This document shows, one piece after another, positions 1-64,000 of a DNA stretch of 64,000 bases; the stretch's first letter is position 1, and every line of letters starts with the position of its first letter. This stretch comes from an uncultured Pseudodesulfovibrio sp. (GTDB taxonomy: Bacteria; Desulfobacterota; Desulfovibrionia; Desulfovibrionales; Desulfovibrionaceae), in assembly GCF_963664965.1 (NCBI RefSeq), contig NZ_OY761823.1:10001-74000 (forward strand), given 5' to 3'. The notes beneath the pieces are model-generated. The model was not told the origin of the DNA. It did no database searches and was given only the letters and a program-made list of their open reading frames with translations. The position numbers and the translations under genes were made by a program.

Positions 1-269
1 AAATCCTGATCCAGCCGCTTGAGCATGGGCAGGAGGGTCAGCACCGTAATCGTATTGGGAATAAAGGATGAAAGAGCCGCCGCCGCACCGATGATGTACA
101 GAACAAGAGCGGTCACGCTCCCCCGGCTTTTCCGCAATGTCCACATGACAAAGGCATCCGTCAGCCGGGTCGCGGCCATCAACTGATACACAAGATACCC
201 GCCCGTAAAAAGCAGGATGAGCGGCAGCCTATGCCAAAGATAATTAGAGATGTCGCCTAAGGATTCCAC
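1..269 (-). CDS. N-terminal part of an anion/ion permease (SLC13/DASS or ArsB-NhaD type), cut by the window edge
   Basis: Only the first 89 codons are present; the gene continues before position 1. The minus strand is open from a GTG at 269, with AAAAAGG about 12 bases upstream and an in-frame TGA just before that. The translation is hydrophobic: a first membrane segment (LPLILLFTGGYLVYQLM), a basic linker (WTLRKSRGS), then a second segment ending in SSFIPNTITVLTLLPML. A Ser/Asn-Thr hairpin of that kind is typical of ion-transporter-superfamily permeases that take up sulfate, dicarboxylates or other anions, or export arsenite. It lies 31 bases downstream of the EAL gene on the same strand and may be co-transcribed with it. 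The substrate cannot be told from this piece. Confidence 0.55.
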   Translation of the reverse strand, partial: MESLGDISNYLWHRLPLILLFTGGYLVYQLMAATRLTDAFVMWTLRKSRGSVTALVLYIIGAAAALSSFIPNTITVLTLLPMLKRLDQD

Positions 270-300
270 CTGACGAATGGACCTTTTTCAAGGATTTTTG

Positions 301-1542
301 TCAACTGCCCGGGTACGGCAGTTCAATGCAGACAATGAACCGCTGGCCTTCACTGTTGTAGAGAGGTCGACTGATGATGCAGGTCTCGACGTCGGCATAA
401 TGAGACAGGAACGGACGGGTCACGAACTTCTCATACCCCATATCCAGATACAGGACGTAATCCTGCATGGAATGATCCACGCCCTTGGCGGTTCCGATTA
501 CCTTGGAACTGGCTGTGCCTCTCTGGGTACGAACATGATAACGAGCCGTCACCTGAACACCCGCACTGTTCAGCACGAACATGGAAACGACGTCCTGAAC
601 GTTGTGCACCAAGGTCTTGCATGCTTCCTCGAAACGTCCTTCCGGCAAACTGGCGAATTTTGAACAAATGGATGCCACATTCTGGAAAGTGGTGCTGAAA
701 CGGTTCTTTCGGTTTTGAACCAGCGCCCGCTTCTCTTGCTTGTACTTTTCATAAGAGCCTACGATCTTGTCGAAAAACATTTTCGCAGGGTCCTTGGTCT
801 TGGCCCCTTCATCCTTGGTATAATAGTATCCCTGCTGCAAATGCACCCCGGCGGTCAGCAGGCGAATGGACTCTTCTTCGGTTTCCACCCCCTGTGCGAT
901 AACCACGGCACCGGCCCGGTCCGCAATATCGATCAGGGCTTCAAGGAGCTTGGGCGAGTATTCCTTTTGCTGTCCATCAGAGAAAAACGAGGAATCGATC
1001 TTGACGAAATCCGGCTTGAGACGTGGCAGCGTCAGGCTGAACGGATCTCCTACGGAACAGTTTTCCAGACTCAGTTTAAATCCGAAGTCCATATACATCT
1101 GGGCAAACGCCTCGAAAGCTTCCCCTTCTGCCTGCTTGAGATTGCACTCGATAACAACGCTGCTGAAATCGATATCAAAACCAGCCACCTGATTCTTCAG
1201 CACTTCGGCCCCGACCTCCACATAAGGCAGGATTTCCGAATTAACATTAAGAAACAGCAGCATATCCTCGTGGTTACTGAAAATCGGCTTGAACTGCCGC
1301 AATGCCTTTTCGCGGCACAGGCGATCCACTTCGACCTTGGTGTTCGGCGTCAGAGCATCGTGAAACAACAACTGCGGATCAATGATGCAGACATCTCCGC
1401 CTCCCCCACGGGAAAAGGCTTCGAAACCAACAATGGATTTCGTTGAAATGGAAACGACTGGCTGGAAAAAAGTACTGACATTTCTGGACTGAAGTATATC
1501 CAGAACGGCCTTTTCATCCACTTGTATTGTATCACAGGACAT
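301..1542 (-). CDS. Degenerate EAL-domain protein with a C-terminal sensory domain (YkuI-like layout)
   Basis: A 413-residue cytoplasmic protein. The start was set at the ATG at 1542 because GAGGGA lies just upstream; a longer reading to 1599 has no such site. Residues about 15-255 follow the EAL phosphodiesterase fold (FFQPVVS, then EAF at 41-43 instead of EAL, LNVNSE, VKIDSSF, GVETEEE). The metal-binding DDFGTG motif is replaced by ENCSVG at about 160-165, so both aspartates are lost and c-di-GMP hydrolysis is unlikely. The C-terminal 150 residues resemble the PAS/Cache-like region found after EAL in B. subtilis YkuI. It could bind c-di-GMP or act as a protein-interaction module. The fold call is firm, inactivity is inferred from the motif, and the role is unknown. 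Confidence 0.85.
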   Translation of the reverse strand: MSCDTIQVDEKAVLDILQSRNVSTFFQPVVSISTKSIVGFEAFSRGGGGDVCIIDPQLLFHDALTPNTKVEVDRLCREKALRQFKPIFSNHEDMLLFLNVNSEILPYVEVGAEVLKNQVAGFDIDFSSVVIECNLKQAEGEAFEAFAQMYMDFGFKLSLENCSVGDPFSLTLPRLKPDFVKIDSSFFSDGQQKEYSPKLLEALIDIADRAGAVVIAQGVETEEESIRLLTAGVHLQQGYYYTKDEGAKTKDPAKMFFDKIVGSYEKYKQEKRALVQNRKNRFSTTFQNVASICSKFASLPEGRFEEACKTLVHNVQDVVSMFVLNSAGVQVTARYHVRTQRGTASSKVIGTAKGVDHSMQDYVLYLDMGYEKFVTRPFLSHYADVETCIISRPLYNSEGQRFIVCIELPYPGS

Positions 1543-1775
1543 AATTCCCTCTTTCATGACCAGCATTAAACAGGCCATCGCCACCATGTATGCCGACAAC
1601 TCACCTGGGTCAATGGGGGAATCTCCCTATTCCACCACGAAAACCAACCAATACTCAATAATACCGGATAATTACATGCAAATATCAAGGAAGCCCACTG
1701 CACGCCTTCCATTGACTGCCTTTATCCAGTATAGATTGAGGTCCTGTTTTTCACCGCATTTCAAAGAGGAGCCCC

Positions 1776-4700
1776 GTGGCCGAATTCGTTCATCTTCACG
1801 TCCACACCGAGTACAGTCTGCTCGACGGTGCCATTCGCATCAAGGACCTGCTTTCACGCACCAAGGATCTCGGCATGCCCGCCGTGGCCATCACCGATCA
1901 CGGCTCCATGTACGGTGCCGTCGTTTTCTACATGGCTGCCATGGAAATGGGCATCAAGCCAATCATCGGCTGTGAGGTCTACGTGGCCCCCGGTGACATC
2001 GACGACGAAGGCGCACACCTGAAAAAGGAAAAAGGCGGCGGCTACCACCTTGTCCTGCTCGCCAAGAACCAGCTCGGCTACAAGAACCTTATCAAGATCG
2101 TCTCGAAAGGGTACCTTGAAGGCTTTTACTACAAGCCGCGTGTCAGCAAATATCTGCTGAACAAGTATTCCGAAGGGCTTGTCGCCCTGTCCGCATGTCT
2201 CGCGGGCGAAGTGCCGCGCGTGCTCATGAATGAAGGGCTGGATGCGGGCGTGGAGATGGCAAAAACCTATGAGTCCATCTTCCCGGGCAATTTCTATCTC
2301 GAATTGCAGGATAACGGCATCGGCAAACAGGTACGGCTCAACGACCTGCTCATCCAGTGCGCCGAAAAGACCGGCCTGCCCATGGTCGCTACCAACGACT
2401 GCCACTACCTCACTGCGGAGGACTACGAAGCGCACGACACCCTGCTCTGCATCCAGACGCAGACCACCGTGGACGCGGAAAAACGGTTCCGCATGGACAC
2501 GAAGGAGCTCTATTTCAAGACGCCCGAAGAAATGGAGCAGGCGTTCGCCCACGTGCCCGAGGCCATTGCCAACACCCAGAAGATCGCGGAGATGTGCAAT
2601 CTCGAAATCGAGCTGGGCAACTATTATTTCCCGGAATACGAGCTGTCGGAAGGCGTCTCCGACCTTGACGAGGAATTTGAGAAGCTCTGCCGCGCCGGTC
2701 TGGAAAAACGGTTGAACCAGATCACGTATGATGTGGACGAGGAAGTCTACTGGAAACGGCTCGATTACGAACTCGGCGTCATCACGGAGATGGGCTTCCC
2801 GGCCTACTTCCTCATCGTGCAGGACTTCATCAACTGGGCCAAGGACCATCGCATTCCGGTCGGTCCGGGCCGTGGTTCCGCAGCCGGCTCCATTGTGGCC
2901 TGGTCGCTCAAGATCACCAACCTCGACCCGCTCCCGTATGATCTGCTGTTCGAACGTTTCCTCAACGTGGAACGTGTCTCCATGCCTGATATCGACGTGG
3001 ACTTCTGCGAACGCCGCCGTCTGGAGGTCGTGAAGTATTGCGCCGAAAAGTACGGTCATGACCGCGTGGCGCAGATCACCACTTTCGGGACCATGAAGAC
3101 CAAAGCGGTCATCAAGGACGTTGGCCGCGCGCTGGGCATGACCTTCGGTGAGACGGACAGGATCGCCAAGCTCATCCCGGACGATCCCGGTGTCATGGCG
3201 AAGCTGCTCGGCGTGGAAAAGGCCAAGATCAACGTGCCCAACGCGGTCAAGGGCGTGGTTGAACTCGACGACATGGTCGCCACCGACCCCAAAGTCGAAA
3301 AACTCATCGATATTTCCACCCGTCTTGAAGGGCTGTGCCGCCATGCGTCCACCCACGCAGCGGGCGTGGTCATCTCGGACAAGCCCATGACCGAATACCT
3401 TCCTCTCTACAAAGGGAAGAAGGGGGAAATCGTGACCCAGTTCGACATGAAAAAGGTCGAAAAAGTCGGCCTCATCAAGTTCGACTTCCTGGGTCTGAGA
3501 ACCATGACGGTCATCGAGGACTGCATCGACATCATCGCCGAACAGGGCAAACGGGCGCCGGATCTCGACACGCTCTCTCTGGACGACCCGGACACCTACT
3601 CCACTCTGGCACGGGGCGACACCGACGGCGTCTTTCAGTTCGAATCATCCGGCATGCGTAAATATCTCCGCATGCTGCGCCCCGACTGTTTTGAAGACAT
3701 CGTCGCAATGCTCGCCCTCTACCGTCCCGGCCCGCTGGGCATGATCGGTTCCCAGGGCGTCAGCATGGTCGATGAATTCATCATGCGTAAGCACGGCGAA
3801 ATCGAAGTCTCCTATCCGCACCCGTCGCTGGAGGAAACCCTCAAGCCGACCTACGGCGTCATGGTCTATCAGGAGCAGGTTATGGCGACCGCCATGACCA
3901 TCGCCAACTACTCGCTCGGTGAAGGTGACCTGCTGCGCCGTGCCATGGGTAAGAAGATCGCCGAGGAAATGGCGAAGCAGCGTTCCCGTTTCCTTGAAGG
4001 CTCGCGCGAAAACAAGATCGACGACAAGATCGCCAACGAAATCTTCGACACCATGGAGAAGTTCGCGGCATACGGCTTCAACAAGTCACACTCCGCCGCC
4101 TACGCGCTCATTTCCTATCATACGGCCTATCTCAAGACGCATTTCCCGGTTGAGTTCATGGCCGCCCTGATGTCCACGGAAATGAACAACACCGAAAAAA
4201 TCATCATGTACATCAACGCCTGCCGCGATATGGACATCACGGTCAAGCAGCCCAACATCAACGCGGGGCAGGCGCGGTTCTCGGTGCTCGACGGCGACAT
4301 TCTCTTCGCCATGGCCGCCATCAAGAACGTCGGCGAAGAGGCCATTGACGAAATCGTGGCCGAGCGCAACGAGAACGGTCCGTTCAAAGACATCTTCGAT
4401 TTCTGCGAACGAGTGAACCTGCGTCGCGTGACCAAGCGCGTCCTCGAATCACTCATCAAGGCGGGCGCGCTCGACTGTTTCGACTGTCCCCGCGCCGCGC
4501 TGCTCGAAGACCTCGAAAAAGCGGTCGCCATCGGCCAGAAAAAGGCCAAGGAAAAAGACTCGGGCATGCTCAACATGCTCGACATGCTGGGCAACGGCGG
4601 GGACAAATCCGAGGCCATCACGCCCACCTGCTCGTCCTGCGAGGAATTCGACGACCGCGAAAAACTCGCCCTTGAAAAGGAAGTCATCGGCTTCTTCCTG

Positions 4701-5318
4701 TCCGGGCACCCGCTGCTCGCCTATCGGCACGACATGTCCCGCCTGCGGACCTCCACCCTTGAGGAATGCAAAACCATTCCCAACGGCACCGAGGTCCGCG
4801 TGGCTGTCATCATCCCGGACTACAAGCAGTTCATCACCCGCAAGGGCGACCCCATGGCCTTCTGCACCGCCGAAGACCTGACCACGTCCGGTGAAATCAC
4901 CATGCTGCCCAACACCTATGCCGACGCCAAGGAACTCATCGACGCCGACCGCCCGCTGTTCATCCAGGGCAAAATCGACATCCGCGAGGAACCGGGCCAC
5001 GAGGACGCGCCCAAGTCAGCGAAAATACTCGCCGACAAAGTGGTCTTTCTCGCCGACGCGGTCCAAGGCTCGGACAAGCCCGTGTCCCTCTGGGTCGGTG
5101 AAAAGCACGCCGAGGACAACCACCTCAACGCGCTCAAGGCGATTCTCCAGCGATATCCCGGCAAGACCGCAGTCAATCTCGGCGTCATCACCAAGGATTC
5201 CGTGGTCAATCTCAAGCTCGGAAACAACTGGCACATCTTCCCGAGCCGCGATTTCTGGAAAGACGTGGAGAAATGGCAAAACGGCGACGCCCTCAGGCAC
5301 AAGGCCTCGCAGGAGTAG
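1776..5318 (+). CDS. dnaE: DNA polymerase III alpha subunit
   Basis: The replicative polymerase subunit, 1180 residues, close to the usual DnaE length of about 1160. It starts with GTG at 1776, preceded by AAAGAGGA at 1763-1770. Order of parts: an N-terminal PHP domain (HVHTEYSLLDG, then ITDHGSMYG), the polymerase palm with GPGRGSAAGS and the catalytic aspartates of PDIDVDF at about residues 405-411, fingers and beta-binding region, a helix-hairpin-helix region (AYGFNKSHSAAYA), and a C-terminal OB-fold and tau-binding region. It is a single-gene unit. The next gene starts about 150 bases later, and a structured repeat (5332-5403) fills most of that gap. Upstream, TTCCAT at 1707 and TATAGA at 1730 with 17-base spacing could be its promoter, but this is weak. 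Confidence 0.98.
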   Translation: MAEFVHLHVHTEYSLLDGAIRIKDLLSRTKDLGMPAVAITDHGSMYGAVVFYMAAMEMGIKPIIGCEVYVAPGDIDDEGAHLKKEKGGGYHLVLLAKNQLGYKNLIKIVSKGYLEGFYYKPRVSKYLLNKYSEGLVALSACLAGEVPRVLMNEGLDAGVEMAKTYESIFPGNFYLELQDNGIGKQVRLNDLLIQCAEKTGLPMVATNDCHYLTAEDYEAHDTLLCIQTQTTVDAEKRFRMDTKELYFKTPEEMEQAFAHVPEAIANTQKIAEMCNLEIELGNYYFPEYELSEGVSDLDEEFEKLCRAGLEKRLNQITYDVDEEVYWKRLDYELGVITEMGFPAYFLIVQDFINWAKDHRIPVGPGRGSAAGSIVAWSLKITNLDPLPYDLLFERFLNVERVSMPDIDVDFCERRRLEVVKYCAEKYGHDRVAQITTFGTMKTKAVIKDVGRALGMTFGETDRIAKLIPDDPGVMAKLLGVEKAKINVPNAVKGVVELDDMVATDPKVEKLIDISTRLEGLCRHASTHAAGVVISDKPMTEYLPLYKGKKGEIVTQFDMKKVEKVGLIKFDFLGLRTMTVIEDCIDIIAEQGKRAPDLDTLSLDDPDTYSTLARGDTDGVFQFESSGMRKYLRMLRPDCFEDIVAMLALYRPGPLGMIGSQGVSMVDEFIMRKHGEIEVSYPHPSLEETLKPTYGVMVYQEQVMATAMTIANYSLGEGDLLRRAMGKKIAEEMAKQRSRFLEGSRENKIDDKIANEIFDTMEKFAAYGFNKSHSAAYALISYHTAYLKTHFPVEFMAALMSTEMNNTEKIIMYINACRDMDITVKQPNINAGQARFSVLDGDILFAMAAIKNVGEEAIDEIVAERNENGPFKDIFDFCERVNLRRVTKRVLESLIKAGALDCFDCPRAALLEDLEKAVAIGQKKAKEKDSGMLNMLDMLGNGGDKSEAITPTCSSCEEFDDREKLALEKEVIGFFLSGHPLLAYRHDMSRLRTSTLEECKTIPNGTEVRVAVIIPDYKQFITRKGDPMAFCTAEDLTTSGEITMLPNTYADAKELIDADRPLFIQGKIDIREEPGHEDAPKSAKILADKVVFLADAVQGSDKPVSLWVGEKHAEDNHLNALKAILQRYPGKTAVNLGVITKDSVVNLKLGNNWHIFPSRDFWKDVEKWQNGDALRHKASQE

Positions 5319-5331
5319 GAGTAGGAAGAAT

Positions 5332-5403
5332 GCCTCCGGCGGCCTAAGAACCTTTCGTGAAAGGTTCTTAGGAATCTCCAAAGCTTTTTGTTGCGCTTCA
5401 CGA
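5332..5403 (+). repeat. Intergenic structured repeat family 1, copy 1 (3' of dnaE)
   Basis: Begins 13 bases after the dnaE stop with GCCTCCGGCGGC. A perfect 14-base-pair hairpin follows: arm CCTAAGAACCTTTC at 5343-5356 and its complement at 5359-5372. It then runs through AATCTCCAAAGCTTTTTG to TTGCGCTTCACG. Copies 2-4 are at 25515-25587, 40238-40310 and 41474-41602. It may terminate or protect the dnaE transcript. Confidence 0.85.
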
Positions 5404-5470
5404 GTAATGCTAACAATCGAAACGCCCTGCCTCACTTATAATTCATAGTAATAGATACGAGAGATACAAA

Positions 5471-5836
5471 ATGGATTCTTTGAAACAACTCGATGACCGG
5501 CACCGAAAATTCGTTGAAGACCGGCATTGGCAGAAACACCAGTCTCCCAAGAATCTTGCCATGGCGTTGACCGTGGAAGTGGGCGAACTGGTGGAGCATT
5601 TCATGTGGCTGACCCGCGATGAAAGCTGGAAAGTCGAAGGGAAGAAAAAAGAGGCCGTGGCCGAAGAACTGGCCGACTGTCTCATTTATCTCACCCGCCT
5701 TTCCGGGGAACTCGGTATTGATCTGGTTGCCGCGGCCCATGAAAAATGCGAGAAAAATGAGCGCAAGTACCCTGTGGAAGAATTTCAGGAAGGCGACCGC
5801 CGCCCCCACGAGTACAAGGACAAAGATAAATATTAA
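5471..5836 (+). CDS. MazG-like nucleotide pyrophosphohydrolase (dCTP pyrophosphatase type)
   Basis: 121 residues, a single all-alpha MazG-like domain. The metal-binding signature is visible as EVGELVEHFMW near residue 37 and EELADCLIYL near 66, the EXXE...EXXD pattern that holds magnesium in enzymes cleaving NTPs or dNTPs to NMP and pyrophosphate. The size fits the short dCTPase/RS21-C6 group rather than two-domain MazG. The tail is rich in charged residues. It is the first gene of a compact plus-strand run, with queD 17 bases downstream. The likely role is nucleotide-pool cleaning; the exact substrate is not determined by sequence. Confidence 0.85.
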   Translation: MDSLKQLDDRHRKFVEDRHWQKHQSPKNLAMALTVEVGELVEHFMWLTRDESWKVEGKKKEAVAEELADCLIYLTRLSGELGIDLVAAAHEKCEKNERKYPVEEFQEGDRRPHEYKDKDKY

Positions 5837-5853
5837 GGTTCGGAGAAATAACT

Positions 5854-6234
5854 ATGCCCGGTAAATGGCGCCTCACGATAACTCAGGATTTTTCAGCATC
5901 GCATCAACTGCGTAACTACGGCGGCAAATGCGAAAACATGCACGGCCACAACTTCGGCGTCGAAGTGGTGGTCGAAGGGACGAAGCTGGACGAAAGAGTC
6001 CAATATCTCGTCGACTTCAAGGACATCAAGCGCCGCACCAAGGATGTGCTGGAAAAGCTCGACCACAGGCATCTCAATGAAGTCGAGTGCTTTGTCGAGA
6101 TCAACCCATCTTCCGAGAACATCGCCATGTTCATATATAAGGAATTGAAGGACAACATGCCCGAGAACGTCACCCTTGCCGAAGTCTCTGTTTCGGAAAA
6201 GGAATCGTCCAAGGCGACCTACTGGGAAGAATAG
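5854..6234 (+). CDS. queD: 6-carboxytetrahydropterin synthase (QueD / PTPS family)
   Basis: 126 residues. The family converts 7,8-dihydroneopterin triphosphate to 6-carboxy-5,6,7,8-tetrahydropterin in the pathway to queuosine. Zinc ligands are visible as the His of SASHQL and the HGH of CENMHGHNFG. The Cys two residues before that motif (GKCENMHGH) is the one expected for QueD-type catalysis. LDHRHLNEV and a late Glu complete the site. It sits between the MazG-like gene and a small membrane-protein gene that starts 2 bases after its stop, so co-transcription is likely. No other queuosine genes are in view, so a related pterin activity remains possible. Confidence 0.9.
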   Translation: MPGKWRLTITQDFSASHQLRNYGGKCENMHGHNFGVEVVVEGTKLDERVQYLVDFKDIKRRTKDVLEKLDHRHLNEVECFVEINPSSENIAMFIYKELKDNMPENVTLAEVSVSEKESSKATYWEE

Positions 6235-6236
6235 AC

Positions 6237-6479
6237 ATGGCTGAAAAAAAGAAAGAGAAGCGGGGCGAAATCAACGGCATGTCCTACGGGAAGATCATGA
6301 CGAGCCTGCTCATCCCGAAGGATTCCCGTTCCAATCCCAAGCGCATCCTGAGCGGTATCGCTTTTCTCGCGTTCGTGGGATTCTTCCTCTTCGCCGCCCT
6401 GAGCCGAGGCTGCCACCGCGAGGCCATGCAGCAGCCCACGGAACCGACCAGCGCCATCATCGAAACCCGCCTCGGATAA
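6237..6479 (+). CDS. Small single-pass membrane protein, unknown function
   Basis: 80 residues. A strongly basic N-terminus (MAEKKKEKRG) is followed by a conserved-looking cytoplasmic stretch and one membrane helix at about 43-59 (ILSGIAFLAFVGFFLF), then a short polar tail. The start lies 2 bases after the queD stop and the stop lies 4 bases before dtd, so it is almost certainly translated as part of this operon. I do not recognise a family. Tight packing between two conserved genes argues that it is real. Confidence 0.65.
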   Translation: MAEKKKEKRGEINGMSYGKIMTSLLIPKDSRSNPKRILSGIAFLAFVGFFLFAALSRGCHREAMQQPTEPTSAIIETRLG

Positions 6480-6483
6480 TTTC

Positions 6484-6948
6484 ATGCGAATAGTCCTTCA
6501 ACGCGTCACCGACGCGAAAGTCACCGTGAACGACACCGTTGTCGGCGAGATCGGCACCGGCCTGCTCGCCCTTGTCGGATTCGGCAAAAGCGACACCGCC
6601 GATCTTGCAACCGCGCCCGTCTGGAAAAAGATGATCGACAAGGTACTCAATCTGCGTATCTTCACGGACGATGACGACAAGCTCAACAACTCGCTCTGTG
6701 ACATCTCCGGAGACATCCTGCTCGTCTCGCAGTTCACGCTGTATGCGGACTGCAAAAAAGGACGCCGCCCGTCATTTTCCGGTTCATGCCCGCCCGACAT
6801 AGCCGCCCCTCTGTTCGACAGGCTGGTGGCTGACGTGCGTTCCGCCGCGCCCGGTCAAGTCGCAACCGGCGAGTTCGGCGAGGAAATGTTTCTCGACTTC
6901 ACCAACTGGGGACCGGTAACCATCATCCTCGACTCCGACGAGATGTAG
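6484..6948 (+). CDS. dtd: D-aminoacyl-tRNA deacylase
   Basis: 154 residues, normal length for Dtd, which hydrolyses D-amino acids (and glycine from tRNA-Ala) from mischarged tRNAs. Family motifs are seen: the N-terminus MRIVLQRV, SQFTLYAD at about 79-86, which carries the substrate-pocket Ser-Gln, and the C-terminal NWGPVT, which holds the cross-subunit Gly-Pro motif. It starts 4 bases after the small membrane-protein gene and is followed directly by the diguanylate cyclase gene, one base separating stop and start. Confidence 0.96.
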   Translation: MRIVLQRVTDAKVTVNDTVVGEIGTGLLALVGFGKSDTADLATAPVWKKMIDKVLNLRIFTDDDDKLNNSLCDISGDILLVSQFTLYADCKKGRRPSFSGSCPPDIAAPLFDRLVADVRSAAPGQVATGEFGEEMFLDFTNWGPVTIILDSDEM

Positions 6949-6949
6949 C

Positions 6950-8374
6950 ATGACGATCAAAACGAAACTGCTCGCAGTCCTGTCCCTGATTCTCCTGTCC
7001 TCTTTCCTTGCGACCAGTCTCATCAACTACACGGTGACGCGTGACGCCGTGCGCGAGGAGTTGCTCCAATCCTCGCTCCCGCTGACCGGCAAGAACATCT
7101 ATTCGGAAATCCACGCCACCATGATGGTGCCGTCGCTCGTAGCCTCATCAATGGCCAACGACACATTCCTCAAAGACTGGGTGATGCGCGGCGAAAAGGA
7201 TATCCACGCACTTTCCCGCTACATGAGTGCCATCAATTCCAAATACGGGTTCATCTCCACATTTTTCGTCTCGTCCCTCACAGACATTTATTATTATCAG
7301 GACGGTCCGCTGAAAAAAGTCAATCCGCGCGACCCGCATGACGTGTGGTACTACAGTTTCGTCTACTCCAAGGCCTCGCACGACATCATGGTGGATACCA
7401 ATCAGGCCAAAGGCCACCAACTGACCATCTTCATCAACTGCCGGATTGAAGACGAGCGCGGCCGCCTGCTCGGTGTTACCGGCGTCGGGGTCAACATGGA
7501 CAAGGCCATCGACATGCTCAATCAAGCCCGCAAGGAATATGGCCGCTCCGTATATCTTGTGGATCAGGACGGCCTGATGCAGGTTCATCCGAACAAGGAC
7601 CTCATCGGCAAGCAATACCTTGATGAAACCGAGGGTATAAAAGGTTTGGCAAAAACCATCCTTAAGCCTCATGAAAAGCCCGTCAGCCTCGAATATCAGG
7701 CGGACGGGAAAACCATCCTGCTCTCGGCGAGCTATCTGCCGGAATTCGAATGGCATCTCATCGTAGAACAGGACGAAGAAAAAGCGCTTTCCACGGCTCG
7801 AAACAACCTTTACCGCACCCTCGGCGTCGGCTTTACCGCATCCCTGCTCATCATTTTCCTGTGCGTACTGACCATCAACCATTTCCAGTCGCGTCTTGAA
7901 CGCATGGCGAAAACAGATCCGCTCACCGGCATCGCCAACCGCAGGGCCTTTGAGGAACGCTTCCATCTCGCTGCATACAAGGCGGACCGCTACGGCAATC
8001 TGTTCTCGATCATCGTCATCGACCTCGACGGGTTCAAGAAGGTCAACGACATCTACGGACACCTCGAAGGCGACAAAATTCTCAAGTCCATCGCGTCATC
8101 CATCGACAACAGCATCCGGCCTGCCGATTTTCTGGCTCGCTGGGGCGGCGATGAATTCATCGTGCTCATGGACGGCGATGCGGAAAACGCAAAAACTCTC
8201 GCCGACCGCATCAGGACAGCCGTCACCCACTCGGCACAGGAAACAATCATCTCCCTCAGTTGCGGTGCTGCCCAATACGAAAACGGCGACGATCTTGCCT
8301 CGATCACGGCCCGAGCGGACAAGGCAATGTACATGGCCAAGTCGCAGGGGGGAGACAGGGTGATTGCCGGCTAA
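6950..8374 (+). CDS. Membrane diguanylate cyclase with extracytoplasmic Cache sensor and GGDEF domain
   Basis: 474 residues. A first membrane helix (about 8-25) is followed by a roughly 260-residue periplasmic double-Cache region (MVPSLVASSMANDTFLKDW; GVGVNMDKAIDML; YLVDQDGLMQVHPN), a second helix near 287-305 (GFTASLLIIFLCVLTI), and a GGDEF domain. The catalytic motif GGDEF is intact, and RPAD five residues before it is a proper RxxD inhibitory site, so an active, product-inhibited c-di-GMP synthase is expected. The sensor probably reads a small ligand such as an amino or organic acid. It is the last gene of the run starting at 5471; a long palindrome follows. Confidence 0.93.
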   Translation: MTIKTKLLAVLSLILLSSFLATSLINYTVTRDAVREELLQSSLPLTGKNIYSEIHATMMVPSLVASSMANDTFLKDWVMRGEKDIHALSRYMSAINSKYGFISTFFVSSLTDIYYYQDGPLKKVNPRDPHDVWYYSFVYSKASHDIMVDTNQAKGHQLTIFINCRIEDERGRLLGVTGVGVNMDKAIDMLNQARKEYGRSVYLVDQDGLMQVHPNKDLIGKQYLDETEGIKGLAKTILKPHEKPVSLEYQADGKTILLSASYLPEFEWHLIVEQDEEKALSTARNNLYRTLGVGFTASLLIIFLCVLTINHFQSRLERMAKTDPLTGIANRRAFEERFHLAAYKADRYGNLFSIIVIDLDGFKKVNDIYGHLEGDKILKSIASSIDNSIRPADFLARWGGDEFIVLMDGDAENAKTLADRIRTAVTHSAQETIISLSCGAAQYENGDDLASITARADKAMYMAKSQGGDRVIAG

Positions 8375-8416
8375 TTCCGCCAAGCGTATCCTGTCACGCG
8401 CTAATCCCAATAAAAT

Positions 8417-8456
8417 CAGGCCCCATGAAATACTCTAGAGTATTTCATGGGGCCTG
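8417..8456. terminator. 40-base perfect palindrome between convergent genes, probable two-way terminator
   Basis: Bases 8417-8436 and 8437-8456 are exact reverse complements centred on CTCTAGAG, with an A-rich flank on the left. It lies between the ends of the GGDEF gene and cmk, which converge. Confidence 0.75.
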
Positions 8457-8536
8457 TTCACATCAATATGACGGTTTTTGCTACATAAGCTGGCTGACTT
8501 TTCCGCAGGCACGAAAGCCACGAAAACGCCTCAGGC

Positions 8537-9199
8537 TTACTTCTGCATTTCCTGCACCAGGGTGGCAAACACCTGTTCCTTGTCGAGTTCGGTGGTGTCG
8601 ATGGTCACCGCGTCATCTGCGGCTTTGAGCGGAGCGACGGCACGATTGCGGTCCTGATGATCGCGTTTGGCGATCTGCTCCTTGAGTTCTTCAAGATCAG
8701 CGGGCTTGCCCATCTGCTCAAGCTGATGAAAACGACGCGCGGCACGCTCCTCGACAGAGGCATCAAGAAAGAATTTGCGGGGTGCTTCAGGAAAAATGAC
8801 GGTTCCCATGTCACGCCCTTCGGCCACAAGGGAAAACCGTGCGCCAAGGCTCTGCTGCGCTTCTTTCAGAAACGAACGGACGACCGGCAGGGTTGCCATG
8901 TTGGACGCCCACATGCCGACCTCTTCGGTGCGGACTTCATTGCCGATGGGGGTACCGTTCAGGGAGAGTATCGATTCTTCGCCGATGCCGGACAGAGTGT
9001 ATTCGAAAGAAGCCAGTTCGGACTTCAGTTTGTCCTCATCCCATTCCCATGACCCTTCACCGAGTTTCCACGCCACGGAGCGGAACATGGCCCCGGTATC
9101 AAGATAGGGAATACCCAGCTCACGGGCGAGTCGTTTCGCCATGGTGGATTTTCCCACACCGGCCGGACCGTCAATGGTGACAATCAGCAACTTACCCAC
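8537..9199 (-). CDS. cmk: Cytidylate kinase
   Basis: Phosphorylates CMP/dCMP with ATP. 220 residues from a GTG at 9199, chosen because GGAGAGG lies 6 bases upstream and the protein then begins with the usual KLLIVTIDGPAGVGKST. A longer frame to 9244 would add an unrelated tail inside hisC. The P-loop is GPAGVGKS, followed by YLDTGAMFR (NMP binding), AEGRDMGTVIFP and the Arg-rich lid (RAARRFHQL). It overlaps the hisC stop by 8 bases, which implies translational coupling with that gene. Confidence 0.95.
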   Translation of the reverse strand: MGKLLIVTIDGPAGVGKSTMAKRLARELGIPYLDTGAMFRSVAWKLGEGSWEWDEDKLKSELASFEYTLSGIGEESILSLNGTPIGNEVRTEEVGMWASNMATLPVVRSFLKEAQQSLGARFSLVAEGRDMGTVIFPEAPRKFFLDASVEERAARRFHQLEQMGKPADLEELKEQIAKRDHQDRNRAVAPLKAADDAVTIDTTELDKEQVFATLVQEMQK

Positions 9200-10289
9200 C
9201 AAGCACCTCTCCGAGCGTTTCAATGAATTTCCGGTTTTCCGCATCCGTTCCCATGTTCACGCGAATGCACTTGCCCAGTCCGAAACTGGCGAGCGGACGC
9301 ACGATAATGCCTTTCTTCAGCAAGGCCTTGAACACGGCCTGCGCGGGCTTGGGCGGTTCGAACATGACGAAATTCGCCTGACTGGGCCACACCTTGCAGC
9401 CGATCTTGGGCAACTCTTCAAGCATGTACTCACGACCGCGCATGACCAGTTCCAATGTCTGGTTGTAGAAGGTGTCATCATTGAGCGCGGCCACAGCGGC
9501 ATCCTCGGCAAGCAGATTGACCGTGAACGGGATGCGTGCGTTTTTCATGTATCTGGCAAGCTGCGGCGGCAGGATACCGTATCCGACCCGCAACCCGGCA
9601 AGGCCGTAGGCTTTGGAAAATGTCCGCAGCACGACCAGATTTTCAAATTTATCGTATGCCTGCACAGGGGTATAGGATTCCGGCGGCCAGACAAAGTCAA
9701 TGTACGCCTCGTCCACAACCAGCAGGCAGTCTTCCGGGAGGACTCCCGCAAGCACGGACAGATCTTCCACGCTGGCAGCCTGCCCCGTGGGATTGTCCGG
9801 ACTGGTGACGAACACCATGGCGGTCCGTTCGTCAGCGGCTTCGGCCAGCCTGTCCAGCGGCAGCTCGAAGTTGTCGCCCCGCTCCACCTCTCGGTATTCC
9901 ACGCCCGAAAGCTTGGCACACATGCGGTACATGGAAAAACAGTGCTCGTAACAGACCACGTTGTCGCCGGGACGGGCCTTCATGCGGAACAGCATGTCGA
10001 TGATTTCATCGGAACCGTTGCCCACAAGGATGGATTCCTCAGGGACTTCTACATGACGGGCAATCTCTTTGACCAACCGGGGGGAATGGTTTTCAGGATA
10101 ACGGAAGGCGCGTTCCGCATTCCGGGAAATAACTTTCTGCACGATCGGCGAAACACCGAGCGGATTCTCGTTGCTCGCGAGCTTGATGACCGACGACAGG
10201 CCATAACGCTCCTGTATCTGTTCGATGGTCAGGCCCGGTGTGTACGGATCGAAATCCATGATTGCCGGACGGACGCTGAACTCTCTCAT
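9192..10289 (-). CDS. hisC: Histidinol-phosphate aminotransferase
   Basis: A PLP-dependent class I/II aminotransferase of histidine synthesis; 365 residues from the ATG at 10289 (GGGGAGAGGG just upstream). Visible family marks: LASNENPLG near the start, NGSDEIIDML, TSPDNPTG, VVDEAYIDF, the PLP lysine in TFSKAYGLAGLRVGY, and the phosphate-binding Arg in RVNMGT near the end. It is first in a two-gene unit with cmk. No other his genes are nearby. Confidence 0.95.
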   Translation of the reverse strand: MREFSVRPAIMDFDPYTPGLTIEQIQERYGLSSVIKLASNENPLGVSPIVQKVISRNAERAFRYPENHSPRLVKEIARHVEVPEESILVGNGSDEIIDMLFRMKARPGDNVVCYEHCFSMYRMCAKLSGVEYREVERGDNFELPLDRLAEAADERTAMVFVTSPDNPTGQAASVEDLSVLAGVLPEDCLLVVDEAYIDFVWPPESYTPVQAYDKFENLVVLRTFSKAYGLAGLRVGYGILPPQLARYMKNARIPFTVNLLAEDAAVAALNDDTFYNQTLELVMRGREYMLEELPKIGCKVWPSQANFVMFEPPKPAQAVFKALLKKGIIVRPLASFGLGKCIRVNMGTDAENRKFIETLGEVLGG

Positions 10290-10328
10290 TTTCCCTCTCC
10301 CCATGATATGATGCTGATCCAAAAGGCC

Positions 10329-10358
10329 AAAAAAGAAGAACGGCCGAAACCGTTCTTC
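10329..10358 (-). terminator. Rho-independent terminator of the universal stress protein gene
   Basis: Read on the minus strand, a 9-pair stem (GAAGAACGG with CCGTTCTTC, at 10335-10343 and 10350-10358) is followed by a run of six T. It stands between the stress-protein stop and hisC and separates the two units. Confidence 0.85.
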
Positions 10359-10402
10359 TATAATGTTTGCTTTCCCCAGTAAAGGGAAACTCTGGCAGGC
10401 CG

Positions 10403-10843
10403 CTAGCTGGGGCGAACCGTGAGAACCGGAGCGGGCGACGACTTGACCACCTTTTCGGCCACCGAGCCGAACAGGATGCGGTCAATGCCCTTGCGTCCAT
10501 GGGTTCCCATGACGATCATGTCGCAGCCCTCGGCCTTGGCAATGGCAAGGATTTCCTCGGCCGGATAGCCGGTCACGACCTTTCCGGTCACGTTGAGATT
10601 CTTGAAATTGTCCTTGACGAATTCGTTCATGGTGTCTTCGGCCCCGGTCACGATCTCGCCGACAAAACTTTCAATGGAACTCGGCGGCACATGGAAGCCG
10701 ACGTACTGGCTCAAGGATGGGGCGACATATACCACGAGCACATCCGCACCGGCGCACCCTGCCACCATGTTTGCATAATCAGCCACCATGGGGCTGTATT
10801 CTGAAAAATCAACCGCGCACAAAACCTTCTTGATATCGGCCAT
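10403..10843 (-). CDS. Universal stress protein (UspA family)
   Basis: 146 residues, one Usp domain. The N-terminus ADIKKVLCAVDFSEYSP gives the first strand and the adenine-side Asp. The ATP-binding signature is complete in GTHGRKGIDRILFGSVAE and the following SSPAPVLTVR, so this should be the nucleotide-binding type. The start is well marked by AAAGGAGGAG. It is a single gene with its own terminator (10329-10358) and is divergent from the orphan gene at 11145. Function is only known broadly: survival under stress or anoxia. Confidence 0.92.
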   Translation of the reverse strand: MADIKKVLCAVDFSEYSPMVADYANMVAGCAGADVLVVYVAPSLSQYVGFHVPPSSIESFVGEIVTGAEDTMNEFVKDNFKNLNVTGKVVTGYPAEEILAIAKAEGCDMIVMGTHGRKGIDRILFGSVAEKVVKSSPAPVLTVRPS

Positions 10844-11093
10844 GACTCCTCCTTTGTTCCGGTTTCACCGGATTCATCGCCCAATTTCACATGATTTCGA
10901 AATTTCTGGACGCATAATAAACGGATTATCCTATCTAAAGAATGCCAGAGCCTTGGTCCATAGACAACTTTTTTTTTCTACATTATCATGTATCCATGCT
11001 TCAGATCGGCCAGCACGTCGCATCGGCATTTTTTTCCGGGGGCTTCGGAACAAAAAAATCAATCTTTTCGGCATATTGTTGAACGTTACAGTT

Positions 11094-11108
11094 TGGCAGG
11101 GTTCTTGC
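11094..11108 (+). promoter_or_regulatory. Sigma-54 (-24/-12) promoter candidate
   Basis: TGGCAGGGTTCTTGC keeps the invariant GG and GC with the correct ten-base gap, against the consensus TGGCAC-N5-TTGC. It lies 37 bases before the ATG at 11145. The rest of the 301-base gap 10844-11144 is AT-rich with T and A runs; I see no other gene there. Confidence 0.6.
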
Positions 11109-11144
11109 TGAATTAAGGCAAACCACTGGATAGGAGTAGGAACC

Positions 11145-11609
11145 ATGAAGATCCGTCCAGATCAGATCGAGGGCGTTCAACCGGAGCAAACGCAACGGAA
11201 GAACAAGGCAAAAACGCAAGGACCGGCCTTCGGGGATTTTCTCAATCAGGAAGTGGCCAAGGGCACAGCGCCCGCAGCCGCACAGGGCATTGCCCCTCCG
11301 CCGATTGTGAATCCCCTGATTGGCGCCCAGGCCACGGCTCCCGTACAGCGTATCGACGCTGACGACACCGCTGTGACAGGTCAGGTGGAGTCCATCCTCG
11401 ACAAATGGGACAACTATGCCGCAGCACTCGCAGGCCCGGAATCAGGACTCAAGTCCGCTTACGGGACGCTTGATGAAATCGCGGCTGACGTCGATGCGCT
11501 CAAGAACGGCCAGACCGATCTCGCACCCGGCCTCAAGTCCATTGTCGATGAACTGGATGCCATGACCACCGCCGAGCGGTTCAAGTTCAACCGGGGTGAC
11601 TACGTGTAG
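11145..11609 (+). CDS. Orphan 154-residue protein behind a sigma-54-like promoter, unknown function
   Basis: Strong start signal (GGATAGGAGTAGGA before the ATG). The N-terminal 75 residues are polar and Ala/Pro/Gln-rich, so probably disordered. Residues about 75-140 look helical (VTGQVESILDKWDNYAAAL; TLDEIAADVDALKNG; LKSIVDELDAMTTAERF) and the tail is KFNRGDYV. There is no signal peptide or membrane segment. It stands alone, with a sigma-54 promoter candidate upstream and two hairpin-T-run terminators downstream. In this group sigma-54 commonly drives flagellar genes, so a flagellum-linked role is possible, but I recognise no domain. Confidence 0.75.
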   Translation: MKIRPDQIEGVQPEQTQRKNKAKTQGPAFGDFLNQEVAKGTAPAAAQGIAPPPIVNPLIGAQATAPVQRIDADDTAVTGQVESILDKWDNYAAALAGPESGLKSAYGTLDEIAADVDALKNGQTDLAPGLKSIVDELDAMTTAERFKFNRGDYV

Positions 11610-11614
11610 CCTCC

Positions 11615-11634
11615 GGTCAGGAGCTGACCTTTTT
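11615..11634 (+). terminator. First terminator after the orphan gene
   Basis: GGTCAG, loop GAG, CTGACC, then five T: a short classical stem and T-run 6 bases after the stop. A GC-rich 11-pair hairpin follows at 11637-11663 without a T-run. Confidence 0.75.
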
Positions 11635-11689
11635 ACGCCCGGATCGCACAGAGCGATCCGGGCGGCCCTTGATGGGAAAAATCAAAAAT

Positions 11690-11716
11690 AGCCTGCACGA
11701 TTGTGTGGGCTTTTTT
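11690..11716 (+). terminator. Second terminator after the orphan gene
   Basis: A nine-pair stem (AGCCTGCAC with GTGTGGGCT, two G-U type pairs) and a six-T run. With the first terminator it gives strong insulation from the next gene. Confidence 0.6.
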
Positions 11717-11857
11717 CGTTGAAAAAAAAGAAACGCCAAGCCCCCCTCTCCTTTCACCAACACCATACGCCCCGGTTCTTTCCGGCACCGGCTTGCCTCA
11801 TGCACTTCTCTGTGACATTCAGGAAGATGCAATCTTCATAATGCAAGGAGTCTTCGC

Positions 11858-12739
11858 ATGCATGGGCGGTTTTCACTTTTTCTCTGTGGCCTGATTCTCT
11901 TTGTCTCCTGCGGCTGTGCCGTCCACCAAAGGCAGCAGGATGCCCCGCTGCAAGCAGCCGAAGTGAACGGCGTACACCTCGGATATCGCATTCTAGGCAA
12001 CGGCCCTCCCCTCTTGTTGATCATGGGATACGCAGGAACCATGGACGTATGGGACCCGGCCATGGTGAGCGAGTTGGCGCTGCAAAGGACAGTCATCCTC
12101 TATCGATAACCGCGGCATGGGACATTCGACCATCGACGGCACGCCTTTGACCATGAAGCTGATGGCCTCGGACGCCGCTGAACTGCTAAAGGCAATCGGA
12201 ATTGACCGCGCCGATGTCATGGGATGGTCCATGGGGTCGATCATCGCTCAGGAAATGGCGCTCGCGTATCCGGACAGGGTGGGCAAAATGATTCTCTACG
12301 GGACAGCCGTGGACTCGGCCCCGGTCAAAGCCGCGTTGGATGGCATGGTGCGCTGAGTCACAAGGAATTTGTGGCGCGACTGTTTCCCGACGCATGGAAA
12401 GAGCTGCACCCCGATATTTACTCACGCCTCCCCTCGACCTCCATTACACCATCAGCCGAGGTTATTGGTCGACAATACAAAGCCTTGGTCAACTGGCCCG
12501 GAACAAGGGAACGACTCGCCACGCTGAACAAGGAAACACTCGTCATTGTGGGACAGGATGACCGGATTACGCCGCCTGAGCAGGCCATGGCAACAGTCAG
12601 TCTCATTGAAGGAGCATGGCTCACCCGGTTCAAGGGGGCCGACCACTGGCTGATGTATCAGGCGGGAAAGGACATGGCTTCCGTAATTGAGGGGTTTCTC
12701 AGTGTGCAGGGAGATTTGATTCTTTCTTCCCAAAGATAG
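11858..12739 (+). pseudogene. Lipoprotein-type alpha/beta hydrolase broken by two compensating frameshifts
   Basis: AAGGAG lies 7 bases before the ATG. The product begins with a lipoprotein-like signal (FLCGLILFVSCGC) and enters an alpha/beta hydrolase fold (GNGPPLLLIMGYAGT). One extra C at about 12104 breaks the frame within what should read VILYDNRGMGHS. The middle part, in the next frame, carries the nucleophile elbow GWSMGS. A one-base loss near 12345 returns to the first frame, which supplies the acid (VIVGQDD) and the His (GADHWLM). The whole triad is therefore still encoded across two frames. It is either a recent pseudogene or two read errors in homopolymer-poor sequence. Its end abuts a family 2 repeat. 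Confidence 0.85.
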
Positions 12740-12916
12740 AAAAGGCAAAAGACGAAAAAGCATAAATCCAGTCGCTTTCGCTCCTTCCATGCCCTCCCGG
12801 CGGGGTTCTTTCTTTTTCCAAAGCAGAAAAGAAAGAACGAAAGAAACTGCTTTTGTTCGTAACTTCACCGCCTAGTATCTTCGAAGCCAAGAATCTGATC
12901 AAACCGGGCCGCTCCC
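12735..12916 (-). repeat. Intergenic structured repeat family 2, short related copy (C), inverted
   Basis: On the minus strand it shares the two ends of the element at 13251-13510: a CGGCC...GATCAGATTCT start (12890-12916) and a GGAAGGAGCG...AGCGACTGGATT end (12768-12789). The middle is a long hairpin, GTTCTTTCTTTT pairing with AAAAAGAAAGAAC. It lacks the inner AGGA hairpins of copy A. Confidence 0.65.
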
Positions 12917-13050
12917 GAATCCAGTCGCCGGGGACGGCTCCGGATTCGAAGAGCCACGGCTTCCGTTTTGTCAGCTTCTAGGCTTCGAAGATGAGGGCTA
13001 GTGTTGGTCTTCGTGTGAACAAACATGAAAGGCAAGCAGGGAAACATTGA

Positions 13051-13146
13051 ATGACGAGACCTTGGTTCATTGCTGCACTTGCCCTCTTATCTCCCTTGCC
13101 ATCCGAAGTAACCCCGAATGAGCCAATTAAACCTCACAAGCCTTAG
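13051..13146 (+). CDS. Possible 31-residue ORF with a hydrophobic start, doubtful
   Basis: MTRPWFIAALALLSPLPSEV at the start could be a signal peptide; the remainder is short and Pro/Lys-rich. The upstream AGGG is weak and 9 bases away. It lies between two inverted family 2 repeats, so it may be a leftover rather than a gene. The gap 12740-13585 holds no other gene I can support. Confidence 0.18.
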   Translation: MTRPWFIAALALLSPLPSEVTPNEPIKPHKP

Positions 13147-13250
13147 AAGCTGACTGATCGGGGAAGGCGACTTTGGTTGTAGAATATGTATGAACCCACA
13201 TAATCCCGTACTGACCGGAATGGCAGGGACTACGCTTTTCATGGAGTGGA

Positions 13251-13510
13251 GCCGCCCCGATCAGATCAGATTCTCGGCGGTGAGGACTTGGCGGGTAAAT
13301 CAAGAAAAGGCCGCGTTTCTTTGGTACTTTCTTGGGGCGGCTCAGCCACAAATCCGCAGGACAGCGGATTTGGACGTGGCGGTCCTCCGCAACGCCTCGC
13401 AGGGGTGAGCCACAGGACGTGGCGAATCAAAAAGTACCGCCGTCCGCGCAGGACACGGAAGGAGCGTCAGCGACTGGATTTTGGCCTTTCGCTTTTCGCT
13501 TTTTGCTTTT
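13251..13510 (+). repeat. Intergenic structured repeat family 2, copy A
   Basis: An outer stem GGTACTTT (13323-13330) with AAAGTACC (13431-13438) encloses several hairpins. AAATCCGC and GCGGATTT (13350-13371) hold the loop AGGACA. GCGG and CCGC hold TCCT. GCCAC and GTGGC (13409-13423) hold AGGAC. The core 13347-13430 matches 25816-25896. Outside the core the ends match the inverted copy at 12735-12916. Confidence 0.75.
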
Positions 13511-13537
13511 GCATTTTATCTTTCATCCCATAAGAAA

Positions 13538-13559
13538 GGCCGCCCTTCTTCAGGCGGCC
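13538..13559 (-). terminator. Hairpin terminator after the transaldolase-like gene
   Basis: GGCCGCC (13538-13544) pairs with GGCGGCC (13553-13559); on the minus strand it is followed by TTTCTT. It lies 26 bases after the gene's stop. Confidence 0.65.
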
Positions 13560-13585
13560 CTTCCTTTTTCTTCCTCCCAAAAAAA

Positions 13586-14233
13586 CTACTCCCCCTGAAA
13601 CGCCTCCCAATCCGCCAAAAACGCAGCCAGACCGTTATCCGTGAGCGGATGCTTCATCAACTGCATGATCGTCGCATATGGTAATGTAATGACATCCGCC
13701 CCGATCAACCCGGATTCCAGAACATGCATGGGGTGCCGCACGCTGGCGACAAGAATTTTGGTCTCGAACCCGTAGTTGTCAAAAATGGTCCGCATCTGAT
13801 CCACGCCTTCCATGCCGCTGTGCGTCAAGCCGTCAAGCCGCCCCACAAAAGGAGAGACGTACGTCGCACCCAATTTCGCCGCGAGCAGGGCCTGCGCCGG
13901 AGAAAACACCAGCGTCACATTCGTCTTGATGCCGCGTTCCCGCAACTCCCGCAGCGTCTTGAGTCCTTCGGCAATCATGGGAACCTTGATCACTACATTC
14001 TCACCGAATGAAACAAGATCCTTGGCCTCCTTGACCATCTCCTCATACGTCGTGGCAATGACTTCAAGACTGACTGGCCCATCTACCAAAGCACATATTT
14101 TTTCTGCCTGTTTCCGCCAATCGCCCCCCTCACGGGACATCAACGTGGGATTGGTTGTCACGCCGTCGAGCAACCCAAGTTCCTTTACTTCGAGCATCTG
14201 GTCGAGATTGGCCGTATCGAGAAAGAACTGCAT
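13586..14233 (-). CDS. Fructose-6-phosphate aldolase / small transaldolase family
   Basis: 215 residues from the ATG at 14233, preceded by AAGGAGG; the longer frame to 14332 lacks support. This is the short TalC/FSA subfamily: MQFFLDTANLDQM, DGVTTNPTLM, the Schiff-base lysine in NVVIKVPM at about residue 84, TLVFSPAQALLAAK and SPFVGRLDG. Such enzymes either make fructose 6-phosphate from dihydroxyacetone and glyceraldehyde 3-phosphate or act as transaldolase; sequence alone does not separate the two. It is a single gene, divergent from the cobalamin cluster. Confidence 0.9.
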   Translation of the reverse strand: MQFFLDTANLDQMLEVKELGLLDGVTTNPTLMSREGGDWRKQAEKICALVDGPVSLEVIATTYEEMVKEAKDLVSFGENVVIKVPMIAEGLKTLRELRERGIKTNVTLVFSPAQALLAAKLGATYVSPFVGRLDGLTHSGMEGVDQMRTIFDNYGFETKILVASVRHPMHVLESGLIGADVITLPYATIMQLMKHPLTDNGLAAFLADWEAFQGE

Positions 14234-14386
14234 GCATCCTCCTTGCTGAAATCGTGTAATAAACAACCCATTTTCAAGCTTCCACGACCCATACCATATT
14301 TTCGGATTTGGGAAAACAATATGCGATCTCATATCTCTCTCCGATTCCCCTTTCCCCCGACGCCTCTTTTGTTTACATTACCTGCC

Positions 14387-15631
14387 ATGCCGAACATGGA
14401 ACCCGTTCAGGTCATCGGGCTGGCACCCGGTTCACTTGATATCACCCCCTTTGCCAAAGACGCTCTCGCCAACGCCGACATGGTTGTCGGCGGGAAACGT
14501 CTGCTCGCTTCCTGCCCGGACAGCCTGCTCCACACCGATGCCGAAAAACTTCCTATTTCCGGCCCGCTCGGACCGATCTTCAAGAAAATTGAAGACACGG
14601 CATTCAAAAAGAAAAAAGTCGTCATTCTCGCGGACGGCGACCCGCTCTTCTTCGGCATCGGCAAGCGACTGACCGAAGAACTGGGTCGGGAAAACCTGAT
14701 TTTCGAACCGAGCACGTCCACCATGCAGGTGGCGGCCTCACGGCTGGGTCTACCGTGGCAAAAAATGGACTTTGTCTCCCTGCACGGACGCACGGATTTT
14801 TCGCCGCTCTATGCGGCACTGGTCCGCGCCGATCTCATCGCCGTGTTTACCGATGCGACCAACACTCCTGCGGAAGTGGCGCGTGCCCTGCTTGAACGCG
14901 GTGCCGACTGTTTCTCCATGACCGTGCTTGAAGATCTTGGGACGCCCGATGAAAAAATCCGACCGCTGGCCCTGCCCGAAACCTGGGGTATGGAATTCTC
15001 GGACCTCAACCTCGTCATTCTGGAAAGGCAGTATCCGCCGGAAATCCAGTTGACACTCGGCATTCCGGACCATTTCTACCTGCACCAGAAAAATCTCATA
15101 ACCAAACTGCCTGTGCGTGCCGCAGGACTGGCGCACCTGAATGTGGAGCCGTCCTCCACGGTCTGGGACCTCGGAGCGGGCTGCGGTTCCGTTTCCATCG
15201 AGGCCTCCCATCTGGCTCGACGGGGCCGGGTCTTTGCCGTGGAACGCCACAAGACGCGTGCCGCCATGATTCGCGAAAACATCCGTCGCACCGGCGCATG
15301 GCTGGTGGAAACCGTTTTCGGAGTAATGCCCGACTGCCTTCTCGACCTCCCGGAACCGGACCGCGTCTTTATCGGCGGAGGACTGGGCGGGCCGTCCAAC
15401 GAGGACACCTCCCTACTCAAACTGGCATGCGACCGCCTCAAACAGCGCGGCCGCATCGTGGCGCATTGCATCCTGCTCGACACCCTGCACACCGCCAAGG
15501 CCCATTTCCAATCCATCGGCTGGCATTTCGGCGTGACGCAGTTGCAGGCATCTGCCACGGATTCACTGGCCGGCGACCTGCGCTTCAAGGCCCAGAACCC
15601 GGTCTTCATACTGTGGGCCGAAAAGCCATAA
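14387..15631 (+). CDS. cbiET: Fused cobalt-precorrin-7 C5-methyltransferase and cobalt-precorrin-6B C15-methyltransferase (CbiE-CbiT)
   Basis: 414 residues if started at the ATG at 14387; ATGs at 14396 and 14321 are alternatives and none has a clear ribosome site. Residues 1-205 form the CbiE tetrapyrrole methylase (VIGLAPGSLDITP, VVGGKRLL, ILADGDPLFFGIG, STSTMQVAASRLGLPW). Residues 240-414 form the CbiT/SAM methyltransferase with decarboxylase activity (VWDLGAGCGSVSIEASHLA, AVERH, FIGGGLGG). One protein thus performs two late corrin-ring methylations and the acetate decarboxylation. It heads a cluster with a DEDDh exonuclease and cbiF. No cobalamin riboswitch is evident in front of it. Confidence 0.93.
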   Translation: MPNMEPVQVIGLAPGSLDITPFAKDALANADMVVGGKRLLASCPDSLLHTDAEKLPISGPLGPIFKKIEDTAFKKKKVVILADGDPLFFGIGKRLTEELGRENLIFEPSTSTMQVAASRLGLPWQKMDFVSLHGRTDFSPLYAALVRADLIAVFTDATNTPAEVARALLERGADCFSMTVLEDLGTPDEKIRPLALPETWGMEFSDLNLVILERQYPPEIQLTLGIPDHFYLHQKNLITKLPVRAAGLAHLNVEPSSTVWDLGAGCGSVSIEASHLARRGRVFAVERHKTRAAMIRENIRRTGAWLVETVFGVMPDCLLDLPEPDRVFIGGGLGGPSNEDTSLLKLACDRLKQRGRIVAHCILLDTLHTAKAHFQSIGWHFGVTQLQASATDSLAGDLRFKAQNPVFILWAEKP

Positions 15632-15663
15632 GCCGCCTTTCATAAAAAACGACAAGGATATTC

Positions 15664-16203
15664 ATGCCTTTAACCATAGAAGACACCCGATTCGTAGCCA
15701 TTGATTTCGAGACCGCCGACCCCAAACGTGATTCCGCCTGCGCCGTAGGCATCGTGGTGGTGGACAAAGGGGAAATCGTGGACCGGGATTACCGGCTCAT
15801 CCGTCCGCCCCGAAAAAAATTCAATCCGTTCTGCGTCCGTGTCCACGGCCTGCACTGGGAAGATGTCTGTGACGAACCGACATTCGGCGACCTGTGGCCG
15901 GAACTGGAACCGCTGTTCAAGGACGCAGACTTCATCGTGGCCCACAACGCACCGTTCGATAAATCCGTGCTGCATACCTGCTGCAAGGAATCGGGCTGGG
16001 ACGCCCCGGAGCAACCGTTCCTGTGCACGGTGCAGCTCTCCCGCAAGACATGGGAACTGAGGTCCAACAAACTGCCGTCGGTCTGTGAATATCTCGGCAT
16101 CGAGCTGGATCATCACCATGCCGGTTCCGATGCCGAAGCCTGCGCGCTCATCGCTGTCAACGGCCTGCGCGACAATCCGGCATTCCTGAACAAGGTTCTG
16201 TAA
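15664..16203 (+). CDS. DEDDh 3'-5' exonuclease (DnaQ/epsilon-like)
   Basis: 179 residues, one RNase-T/DnaQ fold. All catalytic acids can be seen: DFET at about 16-19 (ExoI), HNAPFD near 100 (ExoII), and HHAGSDAEA near 153-161 (ExoIII, with the catalytic His). It matches stand-alone epsilon-like exonucleases used in proofreading or repair. It lies 32 bases after cbiET and its stop codon overlaps the first base of cbiF, so it is locked into the cobalamin operon although its job looks unrelated. Confidence 0.92.
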   Translation: MPLTIEDTRFVAIDFETADPKRDSACAVGIVVVDKGEIVDRDYRLIRPPRKKFNPFCVRVHGLHWEDVCDEPTFGDLWPELEPLFKDADFIVAHNAPFDKSVLHTCCKESGWDAPEQPFLCTVQLSRKTWELRSNKLPSVCEYLGIELDHHHAGSDAEACALIAVNGLRDNPAFLNKVL

Positions 16204-16964
16204 TGGGCAAAGTGTATTTCATCGGAGCCGGTCCGGGCGACCCGGAACTGGTCACGGTCAAGGGACAGCGCCTCATCCGCGAGGCGGACCTCGTGCTATA
16301 CGCCGGTTCACTGGTCCCGAAAGCCATCGTCCAATGCGCCAAAGACGGTGCCCGCGTGGAAGATTCCGCCCCGCTCAATCTCGAAGAAACCCATGCCGTG
16401 ATGATGGAAACCATCCGCGATGGCGGCATGGTCGCCCGCGTCCACACCGGCGATCCGTCCCTGTACGGCGCGATCCGGGAACAGATGGAATTGCTTGACC
16501 GCGACGGTGTTGCATACGAAGTGGTACCGGGCGTCACCGCCGGGTTCGCCGCAGCCGCTGCATCATGCCGTTCCTTCACCGTGCCGGAAGTGACCCAGAC
16601 GCTCATTTTCACCCGCCTTGCCGGGAAAACGCCGGTGCCGGACGACGAGCACCTGCGCGATCTCGCCGCGCACGGCTCCGCCATGTGCATCTACCTGTCC
16701 GCGGGCGATCCCGAAGGCATCCAGTCCGAACTGCTGGCAGGCGGCCTCGCCCCCTCCACACTGGTCATGGAAGCATACCGCGTGGGCTGGCCGCAAGAGA
16801 AGGTGGTCGCCACGGACCTCGGGCATCTCGCCGAAACCGCCCGTGAAAACGACTTCACACGCCAGACCGTGTTCCTGATCCTGCCGGGACAGGGCACGGA
16901 AGACGCAGGCACGGCAAAATCACTGCTCTACGACGACAATTTCAAGCACATGTATCGAAAATAA
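16203..16964 (+). CDS. cbiF: Cobalt-precorrin-4 C11-methyltransferase
   Basis: 253 residues, tetrapyrrole methylase family, close to the usual CbiF/CobM length. Motifs in order: VYFIGAGPGDPELVTVKG, LVLYAGSLV, ARVHTGDPSLYGAI, VPGVTAGFAAAA and SAMCIYLSAGD. It transfers a methyl group from SAM to C11 of the contracting ring. The start codon shares one base with the exonuclease stop. In this organism type the cobalt-first (Cbi) route is expected; the aerobic CobM reading is less likely. Confidence 0.95.
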   Translation: MGKVYFIGAGPGDPELVTVKGQRLIREADLVLYAGSLVPKAIVQCAKDGARVEDSAPLNLEETHAVMMETIRDGGMVARVHTGDPSLYGAIREQMELLDRDGVAYEVVPGVTAGFAAAAASCRSFTVPEVTQTLIFTRLAGKTPVPDDEHLRDLAAHGSAMCIYLSAGDPEGIQSELLAGGLAPSTLVMEAYRVGWPQEKVVATDLGHLAETARENDFTRQTVFLILPGQGTEDAGTAKSLLYDDNFKHMYRK

Positions 16965-16987
16965 AAGACAAACGGCAGGAGGACGCC

Positions 16988-17380
16988 ATGGAGACCTTGC
17001 AGATCCGCACACACGACCATGAAGAAATGCTCGACATCACCGGCGCGGTGCGCGGCCTCATCAATGAAAACGGCTGGTCCGACGGCGCGCTTCTGCTCTA
17101 CTGCCCGCACACAACCGGAGCGGTGACCATCAACGAAGGCGCGGACCCGGACGTGGTGCGCGACATCCTCGTGAACATGCGGAAACTCGTGCCGCACACC
17201 GGAGACTACCACCACGCCGAAGGCAACTCGGACGCGCACATCAAATCCAGCCTGTTCGGCTGCGAACAGATGGTCATCGTCGAAGGCGGCAACATCCAGC
17301 TCGGCACATGGCAGAAAATCTACTTCTGCGAATTCGACGGACCGAGAACCCGCAAGCTGTGGGTGAAGTGGTTGGGGTAG
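16988..17380 (+). CDS. YjbQ/UPF0047 family protein
   Basis: 130 residues, a full-length single-domain YjbQ protein. Conserved signatures: CPHTTGAVTINE, HTGDYHHAEGNSDAHIKSS (a cluster of His residues likely to bind metal), VIVEGGNIQLGTWQKIYFCEFDGPR. The family has been linked to weak thiamine phosphate synthase activity, but its true role is not settled. CAGGAGG precedes the start, 23 bases after cbiF. It is probably the last gene of the cbiET operon. Confidence 0.92.
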   Translation: METLQIRTHDHEEMLDITGAVRGLINENGWSDGALLLYCPHTTGAVTINEGADPDVVRDILVNMRKLVPHTGDYHHAEGNSDAHIKSSLFGCEQMVIVEGGNIQLGTWQKIYFCEFDGPRTRKLWVKWLG

Positions 17381-17427
17381 CAGCGCCCTCTTCCGACTAA
17401 CGCTGCAAAGACACAATTTTCAGTTTC

Positions 17428-17988
17428 CTATTGACCGCAAAGAGCGAATACATCGCACCGTTTACCCGTGGAAGGCGTTTCCAAATCTATTCGTATGTCA
17501 ATTTTTTTTACGGTACGGACTACATCCTCAGTAAGCAGAACATTTTCAATCACAAAACATCCATTCATCTCGCATTGCTTGTCAAACCGTTGGTGTTCCT
17601 CTCCATGATTGCCAATGCCGCACCCATCTATGAGGATAAAAGCAGGGCTTTGTCGGAGCAGCGCATCCAACGCGTCCTGCGTAAAAAATGTATTTGCCGC
17701 TCCGTAGTCAGTCCCGCCATATCCCTTTGTATTCAGGGTGTCCGTAAATAAAAGAACGGCCTTGCCCTGAAGAGGGTGCTGATCAAAATCCTTTGCCACG
17801 GGCATCAAATTTCGACAGTCAAAAACGGCAACATCCAGTTTGTATGCATTATCGACGGGGACTTTGGTATAGCAGTCAAGATGTGTTCCTATATGCCCCA
17901 TGGCATTGACGGAATCAGATTGTTTTTTAGCCCACAGATACGCGGGATTCTCTTCGCTAATTTCTATATGTAGTGGTATGCGCTTCAT
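17428..17988 (-). CDS. Cyclase/kynurenine-formamidase-like metal hydrolase, AT-rich
   Basis: 186 residues from the ATG at 17988 (GGAGG 5 bases upstream). The cyclase-family metal motif is present as HIGTHLDCYTK near residue 32; the usual P.H after the Asp is altered. A later stretch reads AFILIDGCGIGNHGEEHQRF, where other family members have a second metal-binding His. At about 186 residues it is somewhat shorter than typical formamidases. By hand count, bases 17461-17520 have 40% GC against 70% in 17101-17160 just upstream, which suggests transfer from elsewhere. Substrate unknown; metal binding probable. Confidence 0.75.
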   Translation of the reverse strand: MKRIPLHIEISEENPAYLWAKKQSDSVNAMGHIGTHLDCYTKVPVDNAYKLDVAVFDCRNLMPVAKDFDQHPLQGKAVLLFTDTLNTKGYGGTDYGAANTFFTQDALDALLRQSPAFILIDGCGIGNHGEEHQRFDKQCEMNGCFVIENVLLTEDVVRTVKKIDIRIDLETPSTGKRCDVFALCGQ

Positions 17989-18143
17989 AATATCCTCCAA
18001 AAAATTCATAAAAAACTATCCAAACAGTCTTGACTGAAATTTCGTTGACAGCAAGGGCTATTCACTGAATTGCAAACAGTCAAGCTCAGCCAAAAGCAAA
18101 AGGATGACGAAACAACCGTCTCTGAAACAGAGCACATAAAAAA

Positions 18144-18171
18144 AGGCCGGACTTCTCACAAAGTCCGGCCT
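18144..18171 (-). terminator. Terminator after the chemoreceptor gene
   Basis: AGGCCGGACTT (18144-18154) and its complement (18161-18171) form an 11-pair stem; both sides carry A or T runs, so it could work both ways. It is 18 bases past the chemoreceptor stop. Confidence 0.85.
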
Positions 18172-18188
18172 TTTTCATTTTTGGCTTT

Positions 18189-20267
18189 CTAGAACTTTTC
18201 GAACTCGTCGTCGCTCATGTCGATATCAAGCCCCTTGCCGCTCGGGGCGACAGGTGCGGCTGCCGGAGCCGGGGCAGCCGGTCGAGCCTTGGCCGGAGCC
18301 TGAGCAAGCGCCTGAGGCTGAGGCCGTTTCGCAACGACTCGCGATACCGGAACACCGCCAGCCGCGCCGATGTTGAAGAAGGCCACTGTGCTGTTCAAGT
18401 GTGCGGCCTGCGACGTCAACTGCTGTGCGGTGGAAGACATCTCTTCGGAAGCGGCTGCCGTCTGCTGGATGACCTGATCCAGTTGGTGGATGGCCTGATT
18501 CACGGATTCGGCACCGGCCTGCTGCTCGTCGCTGGCTGCGGATATTTCCTGAATCAATTCCGCGGTGTGCTTGATGTCCGGCGTCATCTGGCCGAGCATT
18601 TCGCCTGCTTCTTCGGCCACGGCCACGCTGGATGCGGAAAGCTCGCTGATCTCGGCAGCGGCTCCACCAGAACGTTCGGCCAACTTGCGGACTTCTGCCG
18701 CGACAACGGCAAAGCCCTTGCCGTGTTCACCCGCACGGGCCGCTTCAATGGCGGCGTTGAGAGCCAGCAGGTTGGTCTGCCGCGCTATTTCCTCGACAAT
18801 GGATATCTTCTCGGCGATTTCACGCATGGCATCCACGGTCTTGGCAACCGCAGCCCCGCCCTTTTCTGCGTTTGCCGCGGACTGAAGCGCTATCTTCTCG
18901 GTTTCACGCGCATTCTCGGCATTCTGGCTGATGTTGGAAACCATCTGCTCCATGGAGGATGAGACCTCTTCCACGTTGGCCGCCTGTTCCGTGGAACCCT
19001 GCGCCAAAGATTCGGCAGTGGACGACAACTCCTGCGCGCCATTGTTCACATTGGAAACGGTGGCCCGGACGTCGCCCACGACAGCCAGCAGCTTTTGGCC
19101 CATGTTGCGAAGATTCGCTGCCAGCATGCCGATCTCATCTTTCTGATCGATATCAATGGTGGCAGTCAGATTACCCTGTGCCACCTCACCCGCAAAGGCC
19201 GCACCGGTCTGTACCGGCGCAACGATAACCCGCGCGAGGAAAAAGACGATCAGTCCGAGAACCAACAGGGCTGCAAGCCCGAGGCCGATGGAAAGATACA
19301 GGATGGTTTTCGACTCGGCCAAGATAACGCTGAGAGGCGCAGCCACGGAGATGGTCCAGTTGATGCCCGAATTGCCGATCGCGAAAGGCACGGTCATCAT
19401 ATACACTTCTTCACCTGTGTTGGTGGAAATCCGCACCGTGCTGTAAGGTTGGTTGTTTTTCGCCGCTCCTCTGATTTCGTCAGCATAATCGCGGGCAACC
19501 ACATCATTGAGATTCTTGCCGACAAGATCCTTCTGCGGATGGGTCACCAAAAATCCCGTATCAGTCGCAATGGTCGCATACCCGGTGCCGAAAAGCCTGA
19601 CGCCGTCAGTGATCTTCGCAAGATCGGCCATGCTCATGTCACAGCCAGCCACACCCACGATCTGTCCATTGACCCGGATGGGCGCACTGGCACTGACGAG
19701 CATGACATCCTGTCCCTGCAACTGATAAATGGTCGGCTCCGTCATGTATTCCCGGCCGGTTTTCAAGGGAATCTGGAAATATGCATTCCCCGGCTTATCA
19801 GTAAACGGGTCACCCAGCTGGGAAACTTCGGAAACGCGCACATTCCAATACGGCGTAAACGCTCCGGTTGCCTCATCCATGCCGGCCATGCCTTTATACT
19901 CGGCATCACGGCCGTCAAATGAACCGGGCTTGATGCCGAACCAGACACCGTCCAGACCGGGATTGGATTTCTGAATCGTCTTGACCATCTTGATGAACAC
20001 TTCCCGTGAGGGGAGATCGCCGGACTCCATCAACCCGCCGACCGACTCGGCAAGCGACCGCGCAACGCCCATCTGGTAATCAAGCCGCCCCTTGGCTTCC
20101 GAGCCGTAACGGTAAGCGACTTCTTCCGCCGTCTGAAACGCGCCGTTTTCGGAAATCGTCTGCACTTTCGATACAAGGATGGTCAACATTGCAGTCAGGA
20201 CAATGACGACCACCAGATTAACAGGTAAAAGAATCTTATTTCTCAAACTCAAATTCTTGTAATTCAT
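18189..20267 (-). CDS. Methyl-accepting chemotaxis protein with dCache sensor
   Basis: 692 residues from the ATG at 20267 (GGGGGG upstream); the frame extends to 20384 without support. Membrane helix about 12-32, a double-Cache periplasmic domain ([41 protein letters not shown]), a second helix ([20 protein letters not shown]), HAMP, and the coiled signalling domain with its hairpin tip ([40 protein letters not shown]). An Ala/Pro-rich linker follows and the end is [12 protein letters not shown], possibly a tethering tail, although it lacks the Trp of the known NWETF-type pentapeptide. Single gene. The ligand is likely a small organic or amino acid. Confidence 0.95.
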
Positions 20268-20388
20268 GTTCCCCCCCGATAAAAAAACCTCAACGCCCAC
20301 TCCACATTGACGAAAGCATATGGGATGAATTGTTTTACAACAATTATATTTCATGCATTGTTGCGAGGGAGACACATAACGCAAAAAA

Positions 20389-20421
20389 CGCCCGGTCTTT
20401 TCACAGACCGGGCGTTTTTTT
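20389..20421 (-). terminator. Terminator after truA
   Basis: CGCCCGGTCT (20389-20398) pairs with AGACCGGGCG (20405-20414), with A6 on the left and T7 on the right, so it can work in either direction. It stands between the truA stop and the chemoreceptor promoter region. Confidence 0.85.
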
Positions 20422-20497
20422 ACTCATTGGCGAATACGGCTTTACTCAACCTTCCCCAGAAAAGGACAGCGGTGACTCAAGCGCTGGAAATGAAAAA

Positions 20498-21256
20498 TCA
20501 ATCAAAATCGGGATACGCCACGGAAAGAAGCGACAACCCCTGCGGCGGGGCCGTGGCCGGAGCGACACTGCGATCCGCGCCTTCAAGAATGGCGGCAGCT
20601 TCCTGCGGCGACAGCTTCCCGCGCCCGCAGGCCACCAGACATCCCATCAGGTTGCGGACCATCTGTTTCAGGAAACCGTCCGCGCTGAACCGCCAGGACG
20701 TTTCGAATTCCGTGGGACCGGGGTGCCGTGAAATATCCGTAATCGTCCGCACCGTGGTTTTCACCGGCGTCCCCACATTCTGGAAAGCCGCAAAATCATG
20801 CTTCCCCATGAAAATTCGTGCAGCGGCATCCATGGCTTCGAAATCCACCGGACCGCAATTCCACGTAAACCGGCGGCGTTGCGGCAGGCAGAATTCCCGT
20901 TCATGCCACAGCACGTATTCGTATGTCTTGGCAGCAGCCGAATACCGGGAGTGAAAGTCTTCCGAAACAACGGCACATTCCAGAACCCGCACGTCTTTTG
21001 GAAGCAGCGCATTCAACGCCCGCCGCCATGGAATGGACGCCCGGTCAGCCGCACAGTCGAAATGGCAGACCTGTCCCATGGCATGCACCCCGGCATCGGT
21101 CCGCCCGGAGCCATGTACGCGGGGAGCTTTGCCGAGAATCTCGCCGAGCGCGGCTTCCAGTTCGCCCTGCACGGTCCGGTCACGCGGCTGCAACTGCCAG
21201 CCGGAAAAATCAGTGCCGTCATAGGCAAGTGAGAGTCTGATACGTGCCATTTCCAT
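20498..21256 (-). CDS. truA: tRNA pseudouridine(38-40) synthase
   Basis: 252 residues. The nucleophilic Asp lies in SGRTDAGVHAMGQV; LAYDGTDFSGWQLQ near the start and FSADGFLKQMVRNLMGCLV near the end are family marks. The enzyme isomerises U38-U40 in the anticodon arm. The gene starts 3 bases after the thpR stop and ends before a strong terminator, so it closes the thpR-truA pair. The start may be the second Met (21250). Confidence 0.95.
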   Translation of the reverse strand: MEMARIRLSLAYDGTDFSGWQLQPRDRTVQGELEAALGEILGKAPRVHGSGRTDAGVHAMGQVCHFDCAADRASIPWRRALNALLPKDVRVLECAVVSEDFHSRYSAAAKTYEYVLWHEREFCLPQRRRFTWNCGPVDFEAMDAAARIFMGKHDFAAFQNVGTPVKTTVRTITDISRHPGPTEFETSWRFSADGFLKQMVRNLMGCLVACGRGKLSPQEAAAILEGADRSVAPATAPPQGLSLLSVAYPDFD

Positions 21257-21259
21257 TAT

Positions 21260-21823
21260 CTACGCGTTCTCTGCTCCCAAAGGGAATTCTTCCACTACAG
21301 TATAAACCGGGCCGTCCGGGGTCAGGTCACTTTTCCAGAGGATGAATCTGTCCACCCCGAGTTCTGGCCATTCCTGCGAGACATTCCCGAGCACCGAGGC
21401 AAAATCGTCAGGCTCCGACCGCTTCACGCGCCCAAGGGTCAGGTGCGCCTGAAACGGTTGCGTCCCCCGTTTGAAGCCGAACGGTTCCATGGCATCCTTC
21501 ACCGCCTCGGAAAGTCGCGCGCATTCGTCGTTTCCCTCATCCATGCCGACCCACATCACGCGGGGTTTCCGCATATCCGGGAAGCAGCCGATATCACCGG
21601 CACGCATGACAAATGATGAAAAATCAATCCCCCGCAATGCCGACCGGACATCGGCAACGTCCTCTTCCTCGACCGAACCGAGAAACTGCAACGACACATG
21701 CCAATTCCCCGGACGGGTCCAGCGCACTCGTGAACGCACCCGCCCGCCTAGCGTTTCGACCATGGAATCAAGCCGGGTCTTGTAGTCGTCAGAAACAGGA
21801 ATACCAACAAACATCCTGAGCAT
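21260..21823 (-). CDS. thpR: RNA 2',3'-cyclic phosphodiesterase (LigT/ThpR family)
   Basis: 187 residues, 2H phosphoesterase fold. The two catalytic motifs are HVSLQFLG near residue 43 (HxS variant of HxT) and HLTLGRVK near residue 127. FVGIPV at the start and PFQAHLTLG are typical. It opens 2',3'-cyclic phosphates on RNA, historically called 2'-5' RNA ligase. Just upstream of truA and about 95 bases downstream of the rdgB-like gene. Confidence 0.92.
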   Translation of the reverse strand: MLRMFVGIPVSDDYKTRLDSMVETLGGRVRSRVRWTRPGNWHVSLQFLGSVEEEDVADVRSALRGIDFSSFVMRAGDIGCFPDMRKPRVMWVGMDEGNDECARLSEAVKDAMEPFGFKRGTQPFQAHLTLGRVKRSEPDDFASVLGNVSQEWPELGVDRFILWKSDLTPDGPVYTVVEEFPLGAENA

Positions 21824-21918
21824 ATCATCCCCCTTCCGTTTTCGCCCGTCCGCGTTAAAAATATCAGGAGAACCTCAAAGGCTTTTCAGCAAGACCCTAG
21901 ACCGCAGGGAACACTCCC

Positions 21919-22527
21919 TTAGGCGTTTGCCTTGTCCCAGAAATCCGGCCAAAGCTTGAGAAGTTTCTGCATGGCCTTGCCGCGATGCGAACGCTTGTTC
22001 TTCACTTCGCTGTCGAGTTCGGCCACATGACAACCCAGCTCGGGATCAATAACGATGACGTCGTAACCGAAACCGCCTGCCCCTTTGTAACCGTGAGCGA
22101 CACGGATGTCATAGGCTCCGTCGGTGTGGATTTCCGTACCGTTGGGAGCGACCGCAGCCATGACGCAACGGTAACGGCCAGTGCGTTTTTCGTCAGGCAC
22201 ATCCTTCATTTCCGCGAGCATTTTCTCGTTGTTGTCATGATCGTCGCAGTGCTCACCTGCATACCGGGCGGAATACACGCCGGGACGTCCTTCAAGCGCA
22301 TCGATTTCAATGCCTGAATCATCGGCCACGGTGACAAGGCCGGTTATCTCAGCCACGGTACGCGCCTTGATAAAGGCATTTTCAAGAAAGGTATCTCCGG
22401 TTTCGGGTATATCCCCGATCTCGGGGAAATCGGAAAGTGGCTTCACTGTCAGGCCGAACGGTTCGAGCATGACGGAAAGCTCCCTGATCTTGCCTTTGTT
22501 GTTGGTGGCGAGCACGATGGTATCCAT
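21919..22527 (-). CDS. rdgB: XTP/dITP diphosphatase (Ham1/RdgB)
   Basis: 202 residues, full length. IVLATNNKGKIREL, TFLENAFIKARTVAEITG, VTVADDSGIEIDALEGRPGVYSARYAGE and GFGYDVIVIDPE are the nucleotide and metal motifs of the ITPase fold. It removes deaminated purine triphosphates (XTP, ITP, dITP). It lies between the histidine kinase gene (stop 42 bases upstream) and thpR, all on the minus strand. Together with the MazG-like gene at 5471 and dtd it makes a set of housekeeping quality-control enzymes. Confidence 0.95.
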   Translation of the reverse strand: MDTIVLATNNKGKIRELSVMLEPFGLTVKPLSDFPEIGDIPETGDTFLENAFIKARTVAEITGLVTVADDSGIEIDALEGRPGVYSARYAGEHCDDHDNNEKMLAEMKDVPDEKRTGRYRCVMAAVAPNGTEIHTDGAYDIRVAHGYKGAGGFGYDVIVIDPELGCHVAELDSEVKNKRSHRGKAMQKLLKLWPDFWDKANA

Positions 22528-22568
22528 AAGAAAATCCCCCTCAGGTGTGTTTGTCGAGGGGGACTGTG

Positions 22569-24047
22569 TTACTCGGTCTCTTCGGGTTCCGCAACCGCGA
22601 GAATGGGCGGCAGATATAAAGTGATCTTGGTGCCGATACCCTCACGGCTGACGAGTTCTATATCGCCGCCGATCTCATCGAGAATCTTGTGAGTCTGGGC
22701 AAGGCCGAGTCCCGAACCCTTTCCCTTGGTGGAAAAGAACGGGCTAAACACCTTGTCCCGGATTTCAAGCGGAATGCCCACGCCGGTATCTTCAACCGAA
22801 AGCAGGGCAAAATCCCGGTTCATGCCGGTGGTGACAAAAAGATTGCCACCCTCTTCCATGGCCTCAAGGGAATTCTTCACCAGATTGATGAGACACTGCT
22901 TGATAAGGTCGGGATTGGCATGCACCAGCGCCACGGATTCATCGAGATCCACAGTACATTCCACCCCCTGATTTGTGCAGGGTAGGCTCATGACGTCCAT
23001 AGTGGCCTTTACCAGCGCGTTGAGGTCCACCTCTGCCACCTCCGCTTCCGTCGGGCGGGTGAAATTCATGAGACTCTTCAAAATCACATCGAGCCTTCTG
23101 GATTCATCGAGAATAATTGAAAGCTTCTCCCGCGCCTTTTCATCCAGTCCCTCGACCCGCATGAGCGAATTGGCAAAGCCGCTGATGGTGAACAGCGGAT
23201 TCCTGATTTCATGCGCCATGTACGTGGAGAGTTCGCCGATGGACGCGAGCTTTTCCGCCTGCTGCAACCGCTGTTCTATGGATGTCCGCTGGGTGATGTT
23301 CCGCCTGAGAGCGACAACATGATTGACGGATTCATCCTCATCAAAGACCGGGAACGTATACACCCGATAATACTGCATGCGGCCATGTTCATCGACCATG
23401 TTGGTCACGGTCTCCGCCGGGGCATGGGTTTCGACGGTCTCAGCAAGCGGATCGCTTGCGTACCCGTTCTCCGCCTTGCCGCTATCCAAAAAAATCTCAC
23501 GATACGACATGCCCACAAGGGCTTTTTTGGACCTCCCGGCGTGGTCAAGCGCGGTCTTGTTCAAATCCAGAATCGTTCCCTGCCCATTAAGAAACAAAAT
23601 TTCCTGATCCATCTGGTCAATGATGGTCTTGAGCATATTTTGGGTATGAAGAAGATCGACCTTGCAGGCCACCCATATTTTGTCCGAGGTCAGGAGGTTG
23701 ATGAAAAAATTCGCGGCATTACGTTCCACAAGCGTCACACTTGCAGGCAGGTAGTTGCGTAATTCGTGAACAAGCGCGGTGCGCCCCGTGGCCTCGATCA
23801 CCATGTTGATTTCCGGATGATTCTCAAGCATGGACCGATATCCGGCATAGGTCGGAATAAGCTGGCCGGAGTCGTGCGTCTCAGGCAGAACCGTCTCACC
23901 GGGCAACGCCGCGGCCACGACCCCGATCTCCTTGAGGACCTGATCGTTGCTCTGGTCCTTGAACATCTGCCAGAATGCGAGTAGGGCCGGTATGTCGCCT
24001 ATCACACCGATGACGTAACGCATGTCGTCGTTGAATTGTGCAGCCAA
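22569..24047 (-). CDS. PAS histidine kinase with an N-terminal Rossmann-like sensor region
   Basis: 492 residues, soluble. I chose the TTG at 24047 as start because AGGAGG lies 6 bases upstream; an ATG at 24116 has no site. Residues 1-130 resemble an NAD(P)-binding Rossmann domain (RYVIGVIGDIPALLAFW; INMVIEATGRTALVHELR; SVTLVERNAANFFINLL). A PAS domain follows (IDQMDQEILFLNGQGTILDLN), then HisKA (MAHEIRNPLFTISGFANSL) and a HATPase with N (LINLVKNSLEAME), G1 (VEDTGVGIP) and G2 (GKGSGLGLAQ) boxes. It may read the cell's redox or nucleotide state. No response regulator is next to it. The kinase call is firm; the sensor call rests on pattern only. Confidence 0.9.
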   Translation of the reverse strand: MAAQFNDDMRYVIGVIGDIPALLAFWQMFKDQSNDQVLKEIGVVAAALPGETVLPETHDSGQLIPTYAGYRSMLENHPEINMVIEATGRTALVHELRNYLPASVTLVERNAANFFINLLTSDKIWVACKVDLLHTQNMLKTIIDQMDQEILFLNGQGTILDLNKTALDHAGRSKKALVGMSYREIFLDSGKAENGYASDPLAETVETHAPAETVTNMVDEHGRMQYYRVYTFPVFDEDESVNHVVALRRNITQRTSIEQRLQQAEKLASIGELSTYMAHEIRNPLFTISGFANSLMRVEGLDEKAREKLSIILDESRRLDVILKSLMNFTRPTEAEVAEVDLNALVKATMDVMSLPCTNQGVECTVDLDESVALVHANPDLIKQCLINLVKNSLEAMEEGGNLFVTTGMNRDFALLSVEDTGVGIPLEIRDKVFSPFFSTKGKGSGLGLAQTHKILDEIGGDIELVSREGIGTKITLYLPPILAVAEPEETE

Positions 24048-24151
24048 CGTTGACCTCCTGTCCGTACTTGTTGCACTCTCTGACTCACCACGCGAGAGAG
24101 AGTCGTCTTTAGACATTAATACATTTAGACAACCATTTCAAAGGAAATGAC

Positions 24152-25480
24152 ATGAGCCAAGCAACTGAATCCGTTATAAAAGTCCACACAGTCAGTCTGG
24201 GCTGCCCAAAAAACCTCGTGGACACGGAAAGACTGCTCGGCACACTCGGCACGGGCATGGTCGCCACCGACTCAGTGGCAGAAGCGGATCTCGCGCTCAT
24301 CAACACCTGCGGATTCATCGAACCCGCCATTGAAGAATCCGTTGCCGTGATTCTTGATGCCATACAAGACGCCGAAGAAGCCGCAGAGGAAACAGGACAC
24401 AAACCGCTCATCGCAGTGGCGGGCTGTCTGGTCAGCCGATTCGGGCAGGACCTCAAGGACGAAATGCCCGAAGTGGACCTCTGGCTGAACACCGAAGAGA
24501 TCGAACTCTGGCCCGCCATGGCCGCCAAGGCCCTGTCCGCTCCGGTCGATGAAACCACGCCGCGCCGCCTGTCCACGTCCCCGGCCTTTGCCTACCTCAA
24601 GATCAGCGAAGGATGCTCCCACAACTGCCGTTTCTGTACCATCCCCTCGATTCGAGGGGCGCACAAAAGCTGGCGCGTGGACGAGCTGGTCGCCGAAGCC
24701 GCAGACCTTGCCGAAGCCGTGCCGGAAATCATCGTGGTGGGGCAGGATTCCACTGCCTACGGGTCGGATCTCGACAGCGGCGACAATCTGCAACAGCTCA
24801 TCACAGGGCTGGCCGGACTGTCATCGCTTCAATGGCTCCGCATCATGTATCTCTATCCGGCAGGACTGACCGAAAACCTGCTCGCCTTCCTGCGCGACAT
24901 CGGCAAACCGTTCCTGCCCTACTTCGACATCCCGCTCCAGCACGCGCACCCGGAAGTGCTCTCCTCCATGGGGCGCCCGTTCGCCCGCAACCCGGAAAGG
25001 GTCATCGAACGGGTCCGGAAATTCTTTCCCGAAGCCGCCCTTCGCACCACCTTCATCGTCGGCTACCCCGGTGAGACCGACGAACATTTCGAAACGCTCA
25101 TGCGCTTTGCCGAAAAAACACGCTTCCACCATCTCGGCGTCTTCCCCTACTGGCCCGAAGACGGCACACCTGCCGCCGCCATGGACAATCAGGTTCCCGA
25201 CGAGATAAAAATCGCCCGCCGTGACGCGCTCATGGAACAGCAAGGCGGGATCAGTGAAGATATCCTCAGCCAATATGTGGGAGAGACTTTGCCCGTGCTG
25301 ATCGAAAAGCCCTCACCCGAATGGCCGGGGCTCTACGTGGGCCGCACATGGTTTCAGGCCCCGGAAGTGGACGGCGTCACCTATGTCAGCGCCCCGCCCG
25401 AAGAAGAACTGGAAATCGGCACCATCGTGGATGTGGAGATCGAAAAGACAACCACTTACGATCTATCCGGACTTGTGTAA
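24152..25480 (+). CDS. rimO: Ribosomal protein S12 methylthiotransferase
   Basis: 442 residues. A radical-SAM enzyme that adds a methylthio group to the conserved Asp of S12. N-terminal MTTase domain: VSLGCPKNLVDTERLLG, INTCGFIEPA, AVAGCLVSR, giving three Cys for the auxiliary 4Fe-4S cluster. Radical SAM motif: GCSHNCRFCTIPSIRG. A C-terminal TRAM domain (GETLPVLIEKPS...YVGRTWFQAPEVDG) follows. The NLVDTE signature favours RimO over MiaB. It is divergent from the histidine kinase gene, with about 100 bases between, and is followed by a family 1 repeat. Confidence 0.96.
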   Translation: MSQATESVIKVHTVSLGCPKNLVDTERLLGTLGTGMVATDSVAEADLALINTCGFIEPAIEESVAVILDAIQDAEEAAEETGHKPLIAVAGCLVSRFGQDLKDEMPEVDLWLNTEEIELWPAMAAKALSAPVDETTPRRLSTSPAFAYLKISEGCSHNCRFCTIPSIRGAHKSWRVDELVAEAADLAEAVPEIIVVGQDSTAYGSDLDSGDNLQQLITGLAGLSSLQWLRIMYLYPAGLTENLLAFLRDIGKPFLPYFDIPLQHAHPEVLSSMGRPFARNPERVIERVRKFFPEAALRTTFIVGYPGETDEHFETLMRFAEKTRFHHLGVFPYWPEDGTPAAAMDNQVPDEIKIARRDALMEQQGGISEDILSQYVGETLPVLIEKPSPEWPGLYVGRTWFQAPEVDGVTYVSAPPEEELEIGTIVDVEIEKTTTYDLSGLV

Positions 25481-25514
25481 CTGCTCGCCGCAGGGGCCGC
25501 CTCGCCGGCGGGGC

Positions 25515-25587
25515 GTCTCCGACGGCTCAAGAACCTTTCGGTGAAAGGTTCTTGAGAATCTCCAAAGCTTTTTGGTGCGCTTCGCGG
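25515..25587 (+). repeat. Intergenic structured repeat family 1, copy 2 (3' of rimO)
   Basis: GTCTCCGACGGC, then arm CTCAAGAACCTTTC at 25526-25539 and its exact complement at 25543-25556, then AATCTCCAAAGCTTTTTGG and TGCGCTTCGCGG. Compared with copy 1, the base of the stem changed on both arms, so pairing is kept. Confidence 0.85.
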
Positions 25588-25634
25588 ATTCGTGCGAACA
25601 CAAAAAATCGACCTTCATTTATAAAAAAACCATG

Positions 25635-25671
25635 AAAAAGGGCTGTATGCATTCTGCATACAGCCCTTTTT
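25635..25671 (+). terminator. Rho-independent terminator downstream of rimO
   Basis: AAAAAGGGCTGTATGCA (25635-25651) and its complement (25655-25671) form a 17-pair stem with loop TTC, ending in T5. It is symmetrical enough to work in both directions. Confidence 0.85.
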
Positions 25672-25815
25672 CAATTTGACTTTTCCGCACTCACTTCCAG
25701 GAAACAGCACATCTTATCTCCACCCCACCACCCCCGCGAAGCGTACCAAATAGTTACGGGGAGAGGGATGGGGGGATGGAGTCCAGAGGAAGGGGGGAAG
25801 GGAGTACCCCGCTTT

Positions 25816-25896
25816 CACAAATCCGCAGGACAGCGGATTTGGACGATGGGTTTCCCATCGCCCCGAAGGGGTGAGCCCCAGGACGGGGCGAATCAA
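25816..25896 (+). repeat. Intergenic structured repeat family 2, copy B
   Basis: Matches the core of copy A (13347-13430). AAATCCGC and GCGGATTT (25819-25840) hold loop AGGACA. GATGGG and CCCATC hold TTT. CCCC and GGGG hold GAA. GCCCC and GGGGC (25875-25889) hold AGGAC. A long imperfect outer stem starts near 25782 (CCAGAGGAAGGGGG) and closes near 25925. The gap 25481-26000 holds only repeats and terminators. Confidence 0.75.
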
Positions 25897-25941
25897 GGGG
25901 GGGCCCTCTTCCCCCTTTCCTCTGGCCGCCGGAGGCAAAAA

Positions 25942-25979
25942 AATCAGCCCCGGCCTGCGCTTGCAGGCCGGGGCTGATT
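25942..25979 (-). terminator. Terminator after leuS
   Basis: AATCAGCCCCGGCCTGC (25942-25958) pairs over 17 bases with 25963-25979 around the loop GCTT; on the minus strand it runs into TTTTTTT. It is 22 bases past the leuS stop. Confidence 0.9.
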
Positions 25980-26000
25980 ATTATTGGCTATGCTTCGCCG

Positions 26001-28502
26001 CTAGTTGGCGACGATATTGACCAGCTTGTTCGGAACGACGATTACCTTTCGGACAGTCTTGTCTTCAAGGAACTTGGCGACGTTTTCCTGCTCCAGAGCG
26101 GCCTTTTCCATTGCATCCTTGGGCGCATTGTTCGGGGCCTGGAACTTGCCGCGCATCTTGCCGTTGACCTGCACGACCATGGTGATCTCGTCCTTGACGA
26201 GAGCGGCCTCGTCATAGGTCGGCCACGGCTGGGCGGTAAGGCTGGTCTCGTGTCCCATGGCGTTCCACAGCTCCTCGCAGATATGCGGGGCGACCGGGGA
26301 CAGCAGGGTGACGGCAGTGGCAATGGCGGAAGACATGGCCTTGGGGTCGGCGTCTGCCAGCTCATCACGCAAACCGTACATCTCGTTGACCAGCTCCATG
26401 ACCGCGGCAATGGCGGTATTGAACTGGAATTCGTTCTCGATATCGCGGGTCACGCGGCGAACGGTATCGTGCTCCTTGAAGCGCAGTTTCTTGGCAGCCG
26501 CGACCTGCGGATCATTGAAGGAAGTCGGAGCAACGGCTTCGAGACGTCCTTCCATCCCTTCCACCAGACGCCAGAGACGGCTGAGGAATCGAAATGCGCC
26601 TTCCAGCCCCTGATCGGACCACTCCAGTTCCTTGACAGGCGGAGAAGCGAACAGGATGAACAAACGTGTGGCGTCCGCGCCGTATTCATTGATCATGGCG
26701 TTGGGATCGACCACATTGCCCTTGGACTTGGACATCTTGCCGCCGTCCTTGAGCACCATGCCCTGCGTCAGCAGGTTGGCAAAAGGTTCGTCCGTCTTGA
26801 TGAACCCGGTATCCCGCAGAGCCTTGGTGAAGAATCGGGAATACAGCAGGTGCAGAATGGCGTGCTCGATGCCGCCGATATACTGGTCAACATTCATCCA
26901 GTAATCGGTTTCCTCATTTCCAAGGGCCTGCTCTTCGTTGCGGGGATCGCAGTAGCGCAGGTAGTACCAGGAAGATTCGAAAAAGGTGTCGAACGTATCG
27001 GTCTCGCGTCGGGCAGCCTTGCCGCACTTGGGACAGGTGCAGTTGACGAACTCTTCCATCTCGGGCAGCGGAGACTTGCCGTCCTTGCGGACCTGCGCGT
27101 TCTCGGGCAGCAGCACGGGAAGCTGGTCTTCCGGCACCGGCACCACGCCGCAATCGTCGCAGTAGATGACCGGAATGGGAGCGCCCCAGAAACGCTGACG
27201 GGAGACGTTCCAGTCACGCAGACGGTAGTTGACCGCCATTTCACCGAGACCGGACTTGTCGAGGTGTTCGACAATGGCCTTTTTGGCGGCCTCGTTTTCC
27301 ATGCCGTCGAAATCACCGGAATTCACGAGAATACCGGGAGCCGTGTATGCTTCTTCCATCTCGGACTCGGCAAGGACCTTGCCCTCTTCATGCAGAGCCG
27401 GGGGATTGATGACCGTCTTGAGCGACAGATCGTACTTGCGGGCAAATTCGAAATCGCGCTGATCGTGAGCCGGAACCGCCATGACAGCGCCGGTACCGTA
27501 GCCCATGAGCACGAAGTTGGCGACAAAGATGGGTACTTCCTCGCCGTTGACCGGGTTGATGCAGTACTTGCCGGTGAAGATGCCTTCCTTCTCAAGATCG
27601 TCGGCACCGCGTTTGATGCGGTCCATGTTCCTGATATTGGCGACGAACTCTTCAATCTCGGCCTTGTTGTCGACATCGGCGATGAGCTTTTCCACCATGG
27701 GATGCTCGGCGGCCACGGACATGAAGGTCGCACCGAACAGGGTGTCGGGACGGGTGGTGAAAACCGTGATGGTCTCGTCCATGTCCTTGACCTGGAAAGT
27801 CAGTTCCGCACCGTAGCTCTTGCCGATCCAGTTGCGCTGCATGGTCAGCACGCGCTCGGGCCAACCGCCGTCCAGCATGTCGAGATCCTTGAGCAGCTCG
27901 TCGGCGTAGTCGGTGATACGCAGGAACCACTGTTCCATGTCTTTCTGCTCGACCTCGGAATCACAGCGCCAGCACAGCCCTTCCTCGACCTGCTCGTTGG
28001 CAAGCACGGTGTTGCAGCTGGGGCACCAGTTCTGGGGAGAGTTCTTGCGGTAGGCAAGCCCCTTTTCCAGGAATTTCAGGAAAAATTTCTGTTCCCACTG
28101 ATAGTATTCAGGGCGGCAGGTCGCGATTTCACGCCGCCAGTCGTAGGAATAGCCGAGACGCTGCAACTGCTCGCGCATCTCGCTGATATTCTGGACAGTC
28201 CATGTGGCAGGATGGGTCTCATTCTTGATCGCCGCGTTTTCCGCGGGCAGCCCGAAAGCATCCCATCCCATGGGATGCAGTACGTTGAAACCCTGCATGG
28301 ACTTGAAGCGCGCCACAACATCGCCGATGGAGTAGTTTCGCACATGGCCCATATGGATCTTGCCTGAGGGATACGGGAACATTTCAAGCACGTAGTATTT
28401 CGGCTTGTCATGGTCCACTTCGACCTCGAAGCAGCCGGATTCATTCCAGATCTGCTGCCATTTCTTTTCAATTTTCTCCGGTTCGTACTTGCCTAAGGCC
28501 AT
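26001..28502 (-). CDS. leuS: Leucyl-tRNA synthetase
   Basis: 833 residues, class I synthetase. HIGH-type motif in [19 protein letters not shown] near residue 42, zinc-type Cys pairs (CPSCNTVL...[10 protein letters not shown]), the CP1 editing domain ([20 protein letters not shown]), a second Cys set (CDDCGVV...CTCPKCG), and [12 protein letters not shown] near residue 590. It closes a minus-strand run ribBA-ribH-nusB-leuS. The 89-base gap before it contains a GC-rich hairpin (28533-28560) but no T-run. Confidence 0.98.
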
Positions 28503-28591
28503 GGTCTCATCCTTGTGAAAGGCTGCCCCTCATCAGACCGGGAAACAGAGTCCCCGGTCCGAAAACGGACAGCCGTAAAATGTTCTTCTGG

Positions 28592-29038
28592 TTATTTTTT
28601 CCGGCTTTTGGCCACACCGTCGAGGATACCATTGACAAACCCCCGGGACTTTTCGTCACCGAAGGTCTTGGATAGCTCAATGGCCTCGTTGATGGCAGCC
28701 CGGACCGGAATGTCAGTGTACAGCATTTCGTAAAGCGACAGCCGGAGGATGGAGAGTTCGACGTTGGCGATACGCTCGATCTTCCAGTGCTGGGAATTTT
28801 CCTCGATAGCCTTGTCCAGTTCGGCGATCTTGGCGTCCACCCCCATGATGAGGGTACGCGCGAAGTCGACGGCCGTCTCGGACTCCTGTTCCTGAACCAG
28901 AGGATTGGATGCAAACAGGGTTTCCATGTCTGCGGGATTCTCTGCTTCACGAAAATGCGTGGAGTAAAGCACCTGAAAAGCAAGGGTGCGTCCCACCCTG
29001 CGGATGCCGGGCCTGTTGCCCTTTTTCTTACCTGCCAT
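28592..29038 (-). CDS. nusB: Transcription antitermination protein NusB
   Basis: 148 residues, all-helical NusB fold, RNA-binding partner of NusE/S10 in rRNA antitermination. The basic N-terminus (AGKKKGNRPGIRRVGRTLAFQVLYS), LDKAIEENSQHWKIERIANVELSILRLSLYEMLY, and AINEAIELSKTFGDEKSRGFVNGILDGVAK are diagnostic. It lies 5 bases after ribH; the ribH-nusB pairing is very common in bacteria. Confidence 0.96.
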   Translation of the reverse strand: MAGKKKGNRPGIRRVGRTLAFQVLYSTHFREAENPADMETLFASNPLVQEQESETAVDFARTLIMGVDAKIAELDKAIEENSQHWKIERIANVELSILRLSLYEMLYTDIPVRAAINEAIELSKTFGDEKSRGFVNGILDGVAKSRKK

Positions 29039-29043
29039 GAAAG

Positions 29044-29511
29044 TTACAGCTGCTCCAGGACGCGGATGGTCTCAAGCAGCGCGGAAGCGGCTTCAACACC
29101 CTTGTTGCCAGCCTTGGAACCGGCACGCTCAATGGCCTGATCCAGAGAATCACAAGTCAGCAGTCCGAAGCCCATGGGGACACCGGTTTCCATGCTGGTC
29201 TGAGCCACGCCCTTGGCGCACTCGTTGCAAACGTAATCGAAATGCGGGGTCGCGCCACGGATGACCGCGCCGAGAACCACGATGCCGTCATACTCGCCGG
29301 ACTTGGCGAGCTTCTGGGCGGCGATGGGCATTTCAAAAGCACCGGGCAGGCGCACCAGGGTCAGGTCTTCCTCACTGCCGCCGTGGCGGGTGAGATAATC
29401 GACAGCGCCGGAGATCAGGCGGTCAACGATGAAATCGTTGAAACGGGCAGCCACGATGGCCACCTTGAGGCCTTTGGCATTCAGCTGTCCTTCGATTGTT
29501 TTCAGGGCCAT
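29044..29511 (-). CDS. ribH: 6,7-dimethyl-8-ribityllumazine synthase
   Basis: 155 residues, standard length. It condenses 5-amino-6-ribitylaminouracil with dihydroxybutanone phosphate. Seen: [60 protein letters not shown] (with the catalytic His after RGATPH), [20 protein letters not shown]. It lies between ribBA, 97 bases upstream, and nusB. Confidence 0.97.
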
Positions 29512-29608
29512 GGGTGTTTCTCCCTTTTATATGTAAATATGCTGTGTACTATGTGACCAGATAGCCGAAAAAGTCAATATCACGGACTTTCCGGCCATCC
29601 GGCAGGCG

Positions 29609-30829
29609 CTATGCCTTGTCTTCATCGTCCATGTGGAGCATGTGCTCCATCTTGTCCCGCTTGGTTTTGAGGTACTTGAGGTTGAGTTCGCAAGCACCCA
29701 CCTCGATGGGAATGCGTTCAACCACTTCCAGACCATATCCTTCCAGACCGACCATCTTCTTGGGATTGTTGGTCATGAGTTTCATCTTGGAAACGCCGAG
29801 CGCCACCAGAATCTGTGCGCCGGTGCCGTACTCGCGAAGATCCGGCGGGAAACCGAGCTTCACGTTGGCCTCGACCGTATCATACCCCAGATCCTGAAGG
29901 TGATACGCCTTGATCTTGTTGCCCAGCCCGATACCGCGGCCTTCCTGTCGCATGTAGACGAGCACGCCCTTGCCTTCGTTGCGGATCATGCACATGGCAT
30001 CCTGCAACTGGGGGCCGCAGTCACAACGCAGGGAACCGAACACGTCGCCGGTCAGGCACTCGGAGTGCACGCGGACCAGAGTCGGGTCGTCGGGGTGAAT
30101 GTCACCCATGTACAGCGCGATATGGGTCTTGCCGTCGGCTTCAGAATGAAAAGCCGCGCTCTTGAACTCACCCCAGCGGGTCGGCAGATCGGCTTCGCCC
30201 ACCTTTTCGATGGAGTTGCCACCGAACTTCATGCGGTAGGCAATGAGGTCAGCCACGGAGCAGATCTTGAGATCGTGCTTTTCGGCATAGATTTCGAGGT
30301 CGGGCATGCGGGCCATGGTGCCGTCCTCGTTCATGATTTCGCAGATGACCGCAGCAGGCTTGAAGCCGGCAAGACGGGCGATGTCGGTGCCGCCCTCGGT
30401 CTGTCCGGCACGAACCAGAACGCCGCCGTCCTTGGCGCGCAGGGGGAAGATATGCCCCGGCGTGACAATGGACTCGGGCGAAGCGCCGTCGGCGACAGCA
30501 GCCAGCACCGTGGTGGCGCGGTCTGCGGCCGAGATACCGGTGGTTACGCCTTCACGCGCCTCAATGGAGAGAGTGAAATTGGTGCCGAACCCGGACTCGT
30601 TTTTCTTGGTCATGAGTTCAAGACCAAGATCATCGGCCATTTCATTGCTCATGGGCAGGCAGATCAGCCCGCGGCCATGGGTCGCCATGAAATTGATGAG
30701 TTCAGGGGTGACCGCTTCGGCGGCGCAGACGAGATCGCCTTCGTTCTCGCGGTCCTCGTCGTCCACCATGATGACCATTTTGCCTTGGCGGATATCCTCA
30801 ATGGCTTCTTCAATCGTGCACAGTGCCAT
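29609..30829 (-). CDS. ribBA: Bifunctional 3,4-dihydroxy-2-butanone-4-phosphate synthase / GTP cyclohydrolase II
   Basis: 406 residues. The N-terminal half is RibB ([59 protein letters not shown]). The C-terminal half is RibA ([23 protein letters not shown], with the zinc Cys triplet; [44 protein letters not shown]). It makes the two precursors of riboflavin. ribD and ribE are not in front of it and must be elsewhere. I see no FMN-riboswitch consensus in the 237-base upstream gap (30830-31066). Confidence 0.97.
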
Positions 30830-31066
30830 GTTCGCATTACCTCGTTGTTCTTTAGCCCCGAAAAAGCCGCGCAGGACAAAGCCTGCCCCAGACCATGGGG
30901 AACCAAATTTCTTATCGCAAAAGCTGTCGGTGGGAAAGGAGAAAATTTTCGCATAAAACGGCTGAAAAATCAGTCAAATACGACAAAACAGCCCCAAGAC
31001 CATCACAGCGCTCGTTTTTCATCCGGAAGAAAATAGTCACTCAAGAGCCGAAAGCAAGGGAGAAAA

Positions 31067-31732
31067 TCAGATCAGGGAGAATTGTTTCTCCCCGCTTCCC
31101 TCATGAACTCTGACGCGATTGCGTCCGGCTTCCTTGGCAGCAGTCAGCGCCCGTCCGGCAGCACGGATCATGTCATCCCGGGGGTTGCCGTCACGATCCC
31201 ACACGGACTTAAAGTCCGCGATGCCGACGCTGATGGTCACATTGATCTTCGGCCCTTCAAGCGTCATGTCGTTGACCTCCACCACCACCCGCAGTTTTTC
31301 CGCGGCCTGACGCGCCTCATCCGCACCGGTCGACGGCAGCAGAACGACAAACTCCTCACCACCGTACCGCGCCACGGTGTCCGATGTCCGCACGTTGGCC
31401 GACAGCAGGCGGGCCACCTCTTTCAGCACCCTGTCGCCCGAACGGTGCCCATAGGTATCGTTGACCCGGCTGAAGTGGTCTATGTCCACAACCAGCAGAG
31501 ACAATTCACTGCCGTATCGGCTCGCGCGGTCGATCTCACCGTCAAAGCTTTCAAAGAACTGCCGTCGTCCGGGGAGTCCGGTCAATTCATCCGCAGCCGT
31601 CAACTGGGATATCAGCTTGTGCGCGGTATCAAGCTGACGCCGGAGGCGCGTTATCAGAATCAGGGAGATGCCGAGCAGAACCGCGGAAACGAATACGGCC
31701 AACCCGATGATAATGGTATGGTCAATTGTCAT
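31067..31732 (-). CDS. Membrane-anchored GGDEF diguanylate cyclase
   Basis: 221 residues from the ATG at 31732 (AGGAG 4 bases upstream). One N-terminal membrane helix (HTIIIGLAVFVSAVLLGISLILI), a short coiled linker, then a GGDEF domain: DELTGLPGRRQFFESF, VVDIDHFSRVNDTYGHRSGD, catalytic GGEEF, with RTSD placed as an RxxD inhibitory site. It should be active. There is no sensor domain, so activity may depend on dimerisation or expression. It is the second GGDEF gene in the window. Confidence 0.92.
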   Translation of the reverse strand: MTIDHTIIIGLAVFVSAVLLGISLILITRLRRQLDTAHKLISQLTAADELTGLPGRRQFFESFDGEIDRASRYGSELSLLVVDIDHFSRVNDTYGHRSGDRVLKEVARLLSANVRTSDTVARYGGEEFVVLLPSTGADEARQAAEKLRVVVEVNDMTLEGPKINVTISVGIADFKSVWDRDGNPRDDMIRAAGRALTAAKEAGRNRVRVHEGSGEKQFSLI

Positions 31733-31860
31733 GCTGCTCCTGTCCGTCTTGATACAGATTTTCAACCGGCAACCGAAGGCAACGGGGTGTCATCACGAAG
31801 AATGCAGAAAACACGGGCACTATGAAATTATATATTACATCAACATCCAATGACGCAAAA

Positions 31861-31893
31861 TGCCGGTTCAAGGCGCAACACCCCGAACCGGCA
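31861..31893 (-). terminator. Terminator after the family 2 glycosyltransferase gene
   Basis: On the minus strand TGCCGGTTC and GAACCGGCA (31861-31869 and 31885-31893 on the plus strand) pair over nine bases, followed by TTTTG. Confidence 0.65.
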
Positions 31894-31915
31894 GAAAGTG
31901 ATCTTGAAAAAGGAG

Positions 31916-32653
31916 CTACAGCCTGACTGCGTCAATTCCACCCGGAACCGGTCTGCCAAGGTCGGCCACCTTCACGGAACGTTCATTGGCCAGACGGTCC
32001 AGAAGATTCATCTGACGTCGGGACAACGCGCTGTTATCCAGACTGCGCCCTGCATCATAGACGCCCACGACCTCTTCAGTCACCGTGACGCTGTGCGTCC
32101 TGCGGTACCAGTCAAAGATATTGAGATAGTCGGCTTCGTACCTGCCGCAGTGTCTCCACCCGCCGCAACGGTCCACCACCAGACGGCGGGACACGCACAG
32201 GCACAGCGGGTCTATGTTTCCGGGCCTCACAAGCGAACCGGAATCGGATACCGGCAGAAACGGCTTGTCAAAGGCCAACTGCGTATCAATACGCCCGATG
32301 ACCATTTCCGCATCGAAATGCTTGAGATAATTCCGAAGGGTGTACGGCTTGATGACATTGTCGTCGTCAAGGAAAATCAGTTTCTCACCGCTTGCGATCT
32401 TGAGCAGCGTATTGCGAATGCCGTTCCCCCAGTCGTTGTCACTGGGCAGATTGAAACAGCGCACCGGATACGCGCACTCGGGACATTTCCCCTTGACGCC
32501 GTCGAAGCCGATGAGAATTTCCAGCTGTCCCGTTTCCAGTCCGGCAAACCGGGCCGCCTGCTCGACAGATCGAACCGCCATTTGCAAGGCCTTGGGCCTG
32601 TTGCCGGTGGAGGGGGTGATTACCGAGAAAAGTATATCGCCGTCCATGGCCAT
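31916..32653 (-). CDS. Glycosyltransferase family 2-like protein
   Basis: 245 residues, GT-A fold. FSVITPSTGNRPKALQMAVRSVEQA is the nucleotide-sugar-binding start; LIFLDDDNVIKPYTLRNYLKHF holds the DxD metal motif; a Cys-rich central part (CPECAYPVRC; DPLCLCVSRRLVVDRCGGWRHCGRYEADY) replaces the usual ED box, and DYLNIFDWYRR follows. It is soluble with no membrane helix. It is likely to modify a surface glycan or protein; donor and acceptor are not evident. Single gene with its own terminator; a hairpin with nine-pair arms lies upstream at 32721-32747. Confidence 0.85.
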   Translation of the reverse strand: MAMDGDILFSVITPSTGNRPKALQMAVRSVEQAARFAGLETGQLEILIGFDGVKGKCPECAYPVRCFNLPSDNDWGNGIRNTLLKIASGEKLIFLDDDNVIKPYTLRNYLKHFDAEMVIGRIDTQLAFDKPFLPVSDSGSLVRPGNIDPLCLCVSRRLVVDRCGGWRHCGRYEADYLNIFDWYRRTHSVTVTEEVVGVYDAGRSLDNSALSRRQMNLLDRLANERSVKVADLGRPVPGGIDAVRL

Positions 32654-32916
32654 ATCCCGAATCTCCCTCCCCGCATTCCTGCGGGATTTGAAGGGTCTCC
32701 CAACCCTGAATTTCCATCTCGACGAGCTGTCAATATTTCAGCTCGTCATGAATGCTATCGGCGGCATTTACTGTTTGCTTTAGGGAAAACGAGAAAAAAC
32801 TCATGGGAATTATGACAGCCTCCCCCAAAGTTCCGACAACCTCAGTCTGCCGGTAGACCTTTGCGGGGTTTCCACGTATCCTTTTCCGCCAGAATCACCC
32901 CGACCCGGAGAACTGG

Positions 32917-33411
32917 ATGAAATATTTTCGATATATACTGCTGACACTTCCCCTGCTGCTCGCGGCCTGCGGCTATGGTTTCGGGGAACAGGGCCAATCC
33001 GTCCTTTCCGAACAGGACCGCACTCTCGCCATCGCCGAAGTGAAAAACCCGACCACCATCTCATGGCTGGAGCCTCGCATCAGAAGGATACTGCGGGACG
33101 AGCTCACCCGCCGGGGAATCGTCAAATGGGTGGACAGCCGCTCACAGGCAGACGCACTCATCACCATCAACATCGAAAAATTCTACCGCCCGACCACCGT
33201 GTCCGGCGAAAAGGACCAGACCCTGCAATCATCGGCCAACTTCGTCTTTTCCGCGGAAATAAAATCCGCGACCGATGGCTCCGTACTCTGGAATTCCGGT
33301 TCCATCAGCCAGAGCTGGCCGTTTTTCTCCGGACAGGAAGCCGAAGCCGACAAGGAAGTCACCCTGCTCGGCATCCGCCGACTCGCCGACAGAATGTCAC
33401 AGAACTACTAG
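32917..33411 (+). CDS. lptE: LPS-assembly lipoprotein LptE
   Basis: 164 residues. Type II signal with lipobox LLAACGYGF; the mature protein has the LptE pattern (ISWLEPRIRRILRDELTRRG, DALITINIEKFYRP, DGSVLWNSGS). LptE plugs LptD in the outer membrane during LPS insertion, which indicates an outer-membrane organism. It is followed 15 bases later by holA; lptE-holA adjacency is also known in enterobacteria (after leuS), which supports the call. Confidence 0.85.
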   Translation: MKYFRYILLTLPLLLAACGYGFGEQGQSVLSEQDRTLAIAEVKNPTTISWLEPRIRRILRDELTRRGIVKWVDSRSQADALITINIEKFYRPTTVSGEKDQTLQSSANFVFSAEIKSATDGSVLWNSGSISQSWPFFSGQEAEADKEVTLLGIRRLADRMSQNY

Positions 33412-33426
33412 GCAGGCCCGTACCCC

Positions 33427-34419
33427 ATGAACCGTCCGAAATATCTTTTCCTCGTCTGCCCCGACCCGCAGCTCATCAAATCTCACATTGACGAACGGCT
33501 TGGCGCATCCGGCCAGCAGGAGTGGGAAACAAAAACCTTCTGGGGCGATGACGACGACCCGTTACCGGCAACATTCTGGACAGACCTGACTATAAAGAGC
33601 CTGTTCCCGCAGCCCAAGGCGCTCATTGTCCGCCGCGCCCATGCGCTCAAGGCCGAGCAGTGGGACAAGCTCGATGCCGGGGTTAAAGGGCTGTCCAACG
33701 AGATATTCCCGATCTTCTGCCTTGAAGGCCAATGGAAGACCAAAAAAGCGCCGGTCCCGGCCACGCTGGCCCGCCGCAACCTGTTCAAAAAGGCGAAAAA
33801 GGAAAACTGGATATGGGAGTCTCCGGGGCTTGACCAGAACACCCTCGGCGCGTTTGTCCGCGACTGGGCCGCACAAAACGGCATCACGTTCGAACGGGGG
33901 GCCGATCGCGCCCTTATCATGGCCCTGCCCACGGATGCCGTGGCCGCACGCCTTGAACTCGGCAAGATGGAACTGGCCGCAGGCGACGCAAAAACCGTCA
34001 CCCGCGATCATGTGGACCTGATCCCCAACACCGGCGAGATGGCCTTTTTCGACCTCATGGACGCCCTTGGGAAACCGGGTGCCGAAGCCGCTGTCTGGAA
34101 ACGGGTCATCGACGACCACTCCAAGAGTTCCAAGGATCAGATGCTGTTCAACCTCATCGGTTTCCTCGCCAGTCAGGCCCGCATGTACGGCCAGATCGTG
34201 AGTGGGGAAAAGGTTAAGGGCAACCCCTATGTCATCAAGCGGAAAACCCCTATTGCCAAACGCCTCGGCAGGCAGGGTGTCGCCCGCATGATCGACCTCG
34301 CGCTGGACGCGGAATTCTCCATCAAGACCGGCGCGCGCAAATATGAAGAAGTCATGGACATCCTCATCGCCGGACTCATTGACCTGTTCCAACCGAAGCA
34401 GCAGGCCCGCCGCTATTGA
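33427..34419 (+). CDS. holA: DNA polymerase III delta subunit
   Basis: 330 residues, about the usual HolA length. The N-terminal part (YLFLVCPDPQLIKSHID, TFWTDLTIKSLFPQPKALIVRRAHAL) matches the delta AAA-like domain without a proper P-loop, as expected. The mid region (ERGADRALIMALPTDAVAARLELGKMEL) and the C-terminal helical collar (DQMLFNLIGFLASQARMYGQIVSG) fit clamp-loader delta, which opens the sliding clamp. With dnaE and the DEDDh exonuclease it makes three replication-linked genes in the window. Confidence 0.88.
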   Translation: MNRPKYLFLVCPDPQLIKSHIDERLGASGQQEWETKTFWGDDDDPLPATFWTDLTIKSLFPQPKALIVRRAHALKAEQWDKLDAGVKGLSNEIFPIFCLEGQWKTKKAPVPATLARRNLFKKAKKENWIWESPGLDQNTLGAFVRDWAAQNGITFERGADRALIMALPTDAVAARLELGKMELAAGDAKTVTRDHVDLIPNTGEMAFFDLMDALGKPGAEAAVWKRVIDDHSKSSKDQMLFNLIGFLASQARMYGQIVSGEKVKGNPYVIKRKTPIAKRLGRQGVARMIDLALDAEFSIKTGARKYEEVMDILIAGLIDLFQPKQQARRY

Positions 34420-34472
34420 TTTTCACGTTATAAACTCGCTCAAATAATACCCAAAAACTTGACTCCCCCGAT

Positions 34473-35156
34473 ATGAAGGAAACCAGGAAGCCCCATTATC
34501 TCGGCCACCGCCAGCGCCTCAAGGAGAAGCTGGCTCGGGACAGCCGCAGCCTTGCCGACTACGAAATACTCGAACTCGCGCTGGCTCTGGTGATCCCCCG
34601 CCGGGATACGAAACCGCTCGCCAAGGAACTCATTGAGCGGTTCGGTTCATTGAAAGACGCGATAATGGCACGTCCGGACCGGCTTTCCGACGTCAAGGGC
34701 ATCGGCCCGTCGGTTCTTGCCCAGTGGACGCTCATGCAGGAAGTCTTTGCACGCGTGGGCGAAGCGTCCACCCGCAGCAAGACCCCCCTGTCCGATCCGA
34801 CGGAAGTCGCAAAGGCAGCGATGGCACGTATCGGCAACAAGGGAACGGAAGAGTTCTGGGTGGCGTTTCTGGACACGAAGAACAGGGTCATCGCATGGGA
34901 ACAGGTCAGCAAGGGGACGGTTGACGCCACCCCGGTTTTCCCCCGCGAAATCATGGCCGCCGCCCTTCGGCTCGAGGCCGCGAGCATCATCCTCGCCCAC
35001 AACCACCCCGGAGGCGACCCGTCCCCGTCCATGGAGGACATCATGCTCACTGACCGCATCCGGGAAACCGCCACAGGTCTCGACATCCGGGTGCTGGACC
35101 ACATCGTCGTCACGGACCACGACTATTACAGCTTCAACGACCACGGACGGCTCTAA
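34473..35156 (+). CDS. radC: RadC/JAB-domain protein
   Basis: 227 residues, full-length RadC. An N-terminal helix-hairpin-helix (RFGSLKDAIMARPDRLSDVKGIGPSVLAQ) precedes a JAMM metalloprotease-like core: EFWVAFLDTKNRVI, then HNHPGGDPSPSMEDIMLTDRI, giving the HxH(10)D metal motif. The old DNA-repair label is not well supported for the family and the function is uncertain. Encoded 53 bases after holA and 31 bases before acyP. Confidence 0.93.
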   Translation: MKETRKPHYLGHRQRLKEKLARDSRSLADYEILELALALVIPRRDTKPLAKELIERFGSLKDAIMARPDRLSDVKGIGPSVLAQWTLMQEVFARVGEASTRSKTPLSDPTEVAKAAMARIGNKGTEEFWVAFLDTKNRVIAWEQVSKGTVDATPVFPREIMAAALRLEAASIILAHNHPGGDPSPSMEDIMLTDRIRETATGLDIRVLDHIVVTDHDYYSFNDHGRL

Positions 35157-35187
35157 CACTAGAAACCAACTCACGGAGGCCCGCCAC

Positions 35188-35460
35188 ATGAAGGAAATGC
35201 ATTGCATCGTTCACGGCAAGGTTCAGGGCGTCTGGTATCGTGCATGGGCTGCGGAAACAGCCCGCGAAATGGGTCTCGCGGGATGGGTTCGCAACCGCAC
35301 CGACGGTTGTGTCGAAATCACGGCACAGGGAAGCACCGTCCAGTTGGAAGAGTACCGCGCATGCCTGTATGACGGACCGCCCCTCGCCCGAGTGAGCGAC
35401 GTCACAACGGACTTCACGGACCCGGACGAGATTTTCGAGGGGTTCAAAGCCCGTTATTAA
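35188..35460 (+). CDS. acyP: Acylphosphatase
   Basis: 90 residues, hydrolyses acyl phosphates. The catalytic Arg is in GKVQGVWYRAWAAETA and the Asn in GWVRNRTDGCVEI, with both motifs at the normal spacing. The ATG at 35188 has GGAGG upstream. A longer in-frame reading exists but starts inside radC and is not real. Confidence 0.94.
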   Translation: MKEMHCIVHGKVQGVWYRAWAAETAREMGLAGWVRNRTDGCVEITAQGSTVQLEEYRACLYDGPPLARVSDVTTDFTDPDEIFEGFKARY

Positions 35461-35557
35461 AACCCGTTTTTTACATAAAATAATAGCTTGCCAAGCCGAA
35501 ATGACGACTTATTAGGGGTAGCAGACGTCATTTTCACATAAATCAAAGGATGACACC

Positions 35558-38080
<2,523 letters not shown>

Positions 38081-38100
38081 AGGGTACCAATACAAAATGA

Positions 38101-38135
38101 AAGTCCCCCGCCGAGATTCTCGGCGGGGGACTTTT
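38101..38135. terminator. Two-way terminator between lon and the WcbI-like gene
   Basis: AAAGTCCCCCGCCGAGA (38101-38117) and its complement (38119-38135) meet almost without a loop; A and T runs flank it. The two neighbouring genes converge here. Confidence 0.9.
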
Positions 38136-38158
38136 CATATTCCGTACTGTTCCCGAAA

Positions 38159-38989
38159 TTAGATCGCTATCTGGTCACCCTGAAGAAAGCCGATGAAATC
38201 CGTTATGCCCTGCTGTTTGGCAATGACGTAATTGGCGATGTACCGGGCGAAATTCAGCTTCCTTCCATACACCTCATACAAGGTATCAGGACCGGCAAAA
38301 TCCCAGCCGTTGGCCTGCGCCACTTTCGGATTGATCGGCTGCTCGAATTCCGGGAAAGGATCGCCCATCGCCTCCAATACCGCTTCATCAGCCGGTTGCA
38401 GACCGAGTTGTTCCAACACGCCCCGCGCTGCGATGTTCATGAGCGTTGAGCCGGGGTGGTTCACGGTATTGAACAGCCGCTGCTTGCCGTAATTTGCAAC
38501 AATGAAATCAACGTATTTGACCGGGGTGTGTTTCTCCCGTTCACGCTCCTGCCGGATGGAAGCCTCCATACGGTCAGACAACCCCCGCTTCGTGACATCG
38601 GAACGGAGGAACAACAATATGGTTTCTTCCGGCGGCAACCCGAGAGCTATAGTCTCGTCAAGATGGGTACACCGATAGTCGAACCCCTGTTCACCGCTCC
38701 AGAACGGCCAGTATCCCTTGAAAAACATGTTCGGCAGACACAGTGACCGGGCACTGTCCGGCAGTTTCCGCAGCAGGCTCTCCGATGCGAACTCGCCCCA
38801 GTCCGGATTAAGGTACTGATACAGAAACAGCGAACACTGCTCCATCAACTCATCCGGGATCGGTTCCCTGACATAATTGGTGAACAGCCGACAGTCGTAC
38901 CTCGCCGCGAACTCCGGGCTGGCAGACAGCCTCTCAAGAAGCGGCTCGCCCTGACAGTTCGCCTGCACAATGCAGATTTCCTTTTCCAT
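38159..38989 (-). CDS. WcbI-family polysaccharide biosynthesis protein, putative acyltransferase
   Basis: 276 residues from the ATG at 38989; the frame to 39043 adds an unlikely tail. The opening CIVQANCQGEPLLERLSASPEF matches the WcbI signature, where Cys, Asn and Gln line a CoA-binding site. Later motifs: SLCLPNMFFKGYWPFW, ALGLPPEETILLFLRSD, LFNTVNHPGSTLMNIAARGVLEQLG. WcbI proteins are tied to capsule polysaccharide in Burkholderia and are thought to transfer an acetyl group. There are no capsule genes next to it here, so the target glycan is unknown. Single gene with a shared terminator. Confidence 0.8.
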   Translation of the reverse strand: MEKEICIVQANCQGEPLLERLSASPEFAARYDCRLFTNYVREPIPDELMEQCSLFLYQYLNPDWGEFASESLLRKLPDSARSLCLPNMFFKGYWPFWSGEQGFDYRCTHLDETIALGLPPEETILLFLRSDVTKRGLSDRMEASIRQEREREKHTPVKYVDFIVANYGKQRLFNTVNHPGSTLMNIAARGVLEQLGLQPADEAVLEAMGDPFPEFEQPINPKVAQANGWDFAGPDTLYEVYGRKLNFARYIANYVIAKQQGITDFIGFLQGDQIAI

Positions 38990-39151
38990 CCCGACCCCAA
39001 ACCATTTGAAATTACGGCACAAGCGCCTTGGACGAAATACCATGGAAACCCCATGGATTCAACTTTGGCACAGGCCCGCAGTTTACACCCAAATACCAAG
39101 CGTGTATCTCTGCCGGACACACCACAAACCAAACAAGCAACGAGGATATAC

Positions 39152-40219
39152 ATGCAGAATCAGTTCGACGCCGCTGTCGCGGCCATTACCCCTGTTGACC
39201 GCTCTCTGGCCGCAACCGCACAGGCCCATCTCGACAACCTGACCAAGCCGCAGGGCAGCCTCGGCCGCCTTGAGGAACTCGCGCTCCAGATGTATCTCAT
39301 TCAGGAAGGCGCACCGGCTGCCGATCCCATGCGTATTTACACCGTAGCGGGCGATCACGGCGTCAACGACGAAGGCGTATCCATCTTCCCGCAGGAAGTC
39401 ACCCGCCAGATGATTCTCAACTTCCTCAACAACGGCGCAGGTATCAACGTACTCGCCAAGACCGCAGGCGCACAGCTTTACGTGGTGGACGCAGGTTCCT
39501 GCGGTGGTGGATACGACGAGCATCCCAACCTGATTCAAGAAAAGATCGCCCCCGGAACCGCCAACCTCGCCAAAGGCCCTGCCATGACCCGCGAGCAATG
39601 CCTCAAGGCCCTGCTCCTCGGCATCTCCCTTGCCGACCGCGCCCACGACGACGGCGTCAAGGTACTCGGCACAGGCGACATGGGCATTTCCAACACCACC
39701 CCGTCCACCGCGCTTTACAGCGCCTATCTCGGCCTTGCCCCCGAAGCCATCACCGGCCCCGGCACAGGACTCGACAAGGGCGGCGTCGTCAACAAGGCTG
39801 ACGTCATCCGCAAAGGCCTCGCCGCCAACAAGGATGCCGTGGAATCCGGCGATCCCGTCGAAATCCTCGCAGCACTCGGCGGCCTTGAAATCGCCACCCT
39901 CGCAGGTCTCATCCTCGGCGGTGCCAAAAACCGCCAACTCGTCAGCGTGGACGGCTTCATCTCAACCGCCGCATACACCGCCGCATCCAGAATCTGCCCC
40001 GCGGTCAAGGACTACTGCATCATCAGCCACGCCTCCGCCGAACCCGGACACGCCGCCGCAGTCCACTCCCTCGGCATGAAACCCTATCTCGACCTCGGTT
40101 TCCGGCTCGGCGAAGGCACTGGCGCGGCCTGCGCCATGTACCTCGTCCGAAGCGCAGCCGACATGTACAACAACATGGCCACCTTCGCCGACGCAGGCGT
40201 AGACGAAGCCACGAGCTAG
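39152..40219 (+). CDS. cobT: Nicotinate-nucleotide:dimethylbenzimidazole phosphoribosyltransferase
   Basis: 355 residues from the ATG at 39152 (CGAGGA upstream). It makes alpha-ribazole phosphate for the lower ligand of cobalamin. Motifs: LDNLTKPQGSLGRLEELA, VAGDHGVNDEGVSIFPQEVT, GTGDMGISNTTPSTALYSA, GGLEIATLAGLILGGA, LGMKPYLDLGFRLGEGTGAACA, with the catalytic Glu in the last motif. It is about 23 kb from the cbiET-cbiF cluster, so B12 genes are split. Followed after 18 bases by a family 1 repeat. Confidence 0.97.
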   Translation: MQNQFDAAVAAITPVDRSLAATAQAHLDNLTKPQGSLGRLEELALQMYLIQEGAPAADPMRIYTVAGDHGVNDEGVSIFPQEVTRQMILNFLNNGAGINVLAKTAGAQLYVVDAGSCGGGYDEHPNLIQEKIAPGTANLAKGPAMTREQCLKALLLGISLADRAHDDGVKVLGTGDMGISNTTPSTALYSAYLGLAPEAITGPGTGLDKGGVVNKADVIRKGLAANKDAVESGDPVEILAALGGLEIATLAGLILGGAKNRQLVSVDGFISTAAYTAASRICPAVKDYCIISHASAEPGHAAAVHSLGMKPYLDLGFRLGEGTGAACAMYLVRSAADMYNNMATFADAGVDEATS

Positions 40220-40237
40220 GGGGGAAGGAAGAAGAAT

Positions 40238-40310
40238 GCCTCCGGCGGCTCAAGAACCCTTCGTGAAGGGTTCTTGAGAATCTCCTAAGCTTTTTGGTGC
40301 GCCTTCGGCG
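40238..40310 (+). repeat. Intergenic structured repeat family 1, copy 3 (3' of cobT)
   Basis: GCCTCCGGCGGC, arm CTCAAGAACCCTTC (40249-40262) and complement (40265-40278), AATCTCCTAAGCTTTTTGG, ending TGCGCCTTCGGCG. Relative to copy 2, one inner pair changed from T-A to C-G on both arms. Confidence 0.85.
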
Positions 40311-40379
40311 GGTATGTGCGGACGCGGAAAGGCGTGCCATGAATCATGGGAAAGGCACTTATAAGGTATTCAAGAGATC

Positions 40380-40410
40380 GTGGGTTCAACCCCCTCTAGC
40401 TCAACCACCA
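40380..40410 (+). other. tRNA- or tmRNA-like 3' end fragment, candidate integration site scar
   Basis: GTGGG (40380-40384), loop TTCAACC, CCCTC (40392-40396) make a T-arm with one mismatch, then TAGCTCA, a discriminator A and CCACCA. Bacterial tmRNA ends similarly (GGGTTCAA...AGCTC...CCACCA). No matching 5' acceptor strand occurs within the preceding bases, so it is not a complete tRNA. AT-rich sequence starts right after it. Confidence 0.5.
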
Positions 40411-40474
40411 AATTTCTCTAAAAAAAAGGAGGTTAGGCAAAAAGTCCGACCGCTATTTTATTTGTGGTAAACCA

Positions 40475-40618
40475 ATGAGGGAAAAAATGAGAAGGGGGGA
40501 AATTGACTGGACTGGGAAAAAGTGTGTGATAGTATTGGGGCATGTGCTCGATTATAGCAGGCGCTTGATTCACTCGGAGTTTCCGGGAATTCGCAAGAAG
40601 TTGATTAAAGCTCTATAG
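40475..40618 (+). CDS. Short hypothetical ORF in the AT-rich remnant
   Basis: 47 residues from an ATG at 40475: basic start (MREKMRRGEIDWTGKK), then VIVLGHVLDYSRRL and IRKKLIKAL. No convincing ribosome site is directly before it. It may be a fragment of a lost gene; I do not recognise it. Confidence 0.25.
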   Translation: MREKMRRGEIDWTGKKCVIVLGHVLDYSRRLIHSEFPGIRKKLIKAL

Positions 40619-40678
40619 ATGACGGACTCGACTTTTGAGTATATATTCGGGAAGTGAGGGTAGCTAAATATGTACTAA

Positions 40679-40816
40679 AGAGCATCGTTACGATACCACG
40701 CTGGGTATTCAATCCAACCGAATTGGGATGAAATCCTTGAAAGGGAACCTCTTATTGCATTTTCATTCTACCTTAATGATAAGGTTGTATTTGTTGAGTT
40801 ATCTACTGCTGAATGA
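40679..40816 (+). pseudogene. C-terminal fragment of an unknown gene in the AT-rich remnant
   Basis: An open stretch of 45 codons without its own start, protein-like in composition (GYSIQPNWDEILERE, LIAFSFYLNDKVVFVELSTAE), ending in TGA that overlaps the ATG of the next ORF as ATGA. That overlap suggests two genes once translated in series. Confidence 0.4.
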
Positions 40817-41242
40817 AATTGTTGAAGGTTAGGTTGAGGAAAATTTTCGCAGTCATTTTATTCATGGTTCTTGCAAGGTTGGGATTTGCATCTAGTCTTA
40901 CTTGGTTCTGGATTTTAGGTGCTTATGAAATAATACGAACAATGACTCAGTCTAAAGATTGCTTCTCATTAAAAGTGCGCAACAATCTGGATAAGCTAAA
41001 AAAAGAATTAGCCGTAATAAGAATGCCAGCCGCTAAAATGGAAAAGCAAGGCAAAAGAATTCCTGTTGTTAGCACCAGATGTTAGCCCTGATGGATGGGA
41101 TATTGAAAACAAGGATTTATTGGTGAATGACCCTGATGATAAGATTGTGTCGGCACGCTATCTGTTTGATAGCTTCTGTGCAGTTCTTGCTGACATCAAA
41201 AGAACAGACATCTTGAAGAAACATACTGAAACTTATGAATAA
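40813..41242 (+). pseudogene. Frameshifted gene for a ~143-residue unknown protein
   Basis: Frame 1 reads 90 codons: a hydrophobic start (IFAVILFMVLARLGFASSL), then WFWILGAYEIIRTMTQ and LKKELAVIRMPAAKMEKQGK. Near 41065-41085 a one-base shift is needed to continue into LLLAPDVSPDGWDIENKD and LFDSFCAVLADIKRTDIL, ending at TAA 41240-41242. The GAYE..RT and RMPxAKxE pattern recalls small uncharacterised proteins from accessory regions, but I cannot name a family. GC is low (33% in 40801-40860 by hand count). Confidence 0.55.
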
Positions 41243-41372
41243 ATTCAATGTTGTAAGTATAGAATCTTGGTCAACAATCTGGTGAGCCTTTGACTCTAAC
41301 ACCTATCCAATATCCCCGATTTTCTGTTGCCCCTCCCCCCGCCTCTGCCTTTTCTCTCCTAAAAAAACACCC

Positions 41373-41451
41373 CGTTTCGGGCCGGGGGAAATGGCTGTCC
41401 TTGTCCCGGCAAATCGCACAAACGTCCACCCATTTCCCCCGGCCCGAAACG
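41373..41451. repeat. 22-base perfect inverted repeat
   Basis: The arm starting CGTTTCGGGCCGGGGG at 41373-41394 is the exact reverse complement of 41430-41451; 35 bases lie between. There is no T-run beside the right arm. It lies between the AT-rich remnant and repeat copy 4. Confidence 0.7.
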
Positions 41452-41473
41452 TTAACGGCGCAGCAGCGCAGCT

Positions 41474-41602
41474 CGCCGAAGGCGCACCGGGATTCCAAAG
41501 GCCCTCGGCCTTTGGCGAGTCCAGAGCAGCGCTCTGGTCCCCCTGAAAGGGGCCACACGGCAACAGCCCGCGCAGCGGACCGCCGGTAGGCCCGCCGGAG
41601 GC
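41474..41602 (-). repeat. Intergenic structured repeat family 1, longer variant (copy 4, 3' of secA)
   Basis: On the minus strand it starts GCCTCCGGCGGGC and ends GGTGCGCCTTCGGCG, the same borders as copy 3. Inside are different hairpins: CCCCTTTCAGGGG, CCAGAGC with GCTCTGG, and CCAAAGGCC with GGCCTTTGG. It lies 93 bases past the secA stop, beyond the terminator. Confidence 0.65.
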
Positions 41603-41642
41603 ATACCCCACTCTCGCCCGCCACTCCGTACACCGCAACAAA

Positions 41643-41674
41643 AAGAAGCGGGCACCCGACGGCACCCGCTTCTT
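41643..41674 (-). terminator. Terminator after secA
   Basis: AAGAAGCGGG (41643-41652) with CCCGCTTCTT (41665-41674); on the minus strand the stem runs into TTTTTG. It is 22 bases past the secA stop. Confidence 0.85.
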
Positions 41675-41695
41675 CCATTCGTAATCAATTACGGT

Positions 41696-44239
41696 TTATT
41701 GACCGCAGCACTTCTTGTACTTCTTGCCTGAGCCGCAGGGACAAGGGGCGTTGCGGGATATCTTCGGGTCTTTCTTGACCGGAGCCTGTTTTTTGTCCTG
41801 TGCGGACTCGTGATCGGTGTATTCGAGGTCTTCGGACTGTTCGTGCTGGAACTCCTCGTCCTTGACCTCGGCTTCGATACGCAGATGGGAAAAGGCGCGC
41901 ATAGCGCTTTCCTTGATAGTGTAGACAAGCTCGGAGAAGAGTTCGAACCCTTCGCGCTTGTATTCCTGCTTCGGGTCTTTCTGACCGTAACCGCGCAGAC
42001 CGATGCCGTCGCGGAGATGGTCCATGTTGAGCAGATGTTCCTTCCAGTTGCGATCAAGGGAATCGAGCAGGAAGTAACGCAGGATTTCCTGATAATGTTC
42101 GCCGGTGGAGGTCCGCAGATAAGCGAAGATGTCGTTCACCCATTCCTCGGCCTGTTCACGCTTCGGAAGCACGATCTCGTTCCACGCCTCGAAACGTTCG
42201 AAGTTGAACACTTCCTCGAGACGGACACGGACGGACTCTTCGGTGTCCTTGTCCACGTCTTTCATGTCGAGGGCGGGTTCAAGGATTTCCTCGATCAGGT
42301 CAATGGCGTATTCGCGGGCGATATCCTCCACGGATTCGGCCTTCATCAGCTCGCGACGCAGAGTGTAGATGACCTCGCGCTGCTGGTTCATGACGTCATC
42401 GTATTCAAGAAGCTGCTTGCGTATTTCGAAGTGATGCCCTTCGACGCGGGTCTGTGATTTTTCAATGGCACCGGAGACCATCTTGTTCTCGATGGCCATG
42501 CCGTCTTCAAGGCCGAGCTTTTCCATGATGCCCTGCAACCGGTCGGAACCGAACAGGCGCATCAAGTCGTCGTCGAGCGCGAGGTAGAAACGGGAGGAAC
42601 CCGGATCGCCCTGACGACCGGAACGACCGCGCAACTGGTTGTCGATACGGCGGGATTCATGCCGCTCGGTGCCGATGATGTGCAGGCCGCCGAGTTCGCG
42701 CACGCCCTCGCCGAGTTTGATGTCGGTACCACGGCCCGCCATGTTGGTAGCGATGGTGACTTTTTTCTTGTGCCCCGCTTCAAGCACGATCTCGGCCTCG
42801 CGCTCATGCTGCTTGGCGTTGAGCACTTCGTGCGGGACCTTCTTTTTCTTGAGCAGCCGGGAAAGATGCTCGGACTTTTCAATGGACACGGTACCGACGA
42901 GCGTGGGCTGGCCGCGATGGTAGCAGTCCTTAATATCCTCGGCGATGGCCTCGTATTTCTGTTCCTGCGTCTTGTAGATGGCATCCGGGTGATCCTTGCG
43001 GATCATTTCCCGGTGCGTGGGAATGACGATGACTTCGAGGTTGTAAATCTGACCGAACTCGACCGCTTCGGTGTCGGCAGTACCGGTCATGCCCGCGAGC
43101 TTGTCATACATGCGGAAATAGTTCTGGAAGGTAATGGAGGCGAGGGTCTGGTTCTCGGCCTCGACCTTGACGTTTTCCTTGGCTTCAATGGCCTGATGCA
43201 GACCGTCGGAAAGACGGCGACCGGGCATGAGGCGTCCGGTGAATTCATCAACGAGCACGACCTGATCGTCCTTGACGATGTATTCGACGTCCTTCTGGAA
43301 GCAGTGATGCGCCTTGACCGCCTGATTGACGTGATGCTGCAACGCAATGTGCTGCGGATCAAAGAGGTTGTCCACGTCGAGCATGCCTTCGACCTTTTCC
43401 ACACCCGCGTCAGTCAGGGTGATGGACTTGGTCTTTTCGTCGAGCACGAAATCACCGTCGGGCACGGCTTCCTTGTCTTCGGGGTCCATGGGTGAGGACT
43501 TGACGAGATTCGGCACGATAGCGTCGATGCGGCGGTAAAGGCCGGAAGATTTCTCGCCGGGACCGGAAATGATGAGCGGGGTACGGGCTTCATCAATGAG
43601 GATGGAGTCGACCTCATCGACGATGGCGAAGTTGAGCGGACGCTGGACAAGCTGTTCCTTGTAGAACTTCATGTTGTCGCGCAGGTAATCGAATCCGAAC
43701 TCGTTGTTGGTTCCGTAGGTAATGTCCGCGTTGTAGGCTTCCTGCCGTTCCTGATCGGTAATGCCGTGAACGATGACGCCCACGGACAGGCCGAGGAAGG
43801 AATACAGTTGGTTCATCCACTCGGCGTCACGGGAAGCGAGGTAATCGTTGACCGTGATGACGTGGACGCCCTTGCCGGACAGCGCGTTGAGCACCACAGG
43901 CAGGGTCGCGACGAGCGTTTTACCTTCACCGGTTTTCATTTCGGAAATCTTGCCCTGATGCAGCACGTAGCCGCCGATGAGCTGCACGTCAAAGTGGCGC
44001 ATGGGCGGATCGAACACGCGCTTGCCCGCCTCACGCACAAGGGCGAAGCATTCGGGCAGCAGGTCGTCGAGGGTCTTGTCACCGCTCTCGACCTGACCGC
44101 GCCACTTGGCGATCATTTCGGGAAAATCGGAATCGGAAAGAGCTTCCATCTTCGGTTCGAGCGCATTGATCTCGGCGATGACGGGCTTGAGCTTTTTCAG
44201 GTATCGATCATTCTTGGAACCAAAAAGAAACTTGAGCAT
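41696..44239 (-). CDS. secA: Preprotein translocase ATPase SecA
   Basis: 847 residues from the ATG at 44239 (AGGAG about 13 bases upstream); the frame to 44308 is unsupported. Walker A GEGKT ([14 protein letters not shown]), DEVD box ([21 protein letters not shown]), [47 protein letters not shown], and a C-terminal SecB/zinc tail [13 protein letters not shown]. It powers export through SecYEG. Single gene. Confidence 0.98.
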
Positions 44240-44424
44240 TATATGGAGTCTCCTGACAGAGTCTGTTGCAATATGGGCAGCGAAGCTCTCGCTGCACAGG
44301 GACTGCATTGCTACATATGTTCGGAATGCGCGATGTCAACGGCCACCCCCGTGAAATCCACATTTCCCGGCAGCGCAAACCAATAGCACAAAGGCGGAAT
44401 CGACAAAAGGGAAAGCGGAAGCCC

Positions 44425-45237
44425 TTATCCGGCGGGCTGGTCAGACTCCCCGGACACCCGCAGTTTTTCGTACCAGACAGCGGCGGAGATGAAGAAGAAA
44501 ACGTTGATTATGGCCCGCAATGGACGGCTGAGCCAATTGAAATAAATATCAAGGAGATTCGGATAATCCATGCCGAAAGGGGCGAGGGCTGTGCCGGGAA
44601 GGGAACGGAGCGTCCACCACAACAAGTAGGTCAGGAATATGGGCCAGAATTTACCCCGCATCATTTCCCATGACTGCCGAAAGGTGACCGGAGTATAGAG
44701 CGAGGCTCCGATCACGCAAAAGCCGAATATGACCAGAATGAAAATTTGCGGCAGCTGGGCAAGAAACACTATCGTTTCAAAAAGAGGAAGGCCCAACGAG
44801 CCGCCTGTAAACAGACGGCCCAATTCACACATTCCCCAAGTAAGGTAACCGGAAAAATGGGCCGGCACGAGATAGACTGCCACGGCATACGGCAAGGCCT
44901 TTCCCATCCGCAAAACAAGTTCCTGCCCCGGCCCGGTATCGCTGCCGTGCATCTGGTTTGTAGCGCGAACAACGACAGCAGCCAAAAAACCGAGCATGAT
45001 GAAGCTGTAAGCAAAAGAAGCGACAGTTGCCAGTGTATATAAAACGGCCCCTTCCAAATTCTGAAACGGAATGAAGTGATAGCTTTTACCGATCAGAAAC
45101 ATCATGAACGCATACAAGGCATACTTTTTCGGAAAACGCCGAACCAGCCCCGCTGATTCCGCAAGCACCCCGCCGATATCCCGCCACATTCCGGTCCATG
45201 TGACTTCGGCATTTTCGAACAACTTCCTATCCGGCAT
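44425..45237 (-). CDS. Multi-pass membrane protein, unknown function
   Basis: 270 residues with about five to six membrane helices (YALYAFMMFLIG; YTLATVASFAYSFIMLGFLAAVVV; ALPYAVAVYLVPAHFSGYL; IVFLAQLPQIFILVIFGFCVIG; FWPIFLTYLLWWTL; AIINVFFFISAAVWY). The N-terminal 35 residues are soluble. The SWEMMRGKFWPIF element resembles loops of DUF-type glycerophosphoryl or YciC-like membrane proteins, which is only a loose similarity. It starts 43 bases after the Fe-S subunit stop, on the same strand, so it may belong to the oxidase operon. Confidence 0.75.
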   Translation of the reverse strand: MPDRKLFENAEVTWTGMWRDIGGVLAESAGLVRRFPKKYALYAFMMFLIGKSYHFIPFQNLEGAVLYTLATVASFAYSFIMLGFLAAVVVRATNQMHGSDTGPGQELVLRMGKALPYAVAVYLVPAHFSGYLTWGMCELGRLFTGGSLGLPLFETIVFLAQLPQIFILVIFGFCVIGASLYTPVTFRQSWEMMRGKFWPIFLTYLLWWTLRSLPGTALAPFGMDYPNLLDIYFNWLSRPLRAIINVFFFISAAVWYEKLRVSGESDQPAG

Positions 45238-45280
45238 CAGGCCACCCTTCCGGCGAAAATCTCCTCAACCACAATATTTC

Positions 45281-46423
45281 CTACCTTATGATCTCAAGCC
45301 AATGCCCCACGCCGACGCCTTGCGGAGCCGTTGCCGACAGGCGGGACGCGCAGGCCGAACAGCCGGTCAGGACGATTTCCGCCCCGCCGAGCCTGTCCCA
45401 GCAGCGTCGATTGACCTGATCGGTCAACCCCGGCGCGCCGAGTCCCATGACACCGCCGAATCCGCAGCACTCGCGTTTGGTCTCCGCGACCAGACGCTCC
45501 CTCAGAGCGCTTTGCAGCAGCCGGCAATCACTGTCCGCGGCGTCAACATGGCACGGACGATGATATCCCAGCGTTTTCGGACAGTTAGCTGATATCACAA
45601 AGCCGATTTCACTTGCAACGCCCGATAATGGAAAAATGTTTTTTTGCCATTCCAAAGCCTCGTCAGACGAATCAAACACCTCTTCATATCCCTCAAGGGA
45701 GGAACGGCATGACGCGCAGAAAACGACGACCTTCGGCTTTCCGGCAGCACGCCATACAGCGACATTGTGTTCGGCCATGACACGGGCCTCATCAAGACAC
45801 CCCGCCCCTTTCAGACCGCCGCCACAGCATTGGAAATCACCGGACAGGACCTCGACGCCCAGACCGTCAAGCAGGCGCAGGGCCGTCATGAGCCAGCGCG
45901 TCTGCACGTAATTGGCCGTGCACCCGGCGAACAGCAGCATTTTTTCACCACGGTACGTATCGGGAAACGATGTGATTGATAGGAACGGCTCAAGTCCCGG
46001 ACCGCCCTTGAGTCCTGCCAGCATCTTGAGCATCGGGCCGAATTTTTCCGGCTGAAATTTCTTCGGAATGAGCTTTGCCGCGGAACTGGACACCGCCCAG
46101 AGTTCCCTTGCATGGGTGAGCCACTGTTTCCACAGCCACGCCCTGAAATCGGGGTGCGCCGCCCGGAGCATGGCGACCAGTCCGGGAACATCCACACCCT
46201 GTGAACAGACCGCCTTGCAGCGATGACACCCAAGGCACAGTCCGGCCAGCTTCGCGGCATCCGCTTCGGAAAGGGCTTCCTTGTCCGCCGTCAGCACGGC
46301 ACACAGGTCCGCCTTGGCCCGCGGGCCGAGTTCCTCTCGCCCCGTGGCGTTCAAAAGCGGGCAGACTTCAAGGCACTTGCCGCACAGTATGCAGTCACCG
46401 GCCACGGTTACCACCCCTTGCAC
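45281..46423 (-). CDS. Fe-S (CCG-domain) subunit of a lactate/glycolate-type oxidoreductase (GlcF-like)
   Basis: 380 residues if started at the GTG at 46423; GTG at 46405 with AAGGGG upstream is an alternative. Two 4Fe-4S motifs (CILCGKCLEVCP and CLGCHRCKAVCSQG) precede two CCG domains (CCGGGLKGAG and CCGFGGVMGL), the GlcF/LutA/HdrD-like layout that passes electrons to a quinone or another carrier. It overlaps the end of the FAD subunit gene, so the two form one enzyme. In sulfate reducers such pairs oxidise D-lactate; glycolate is the alternative. Confidence 0.9.
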   Translation of the reverse strand: MQGVVTVAGDCILCGKCLEVCPLLNATGREELGPRAKADLCAVLTADKEALSEADAAKLAGLCLGCHRCKAVCSQGVDVPGLVAMLRAAHPDFRAWLWKQWLTHARELWAVSSSAAKLIPKKFQPEKFGPMLKMLAGLKGGPGLEPFLSITSFPDTYRGEKMLLFAGCTANYVQTRWLMTALRLLDGLGVEVLSGDFQCCGGGLKGAGCLDEARVMAEHNVAVWRAAGKPKVVVFCASCRSSLEGYEEVFDSSDEALEWQKNIFPLSGVASEIGFVISANCPKTLGYHRPCHVDAADSDCRLLQSALRERLVAETKRECCGFGGVMGLGAPGLTDQVNRRCWDRLGGAEIVLTGCSACASRLSATAPQGVGVGHWLEIIR

Positions 46424-47796
46424 GGATTCATGATCTCGTGCGGGTCAAACACGCGCCGGACATCTCCCATGATCTCAGCGTTGAGCGAATCAAGCTGTTC
46501 CGGCACGAAAGACGCCTTGGTCAGGCCGGTGCCGTGCTCGCCGGATATGGTCCCGCCCAGCCGCACGGCCAGTCGAAACACTTCGTCCTTGGCCTTGTGC
46601 GCGGCTTCGACTTCATGGGGAATCGACGCGTCATGCATTATATTGACATGGATATTGCCGTCTCCCAGATGCCCGAAACACAAGACAGTCAGATCATGGG
46701 CCTTTCCGATGGCGTGCGCGGCCTCGACCGCCTCCGCCACCCTGCCGCGCGGCACGGAAATATCTTCAGCACACTTGTCCGGCCTGATCTTGTACGCCGC
46801 AGGGGATATGGATCGGCGCACGCTCCAGACCGCCTCTTCCGCCTCACCGCGACCGACTTCCACGGATGCGGGATCGAGCGGCCTCAATGCGGCTTCAAGC
46901 CGCTTAACTTCCGCGGCCACGCCCGCCTCGCTGCCGTCCACCTTGAACAACAGCGCACCCTCGGCATTCTCCGCAAGGGGAATATCAGCGATCCGGCGCA
47001 CGGCCTGAATCGCCACCCGGTCCATGAACTCACAGGCCGAAGGCAGCACGCCCGCACGGAACACGGCGGCGGCTCCGTTCATGGAGGAAGAAAGATCGGA
47101 AAACCCAACCAGCACGGACGCCGATGTCTCGGGTAGCGGTATGAGCTTAAGCGTCAACTCGGTCATCAATCCGAGCCGCCCGTTGGCACCGACGAACAGC
47201 CGCGTCAAGTCAAGACCGACCACGTCCTTGTGCGCCCTGCGCCCGGACCGCAGAACCCGTCCGCCGGGAAGAACGGCCTCGACACCGAGCACCCAGTCCC
47301 GCGTGACGCCATATTTCACGGCCCGCAGCCCCCCGGCGCAAGTGGCGACGTTCCCGCCTATGGTGGAAATACGCACACTCGCCGGATCGGGCGGGTAGAA
47401 AAGTTTTTTCTCCGCACATGCGGCCTGCAAGTCAGCCGTAATGACTCCGGGCTGGACCACGGCCACGAAATCATCCGCGTCAATGTCGAGTATCCGGTTC
47501 ATGCGTAGCATGGAGACCACCACGCCGCCGCATACGGGAACCGCATTGCCGACCCGGCCCGTGCCGCGCCCGCGTCCGATGATCGGCACGCGCTCCGCAG
47601 CGGCCCACCGGAGCAGACTTTCCACCTGATCACGCGTTTCCGGACGGACCACGGCCCACGGCATGGCGCGTTCAAGGCTTGCATCCGTGGAGAACGCATT
47701 CAGTTCTTCAGGCCGCATCACGCAGCCGTCACCGGGGAAAAGGTCCGTCAAAAAGGCCTCATGGGCATGTGTCAGGGAAGGGGCATAGTTGGACAT
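46408..47796 (-). CDS. FAD-binding subunit of a D-lactate/glycolate dehydrogenase (GlcD-like)
   Basis: 462 residues from the ATG at 47796. FAD_binding_4 fold: AVVRPETRDQVESLLRWAA, PIIGRGRGTGRVGNAVPV, VQPGVITADLQAAC, YPPDPASVRISTIGGNVATCAGG, VLPGGRVLRSGRRAHKDVVGLDLTRLFVGANGRLG. C-terminal FAD-oxidase part: CFGHLGDGNIHVNIM, ISGEHGTGLTK, DPHEIMNPCKGW. It oxidises a 2-hydroxy acid and hands electrons to the overlapping Fe-S protein. It is divergent from the cupin gene with 83 bases between. No lactate permease is adjacent. Confidence 0.93.
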   Translation of the reverse strand: MSNYAPSLTHAHEAFLTDLFPGDGCVMRPEELNAFSTDASLERAMPWAVVRPETRDQVESLLRWAAAERVPIIGRGRGTGRVGNAVPVCGGVVVSMLRMNRILDIDADDFVAVVQPGVITADLQAACAEKKLFYPPDPASVRISTIGGNVATCAGGLRAVKYGVTRDWVLGVEAVLPGGRVLRSGRRAHKDVVGLDLTRLFVGANGRLGLMTELTLKLIPLPETSASVLVGFSDLSSSMNGAAAVFRAGVLPSACEFMDRVAIQAVRRIADIPLAENAEGALLFKVDGSEAGVAAEVKRLEAALRPLDPASVEVGRGEAEEAVWSVRRSISPAAYKIRPDKCAEDISVPRGRVAEAVEAAHAIGKAHDLTVLCFGHLGDGNIHVNIMHDASIPHEVEAAHKAKDEVFRLAVRLGGTISGEHGTGLTKASFVPEQLDSLNAEIMGDVRRVFDPHEIMNPCKGW

Positions 47797-47879
47797 ACGC
47801 CAAATGTACGAATGCGTTGCGGCGGTGTCAATGAAGCAGGCCTCTTGCCGAAAACCGGCGCGCCATGTAGCCTGTACCA

Positions 47880-48455
47880 ATGACTGAAGAGAAAAAAGAC
47901 TACCCCACGTCCGTGGCCGCGCCCGAGGGCGACATCACTCCCCTGACCCTGACCATGGTGGGCAATCTGCTGACCATGTCGCGGGAAAGTCCTCGCAAAC
48001 GCATGCTCCAACGCATCCACAAATCGCACGACGCGGGCGTCCACAAGATGTTCAACGCGCTCCAGCCCGGAACCTATGTCACGCCGCACCGCCACATGAA
48101 CCCGGAAAAGACCGAAACCATCCTCGTCATTTCCGGTTCCATGCTGTTCGTGCAGTTCGACGAAATGGGGAAACTCCTGAATCACACCCTGGTCCAGCCG
48201 GGGACGGAAGTCTTCGGCATCGACGTGGCTCCGCACATCTACCACACCTTCATCGCTCTCAAGCCCGATACCCTGCTTTTCGAAATCAAGGACGGCCCGT
48301 ACGACCACGATACGGACAAGGATATCCCGGACTGGGCACCCCGCGAAGGATCGGAAGAAGCGGAACTGTATCTTCTCGACCTCATCAAGCTGCTCGCCGA
48401 ACAGGCCAATGCCGCCGCCGAACAATTGAAGGAAGAAGCACCGCAAGATTCGTAA
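47880..48455 (+). CDS. WbuC-like cupin metalloprotein
   Basis: 191 residues. A cupin barrel follows about 50 residues: QRIHKSHDAGVHKMFNALQPGTYVTPHRHMNPEKTETILVISG is broken here into the RIHKSHDAGVH and TPHRHMNPEKTET motifs typical of WbuC, and VAPHIYHTFIAL gives a second His cluster. It likely binds a metal through HRH, Glu and the later His. WbuC genes usually stand near O-antigen genes, which is not the case here. The C-terminal 60 residues are acidic and helical. Function unknown. Confidence 0.8.
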   Translation: MTEEKKDYPTSVAAPEGDITPLTLTMVGNLLTMSRESPRKRMLQRIHKSHDAGVHKMFNALQPGTYVTPHRHMNPEKTETILVISGSMLFVQFDEMGKLLNHTLVQPGTEVFGIDVAPHIYHTFIALKPDTLLFEIKDGPYDHDTDKDIPDWAPREGSEEAELYLLDLIKLLAEQANAAAEQLKEEAPQDS

Positions 48456-48543
48456 GACGACATCAGCGGCATGAGCACTCATCCCTTGCGGTAACGGAAG
48501 CAAATGCTGTACACGAGGTGATCATTTTCAAGGAGATTCATCT

Positions 48544-49455
48544 GTGAACAGCCGCGCTCTTCGTGCCGACATTCTGCTTTTCATCACCGCCGCCATCTGG
48601 GGCTTCGCCTTTGTGGCACAACGCGTGGGCATGGACCACGTAGGCCCGCTCACATTCAACGGAATCCGTTTCGCTCTCGGCGCACTGGCCCTGATCCCGC
48701 TCATCATGCGCATGGAAAAGGGGCGCAAGGCGACTACGCAAAAAGCCGACACAAGAACCCTCGCCCTCGGCGGCGGACTGCTCGGCATAGCCCTGTTCTT
48801 CGGCTCAACGCTCCAGCAGACGGGACTTGCAGGGCCTATGCTCGCAGAGTTCGGTCTGGCCGCCACCACAGCGGGCAAGGCGGGATTCATCACCGGGCTG
48901 TATGTGGTTCTGGTCCCGATTCTCGGCCTCTTCCTGTCCCAGCGCGCAGGATGGGGCACATGGGTCGGCGCGGCACTGGCCGTGACCGGCATGTATCTCC
49001 TTTCCGTCACGTCCGGTGTGGAAATCGCCTTCGGCGACCTGCTCGTTCTCGCCAGCGCTCTGTTCTGGGCCGGACACGTCCTGCTCATCGGCAAACTGTC
49101 TCCCGGCATGGATGCGGTTGACGCCGTCAAGCTTTCCACGGTTCAGTTCGCCACCTGTGCGGTCCTCAGCCTCATCGGTGCGTTGGCGACCGAAGACATC
49201 ACCCTTGTCGGACTTCAGGGCGGCGCGGTTTCCATCGCGTACGGCGGCCTCATGTCGGTCGGCATCGCCTACACCCTGCAAGTGGTGGCGCAGCGCGATG
49301 CACAGCCCGCACACGCGGCCATCATCCTGAGCCTTGAAGCGGTGTTCGGAGCCATCGGCGGCTGGATGATGCTGGGCGAAGTGCTGACCATCCGGGCACT
49401 TATCGGTTGCGGCCTGATGCTGGCGGGAATGATCCTGAGCCAGTTGAAGCCGTAG
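48544..49455 (+). CDS. DMT-family (EamA) transporter
   Basis: 303 residues from a GTG at 48544 (CAAGGAG upstream). Two EamA repeats and about ten membrane helices: LLFITAAIWGFAFVAQRVGM, FNGIRFALGALALIPLI, AGFITGLYVVLVPILGLFL, ALFWAGHVLLIGKLSP, ALIGCGLMLAGMILS. The family exports metabolites or amino acids; the substrate is unknown. Its neighbours give no clue. Confidence 0.9.
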   Translation: MNSRALRADILLFITAAIWGFAFVAQRVGMDHVGPLTFNGIRFALGALALIPLIMRMEKGRKATTQKADTRTLALGGGLLGIALFFGSTLQQTGLAGPMLAEFGLAATTAGKAGFITGLYVVLVPILGLFLSQRAGWGTWVGAALAVTGMYLLSVTSGVEIAFGDLLVLASALFWAGHVLLIGKLSPGMDAVDAVKLSTVQFATCAVLSLIGALATEDITLVGLQGGAVSIAYGGLMSVGIAYTLQVVAQRDAQPAHAAIILSLEAVFGAIGGWMMLGEVLTIRALIGCGLMLAGMILSQLKP

Positions 49456-49542
49456 GCCGAAACAACCCGCAGGGTAAAAAGAGACACCGACTTATTTCAC
49501 GCTCCCTAGACAAAAGCCTTTGCTGCCGATAGAGAGAAGACA

Positions 49543-50754
49543 ATGCAAACCTCTCAGAATCAATGGCCGAAATTCCGGTCCGCCTCCCCGCGCATCCTGT
49601 TGCTGACAAACCAGTATTTTCTGGTCGGAGAACTTCAGGCCGCCTGCGAACGGCTGGACACGGAACACCTGATGATCAATTTCGACACCAAGGAAATGGA
49701 TCTCGACACGTTCGTTTCCAAGATGCTGACGGCGCTCACGACCTTCAAGCCGGACTTCGTCCTGACGGTCAATCACCTCGGCGTCGACCACGAGGGAGTC
49801 CTGGCCACCCTGCTCGACAAATTCGATGTGCCGTTCGCCTCATGGTTCGTGGACAACCCGCATCTGGTCCTCGGCACCTATCAGGACCGGCACCCCGCAA
49901 AGACCGCCTTGTTCACATGGGACGCGGACAACATCGATTCTCTCAAGGCCAAAGGATTTGACAACGTCTTCCACCTCCCGCTCGGAGCCGACCCGACCCG
50001 GTTCGTGCCCCACGGCAGGCAGAAGGAAGAATGGTGCGCCCCCATATCCTTTGTGGGCAATTCCATGCTGTTCAAGACGCTCAAACGCCTTGAAGCGGCC
50101 AATCCGCCGCAACGGCTTCTCGAATCAAGCATCATGATCGCACGGGCTTTCGGAGAGTCCGACGAACATTTCCCGGGCCGTTTCCTGAGAAAGAACTTCC
50201 CGGAACTGCGCGAGGATTTCGAATCACTGGAATCGACCTTCCGCACGCAGGCCTATGAAACCTTCATCACATGGCAGGCCACGCTCATGTACCGGCTGGA
50301 CTGTGTCCTGCGAACGCTGGATTTCAACCCGCTCATCGTGGGCGATCCGGGCTGGAAGGAACTGCTCAAGGGACGCGACGGCTGGCGGTATCACAAGGAG
50401 CTTTCCTATTATGAAGATCTGCCGGACTTCTACCCGTCCTGCGACATCAATTTCAACTGTACCAGCCAACAAATGAAAGGCGCAGTGAACCAGCGGGTAT
50501 TTGACGTCCCCTGTTGCGGCGCGTTCCTGCTCACCGATTACCGGCGGCAGATGGAAGACCTGTTCGAACCGGGCAGCGAAATCGTGTTCTTCAACCACCC
50601 GGACGAAATTCCCGGCCTTGTGGACATGTATCTCAACGCACCGAAAAAACGGCAGCGCATCGCACAGGCCGCCCGCAAGCGCATACTCGCGGAACACACG
50701 TACGACCACCGCATGCGGTCACTCATGGAAAGCATGAGAGCAACGTTCGGGTAA
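49543..50754 (+). CDS. CgeB-type glycosyltransferase
   Basis: 403 residues, GT-B-like. PRILLLTNQYFLVGELQAA opens the first half, with VNHLGVDHEGVLATLLDKF and ASWFVDNPHLVLGTYQD; the second half has FVGNSMLFKTLKRL, YEDLPDFYPSCDINFNCTS, KGAVNQRVFDVPCCGAFLLTDYRRQMEDLF and PGSEIVFFNHPDEI, the usual CgeB/GT1-like C-terminal signature. It is soluble. The next gene is another glycosyltransferase 6 bases downstream, and the flagellar hook genes come after that. In this group such enzymes may decorate flagellar proteins; that is inferred from position. Confidence 0.85.
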   Translation: MQTSQNQWPKFRSASPRILLLTNQYFLVGELQAACERLDTEHLMINFDTKEMDLDTFVSKMLTALTTFKPDFVLTVNHLGVDHEGVLATLLDKFDVPFASWFVDNPHLVLGTYQDRHPAKTALFTWDADNIDSLKAKGFDNVFHLPLGADPTRFVPHGRQKEEWCAPISFVGNSMLFKTLKRLEAANPPQRLLESSIMIARAFGESDEHFPGRFLRKNFPELREDFESLESTFRTQAYETFITWQATLMYRLDCVLRTLDFNPLIVGDPGWKELLKGRDGWRYHKELSYYEDLPDFYPSCDINFNCTSQQMKGAVNQRVFDVPCCGAFLLTDYRRQMEDLFEPGSEIVFFNHPDEIPGLVDMYLNAPKKRQRIAQAARKRILAEHTYDHRMRSLMESMRATFG

Positions 50755-50760
50755 GGACTG

Positions 50761-52173
50761 ATGGCGGACAAGCGGCCCATACTCATACTTCAGATGCAGC
50801 GGATGGGAGACCTCATCCTGTCCTACCCGCTCATGATCTGGCTCGCGCGGCAATATCCCGGCCACCCCATTTTCGTGGCAGCCGAGGAAACCTTCTACAA
50901 GCCGCTCATGCCCCTGTCCCCTGCCGTGACCTTTTTTCCGTGGGCCGGAGCTTCCGTCCTCAAACAGCATTCCTATGAACTGGTCGTGAACCTGAGCATT
51001 CAGGAAAAAGCGGCCCTGCTCGCAGGAGAAGTCACGGCAGACAAAAAAATCGGCCCGGTCCAGACTACCGACGGCAACCGGTTCGTTCACGGCGACTGGC
51101 AGCTTTATCGGACCTCGCTGGTCAAAAACAACCTGTACAATCGGTACCACTGGGCCGAACTCAACGCACTGGACGTCATCCCGTATGCGGACATCGCAGC
51201 CACCCGTTTCGACACGCCGCGCACCCTGCCGACCGACGTGAACAAGATCGGTCTGTTTCTCGGGGCAAGCGAAAAGTCAAAGCGGCCTTCGGAGCCGTTC
51301 TGGGCCTCACTGGTTCAGGAACTGCTCAGCCGGGGCCTGCGTCCGATTCTCTTTGGCGGCCCTGCGGAAAAGGAGCTGGGCAATGCCGTGGTCAAACTGT
51401 CCAAGGCACCGGTTCTCAATCTGTGCGGCACACTGGGGCTGGATGAACTCGGTGCCGCGGGACAGACACTCGCCCTCTTCATCACGCCGGACACCGGCCC
51501 CATGCATCTGGCAGCGTGGACAGGCCTCAAATGCCTGAACCTCTCCATGGGCAACGTCAATCCGTGGGAAACCGGCCCGTACCAGCCCGGTCATTTCATA
51601 CTCAGGGCAGACATGGACTGTGCCAAAGGGTGCTGGCAATGCACGCGCAGCCGCCTGCACTGCCACGACCCGTTCGTCCCCGCACGCATCGCCGCCCTTG
51701 CCGCGCGCATGGCAGCGGGCGACACGCAGGACAAACTCGCCAAGATGCGCCTCCCCGGCCTGACGCTCTTTCAGACCGGCAAGGGAGAGACCGGCCTGTA
51801 TCATATGAAACGGCTGGACAACGCCCCGCCGGATGACGAACGCCTCATTTCGCGTTTCTGGCAACGGTTCTTCGGCAGCAGATTCGGCCTGTGGCAGAAT
51901 ACCGAAGCTAAAAAGGCCTGGGCACGACTTGCACAGTCTTGCCCTGAAAAGGCGGAAGCCCTGCTCGACTGCATCCCCAAAACAAGCCGTCAGTTTACAC
52001 ACGGCATCAAGACCGGTTCCCTGCTCGACACATCATTCTGGACCTCGGCTCCGCCAGTGGCCCGTCCTTTCACCGGCTACATCCAGATGATGCTGGAAAA
52101 CGGGGACTATTCACGGGACGCATGGCGTGATGCCATGGTCCACCTTGAAGCCCTCATCAACGCCTGCCGCTAA
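50761..52173 (+). CDS. GT9 (ADP-heptose:LPS heptosyltransferase-like) glycosyltransferase
   Basis: 470 residues, longer than the usual 330-370 for GT9. Residues 1-330 show the family: ILILQMQRMGDLILSYPLMIWL, KIGLFLGASEKSKRPSE, PILFGGPAEKEL, NLCGTLGLDELGAAG, FITPDTGPMHLAAWTGLKCLNL. A Cys cluster (CAKGCWQCTRSRLHCHDP) and an extra 140-residue C-terminal part follow. It starts 6 bases after the CgeB-type gene. It may act on LPS or on a flagellar protein. It ends 117 bases before fliK. Confidence 0.88.
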   Translation: MADKRPILILQMQRMGDLILSYPLMIWLARQYPGHPIFVAAEETFYKPLMPLSPAVTFFPWAGASVLKQHSYELVVNLSIQEKAALLAGEVTADKKIGPVQTTDGNRFVHGDWQLYRTSLVKNNLYNRYHWAELNALDVIPYADIAATRFDTPRTLPTDVNKIGLFLGASEKSKRPSEPFWASLVQELLSRGLRPILFGGPAEKELGNAVVKLSKAPVLNLCGTLGLDELGAAGQTLALFITPDTGPMHLAAWTGLKCLNLSMGNVNPWETGPYQPGHFILRADMDCAKGCWQCTRSRLHCHDPFVPARIAALAARMAAGDTQDKLAKMRLPGLTLFQTGKGETGLYHMKRLDNAPPDDERLISRFWQRFFGSRFGLWQNTEAKKAWARLAQSCPEKAEALLDCIPKTSRQFTHGIKTGSLLDTSFWTSAPPVARPFTGYIQMMLENGDYSRDAWRDAMVHLEALINACR

Positions 52174-52249
52174 GCGATTTAAGCTGAAACGGCGATTTCT
52201 TCCTAGCAGAGAACAAGCGCAACCACCTGAATTCACATCGATTCAACTT

Positions 52250-52264
52250 TGGCACGCCTTTTGA
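52250..52264 (+). promoter_or_regulatory. Sigma-54 promoter candidate for fliK-flgD-flgE
   Basis: TGGCACGCCTTTTGA matches TGGCACG-N4-TTGC except the final base, with GG and G at the right spacing. It lies 26 bases before the fliK ATG, which follows GGAGACCGAAGGAG. Confidence 0.6.
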
Positions 52265-52290
52265 TTGAAAGGAGACCGAAGGAGTGAATC

Positions 52291-53991
52291 ATGCAAAATA
52301 TTCCCGGCATCGCCTTGGAGAAGGCTCAGGAACAGCTCAAGACCGTACGTATTTCCTCGGTCAAGAAGGACGAACAGCAGCAGTTGTTCGCCGATCTGTT
52401 CGACCAGCATTCCAGCAAGGTCGAGAAAGAACTTGCACTGTCTCCGGTGGAAACCAAGGACAAAATGCTCGACACCGCACCAGTCGCTTCCAATGAAAAG
52501 GAAAGCAACGTCAACGCGACAAACATCGAAGCGCCTCCAAAGGAAGAGACTCCTGAAGAGGATGCCATGCATGGTCGCGAAGAGCGCATGACCAAGGAAG
52601 AATTCGAAGAGGTCAGGGACGACCTTGAAGAATACGGCATGTCCGAAAAGGAAATCTCCGAACTGGAAGAACGGGTCGAGAGCGAAGAAGGCCTCACCTG
52701 GGGGCAGTTCGTTTCCGTGGTCGCACACAAGATGTCGGACATGAAAAAGGTCTCGTTGACGGACCAGCAGAAGGACGATCTCAACTCATTCTTTGCCAAG
52801 TTCGGATTCACTTCCAAGCAGTCGGCCAAGCTCATCGGACAGCTCGAAAAGGGCGAACATGACAAGGTCATGCAGGCGTTGCAGGCAAAGATCGACGCCA
52901 TGCCGCAGAACAAGAATCTCATGATTCGCAAGGAAGAGGTCGAAGCCTTTTCCGCGGCCATGAATTTCTCGAAGGAGTTCACTTCCAAGCTCAAGGAAAT
53001 GTTCGGCCAGAACACCTTGGGCAAGGACGTCAAGGAAGCCTTCACCATGATCCGCCAGGAAATGGCGCAGATGGACGCAAAGGACGAGAAGCTCGTCATG
53101 GCCGTAGGCAAGACCTTTGCCGCAGCCATGGGCAAGAAGGTGAAAGACACCACGGCGGCAAAGGACATCAAGGAAGCCGTGGACCTGAAACCCCGCGTCG
53201 GCGAAGAGGATGCCAAAGCCCACCTCAAGGAAAATTTCAAGGAAGCCGTGAGTGACCGCAAGGACGCCATGACTGACGCACAGGCGAAGAAAACCGATCA
53301 GAAGGCGGTTCCCCAGAAAGCCGAAACCGATCCTGACGCCGCAGAGCAGCAGGCCGAGAACGACACGGACGAATCATGGAACAACTTTTTCGGCAAGCTG
53401 AAGGACGACTCCGGACAGGGAGCTGACAATCCGCTCCTTTTCAAGGCCAAAACCACGGACCAGACCATCAAGACAGGCTTGGCCGAGGCGATGAACGTCA
53501 GCAAGGATTCGGGGAAGAACTGGGAAAAAGTTTCCGCCCCCAAGGTCATGAGACAGGTCGATGATGCCTTCATAAAGACCCTGTCGAACGGCACCAAGCA
53601 GCTCACCGTGCAGCTCACCCCGGAAAATCTCGGCAAGCTGAACATCATGCTTCAAGTGAACGGCAAGGAAGTCAACGCAGTTATCCGGGCAGAAAGCGCG
53701 GACGCGGCAAAGATCATCGCCGAGAACATAGACCAGATCAAAAGCTCTCTTGAAAATCAGGGGCTTAAAGTTGAAAAGCTGGAAGTCCAGACAGGCATGA
53801 CAGGCGGTCAGGGAGACCGAAACTGGTTCGGGCAGGAAGAGCACAATCTCGCTCGCGAACGGGAAGTCATGACCGCCATGCGGAATCACATGAAGGCAAT
53901 GCGCGGCGAAAACGCCGAAATGGCCCAGGACGTGCAAAGTAGAGTTCGGCAGGCAATTCATGCCGACCACGGATTGTACGTTATCGCTTAA
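52291..53991 (+). CDS. fliK: Flagellar hook-length control protein FliK
   Basis: 566 residues. Long, charged, Lys/Glu-rich and helical N-terminal region (about 1-400), as usual for the FliK ruler. The C-terminal Flg_hook domain reads LTVQLTPENLGKLNIMLQVNGKEVNAVIRAE is split here into the key parts QLTPENLGKLNIML and IRAESADAAKIIAENID, then LKSSL-like and GLKVEKLEVQTG. The extreme end is rich in Met and Arg. FliK measures hook length and switches export specificity. It is first in fliK-flgD-flgE. Confidence 0.85.
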   Translation: MQNIPGIALEKAQEQLKTVRISSVKKDEQQQLFADLFDQHSSKVEKELALSPVETKDKMLDTAPVASNEKESNVNATNIEAPPKEETPEEDAMHGREERMTKEEFEEVRDDLEEYGMSEKEISELEERVESEEGLTWGQFVSVVAHKMSDMKKVSLTDQQKDDLNSFFAKFGFTSKQSAKLIGQLEKGEHDKVMQALQAKIDAMPQNKNLMIRKEEVEAFSAAMNFSKEFTSKLKEMFGQNTLGKDVKEAFTMIRQEMAQMDAKDEKLVMAVGKTFAAAMGKKVKDTTAAKDIKEAVDLKPRVGEEDAKAHLKENFKEAVSDRKDAMTDAQAKKTDQKAVPQKAETDPDAAEQQAENDTDESWNNFFGKLKDDSGQGADNPLLFKAKTTDQTIKTGLAEAMNVSKDSGKNWEKVSAPKVMRQVDDAFIKTLSNGTKQLTVQLTPENLGKLNIMLQVNGKEVNAVIRAESADAAKIIAENIDQIKSSLENQGLKVEKLEVQTGMTGGQGDRNWFGQEEHNLAREREVMTAMRNHMKAMRGENAEMAQDVQSRVRQAIHADHGLYVIA

Positions 53992-54003
53992 GCGAGGTCT
54001 ATC

Positions 54004-54732
54004 ATGGGTTACGTAGACAGCACAGGACAAATTCTCGGCTCACAGGAGTCGCGGCTCGCGGCCTCCAATACGCCGCAGCACAAATCCAGCATGGATCAGG
54101 ACTCTTTCCTGACCATTCTGGTCGCACAGCTGACACATCAGGACCCCCTCAGTCCGATGGAAGATCAGGACATGACCGGGCAGTTGGCCCAGTTCTCCAG
54201 CCTTGAGCAGTTGACCAACATCAACAACAACATCAAGGGCCTGAGCACGTCCATGCAGCAGACCGACATGCTTTCCGCCGTCAGCTTCATCGGCAAGGAA
54301 GTCAAGGCCGAGGGTTACAAGATCAGCATGAACGAAGGCAACGCGTCCACCATCTACTACGGATTCGGTGAACCTGTTTCCAAAATCATGATGAACATCT
54401 ACGACGACGACGGCGCCATTGTCCGTACCGTGGAACTCGGCAGCAAGGAAGCCGGCACCTATCAGTACGAATGGGACGGCAGGAACGAAGCCGGAACCAA
54501 GCTGCCCGACGGCACCTACGGCATCGGTATCCTCGGTCAGGACAAGGACGGCAAGTCCGTCATGATTCAAACGGAAATTTCAGGAAGGGTCGACGCCGTG
54601 GTCAACGAAAGCGGCACCCAGTACCTGCGTCTTCAGGACGGTCGTTTCATCAGCTTCGCCAACATCAAGGAAGTCGTTGATCCGGGCGCGGAAAGCGTCA
54701 CCGATCCGGAAGAGTCAACAGAAGAAGAATAG
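54004..54732 (+). CDS. flgD: Flagellar hook assembly (cap) protein FlgD
   Basis: 242 residues. The N-terminal FlgD signature is clear: DQDSFLTILVAQLTHQDPLSPMEDQDMTGQLAQFSSLEQL covers it, seen in pieces such as FLTILVAQLTHQDPLSPMED and AQFSSLEQL. The central FlgD-Tudor/FnIII-like part follows (YGFGEPVSKIMMNIYDDDG, YEWDGRNEAGTKLPDGTYG) and the tail is acidic. It caps the growing hook. 12 bases after fliK and 62 bases before flgE. Confidence 0.95.
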   Translation: MGYVDSTGQILGSQESRLAASNTPQHKSSMDQDSFLTILVAQLTHQDPLSPMEDQDMTGQLAQFSSLEQLTNINNNIKGLSTSMQQTDMLSAVSFIGKEVKAEGYKISMNEGNASTIYYGFGEPVSKIMMNIYDDDGAIVRTVELGSKEAGTYQYEWDGRNEAGTKLPDGTYGIGILGQDKDGKSVMIQTEISGRVDAVVNESGTQYLRLQDGRFISFANIKEVVDPGAESVTDPEESTEEE

Positions 54733-54794
54733 TCACAGGTCAGACTTTTCACCGGCATGTGCCGGACTCTTGGAGAAGAGATTAGGAGGTTATC

Positions 54795-56474
54795 ATGGGT
54801 TTAGGAGCATCATTGTATTCGGGCATCACCGGCCTCACGGTGCACTCCGAACGAATGACGGTCATCGGCAACAACCTTGCCAACGTCAACACCACCGGGT
54901 TCAAAGGCTCACGCATGCATTTCGAGGATCTGCTGAGTCAGGACTACGCCACGGTCAACGGCGTCGGTCAGGTCGGTCGCGGTGTTCGCGTATCATCAGT
55001 TTTTTCCGACTTCGGACAGGGCTCCTTCGAGACCTCCACCGAAAGCACGGACATAGCCATTTCAGGCAACGGGTTCTTCATGGTCTCCCCGCAGGGCGAG
55101 GAAGACAAATTCTACACCCGTGCGGGTGATTTCCGATTCAACAACGACGGCTACCTGGTCGACCCCCACGGCTACATCCTTCAGGGATGGGAAGTGGAAC
55201 AGACCACTACCAGCGTTTCCACCACGGCAACCTCTTCCGCATCGAATCCGAGCCAGACCCGAATCATCGGCACACCCACCGATATTCGCATGGAAAACTT
55301 CCAGTCGCCGCCCAAGGCGACCAACAAGGTGGAAATCGTCACCAACCTTGACCCGTCACAGACAAGCCGGGCCAACTGGGGTGCCAATCCCTATTTCGCA
55401 TTGATGAATCAGTGGGACGGCACAGCTGATGTTCCGCTGGCCTCCACGCAGTACGCATACTCCACCACTCTGAAGGTGTATGACGACATCGGTACCGCCC
55501 AGAACCTGACCGTGTATTTCGATCAGGTCACACTGAGCAACGCCGGTGGCGACACTGTCTGGGAATACATCGTCACCTGCAACCCGGCAGCAGACAAACG
55601 CGTTCTCTCCGGAGCCGATGGACAGCTCACGGATATCGGCCAAGGTCTCACGCAGGCAGCAGGCCTGCTCATGACCGGAACAATGACGTTCACCACGGGT
55701 ACTCTTTCAAGCATGAGCGCATACACGCTCAAGTCCAACGGCGGCAATTACGGCGGCCCCAAGAACCTGAACAACTGGAGTCTGGCGGACTTCTCTACCG
55801 GAGGCATGCCCGTATTCACGGCAAACTTCCTCGGAAAATCGAACGCGAGTACCGCGGAAGCCGCCAACGCCACACCGATACAGCTCAGCTTCGGCATGAA
55901 CAACAAGGATCTGTCGAGCAGCGGCGGTGCATGGACAAAGGGCTGGGATGTCAGCCGAGGTTCTCTGAATCGAACTGCGGCTGCCATTGGGACCAGGGTA
56001 AGCAACGCAGGCTGGCTGCCCGGTTTCAAGGACGCCTCCGTCGGCGCGCTCACTTCCCAGAGCTTCGACACGGGTGGTTCCTCAACCCTGTTCCAGAGCC
56101 AGGACGGCTACTCCGCAGGTATCCTGCAAAATACTTCCGTCTCCCGCGACGGCGTGCTCACCGGCCACTACTCGAACGGCCAGGTGCTCGAACTCTACGC
56201 CATCACACTGGCCACGTTCACCAACCAGCACGGCCTGCGCCGCGAAGGTGGTAACCTGTTCAAGGAAACCCGCGACTCCGGTCCGGCCCTCACCGGTCAG
56301 GCAGGCAGCGCAGGCAAGGGAACCGTTGACGGCAACTCCCTTGAGCTGTCCAACGTGGACATGGCAACGGAATTCGTGCGTATGATCACGACCCAGCGCG
56401 GTTTCCAGGCCAACACCAAGGTAATAACAAGTACGGACTCAATGCTGGGCGAAGTCATCGCCATGAAGCGTTAG
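54795..56474 (+). CDS. flgE: Flagellar hook protein FlgE
   Basis: 559 residues. N-terminal rod-like motif: LGASLYSGITGLTVHSERM and IGNNLANVNTTGFKGSR. Middle: SGNGFFMVSPQGEEDKFYTR and NNDGYLVDPHGYILQGWEVE. C-terminus: GNSLELSNVDMATEFVRMI and TQRGFQANTKVITSTDSML. It is longer than the E. coli protein (about 400) because of a large variable middle, common in this group. AGGAGG precedes the start. A hairpin at 56563-56593 follows. Confidence 0.96.
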   Translation: MGLGASLYSGITGLTVHSERMTVIGNNLANVNTTGFKGSRMHFEDLLSQDYATVNGVGQVGRGVRVSSVFSDFGQGSFETSTESTDIAISGNGFFMVSPQGEEDKFYTRAGDFRFNNDGYLVDPHGYILQGWEVEQTTTSVSTTATSSASNPSQTRIIGTPTDIRMENFQSPPKATNKVEIVTNLDPSQTSRANWGANPYFALMNQWDGTADVPLASTQYAYSTTLKVYDDIGTAQNLTVYFDQVTLSNAGGDTVWEYIVTCNPAADKRVLSGADGQLTDIGQGLTQAAGLLMTGTMTFTTGTLSSMSAYTLKSNGGNYGGPKNLNNWSLADFSTGGMPVFTANFLGKSNASTAEAANATPIQLSFGMNNKDLSSSGGAWTKGWDVSRGSLNRTAAAIGTRVSNAGWLPGFKDASVGALTSQSFDTGGSSTLFQSQDGYSAGILQNTSVSRDGVLTGHYSNGQVLELYAITLATFTNQHGLRREGGNLFKETRDSGPALTGQAGSAGKGTVDGNSLELSNVDMATEFVRMITTQRGFQANTKVITSTDSMLGEVIAMKR

Positions 56475-57084
56475 TTAAATAAAGGTCTTAAGTAACCCAT
56501 ACTGATAGACTCCTTCTCCAAGCTGTCCCGCGTCTGACCCGCGTGGGACCACCGAAGACCAGGCGGCCCGACAGAGACTCACTGTCGGGCCGCTCTGCTT
56601 CGTCTGCCGAAAAGCAGGAGAAACCATACCGGAAGAAGCATTACCGCGCCGCAGCCGCGAAAAAGCGACCTCTCTTTGGAAAACAGAGATGCACCGTCAA
56701 AGACGGCCCATCGAGAGAAAAGGATATCGTCCACCCCCAGACTCTTGATCGCCCTGTGACAGTAAAACGAGTCGAACACAGGTGTTATGACACTGAATTT
56801 TCCATGGGCAGCCCGTCGTCGTAGCGACAAACGAAGCCGACAGCGGCCATCTTTTCCTTCTCCAGTATTCCACCACCCCGGAAAAGAGGCACATTTTTCC
56901 ACATTTGCCCTGACAAACCATTGACGATTCAGCCCCGCAAACGGCTGTAACCCCCGGCAAAAACTATCTCTCTAGACATTTTTTAGACGCATACCCTCTT
57001 TATTTTACTTAACAAAATACAGTTGGCACACATAATGCTTAACAAAGCGCAAATGGAATTGATGATTGAACAAGGAGGGTTCAG
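56475..57084. other. 610-base gap between flgE and the flagellin gene
   Basis: Apart from the hairpin GCGGCCCGACAG with its complement (56563-56574 and 56582-56593, a weak terminator without a T-run) and the sigma-54 site at 57024-57038, I see nothing here. Open frames of 93-107 codons on both strands lack ribosome sites and protein-like character. The last 100 bases are AT-rich, as expected of a promoter region. Confidence 0.6.
57024..57038 (+). promoter_or_regulatory. Sigma-54 promoter of the flagellin gene
   Basis: TGGCACACATAATGC has the full -24 element and the -12 GC at the right spacing, in an AT-rich context, 47 bases before the ATG. AAGGAGGG precedes the start codon. Confidence 0.75.
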
Positions 57085-58011
57085 ATGTCTTTAGTCATTA
57101 ACCATAACCTCATGGCGATGAACGCCCAGAGAAACCTGAGCGACCACTATGGCCGCCTCGGCGTCTCCACTAGGCGTTTGTCATCCGGTCTTCGTGTCGG
57201 CACGGCAGCCGATGACGCAGCCGGACTCGCAATTCGCGAACTCATGCGTTCGGAAGTAAGCTCCCTGCATCAGGGCATCCGAAACGCATCCGACGCAATT
57301 TCCCTGATCCAGACCGCTGACGGCGCTTTGCAGGTCATCGATGAAAAGCTCATCCGAATGAAAGAACTCGCGATGCAGGCTTCCACCGGTACCTACAACT
57401 CCGACCAGCGACTGATCATTGACTCCGAGTATCAGGCGATGTCCTCGGAGATCACACGTATTGCCAACGCAACCGACTTCAACGGAATTCATCTGCTGAA
57501 CGGCAATCTTTCCGGCACCTCGTCCGCATCCCACAACGGACGCGGGCTGCATTCGACCGGCCCCCTGAAGATTCACTTCGGAACCGGTAACGACAGTTCG
57601 GAAGACTACTATTACATCGCCATCCAGGGTTCGACCGCATCCGCCTTCGGTCTTGGGCACAACGCAGCCGCCAAGACCGGCACCGCTGCGGAAGACATCA
57701 ACGCGGGCAAGTGCATCTCGACTCAGGCTCTTGCACAGAGCGCGATGGAGGCCATCAATCAGGCCATCATTTCGAAGGATAAGATCCGCGCCAACCTCGG
57801 TTCCATGCAGAACCGCCTGGAAAATACCATCACCAACCTGGAAATCCAGGCCGAGAACCTGCAAGCTGCCGAATCCCGCATTTCCGACGTCGACGTGGCA
57901 CAGGAAATGACCGAATTCGTCCGCAACCAGATTCTCACCCAGTCCGCTGTCGCCATGCTGGCACAGGCCAACTCCCTGCCGAGGATGGCCATGCAGCTTA
58001 TCGGCGGCTAG
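57085..58011 (+). CDS. Flagellin
   Basis: 308 residues, short for a flagellin. Conserved D0/D1 ends: SLVINHNLMAMNAQRNLSDH, RLSSGLRVGTAADDAAGLAI and, at the end, ENTITNLEIQAENLQAAESRI, VDVAQEMTEFVRNQIL, AVAMLAQANSLPRMAMQLI. The variable centre is only about 70-90 residues and rich in Ser, Gly and Thr. It carries a Cys in NAGKCISTQ, unusual for a filament protein. Expressed from a sigma-54 promoter; single gene followed by a hairpin at 58051-58081. Confidence 0.97.
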   Translation: MSLVINHNLMAMNAQRNLSDHYGRLGVSTRRLSSGLRVGTAADDAAGLAIRELMRSEVSSLHQGIRNASDAISLIQTADGALQVIDEKLIRMKELAMQASTGTYNSDQRLIIDSEYQAMSSEITRIANATDFNGIHLLNGNLSGTSSASHNGRGLHSTGPLKIHFGTGNDSSEDYYYIAIQGSTASAFGLGHNAAAKTGTAAEDINAGKCISTQALAQSAMEAINQAIISKDKIRANLGSMQNRLENTITNLEIQAENLQAAESRISDVDVAQEMTEFVRNQILTQSAVAMLAQANSLPRMAMQLIGG

Positions 58012-58050
58012 TCATAAGGTACTTACTGGCACGACTGAAGACGATCACAA

Positions 58051-58081
58051 ACCGCCCCGACGGCATATGCCGTCGGGCGGT
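58051..58081. terminator. Hairpin between flagellin and rnc
   Basis: A 14-15-pair stem, ACCGCCC..GACGGCAT with its complement, with one bulged C and the centre CATATG. There is no T-run. The two genes converge on it. Confidence 0.6.
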
Positions 58082-58147
58082 ACCCGGTCGTTTGCAATCT
58101 GCGTGAAAAGTGCCGCGCACCGCGGCGGACGCACACTCGGGAAACGT

Positions 58148-58828
58148 CTATTTGGTGAGGTATTCCAGAGCCTGTCGGGCAGCATCCTGCTCAGCGCGTT
58201 TGACGCTTGTGCCGCTGCCGTGAAAAGCCTTGCCAGTGGGCAGAGTCGCTTTCACCTCGAAGACTTTCTCATGCTCGGGACCGGTTGTTCCGGCCAGCAC
58301 GTACACAGGCCGGTCACGAAACCTTTCCTGCGCCACTTCCTGCAACCGGCTCTTGTAGTCCTTGGCTTCCGGAAGCATGGCCTTTTCCGGCCACTTGGAG
58401 CTGAAAATCCGCAAGACCGTTTCCTTGGCGATTTCAAAGCCGCCATCCAGAAACACCGCGCCCATAACCGCCTCGAAGGTATCGGCCAGCAGTGCGTCGC
58501 GTTCACGTCCGCCCTGCAATTCCTCCCCCTTGCCCAACCGGATATACTTGTGCAGCTCCAACTCATGAGCCAGCCCAGCCAAACTTTTTTCCTTGACCAG
58601 TTCCGAACGGATTCGCGTCAACTGGCCTTCGGGTGCACACGGGAAACGCTTGTATCCTTCTTCGGAAATACATAGCTCCAGTACGGCATCGCCCAGGAAT
58701 TCGAGGCGCTCATTATCGCCGTCGCCCTCCTGTTCATTGGCGTATGAACTATGCGTCAAAGCCGTTTCAAGCAGCTTGACTTGCTCAAACCTATGGTGGA
58801 TACATTTCTGCAGGTCATTGGTATCCAT
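58148..58828 (-). CDS. rnc: Ribonuclease III
   Basis: 226 residues, full length. RNase III domain: ETALTHSSYANEQ, NERLEFLGDAVLELCISE (signature with metal-binding Glu/Asp), LADTFEAVMGAVFLDGGFE. C-terminal dsRNA-binding domain: DYKSRLQEVAQERF, GKAFHGSGTSVKRAEQDAARQALEYL. It cleaves double-stranded RNA in rRNA and mRNA processing. Its ATG is only 18 bases from the divergent acyl-CoA synthetase start. Confidence 0.97.
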   Translation of the reverse strand: MDTNDLQKCIHHRFEQVKLLETALTHSSYANEQEGDGDNERLEFLGDAVLELCISEEGYKRFPCAPEGQLTRIRSELVKEKSLAGLAHELELHKYIRLGKGEELQGGRERDALLADTFEAVMGAVFLDGGFEIAKETVLRIFSSKWPEKAMLPEAKDYKSRLQEVAQERFRDRPVYVLAGTTGPEHEKVFEVKATLPTGKAFHGSGTSVKRAEQDAARQALEYLTK

Positions 58829-58846
58829 TCAACCCCCTTGAGGTCT

Positions 58847-60949
58847 ATGCTTTCAAACGCCAACCTTCGTCCCCTGCTCAGTCCCGATTCCATCGCCGTT
58901 GTCGGCGCATCGAGAAATCCGGGTAAACTTGGTCACGTCATTATGTCCAACATGATGCAGGCAGGGTACAAGGGGAAATTGTTTCCCGTCAATCCCGCAG
59001 GCGGGAAAATCCTCGAACTCGAAACATTTGCTTCCACCGAGGACCTGCCCCAGCCACCGGACCTCGGCATCATCGTGCTCCCGCGCGAAAAAGTCCTTCA
59101 GGCCATGAAGGACCTGATCAAGGCGCAGGTCAGCGCCATCTGCGTCATCACCGCCGGATTCCGTGAAACCGGCCGCGACGGTTTCGAACTGGAAATGAAA
59201 ATGGCCGAACTGGCACGCCGCAGAAAAGTCACCCTGCTCGGCCCCAATTCACTCGGTCTCATCAATACGCAGATCGGCCTTGACGCCACCATCGCGCAGG
59301 CTCGCCCACAAAGCGGTTCCATCGCCTTCTTCTCCCAGTCCGGCGCACTCTGCTCCGCCATTCTCGACTGGGCCGACGGTGAGGAAATCGGCTTTTCCAA
59401 ATTCCTGAGCCTCGGCAACAAGGCAGGCCTGTCAGAAGCGGACGTGCTCGAAGCCCTCGGGGAAGACAAACAGACAAAAGTCATCATCGGCTATCTCGAA
59501 AGCGTCGACGACGGCGAAAAATTTCTACGCAAGGCGCGCATCGTCACCGAGAAGAAACCCGTCATCATGATCAAGGCGGGTACCACGCAGGCCGGTGCTC
59601 GGGCCACGTCAAGCCACACAGGTTCCATGGCGGGCGACGTGGAAGCGTCCACTGCCGCACTCCGGCAGGCAGGCATCATTCAAGTCCACGACCTCGAATC
59701 CCTTTTCGACCTTGCACGGGCGTTTTCCGAACAGCCCCTTCCGCAAGGACCGAACCTCACCGTGGTCACCAATTCCGGCGGCCCCGGCATTCTGGCCGCA
59801 GACGCCTGCGAAGACGCGGGCCTGCATCTCGCCCGTCCGTCACAGAAGACGCTGACCACCCTGACCGAAAAGCTGCCGCCGTTCGCCGCCATCTACAATC
59901 CCATCGACATCATCGGGGACGCCGGAGCCGACCGCTACCGCGCCACGCTGGAGGCCGTTGCCAAGGACGAGTTCACCCACTCCATCCTGACCCTGCTCAC
60001 GCCCACGGCATCCGCGGAAATAGTGGAAACGGCACAGGCGATCATCGATGTGGAAAAAGACTGCGACAAACCCATGTTCGCCTGTTTCATGGGCGACCAG
60101 CGCATCGGCCCCGGACGCGACATGCTGATCAAAGCGGGCATTCCCTGCTATGCCTATCCCGAACCCGCGGTCCGGGCCATTGAAGCCATGCACGACCATT
60201 ACCGCTGGCTCAACCGCCCTTATCCGGTAGAAGTCTGCTTCCGCCGCGACAAAGGCAAGGCACAGAAAATCATTCGCAAGAACCGCAAGCTCGGCTTGAA
60301 CGAACTCCCTTTTTCCGACGCCATGGACATTGCCGCCGCCTACGAACTCCCGGTTCCGGAGACGCGGCTCGTCCGGACCAGCGATCAAGCCGTACGTGCG
60401 GCCAAGAAGCTCGGCTATCCCGTGGCGCTCAAGATCGTCTCCCCGCATATCCAGCATCGCAGTGACGTGGACGGCGTGGCCATCAACCTGCACACCCCGA
60501 GGGAAGTACGGGACGCATGGCTCGACATCACGACCCGCACCCAGCGCAAACGCCCCGACGCCTACATCGAAGGCTGTCTGGTGCAGACCATGGGACCGAT
60601 CAAGACCCGCGCCGTGGTCGTCCGGTTCATTCAGGACCCGCAGTTCGGTCCGTTGATTTCGTTCAGTCTGGGCGGCCCGTCCGCCGAAGTGCTCGGAGAC
60701 ATCAGTTACCGGCTCGCCCCGCTGACATTGCAGGACGCGCAGGACATCGTACGCGAGATCAAGTCGTTCCCGCTCCTGCGCGGCGCGCGCGGCGAGGAAC
60801 CGGTCAGCCTCGCCGCCATTGAAGATATTTTATTGTCCATGTCTCAAATGGCATCGGATTTCCCCGAGATTCAGGAAGCGGAACTGGATCCGGTTCTAGT
60901 GGACAAGGAAGGCGCATTCGTCACCGACCTCCGCTTGACCATCGGCTGA
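58847..60949 (+). CDS. ADP-forming acetate/acyl-CoA ligase (fused alpha-beta)
   Basis: 700 residues from the ATG at 58847 (GAGG just upstream). CoA-binding domain (LLSPDSIAVVGASRNPGKLGHVIMSNM in parts; GLINTQIGLDATIAQARPQSG), succinyl-CoA-ligase-like domain with the phosphohistidine in ATSSHTGSMAGDVEA, and a C-terminal ATP-grasp (ELPVPETRLVRTSDQAVRAAKKLGYPVALKI, broken as needed; VDGVAINLHTPREV; EAELDPVLVDKEGAFVTDLRL). It interconverts acyl-CoA plus ADP/Pi with the acid plus ATP, conserving energy during acetate formation. A DRTGG protein gene follows. Confidence 0.93.
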   Translation: MLSNANLRPLLSPDSIAVVGASRNPGKLGHVIMSNMMQAGYKGKLFPVNPAGGKILELETFASTEDLPQPPDLGIIVLPREKVLQAMKDLIKAQVSAICVITAGFRETGRDGFELEMKMAELARRRKVTLLGPNSLGLINTQIGLDATIAQARPQSGSIAFFSQSGALCSAILDWADGEEIGFSKFLSLGNKAGLSEADVLEALGEDKQTKVIIGYLESVDDGEKFLRKARIVTEKKPVIMIKAGTTQAGARATSSHTGSMAGDVEASTAALRQAGIIQVHDLESLFDLARAFSEQPLPQGPNLTVVTNSGGPGILAADACEDAGLHLARPSQKTLTTLTEKLPPFAAIYNPIDIIGDAGADRYRATLEAVAKDEFTHSILTLLTPTASAEIVETAQAIIDVEKDCDKPMFACFMGDQRIGPGRDMLIKAGIPCYAYPEPAVRAIEAMHDHYRWLNRPYPVEVCFRRDKGKAQKIIRKNRKLGLNELPFSDAMDIAAAYELPVPETRLVRTSDQAVRAAKKLGYPVALKIVSPHIQHRSDVDGVAINLHTPREVRDAWLDITTRTQRKRPDAYIEGCLVQTMGPIKTRAVVVRFIQDPQFGPLISFSLGGPSAEVLGDISYRLAPLTLQDAQDIVREIKSFPLLRGARGEEPVSLAAIEDILLSMSQMASDFPEIQEAELDPVLVDKEGAFVTDLRLTIG

Positions 60950-60972
60950 TCAAACTGCTGAAAGGAGTACGA

Positions 60973-61104
60973 TTGCGGCGTTTCAGCGAAAAAGACAAAC
61001 CCTCGCGTACAGAAAGTATGCTTCGACCTTGTCATTTTCTTGTGCCTTGCACTCGCACACCTTTGAGCAGTTTGGACTTGGACTTTTTTAACAGTCTAAT
61101 ATAG
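60973..61104 (+). CDS. Possible 43-residue ORF with a TTG start, doubtful
   Basis: AAAGGAG lies 6 bases before a TTG at 60973, an excellent site. The product (start MRRFSEKDKPSRTESMLRPC) has no recognised pattern and reads through a plausible promoter (TTGGAC 61072, TAATAT 61097, spacing 19) for the next gene, so it may be chance. Confidence 0.2.
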   Translation: MRRFSEKDKPSRTESMLRPCHFLVPCTRTPLSSLDLDFFNSLI

Positions 61105-61162
61105 ACATAAAGAATGGGGCTCAGACATACTCGCCCCCGCTAATTTTCAGGAGGAACACGGC

Positions 61163-62227
61163 ATGGCAGGTCTCTACATCGGCTCGACTACCGGATATTC
61201 AGGCAAGAACATGATCGTCATGGGCCTGGGTCTGCGGCTCCAGAAGGAAGGCTTCAACGTCGGCTACATGAAGCCGGTCGGAGCCATGCCCATGGAAGTC
61301 GACGGCAAGCTCGGCGATGAAGACGCCGCATTCGTTCAGGACGTACTCGGCGTGAGCGAAGACCCCGAAGCCGTGACGCCCGTGGTGGTCACTCAGGACT
61401 TCAAGGTCAAGGCGTTCACCGGCAAGATGGAAGGCCTTCTCGACAAGATCGTCGAAGGCTACAAGACCGTATCCGACTCAAAGGACGTCACCCTCGTGGC
61501 CGGTTCCGGCTCCATGTACTCCGGCAAATACTGCGACACCGACGCAATCTCCGTGGTCAAGAAACTCGGCATCAAGACCGTGATCATCGACCGCTTCCAG
61601 AAAGAGCTGAAATACGACTACCTCATGGTCATGAAGGAACAGCTCGGCGACCTGCTGGCAGGCGTCATCCTCAACGACATTCCGCCGCAGTTCATGGACG
61701 AAGTGAACCAGATGCTCGGCCCCGCGCTGGAAAGCAAGGGCGTCAAGGTTCTCGGCGTCATCCCGCGTGACCCGCTCATGGGCGCCATCAAGGTCGGCGA
61801 TCTGGCAGACCGTCTCGGCGGCAAGATCATTTCCGCTCACAACAAGAGCGAGCGCGTCGTGGAATCGTTCCTCATCGGCACCATGCAGGTGGAAAACTTC
61901 ATGACCCATTTCCGCAAAAAGAAGAACTCCGCCATCATCGTCGGCGGCGACCGGTCCGACGTGCAGCTCGTCGCGCTTGAAGGCGACTGCCCCTGCCTCG
62001 TCCTGACCGGCAATCTCTACCCCAACGACATCATCCTCACCCGCTCCGAAGTGCTGGAGACACCGATCATCATGGTCCGCGAAGACACCTTCACGGTCGC
62101 CAAGAAGATGGACGACATCCTGTCCCGCCACAAACTGCGCGATGCCATCAAGATCAAGCAGGGCGCGGAACTGGTCGCGGGCAACATCGACTTCCAGCAC
62201 CTGAAAAAGGAACTGGGCCTGAAATAG
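61163..62227 (+). CDS. Phosphotransacetylase-family protein: P-loop-like (AAA_26) domain plus DRTGG domain
   Basis: 354 residues. The N-terminal domain resembles BioD/CobQ-type P-loop proteins (LYIGSTTGYSGKNMIVMGLGL), with GKN where GKT/S is normal. DVTLVAGSGSMYSGKY and GVILNDIPPQFMDEVNQML are its later strands. The C-terminal DRTGG domain (GDLADRLGGKIISAHNKSE, NSAIIVGGDRSDVQLVALEG, CLVLTGNLYPNDIILTRSE) is the regulatory module found at the front of long Pta proteins. The catalytic Pta domain is absent. Placed behind the acyl-CoA ligase, it probably regulates acetate metabolism. AGGAGG precedes the start. Confidence 0.9.
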   Translation: MAGLYIGSTTGYSGKNMIVMGLGLRLQKEGFNVGYMKPVGAMPMEVDGKLGDEDAAFVQDVLGVSEDPEAVTPVVVTQDFKVKAFTGKMEGLLDKIVEGYKTVSDSKDVTLVAGSGSMYSGKYCDTDAISVVKKLGIKTVIIDRFQKELKYDYLMVMKEQLGDLLAGVILNDIPPQFMDEVNQMLGPALESKGVKVLGVIPRDPLMGAIKVGDLADRLGGKIISAHNKSERVVESFLIGTMQVENFMTHFRKKKNSAIIVGGDRSDVQLVALEGDCPCLVLTGNLYPNDIILTRSEVLETPIIMVREDTFTVAKKMDDILSRHKLRDAIKIKQGAELVAGNIDFQHLKKELGLK

Positions 62228-62253
62228 CCGATCCGTTTCGATACAATGAAAAA

Positions 62254-62278
62254 GACCCCGAACCGGGGTCTTTTTTTT
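62254..62278 (+). terminator. Terminator after the DRTGG gene
   Basis: GACCCCG (62254-62260), loop AAC, CGGGGTC (62264-62270), then eight T. Confidence 0.92.
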
Positions 62279-62319
62279 GGTCTTCACCATATCGGAGCAC
62301 AGACAATCCATGCCGATAC

Positions 62320-63294
62320 TTATGCCTGTTCGACGCCTCTCGATTTTCGAAACGATACCGAAACATTCCCGAGCCATACACCGCATGCGACTACTCCGCA
62401 GGCAAGCAGCTGAGAAAAGGACAGAACCTCTCCCATCACAAGCCACCCTGCCGCAAGCGCCACCGGAGACACGAGATTGATGGCGACCGCAGCCTGACCG
62501 GCAGGCATGAAAGTCATGGCCATGTTATACAGCCCGAAAGCCCCCAGAGTAACGAAAAAGCCGAGATAGGCCACGGCCATCCAAGCCTGCTTCGAAACAC
62601 TTCCCCAAACATCCGGCGCGCTGAATATCCCGCCCGGGAGAAAGAAAACCGCTCCGGCCACACACTGCATGCCGGTCAGCCACCATGTGGAATAACGGGC
62701 GGAAAGCCGTTTCATGACCACCATGTACCCGGCCGCACAAATCATGGCCCCGACCTCCAGCAGGTTCCCCAGCGCAGGATTCGGAGAGGACTCGTCTGCC
62801 ACGCCGCCAAGCGACAACCAAACCACTCCGCCAATGGACAGGAGAAGTCCGGCAAAACCTGTCGGGGACACCGGCTCCTTGAGCACGGCCCATGCCCCGG
62901 CTGTCACCAGCAAAGGCACCAGCGCGGAGATCATTCCTGCCTGCGAAGACGAAGTCAGGCTCAGGGCATATCCTTCCAACAAGAAATACAGGCATGGCTG
63001 CATCAGGCACAAAAAAGCCAAAACCTTCCAGTCTCCCGGTTCATATATGGGTGCGGGGATTCGCTTACGGATAAGCAGGACAAGAAATGAAGCCATAGTC
63101 ATACGCAACCACACCACGGTCAGGGGACTAAACGCTGACAACGCCGCCTTGGTCGCCATGAAGGAGGTTCCCCACAGCAAAACGGCTCCGGCAAGACTGA
63201 GCAAAGCCACCAGTCTGCCTGTTTCCTTCGACCCTGCAAAAACGCAACCCGGCCTGCCCGAGACAGGTACCCCGGCTTTTCCGACTTTCGACAT
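62320..63294 (-). CDS. DMT-family (EamA) transporter
   Basis: 324 residues from the ATG at 63294 (AGGAGG 6 bases upstream). Two EamA halves, about ten helices: LVALLSLAGAVLLWGTSFMA, VWLRMTMASFLVLLI, ISALVPLLVTAGAWAVL, LLLSIGGVVWLSLGG, AVAYLGFFVTLGAFGLYNMA, INLVSPVALAAGWLVMGE. Substrate unknown. The AraC-type regulator ends 73 bases upstream on the same strand, so the two are probably one unit. Confidence 0.92.
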   Translation of the reverse strand: MSKVGKAGVPVSGRPGCVFAGSKETGRLVALLSLAGAVLLWGTSFMATKAALSAFSPLTVVWLRMTMASFLVLLIRKRIPAPIYEPGDWKVLAFLCLMQPCLYFLLEGYALSLTSSSQAGMISALVPLLVTAGAWAVLKEPVSPTGFAGLLLSIGGVVWLSLGGVADESSPNPALGNLLEVGAMICAAGYMVVMKRLSARYSTWWLTGMQCVAGAVFFLPGGIFSAPDVWGSVSKQAWMAVAYLGFFVTLGAFGLYNMAMTFMPAGQAAVAINLVSPVALAAGWLVMGEVLSFSQLLACGVVACGVWLGNVSVSFRKSRGVEQA

Positions 63295-63367
63295 ATTTCC
63301 TCCTGAACTCATTCAGGCGTCAATGTGATCGAAAGTGGAAAAGATATATTGTATGAAATTGCGAAAT

Positions 63368-64000
63368 CTAGCTGCGGAAAACCGCTGAAGATTGATACTG
63401 ACGAGGCGTTGCCCCGGTGTACTGCTTGAACACACGGGAAAAATGACTTTGATCAGCAAAACCGGCGTCCGCAGCGACACTGCTGACAGGCGCTCCCTGA
63501 ACCAGCAACGCTTTTGCCAAATCGACCCGAAGCTGATTCTGATAAGCATGGGGAGGCATCCCCACCTCTCCATGAAACTTACGCAGCAGATGATAACGGC
63601 TGACATGAGCCACTCCGGCCAACGTGTCCAGACTGACTTTCTCCGAAAGGTGAGCCGCCAGATATTCACGGACGAGTTGCACTGACCTGTCATTTTCCGC
63701 AGGAACAGAATCTTCCCCACTCGTGGCATGATGGGAAATCAATTCGCCCAGAGCCTGTATCAGGAGGGACTCCTTCACAAGACGCTCTTCCCCTTGTTTG
63801 ACGGCCTCATGCAATTCGCACCAAAGCGCAAAAAGGGGAGGATCGCTGACCACAGGAGAAGGGAAACGCGGCATTCCCGAAACGGAAGCAAATATTTCAC
63901 CAGACACGGATTCAAGCCACGACGAATCCACATAAAACATGCGGTAGGTCATATTTGAATCCAGATCAGGATTACAGGCATGCACTTCGCCGGGACACAT
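63368..64000 (-). CDS. AraC-family transcription regulator, N-terminus cut by the window edge
   Basis: The last 210 residues. The visible start (CPGEVHACNPD) is the end strand of an AraC cupin ligand-binding domain, so roughly 50-60 residues lie past position 64000; the ATG at 64000 is not the true start. The C-terminal 100 residues hold two helix-turn-helix motifs: VSLDTLAGVAHVSRYHLLRKF and APVSSVAADAGFADQSHFSRVF, with KQYTGATPRQYQ at the end. It likely controls the DMT transporter gene behind it in response to a small molecule. Similar AraC-transporter pairs are common for exporters of amino acids. Confidence 0.92.
   Translation of the reverse strand: MCPGEVHACNPDLDSNMTYRMFYVDSSWLESVSGEIFASVSGMPRFPSPVVSDPPLFALWCELHEAVKQGEERLVKESLLIQALGELISHHATSGEDSVPAENDRSVQLVREYLAAHLSEKVSLDTLAGVAHVSRYHLLRKFHGEVGMPPHAYQNQLRVDLAKALLVQGAPVSSVAADAGFADQSHFSRVFKQYTGATPRQYQSSAVFRS

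What the first reader, a model, noticed from the sequence alone, without database searches (positions are those of the whole stretch)
5332..41602. A structured repeat placed downstream of four genes in gene orientation, with compensatory changes
Copies at 5332-5403, 25515-25587, 40238-40310 and 41474-41602 lie 13, 34, 18 and 93 bases after the stops of dnaE, rimO, cobT and secA. Each is on the same strand as its gene. Copies 1-3 have a 14-pair hairpin whose bases differ (CCTAAG / CTCAAG at the base, CCTTTC / CCCTTC near the tip), yet every change is matched on the other arm. A shared 3' half (AATCTCC, AAGCTTTTTG, TGCGC) follows. Copy 4 keeps both borders but has other hairpins inside, so the element is modular. 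Covariation is direct evidence that the RNA fold is selected or that copies spread as a folding unit. A role in mRNA 3'-end formation or stability is inference.
Basis: partly seen in the sequence, partly recalled or inferred. Interest (0 to 1): 0.72.

Follow-up and report, generated by a model that had tools for sequence, protein, structure and literature searches.

The report
Dispersed hairpin repeat with triple-helix code
The repeat is one end of a short mobile-type DNA element scattered between genes of Desulfovibrio-like bacteria, and its hairpins carry a third matching strand, as a DNA triple helix would need, so it looks less like an RNA signal made for the neighbouring genes.

Summary
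Copies 1-3 have the coordinates, distances and matched stem changes described; copy 4 is a composite; a fifth, long-hairpin copy beside leuS (border 25925-25936, -) was missed. The border GCCTCCGGCGGC occurs 88 times in this genome, up to 388 times in other genera of the family, and is near background in other families. Copies form inward-facing pairs (37 within 750 bp); eight elements of 455-473 bp align border to border. Single units are present or absent at some orthologous sites of relatives. This is a REPIN/BIME/MITE-like element, without a linked RAYT transposase.

"Downstream in gene orientation" is not the rule. Between tandem genes orientation is 21 same : 25 opposite; the border mostly faces the nearest gene, and before start codons it often supplies GGAGG. 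Stems are near-perfect palindromes (596/626 Watson-Crick pairs) without G-U excess, so covariation does not show RNA selection.

New: the 5' arm is polypurine, and the segment after the hairpin is its parallel complement (long arms 18/19; newly fetched units 12/13), the code of an intrastrand triple helix. Such potential triplexes are known (E. coli BoxC); this variable family lets third-strand covariation be tested.

The parts
5332..5343 (+). Border GCCTCCGGCGGC of copy 1, 13 nt after the dnaE stop
5343..5372 (+). Hairpin of copy 1 (13 pairs, loop CGTG)
5373..5403 (+). Third segment AATCTCCAAAGC, T-run and TGCGC motif of copy 1
25515..25526 (+). Border of copy 2, allele GTCTCCGACGGC, 34 nt after the rimO stop
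25526..25556 (+). Hairpin of copy 2 (14 pairs, loop GGT)
25557..25587 (+). Third segment, T-run and TGCGC motif of copy 2
25633..25673 (.). Bidirectional terminator-like hairpin between copies 2 and 5
25783..25925 (-).
25925..25936 (-). Border GCCTCCGGCGGC of copy 5, 64 nt after the leuS stop; with copy 2 the ends of one 422-bp inverted-border element
25758..25782 (-). Third segment of copy 5 (ACTCCATCCCCCCATCCCTCTCCCC), running parallel to the purine arm
   Evidence: rule
40238..40249 (+). Border of copy 3, 18 nt after the cobT stop
40249..40278 (+). Hairpin of copy 3 (13 pairs, loop CGTG)
40279..40310 (+). Third segment AATCTCCTAAGC, T-run and CGCCTTCGGCG hairpin of copy 3
41373..41451 (.). 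Long inverted repeat CGTTTCGGGCCGGGGGAAATGG; by eye a similar module lies inside the elements at genome 204875, 1722718 and 3296003
41474..41602 (-). Copy 4: composite chain of hairpins behind the border GCCTCCGGCGGG (41591-41602), 93 nt after the secA stop

Best explanation
The repeat is one unit of a non-autonomous, mobile-type intergenic element of Desulfovibrionaceae-like bacteria. A unit is a constant 12-nt border, a hairpin of variable sequence (polypurine 5' arm, complementary 3' arm), and a third segment that is the parallel complement of the 5' arm. Most units face inward in pairs as terminal inverted repeats of a 165-540 bp element; single units also occur. I think it spreads as folded single-stranded DNA (hairpin or intrastrand triplex) recognised by a protein not identified here, and that insertions survive mainly between genes: past stop codons, around existing terminators, or where the border's GGAGG can serve as a ribosome-binding site. 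Shown: dispersal, paired borders, border-to-border homology, presence/absence at some orthologous sites, palindromy, the purine-arm rule, and third-segment covariation in long arms. Inferred: the ssDNA intermediate, actual triplex formation, direction of the presence/absence changes (gain or loss), and that the fold serves the element rather than the host's mRNA.
For: 88 exact borders, 0 for the reversed control; up to 191+197 per genome in family f1. 37 inward-facing pairs among 121 borders within one mismatch in the fetched stretches; eight elements of 455-473 bp align in all 28 pairings over at least 466 columns (30-nt flanks included) at 68-85% identity. In two collinear relatives, 8 of 50 listed gaps were aligned: three show a unit in G012 only, one shows loss of hairpin and border in G001; one of these units lies between a stop and a terminator hairpin kept in both. 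Border nearer the 5'-side gene: 54 of 54 paired and 25 of 28 unpaired own copies (53 of 54 and 21 of 28 when 75 nt is allowed for the unit's own length), 35 of 39 and 32 of 36 elsewhere. Orientation to transcription in tandem regions 21:25, 9:9, 5:5. GGAGG 5-10 nt before a start codon in 12 of 27 start-side copies. 5' arm polypurine in 54 of 59 distinct arms, polypyrimidine in 0; newly fetched arms 19 of 24 and 0. Parallel third segment better than antiparallel in 18 of 19 long arms, 269/326 matches against 243.7 +- 4.8 with arm letters shuffled; newly fetched arms 12 of 13, 160/220 against 132.3 +- 4.6. Scan without border knowledge: 11 and 22 such hairpins per 400 kb against 0-3 in shuffles.
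Against: No transposase identified: only Y1_Tnp was searched, and it is absent from the own genome. No clear target-site duplication at the aligned polymorphic sites. The short-arm copies that dominate the window follow the third-strand code only weakly; for several the antiparallel score is equal or better (over 74 arms parallel 50, antiparallel 14, ties 10; over 43 asymmetric arms 31, 9 and 3). In long arms the antiparallel alignment is also fair (248/352), since the arms are of low complexity. C in the 5' arm faces C more often than G (86 against 22 of 115). Two new arms of another sequence (TCTGCACTC..., one of them in G212) are not purine, and the third segment kept with them does not match. 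Of 33 triplex-code hairpins in 800 kb only 12 start right at a border, and in the window the scan finds none in a unit. Own copies almost avoid divergent regions (2 of 84), which a role in transcripts would also predict.
Confidence: 0.6

Rival explanations
1. A 3'-UTR RNA element: the hairpin is selected in the mRNA to stop 3'-5' exonucleases or to set the 3' end.
For: Convergent regions are favoured: 9 of 39 and 11 of 45 hold a border, against 11 of 91 and 9 of 102 tandem regions. 56 of 84 intergenic copies lie 3-127 nt after a stop on their 5' side. One unit lies between a stop and a conserved terminator. REPs elsewhere have a similar placement and are thought to be transcribed (PMC3733652, passages read).
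Against: Orientation is unbiased between tandem genes (21:25, 9:9, 5:5). No G-U excess on the unit strand (6 G-U, 13 A-C). 27 of 84 copies have their border towards a start codon.
Confidence: 0.18
2. A transcription terminator: intrinsic, or Rho-dependent through the C-rich, G-poor segment after the hairpin.
For: A T-run follows the third segment in the short AAGAACC-type copies; the third segment is 41% C and 14% G over its first 14 nt in 159 units.
Against: The terminator scan of 25000-42000 flags neither the hairpin of copy 2 nor that of copy 3, while separate terminator-like hairpins lie beside units (copy 1 lies outside the scanned stretch). The T-run starts about 12 nt after the stem, so there is no immediate U-tract.
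Confidence: 0.1
3. Neutral debris: palindromes kept perfect by template switching or hairpin repair, without function or present mobility.
For: Near-perfect palindromes with A-C and G-U mismatches both rare; no linked transposase found among those searched.
Against: Template switching makes antiparallel complements, not the parallel third segment (inference); the constant 12-nt border, the purine-arm rule (54 of 59 against 0) and border-limited elements need more.
Confidence: 0.12

Closest known systems
REPINs / BIMEs (inverted REP doublets, e.g. Pseudomonas fluorescens, E. coli)
   Same: Inverted doublets of a short conserved sequence around a spacer that folds; compensatory changes in the hairpin; intergenic; high copy number (PMC3116915: abstract and section 10 part 1 read). 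BIME mosaic arrangement known from the abstract of PMC2817692 in a search listing.
   Different: Border GCCTCCGGCGGC is not the GTAG or CGTC tag; border pairs span 165-540 bp rather than 71 or 110 bp; Y1/RAYT genes do not follow copy number.
Prokaryotic MITEs (Correia, ERIC, Chunjie)
   Same: Terminal inverted repeats, 35 of 37 border pairs at most 500 bp, intergenic, size variants (PMC10969869, passages read).
   Different: No target-site duplication seen and no parent transposase found; each end carries its own variable hairpin and third segment.
Potential intrastrand triplex elements; E. coli BoxC / TMECO (Hoyne et al. 2000, known here only through PMC4666352; Holder et al. 2015 = PMC4666352)
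   Same: Purine and pyrimidine blocks folding twice on one strand to give a third strand with triplex code; intergenic; no strand bias; some inverted pairs.
   Different: The TMECO pattern is absent (0 of 5 genomes). Block order here is Pu-loop-Py-linker-Py on the unit strand, against Py-loop-Pu-linker-Pu. The part between the purine block and its partner often exceeds the 1-6 nt loop limit of the published search. Sequences are diverse and covary, whereas the 23 TMECO copies of E. coli MG1655 show an 'extraordinary degree of identity'.
BOX elements of Streptococcus (recalled, from no call)
   Same: Modular intergenic repeats able to form stem-loops.
   Different: Sequence, host and border; not compared by computation.

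Membership tests
REP/REPIN mobilised by RAYT | High-copy intergenic palindromic unit, often inverted doublets | tested here: met
   84 of 88 exact copies intergenic; 37 inward-facing pairs
REP/REPIN mobilised by RAYT | Linked RAYT (Y1_Tnp, PF01797) in the genome | tested here: not met
   0 in the own genome. Of 34 other genomes 17 have Y1_Tnp: 11 of the 24 chosen for high copy number (not G090, G180, G099, G286, G178, G124, G164 and six more) and 6 of the 10 chosen for low copy number
REP/REPIN mobilised by RAYT | GTAG or CGTC tag at one end of the palindrome | tested here: not met
   The constant border is GCCTCCGGCGGC/GTCTCCGACGGC; tag definition from PMC3733652
MITE | Terminal inverted repeats bounding a short gene-less element | tested here: met
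   12-bp inverted borders; eight 455-473 bp elements alike border to border; absence of a gene judged by size only
MITE | Target-site duplication | tested here: inconclusive
   No clear duplication at the aligned polymorphic sites, but the relatives are only about 90% identical
MITE | Parent transposase with the same ends | not tested
   Only Y1_Tnp was searched
Potential intrastrand triplex element | Purine arm, complementary arm and a third segment in triplex code and orientation | tested here: met
   clear for long arms, weak for short arms such as copies 1-3
Potential intrastrand triplex element | Triplex actually forms | not testable with these tools
   Needs CD, NMR or chemical footprinting
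E. coli BoxC / TMECO | Pattern CCCTCNCCC-N3-6-GGGNGAGGG-N3-GGGNGAGGG | tested here: not met
   0 matches in 5 genomes, no mismatch allowed
Intrinsic terminator | Hairpin followed directly by a U-tract | tested here: not met
   Hairpins of copies 2 and 3 are not among the 29 sites; copy 1 was not scanned but has no immediate U-tract
Known Rfam RNA family | Match at the gathering score | tested here: not met
   0 in the window; 75 matches at E <= 0.5 in four loci, all below gathering, all but four to microRNA models

The most novel reading that the evidence does not exclude
Triple-strand folding is itself under selection in a bacterial mobile repeat. The family keeps a constant border while the hairpin sequence is replaced again and again, and the third segment follows the purine arm in parallel. 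Read on the complementary strand, in alignments that were scored for complementarity, G faces the G-C pairs of the purine arm in 358 of 362 cases and A or T the A-T pairs in 203 of 210, the purine-motif code, which per PMC4666352 cannot form in RNA. The element would then be recognised as a folded DNA triplex, a recognition mode I know of in no transposition system (recall).
Probability: 0.3. Interest if true: 0.85.

Novelty: new variant of a known kind. Interest (0 to 1): 0.62.

Why it matters
Whether potential intrastrand triplexes in bacterial genomes matter in the cell has stayed open; the BoxC/TMECO copies of E. coli are nearly identical (PMC4666352), which leaves little covariation to test. 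Here is a family with up to hundreds of copies per genome in several genera, in which arm and third segment vary together, so triplex selection can be tested by covariation and in vitro. It also shows that hairpin covariation beside genes need not mean an RNA function: orientation statistics and the G-U against A-C count are needed. Units that place GGAGG before start codons suggest a way in which such insertions become tolerated.

Tried and rejected
Rejected: a rule of gene orientation; the RAYT link; BoxC/TMECO membership; Rfam families; plasmid or phage carriage of one representative 486-bp stretch (0 matches). CsrA-like AGGA loops in the ~75-nt hairpin insert were considered and dropped, because the insert occurs in both orientations. 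Integron attC was considered from memory and not tested. My early notes call the gene at 26001-28502 lon; that was wrong, Pfam gives leuS.

Weak points: gene calls come from my own codon-score script and start codons are uncertain. In the two 400-kb regions 33 of 72 and 39 of 75 borders within one mismatch fall in or overlap genes and are probably mostly chance; some intergenic ones may be chance too. A unit takes up room on its 3' side, which by itself favours 'border nearer the 5'-side gene' in short regions. The rimO comparison used 30 of the 36 genus genomes, and the script lost the true stop in at least four (L179, L191, L194, L197): a border within one mismatch was found within 700 nt in the own genome, G026 and (at +499) G001; G018 has a pair without such a border. 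The base-to-base table comes from alignments scored for complementarity, so its A, G and T rows are biased towards the rule. The arm-shuffle controls keep letter composition, not dinucleotides. Of 76 distinct arms, 2 that were clearly not units were dropped. One search saw 124 borders, 66 with a simple hairpin, 26 new distinct arms; 4 of the 26 (2 of the 13 long ones) are from G180, already in the first sample, and G118, among the eight genomes, is of G180's genus. Low copy numbers occur inside family f1 too, so the element is not in every member.

Paper searches: 10 of 10 used, one further call turned back. No paper holding GCCTCCGGCGGC or GCCGCCGGAGGC concerned these bacteria (judged by titles and abstract starts). 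Searches on Desulfovibrio or Pseudodesulfovibrio with REP, repeat, MITE, Term-seq or tiling terms gave nothing on this family in the listings. PMC2267715 was only searched for three words, none found. All this covers open-licence PMC papers only.
Full report
What is in the window. Copies 1-3 stand as described, with the stated distances and paired differences. Copy 4 is a chain of hairpins behind a border with one mismatch. A fifth copy lies on the minus strand from 25936 down to about 25735, 64 nt past leuS (Pfam), with 28-nt arms and an 87-nt loop insert. Copies 2 and 5 are the two ends of one 422-bp inverted-border element around a terminator-like hairpin.

Scale. The exact border occurs 46+/42- times in the 3.87-Mb genome, the reversed control 0. 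In 297 genomes drawn from the class, high counts are found only in family f1 (191+197 in G090, 146+171 in G180), though several f1 genera are low too; in families f2-f6 a strand has at most 7, with controls up to 4. A MAG named Pseudodesulfovibrio encodes the closest RimO in the named collection, 79% identical, so I take the host as that genus; this is inference, and that listing may leave out the nearest genomes.

Anatomy. Stretches around all 88 exact copies were fetched and analysed by script (the printed list was cut in the middle). With borders up to one mismatch there are 121 in the stretches; 37 form inward-facing pairs within 750 bp, 165-540 bp long. Eight elements of 455-473 bp align in all 28 pairings from border to border, 30-nt flanks included, at 68-85% identity. 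Several other pairs, of about 172-180 bp, surround terminator-like hairpins that differ from copy to copy. The units are mosaic: hairpin loops can hold a ~75-nt insert, in either orientation.

Covariation. 75 clean units give 36 distinct stems: 596 of 626 pairs are Watson-Crick, 6 G-U, 13 A-C, 11 other; the third pair of the stem occurs as TA, AT, CG and GC. Dealing 3' arms among units of equal stem length lowers the paired fraction from 0.968 to a mean of 0.832, at most 0.877 in 500. So the palindrome is kept, but nothing favours the unit strand as RNA: A-C is not rarer than G-U.

Context. Of 88 copies 4 lie in called genes and 84 between them: 34 convergent, 21 tandem in gene orientation, 25 tandem opposite, 2 divergent, 2 undetermined. 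The border is nearer the gene on its 5' side in 54 of 54 paired and 25 of 28 unpaired copies, or 53 and 21 when 75 nt is allowed for the unit's own length. In contiguous 400-kb regions of G001 and G012, borders (units, and some by chance) lie in 9 of 39 and 11 of 45 convergent, 11 of 91 and 9 of 102 tandem, and 6 of 55 and 5 of 60 divergent regions, with tandem orientation 9:9 and 5:5. Where the border faces a start codon, the opposite strand reads GCCGCCGGAGGC; in 12 of 27 cases a start codon, called or in frame with the called one, lies 5-10 nt after GGAGG.

Mobility. G001 and G012 are collinear at about 90% identity. Of 50 listed gaps I aligned eight: three show a single unit present in G012 only, one shows loss of hairpin and border in G001, and the other four are unclear or unrelated. 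In one case the unit sits between a stop and a terminator hairpin present in both genomes. Gain and loss cannot be told apart here. No RAYT gene is in the own genome; Y1_Tnp is in 11 of 24 high-copy and 6 of 10 low-copy genomes chosen for the test.

Third segment. Comparing genera showed the same border followed by unrelated hairpins, and that the bases after the hairpin are the parallel complement of the 5' arm, for example TGGGGAAGGGGAAACTTTTG followed by ACCCCATCCCCTTCAAAAC. Over 76 distinct arms the mean local score is 7.32 parallel and 6.16 antiparallel; with shuffled or swapped arms the parallel score is 4.5-4.9. Over 74 arms parallel wins 50, antiparallel 14, ties 10; over 43 asymmetric arms 31, 9 and 3; the own third segment is in the best 5% of all third segments for 31 of 74 arms, for 13 when scored antiparallel. 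In 19 long arms parallel wins 18, with 269/326 matches against 243.7 +- 4.8 (largest of 200: 255) when arm letters are shuffled; the best antiparallel alignments give 248/352. The prediction was then tested on newly fetched units: 12 of 13 long arms, 160/220 against 132.3 +- 4.6 (largest 145); at minimum arm length 10 it is 12 of 16, 180/253 against 153.1 +- 5.0. The 5' arm is polypurine (at least 5 of 6 at positions 3-8) in 54 of 59 and 19 of 24 distinct arms of 8 nt or more, never polypyrimidine. A scan that ignores the border finds 11 and 22 such hairpins per 400 kb against 0-3 in shuffles, 4 and 8 of them right at a border; in the window it finds one, outside the units.

Reading of the code. 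A polypurine arm, a complementary arm and a parallel pyrimidine segment are what a pyrimidine-motif intrastrand triplex needs on the unit strand; the complementary strand has the purine motif. That A in the arm sometimes faces A rather than T (22 against 181; by eye mostly at AA steps) fits the purine motif, which allows T as well as A at A-T pairs (PMC4666352: abstract, passages and sections 10, 14, 15, 16 and 18 read). C in the arm faces C in 86 of 115, which the simple code does not explain. Short-arm copies, like copies 1-3, show it weakly. Triplex formation is inferred, not shown.

Known relatives. Placement between convergent and tandem genes and inverted doublets match REPs and REPINs (PMC3733652 passages; PMC3116915 abstract and section 10 part 1). 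Potential intrastrand triplex elements are known in E. coli (BoxC/TMECO), but that pattern is absent from five of these genomes. The main text of that paper holds no word beginning with desulf.

Verdict. A real, modular, dispersed DNA element; the RNA reading is possible but not favoured; the third-segment covariation is the part worth following.

Noticed in passing
40372-40402: Sequence like the 3' end of a tRNA gene (GTGGGTTCAACCCCCTCTAGCTCAACCACCA) without a whole tRNA (ARAGORN finds none in the window), followed by about 900 nt that look AT-rich up to 41340: possibly an att remnant of a decayed integrated element lying between copies 3 and 4.
   Followed up: no
12756-13489: A second kind of inverted-repeat element (CCATGCCCTCCCGGCGGGGTTCTTTC..., 40-nt arms 83% complementary); similar sequence stands after rimO in G001, G012 and G032.
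   Followed up: partly
13347-13431 and 25816-25890: A ~75-nt multi-hairpin module (CAAATCCGCAGGACAGCGGATTTGGACG..., AGGA loops, stems that differ with matched changes) is shared by two different repeat kinds; it also sits in hairpin loops elsewhere in the genome, in both orientations.
   Followed up: partly
25942-25979: Strong terminator-like hairpin of leuS whose T-run runs straight into the border of copy 5, so this unit lies after, not before, the terminator.
   Followed up: no
G002:C16:12411-12503 and G069:C1:893385-893618: Tandem arrays of the exact border at constant spacing (27 nt and 111 nt), perhaps local amplification.
   Followed up: no
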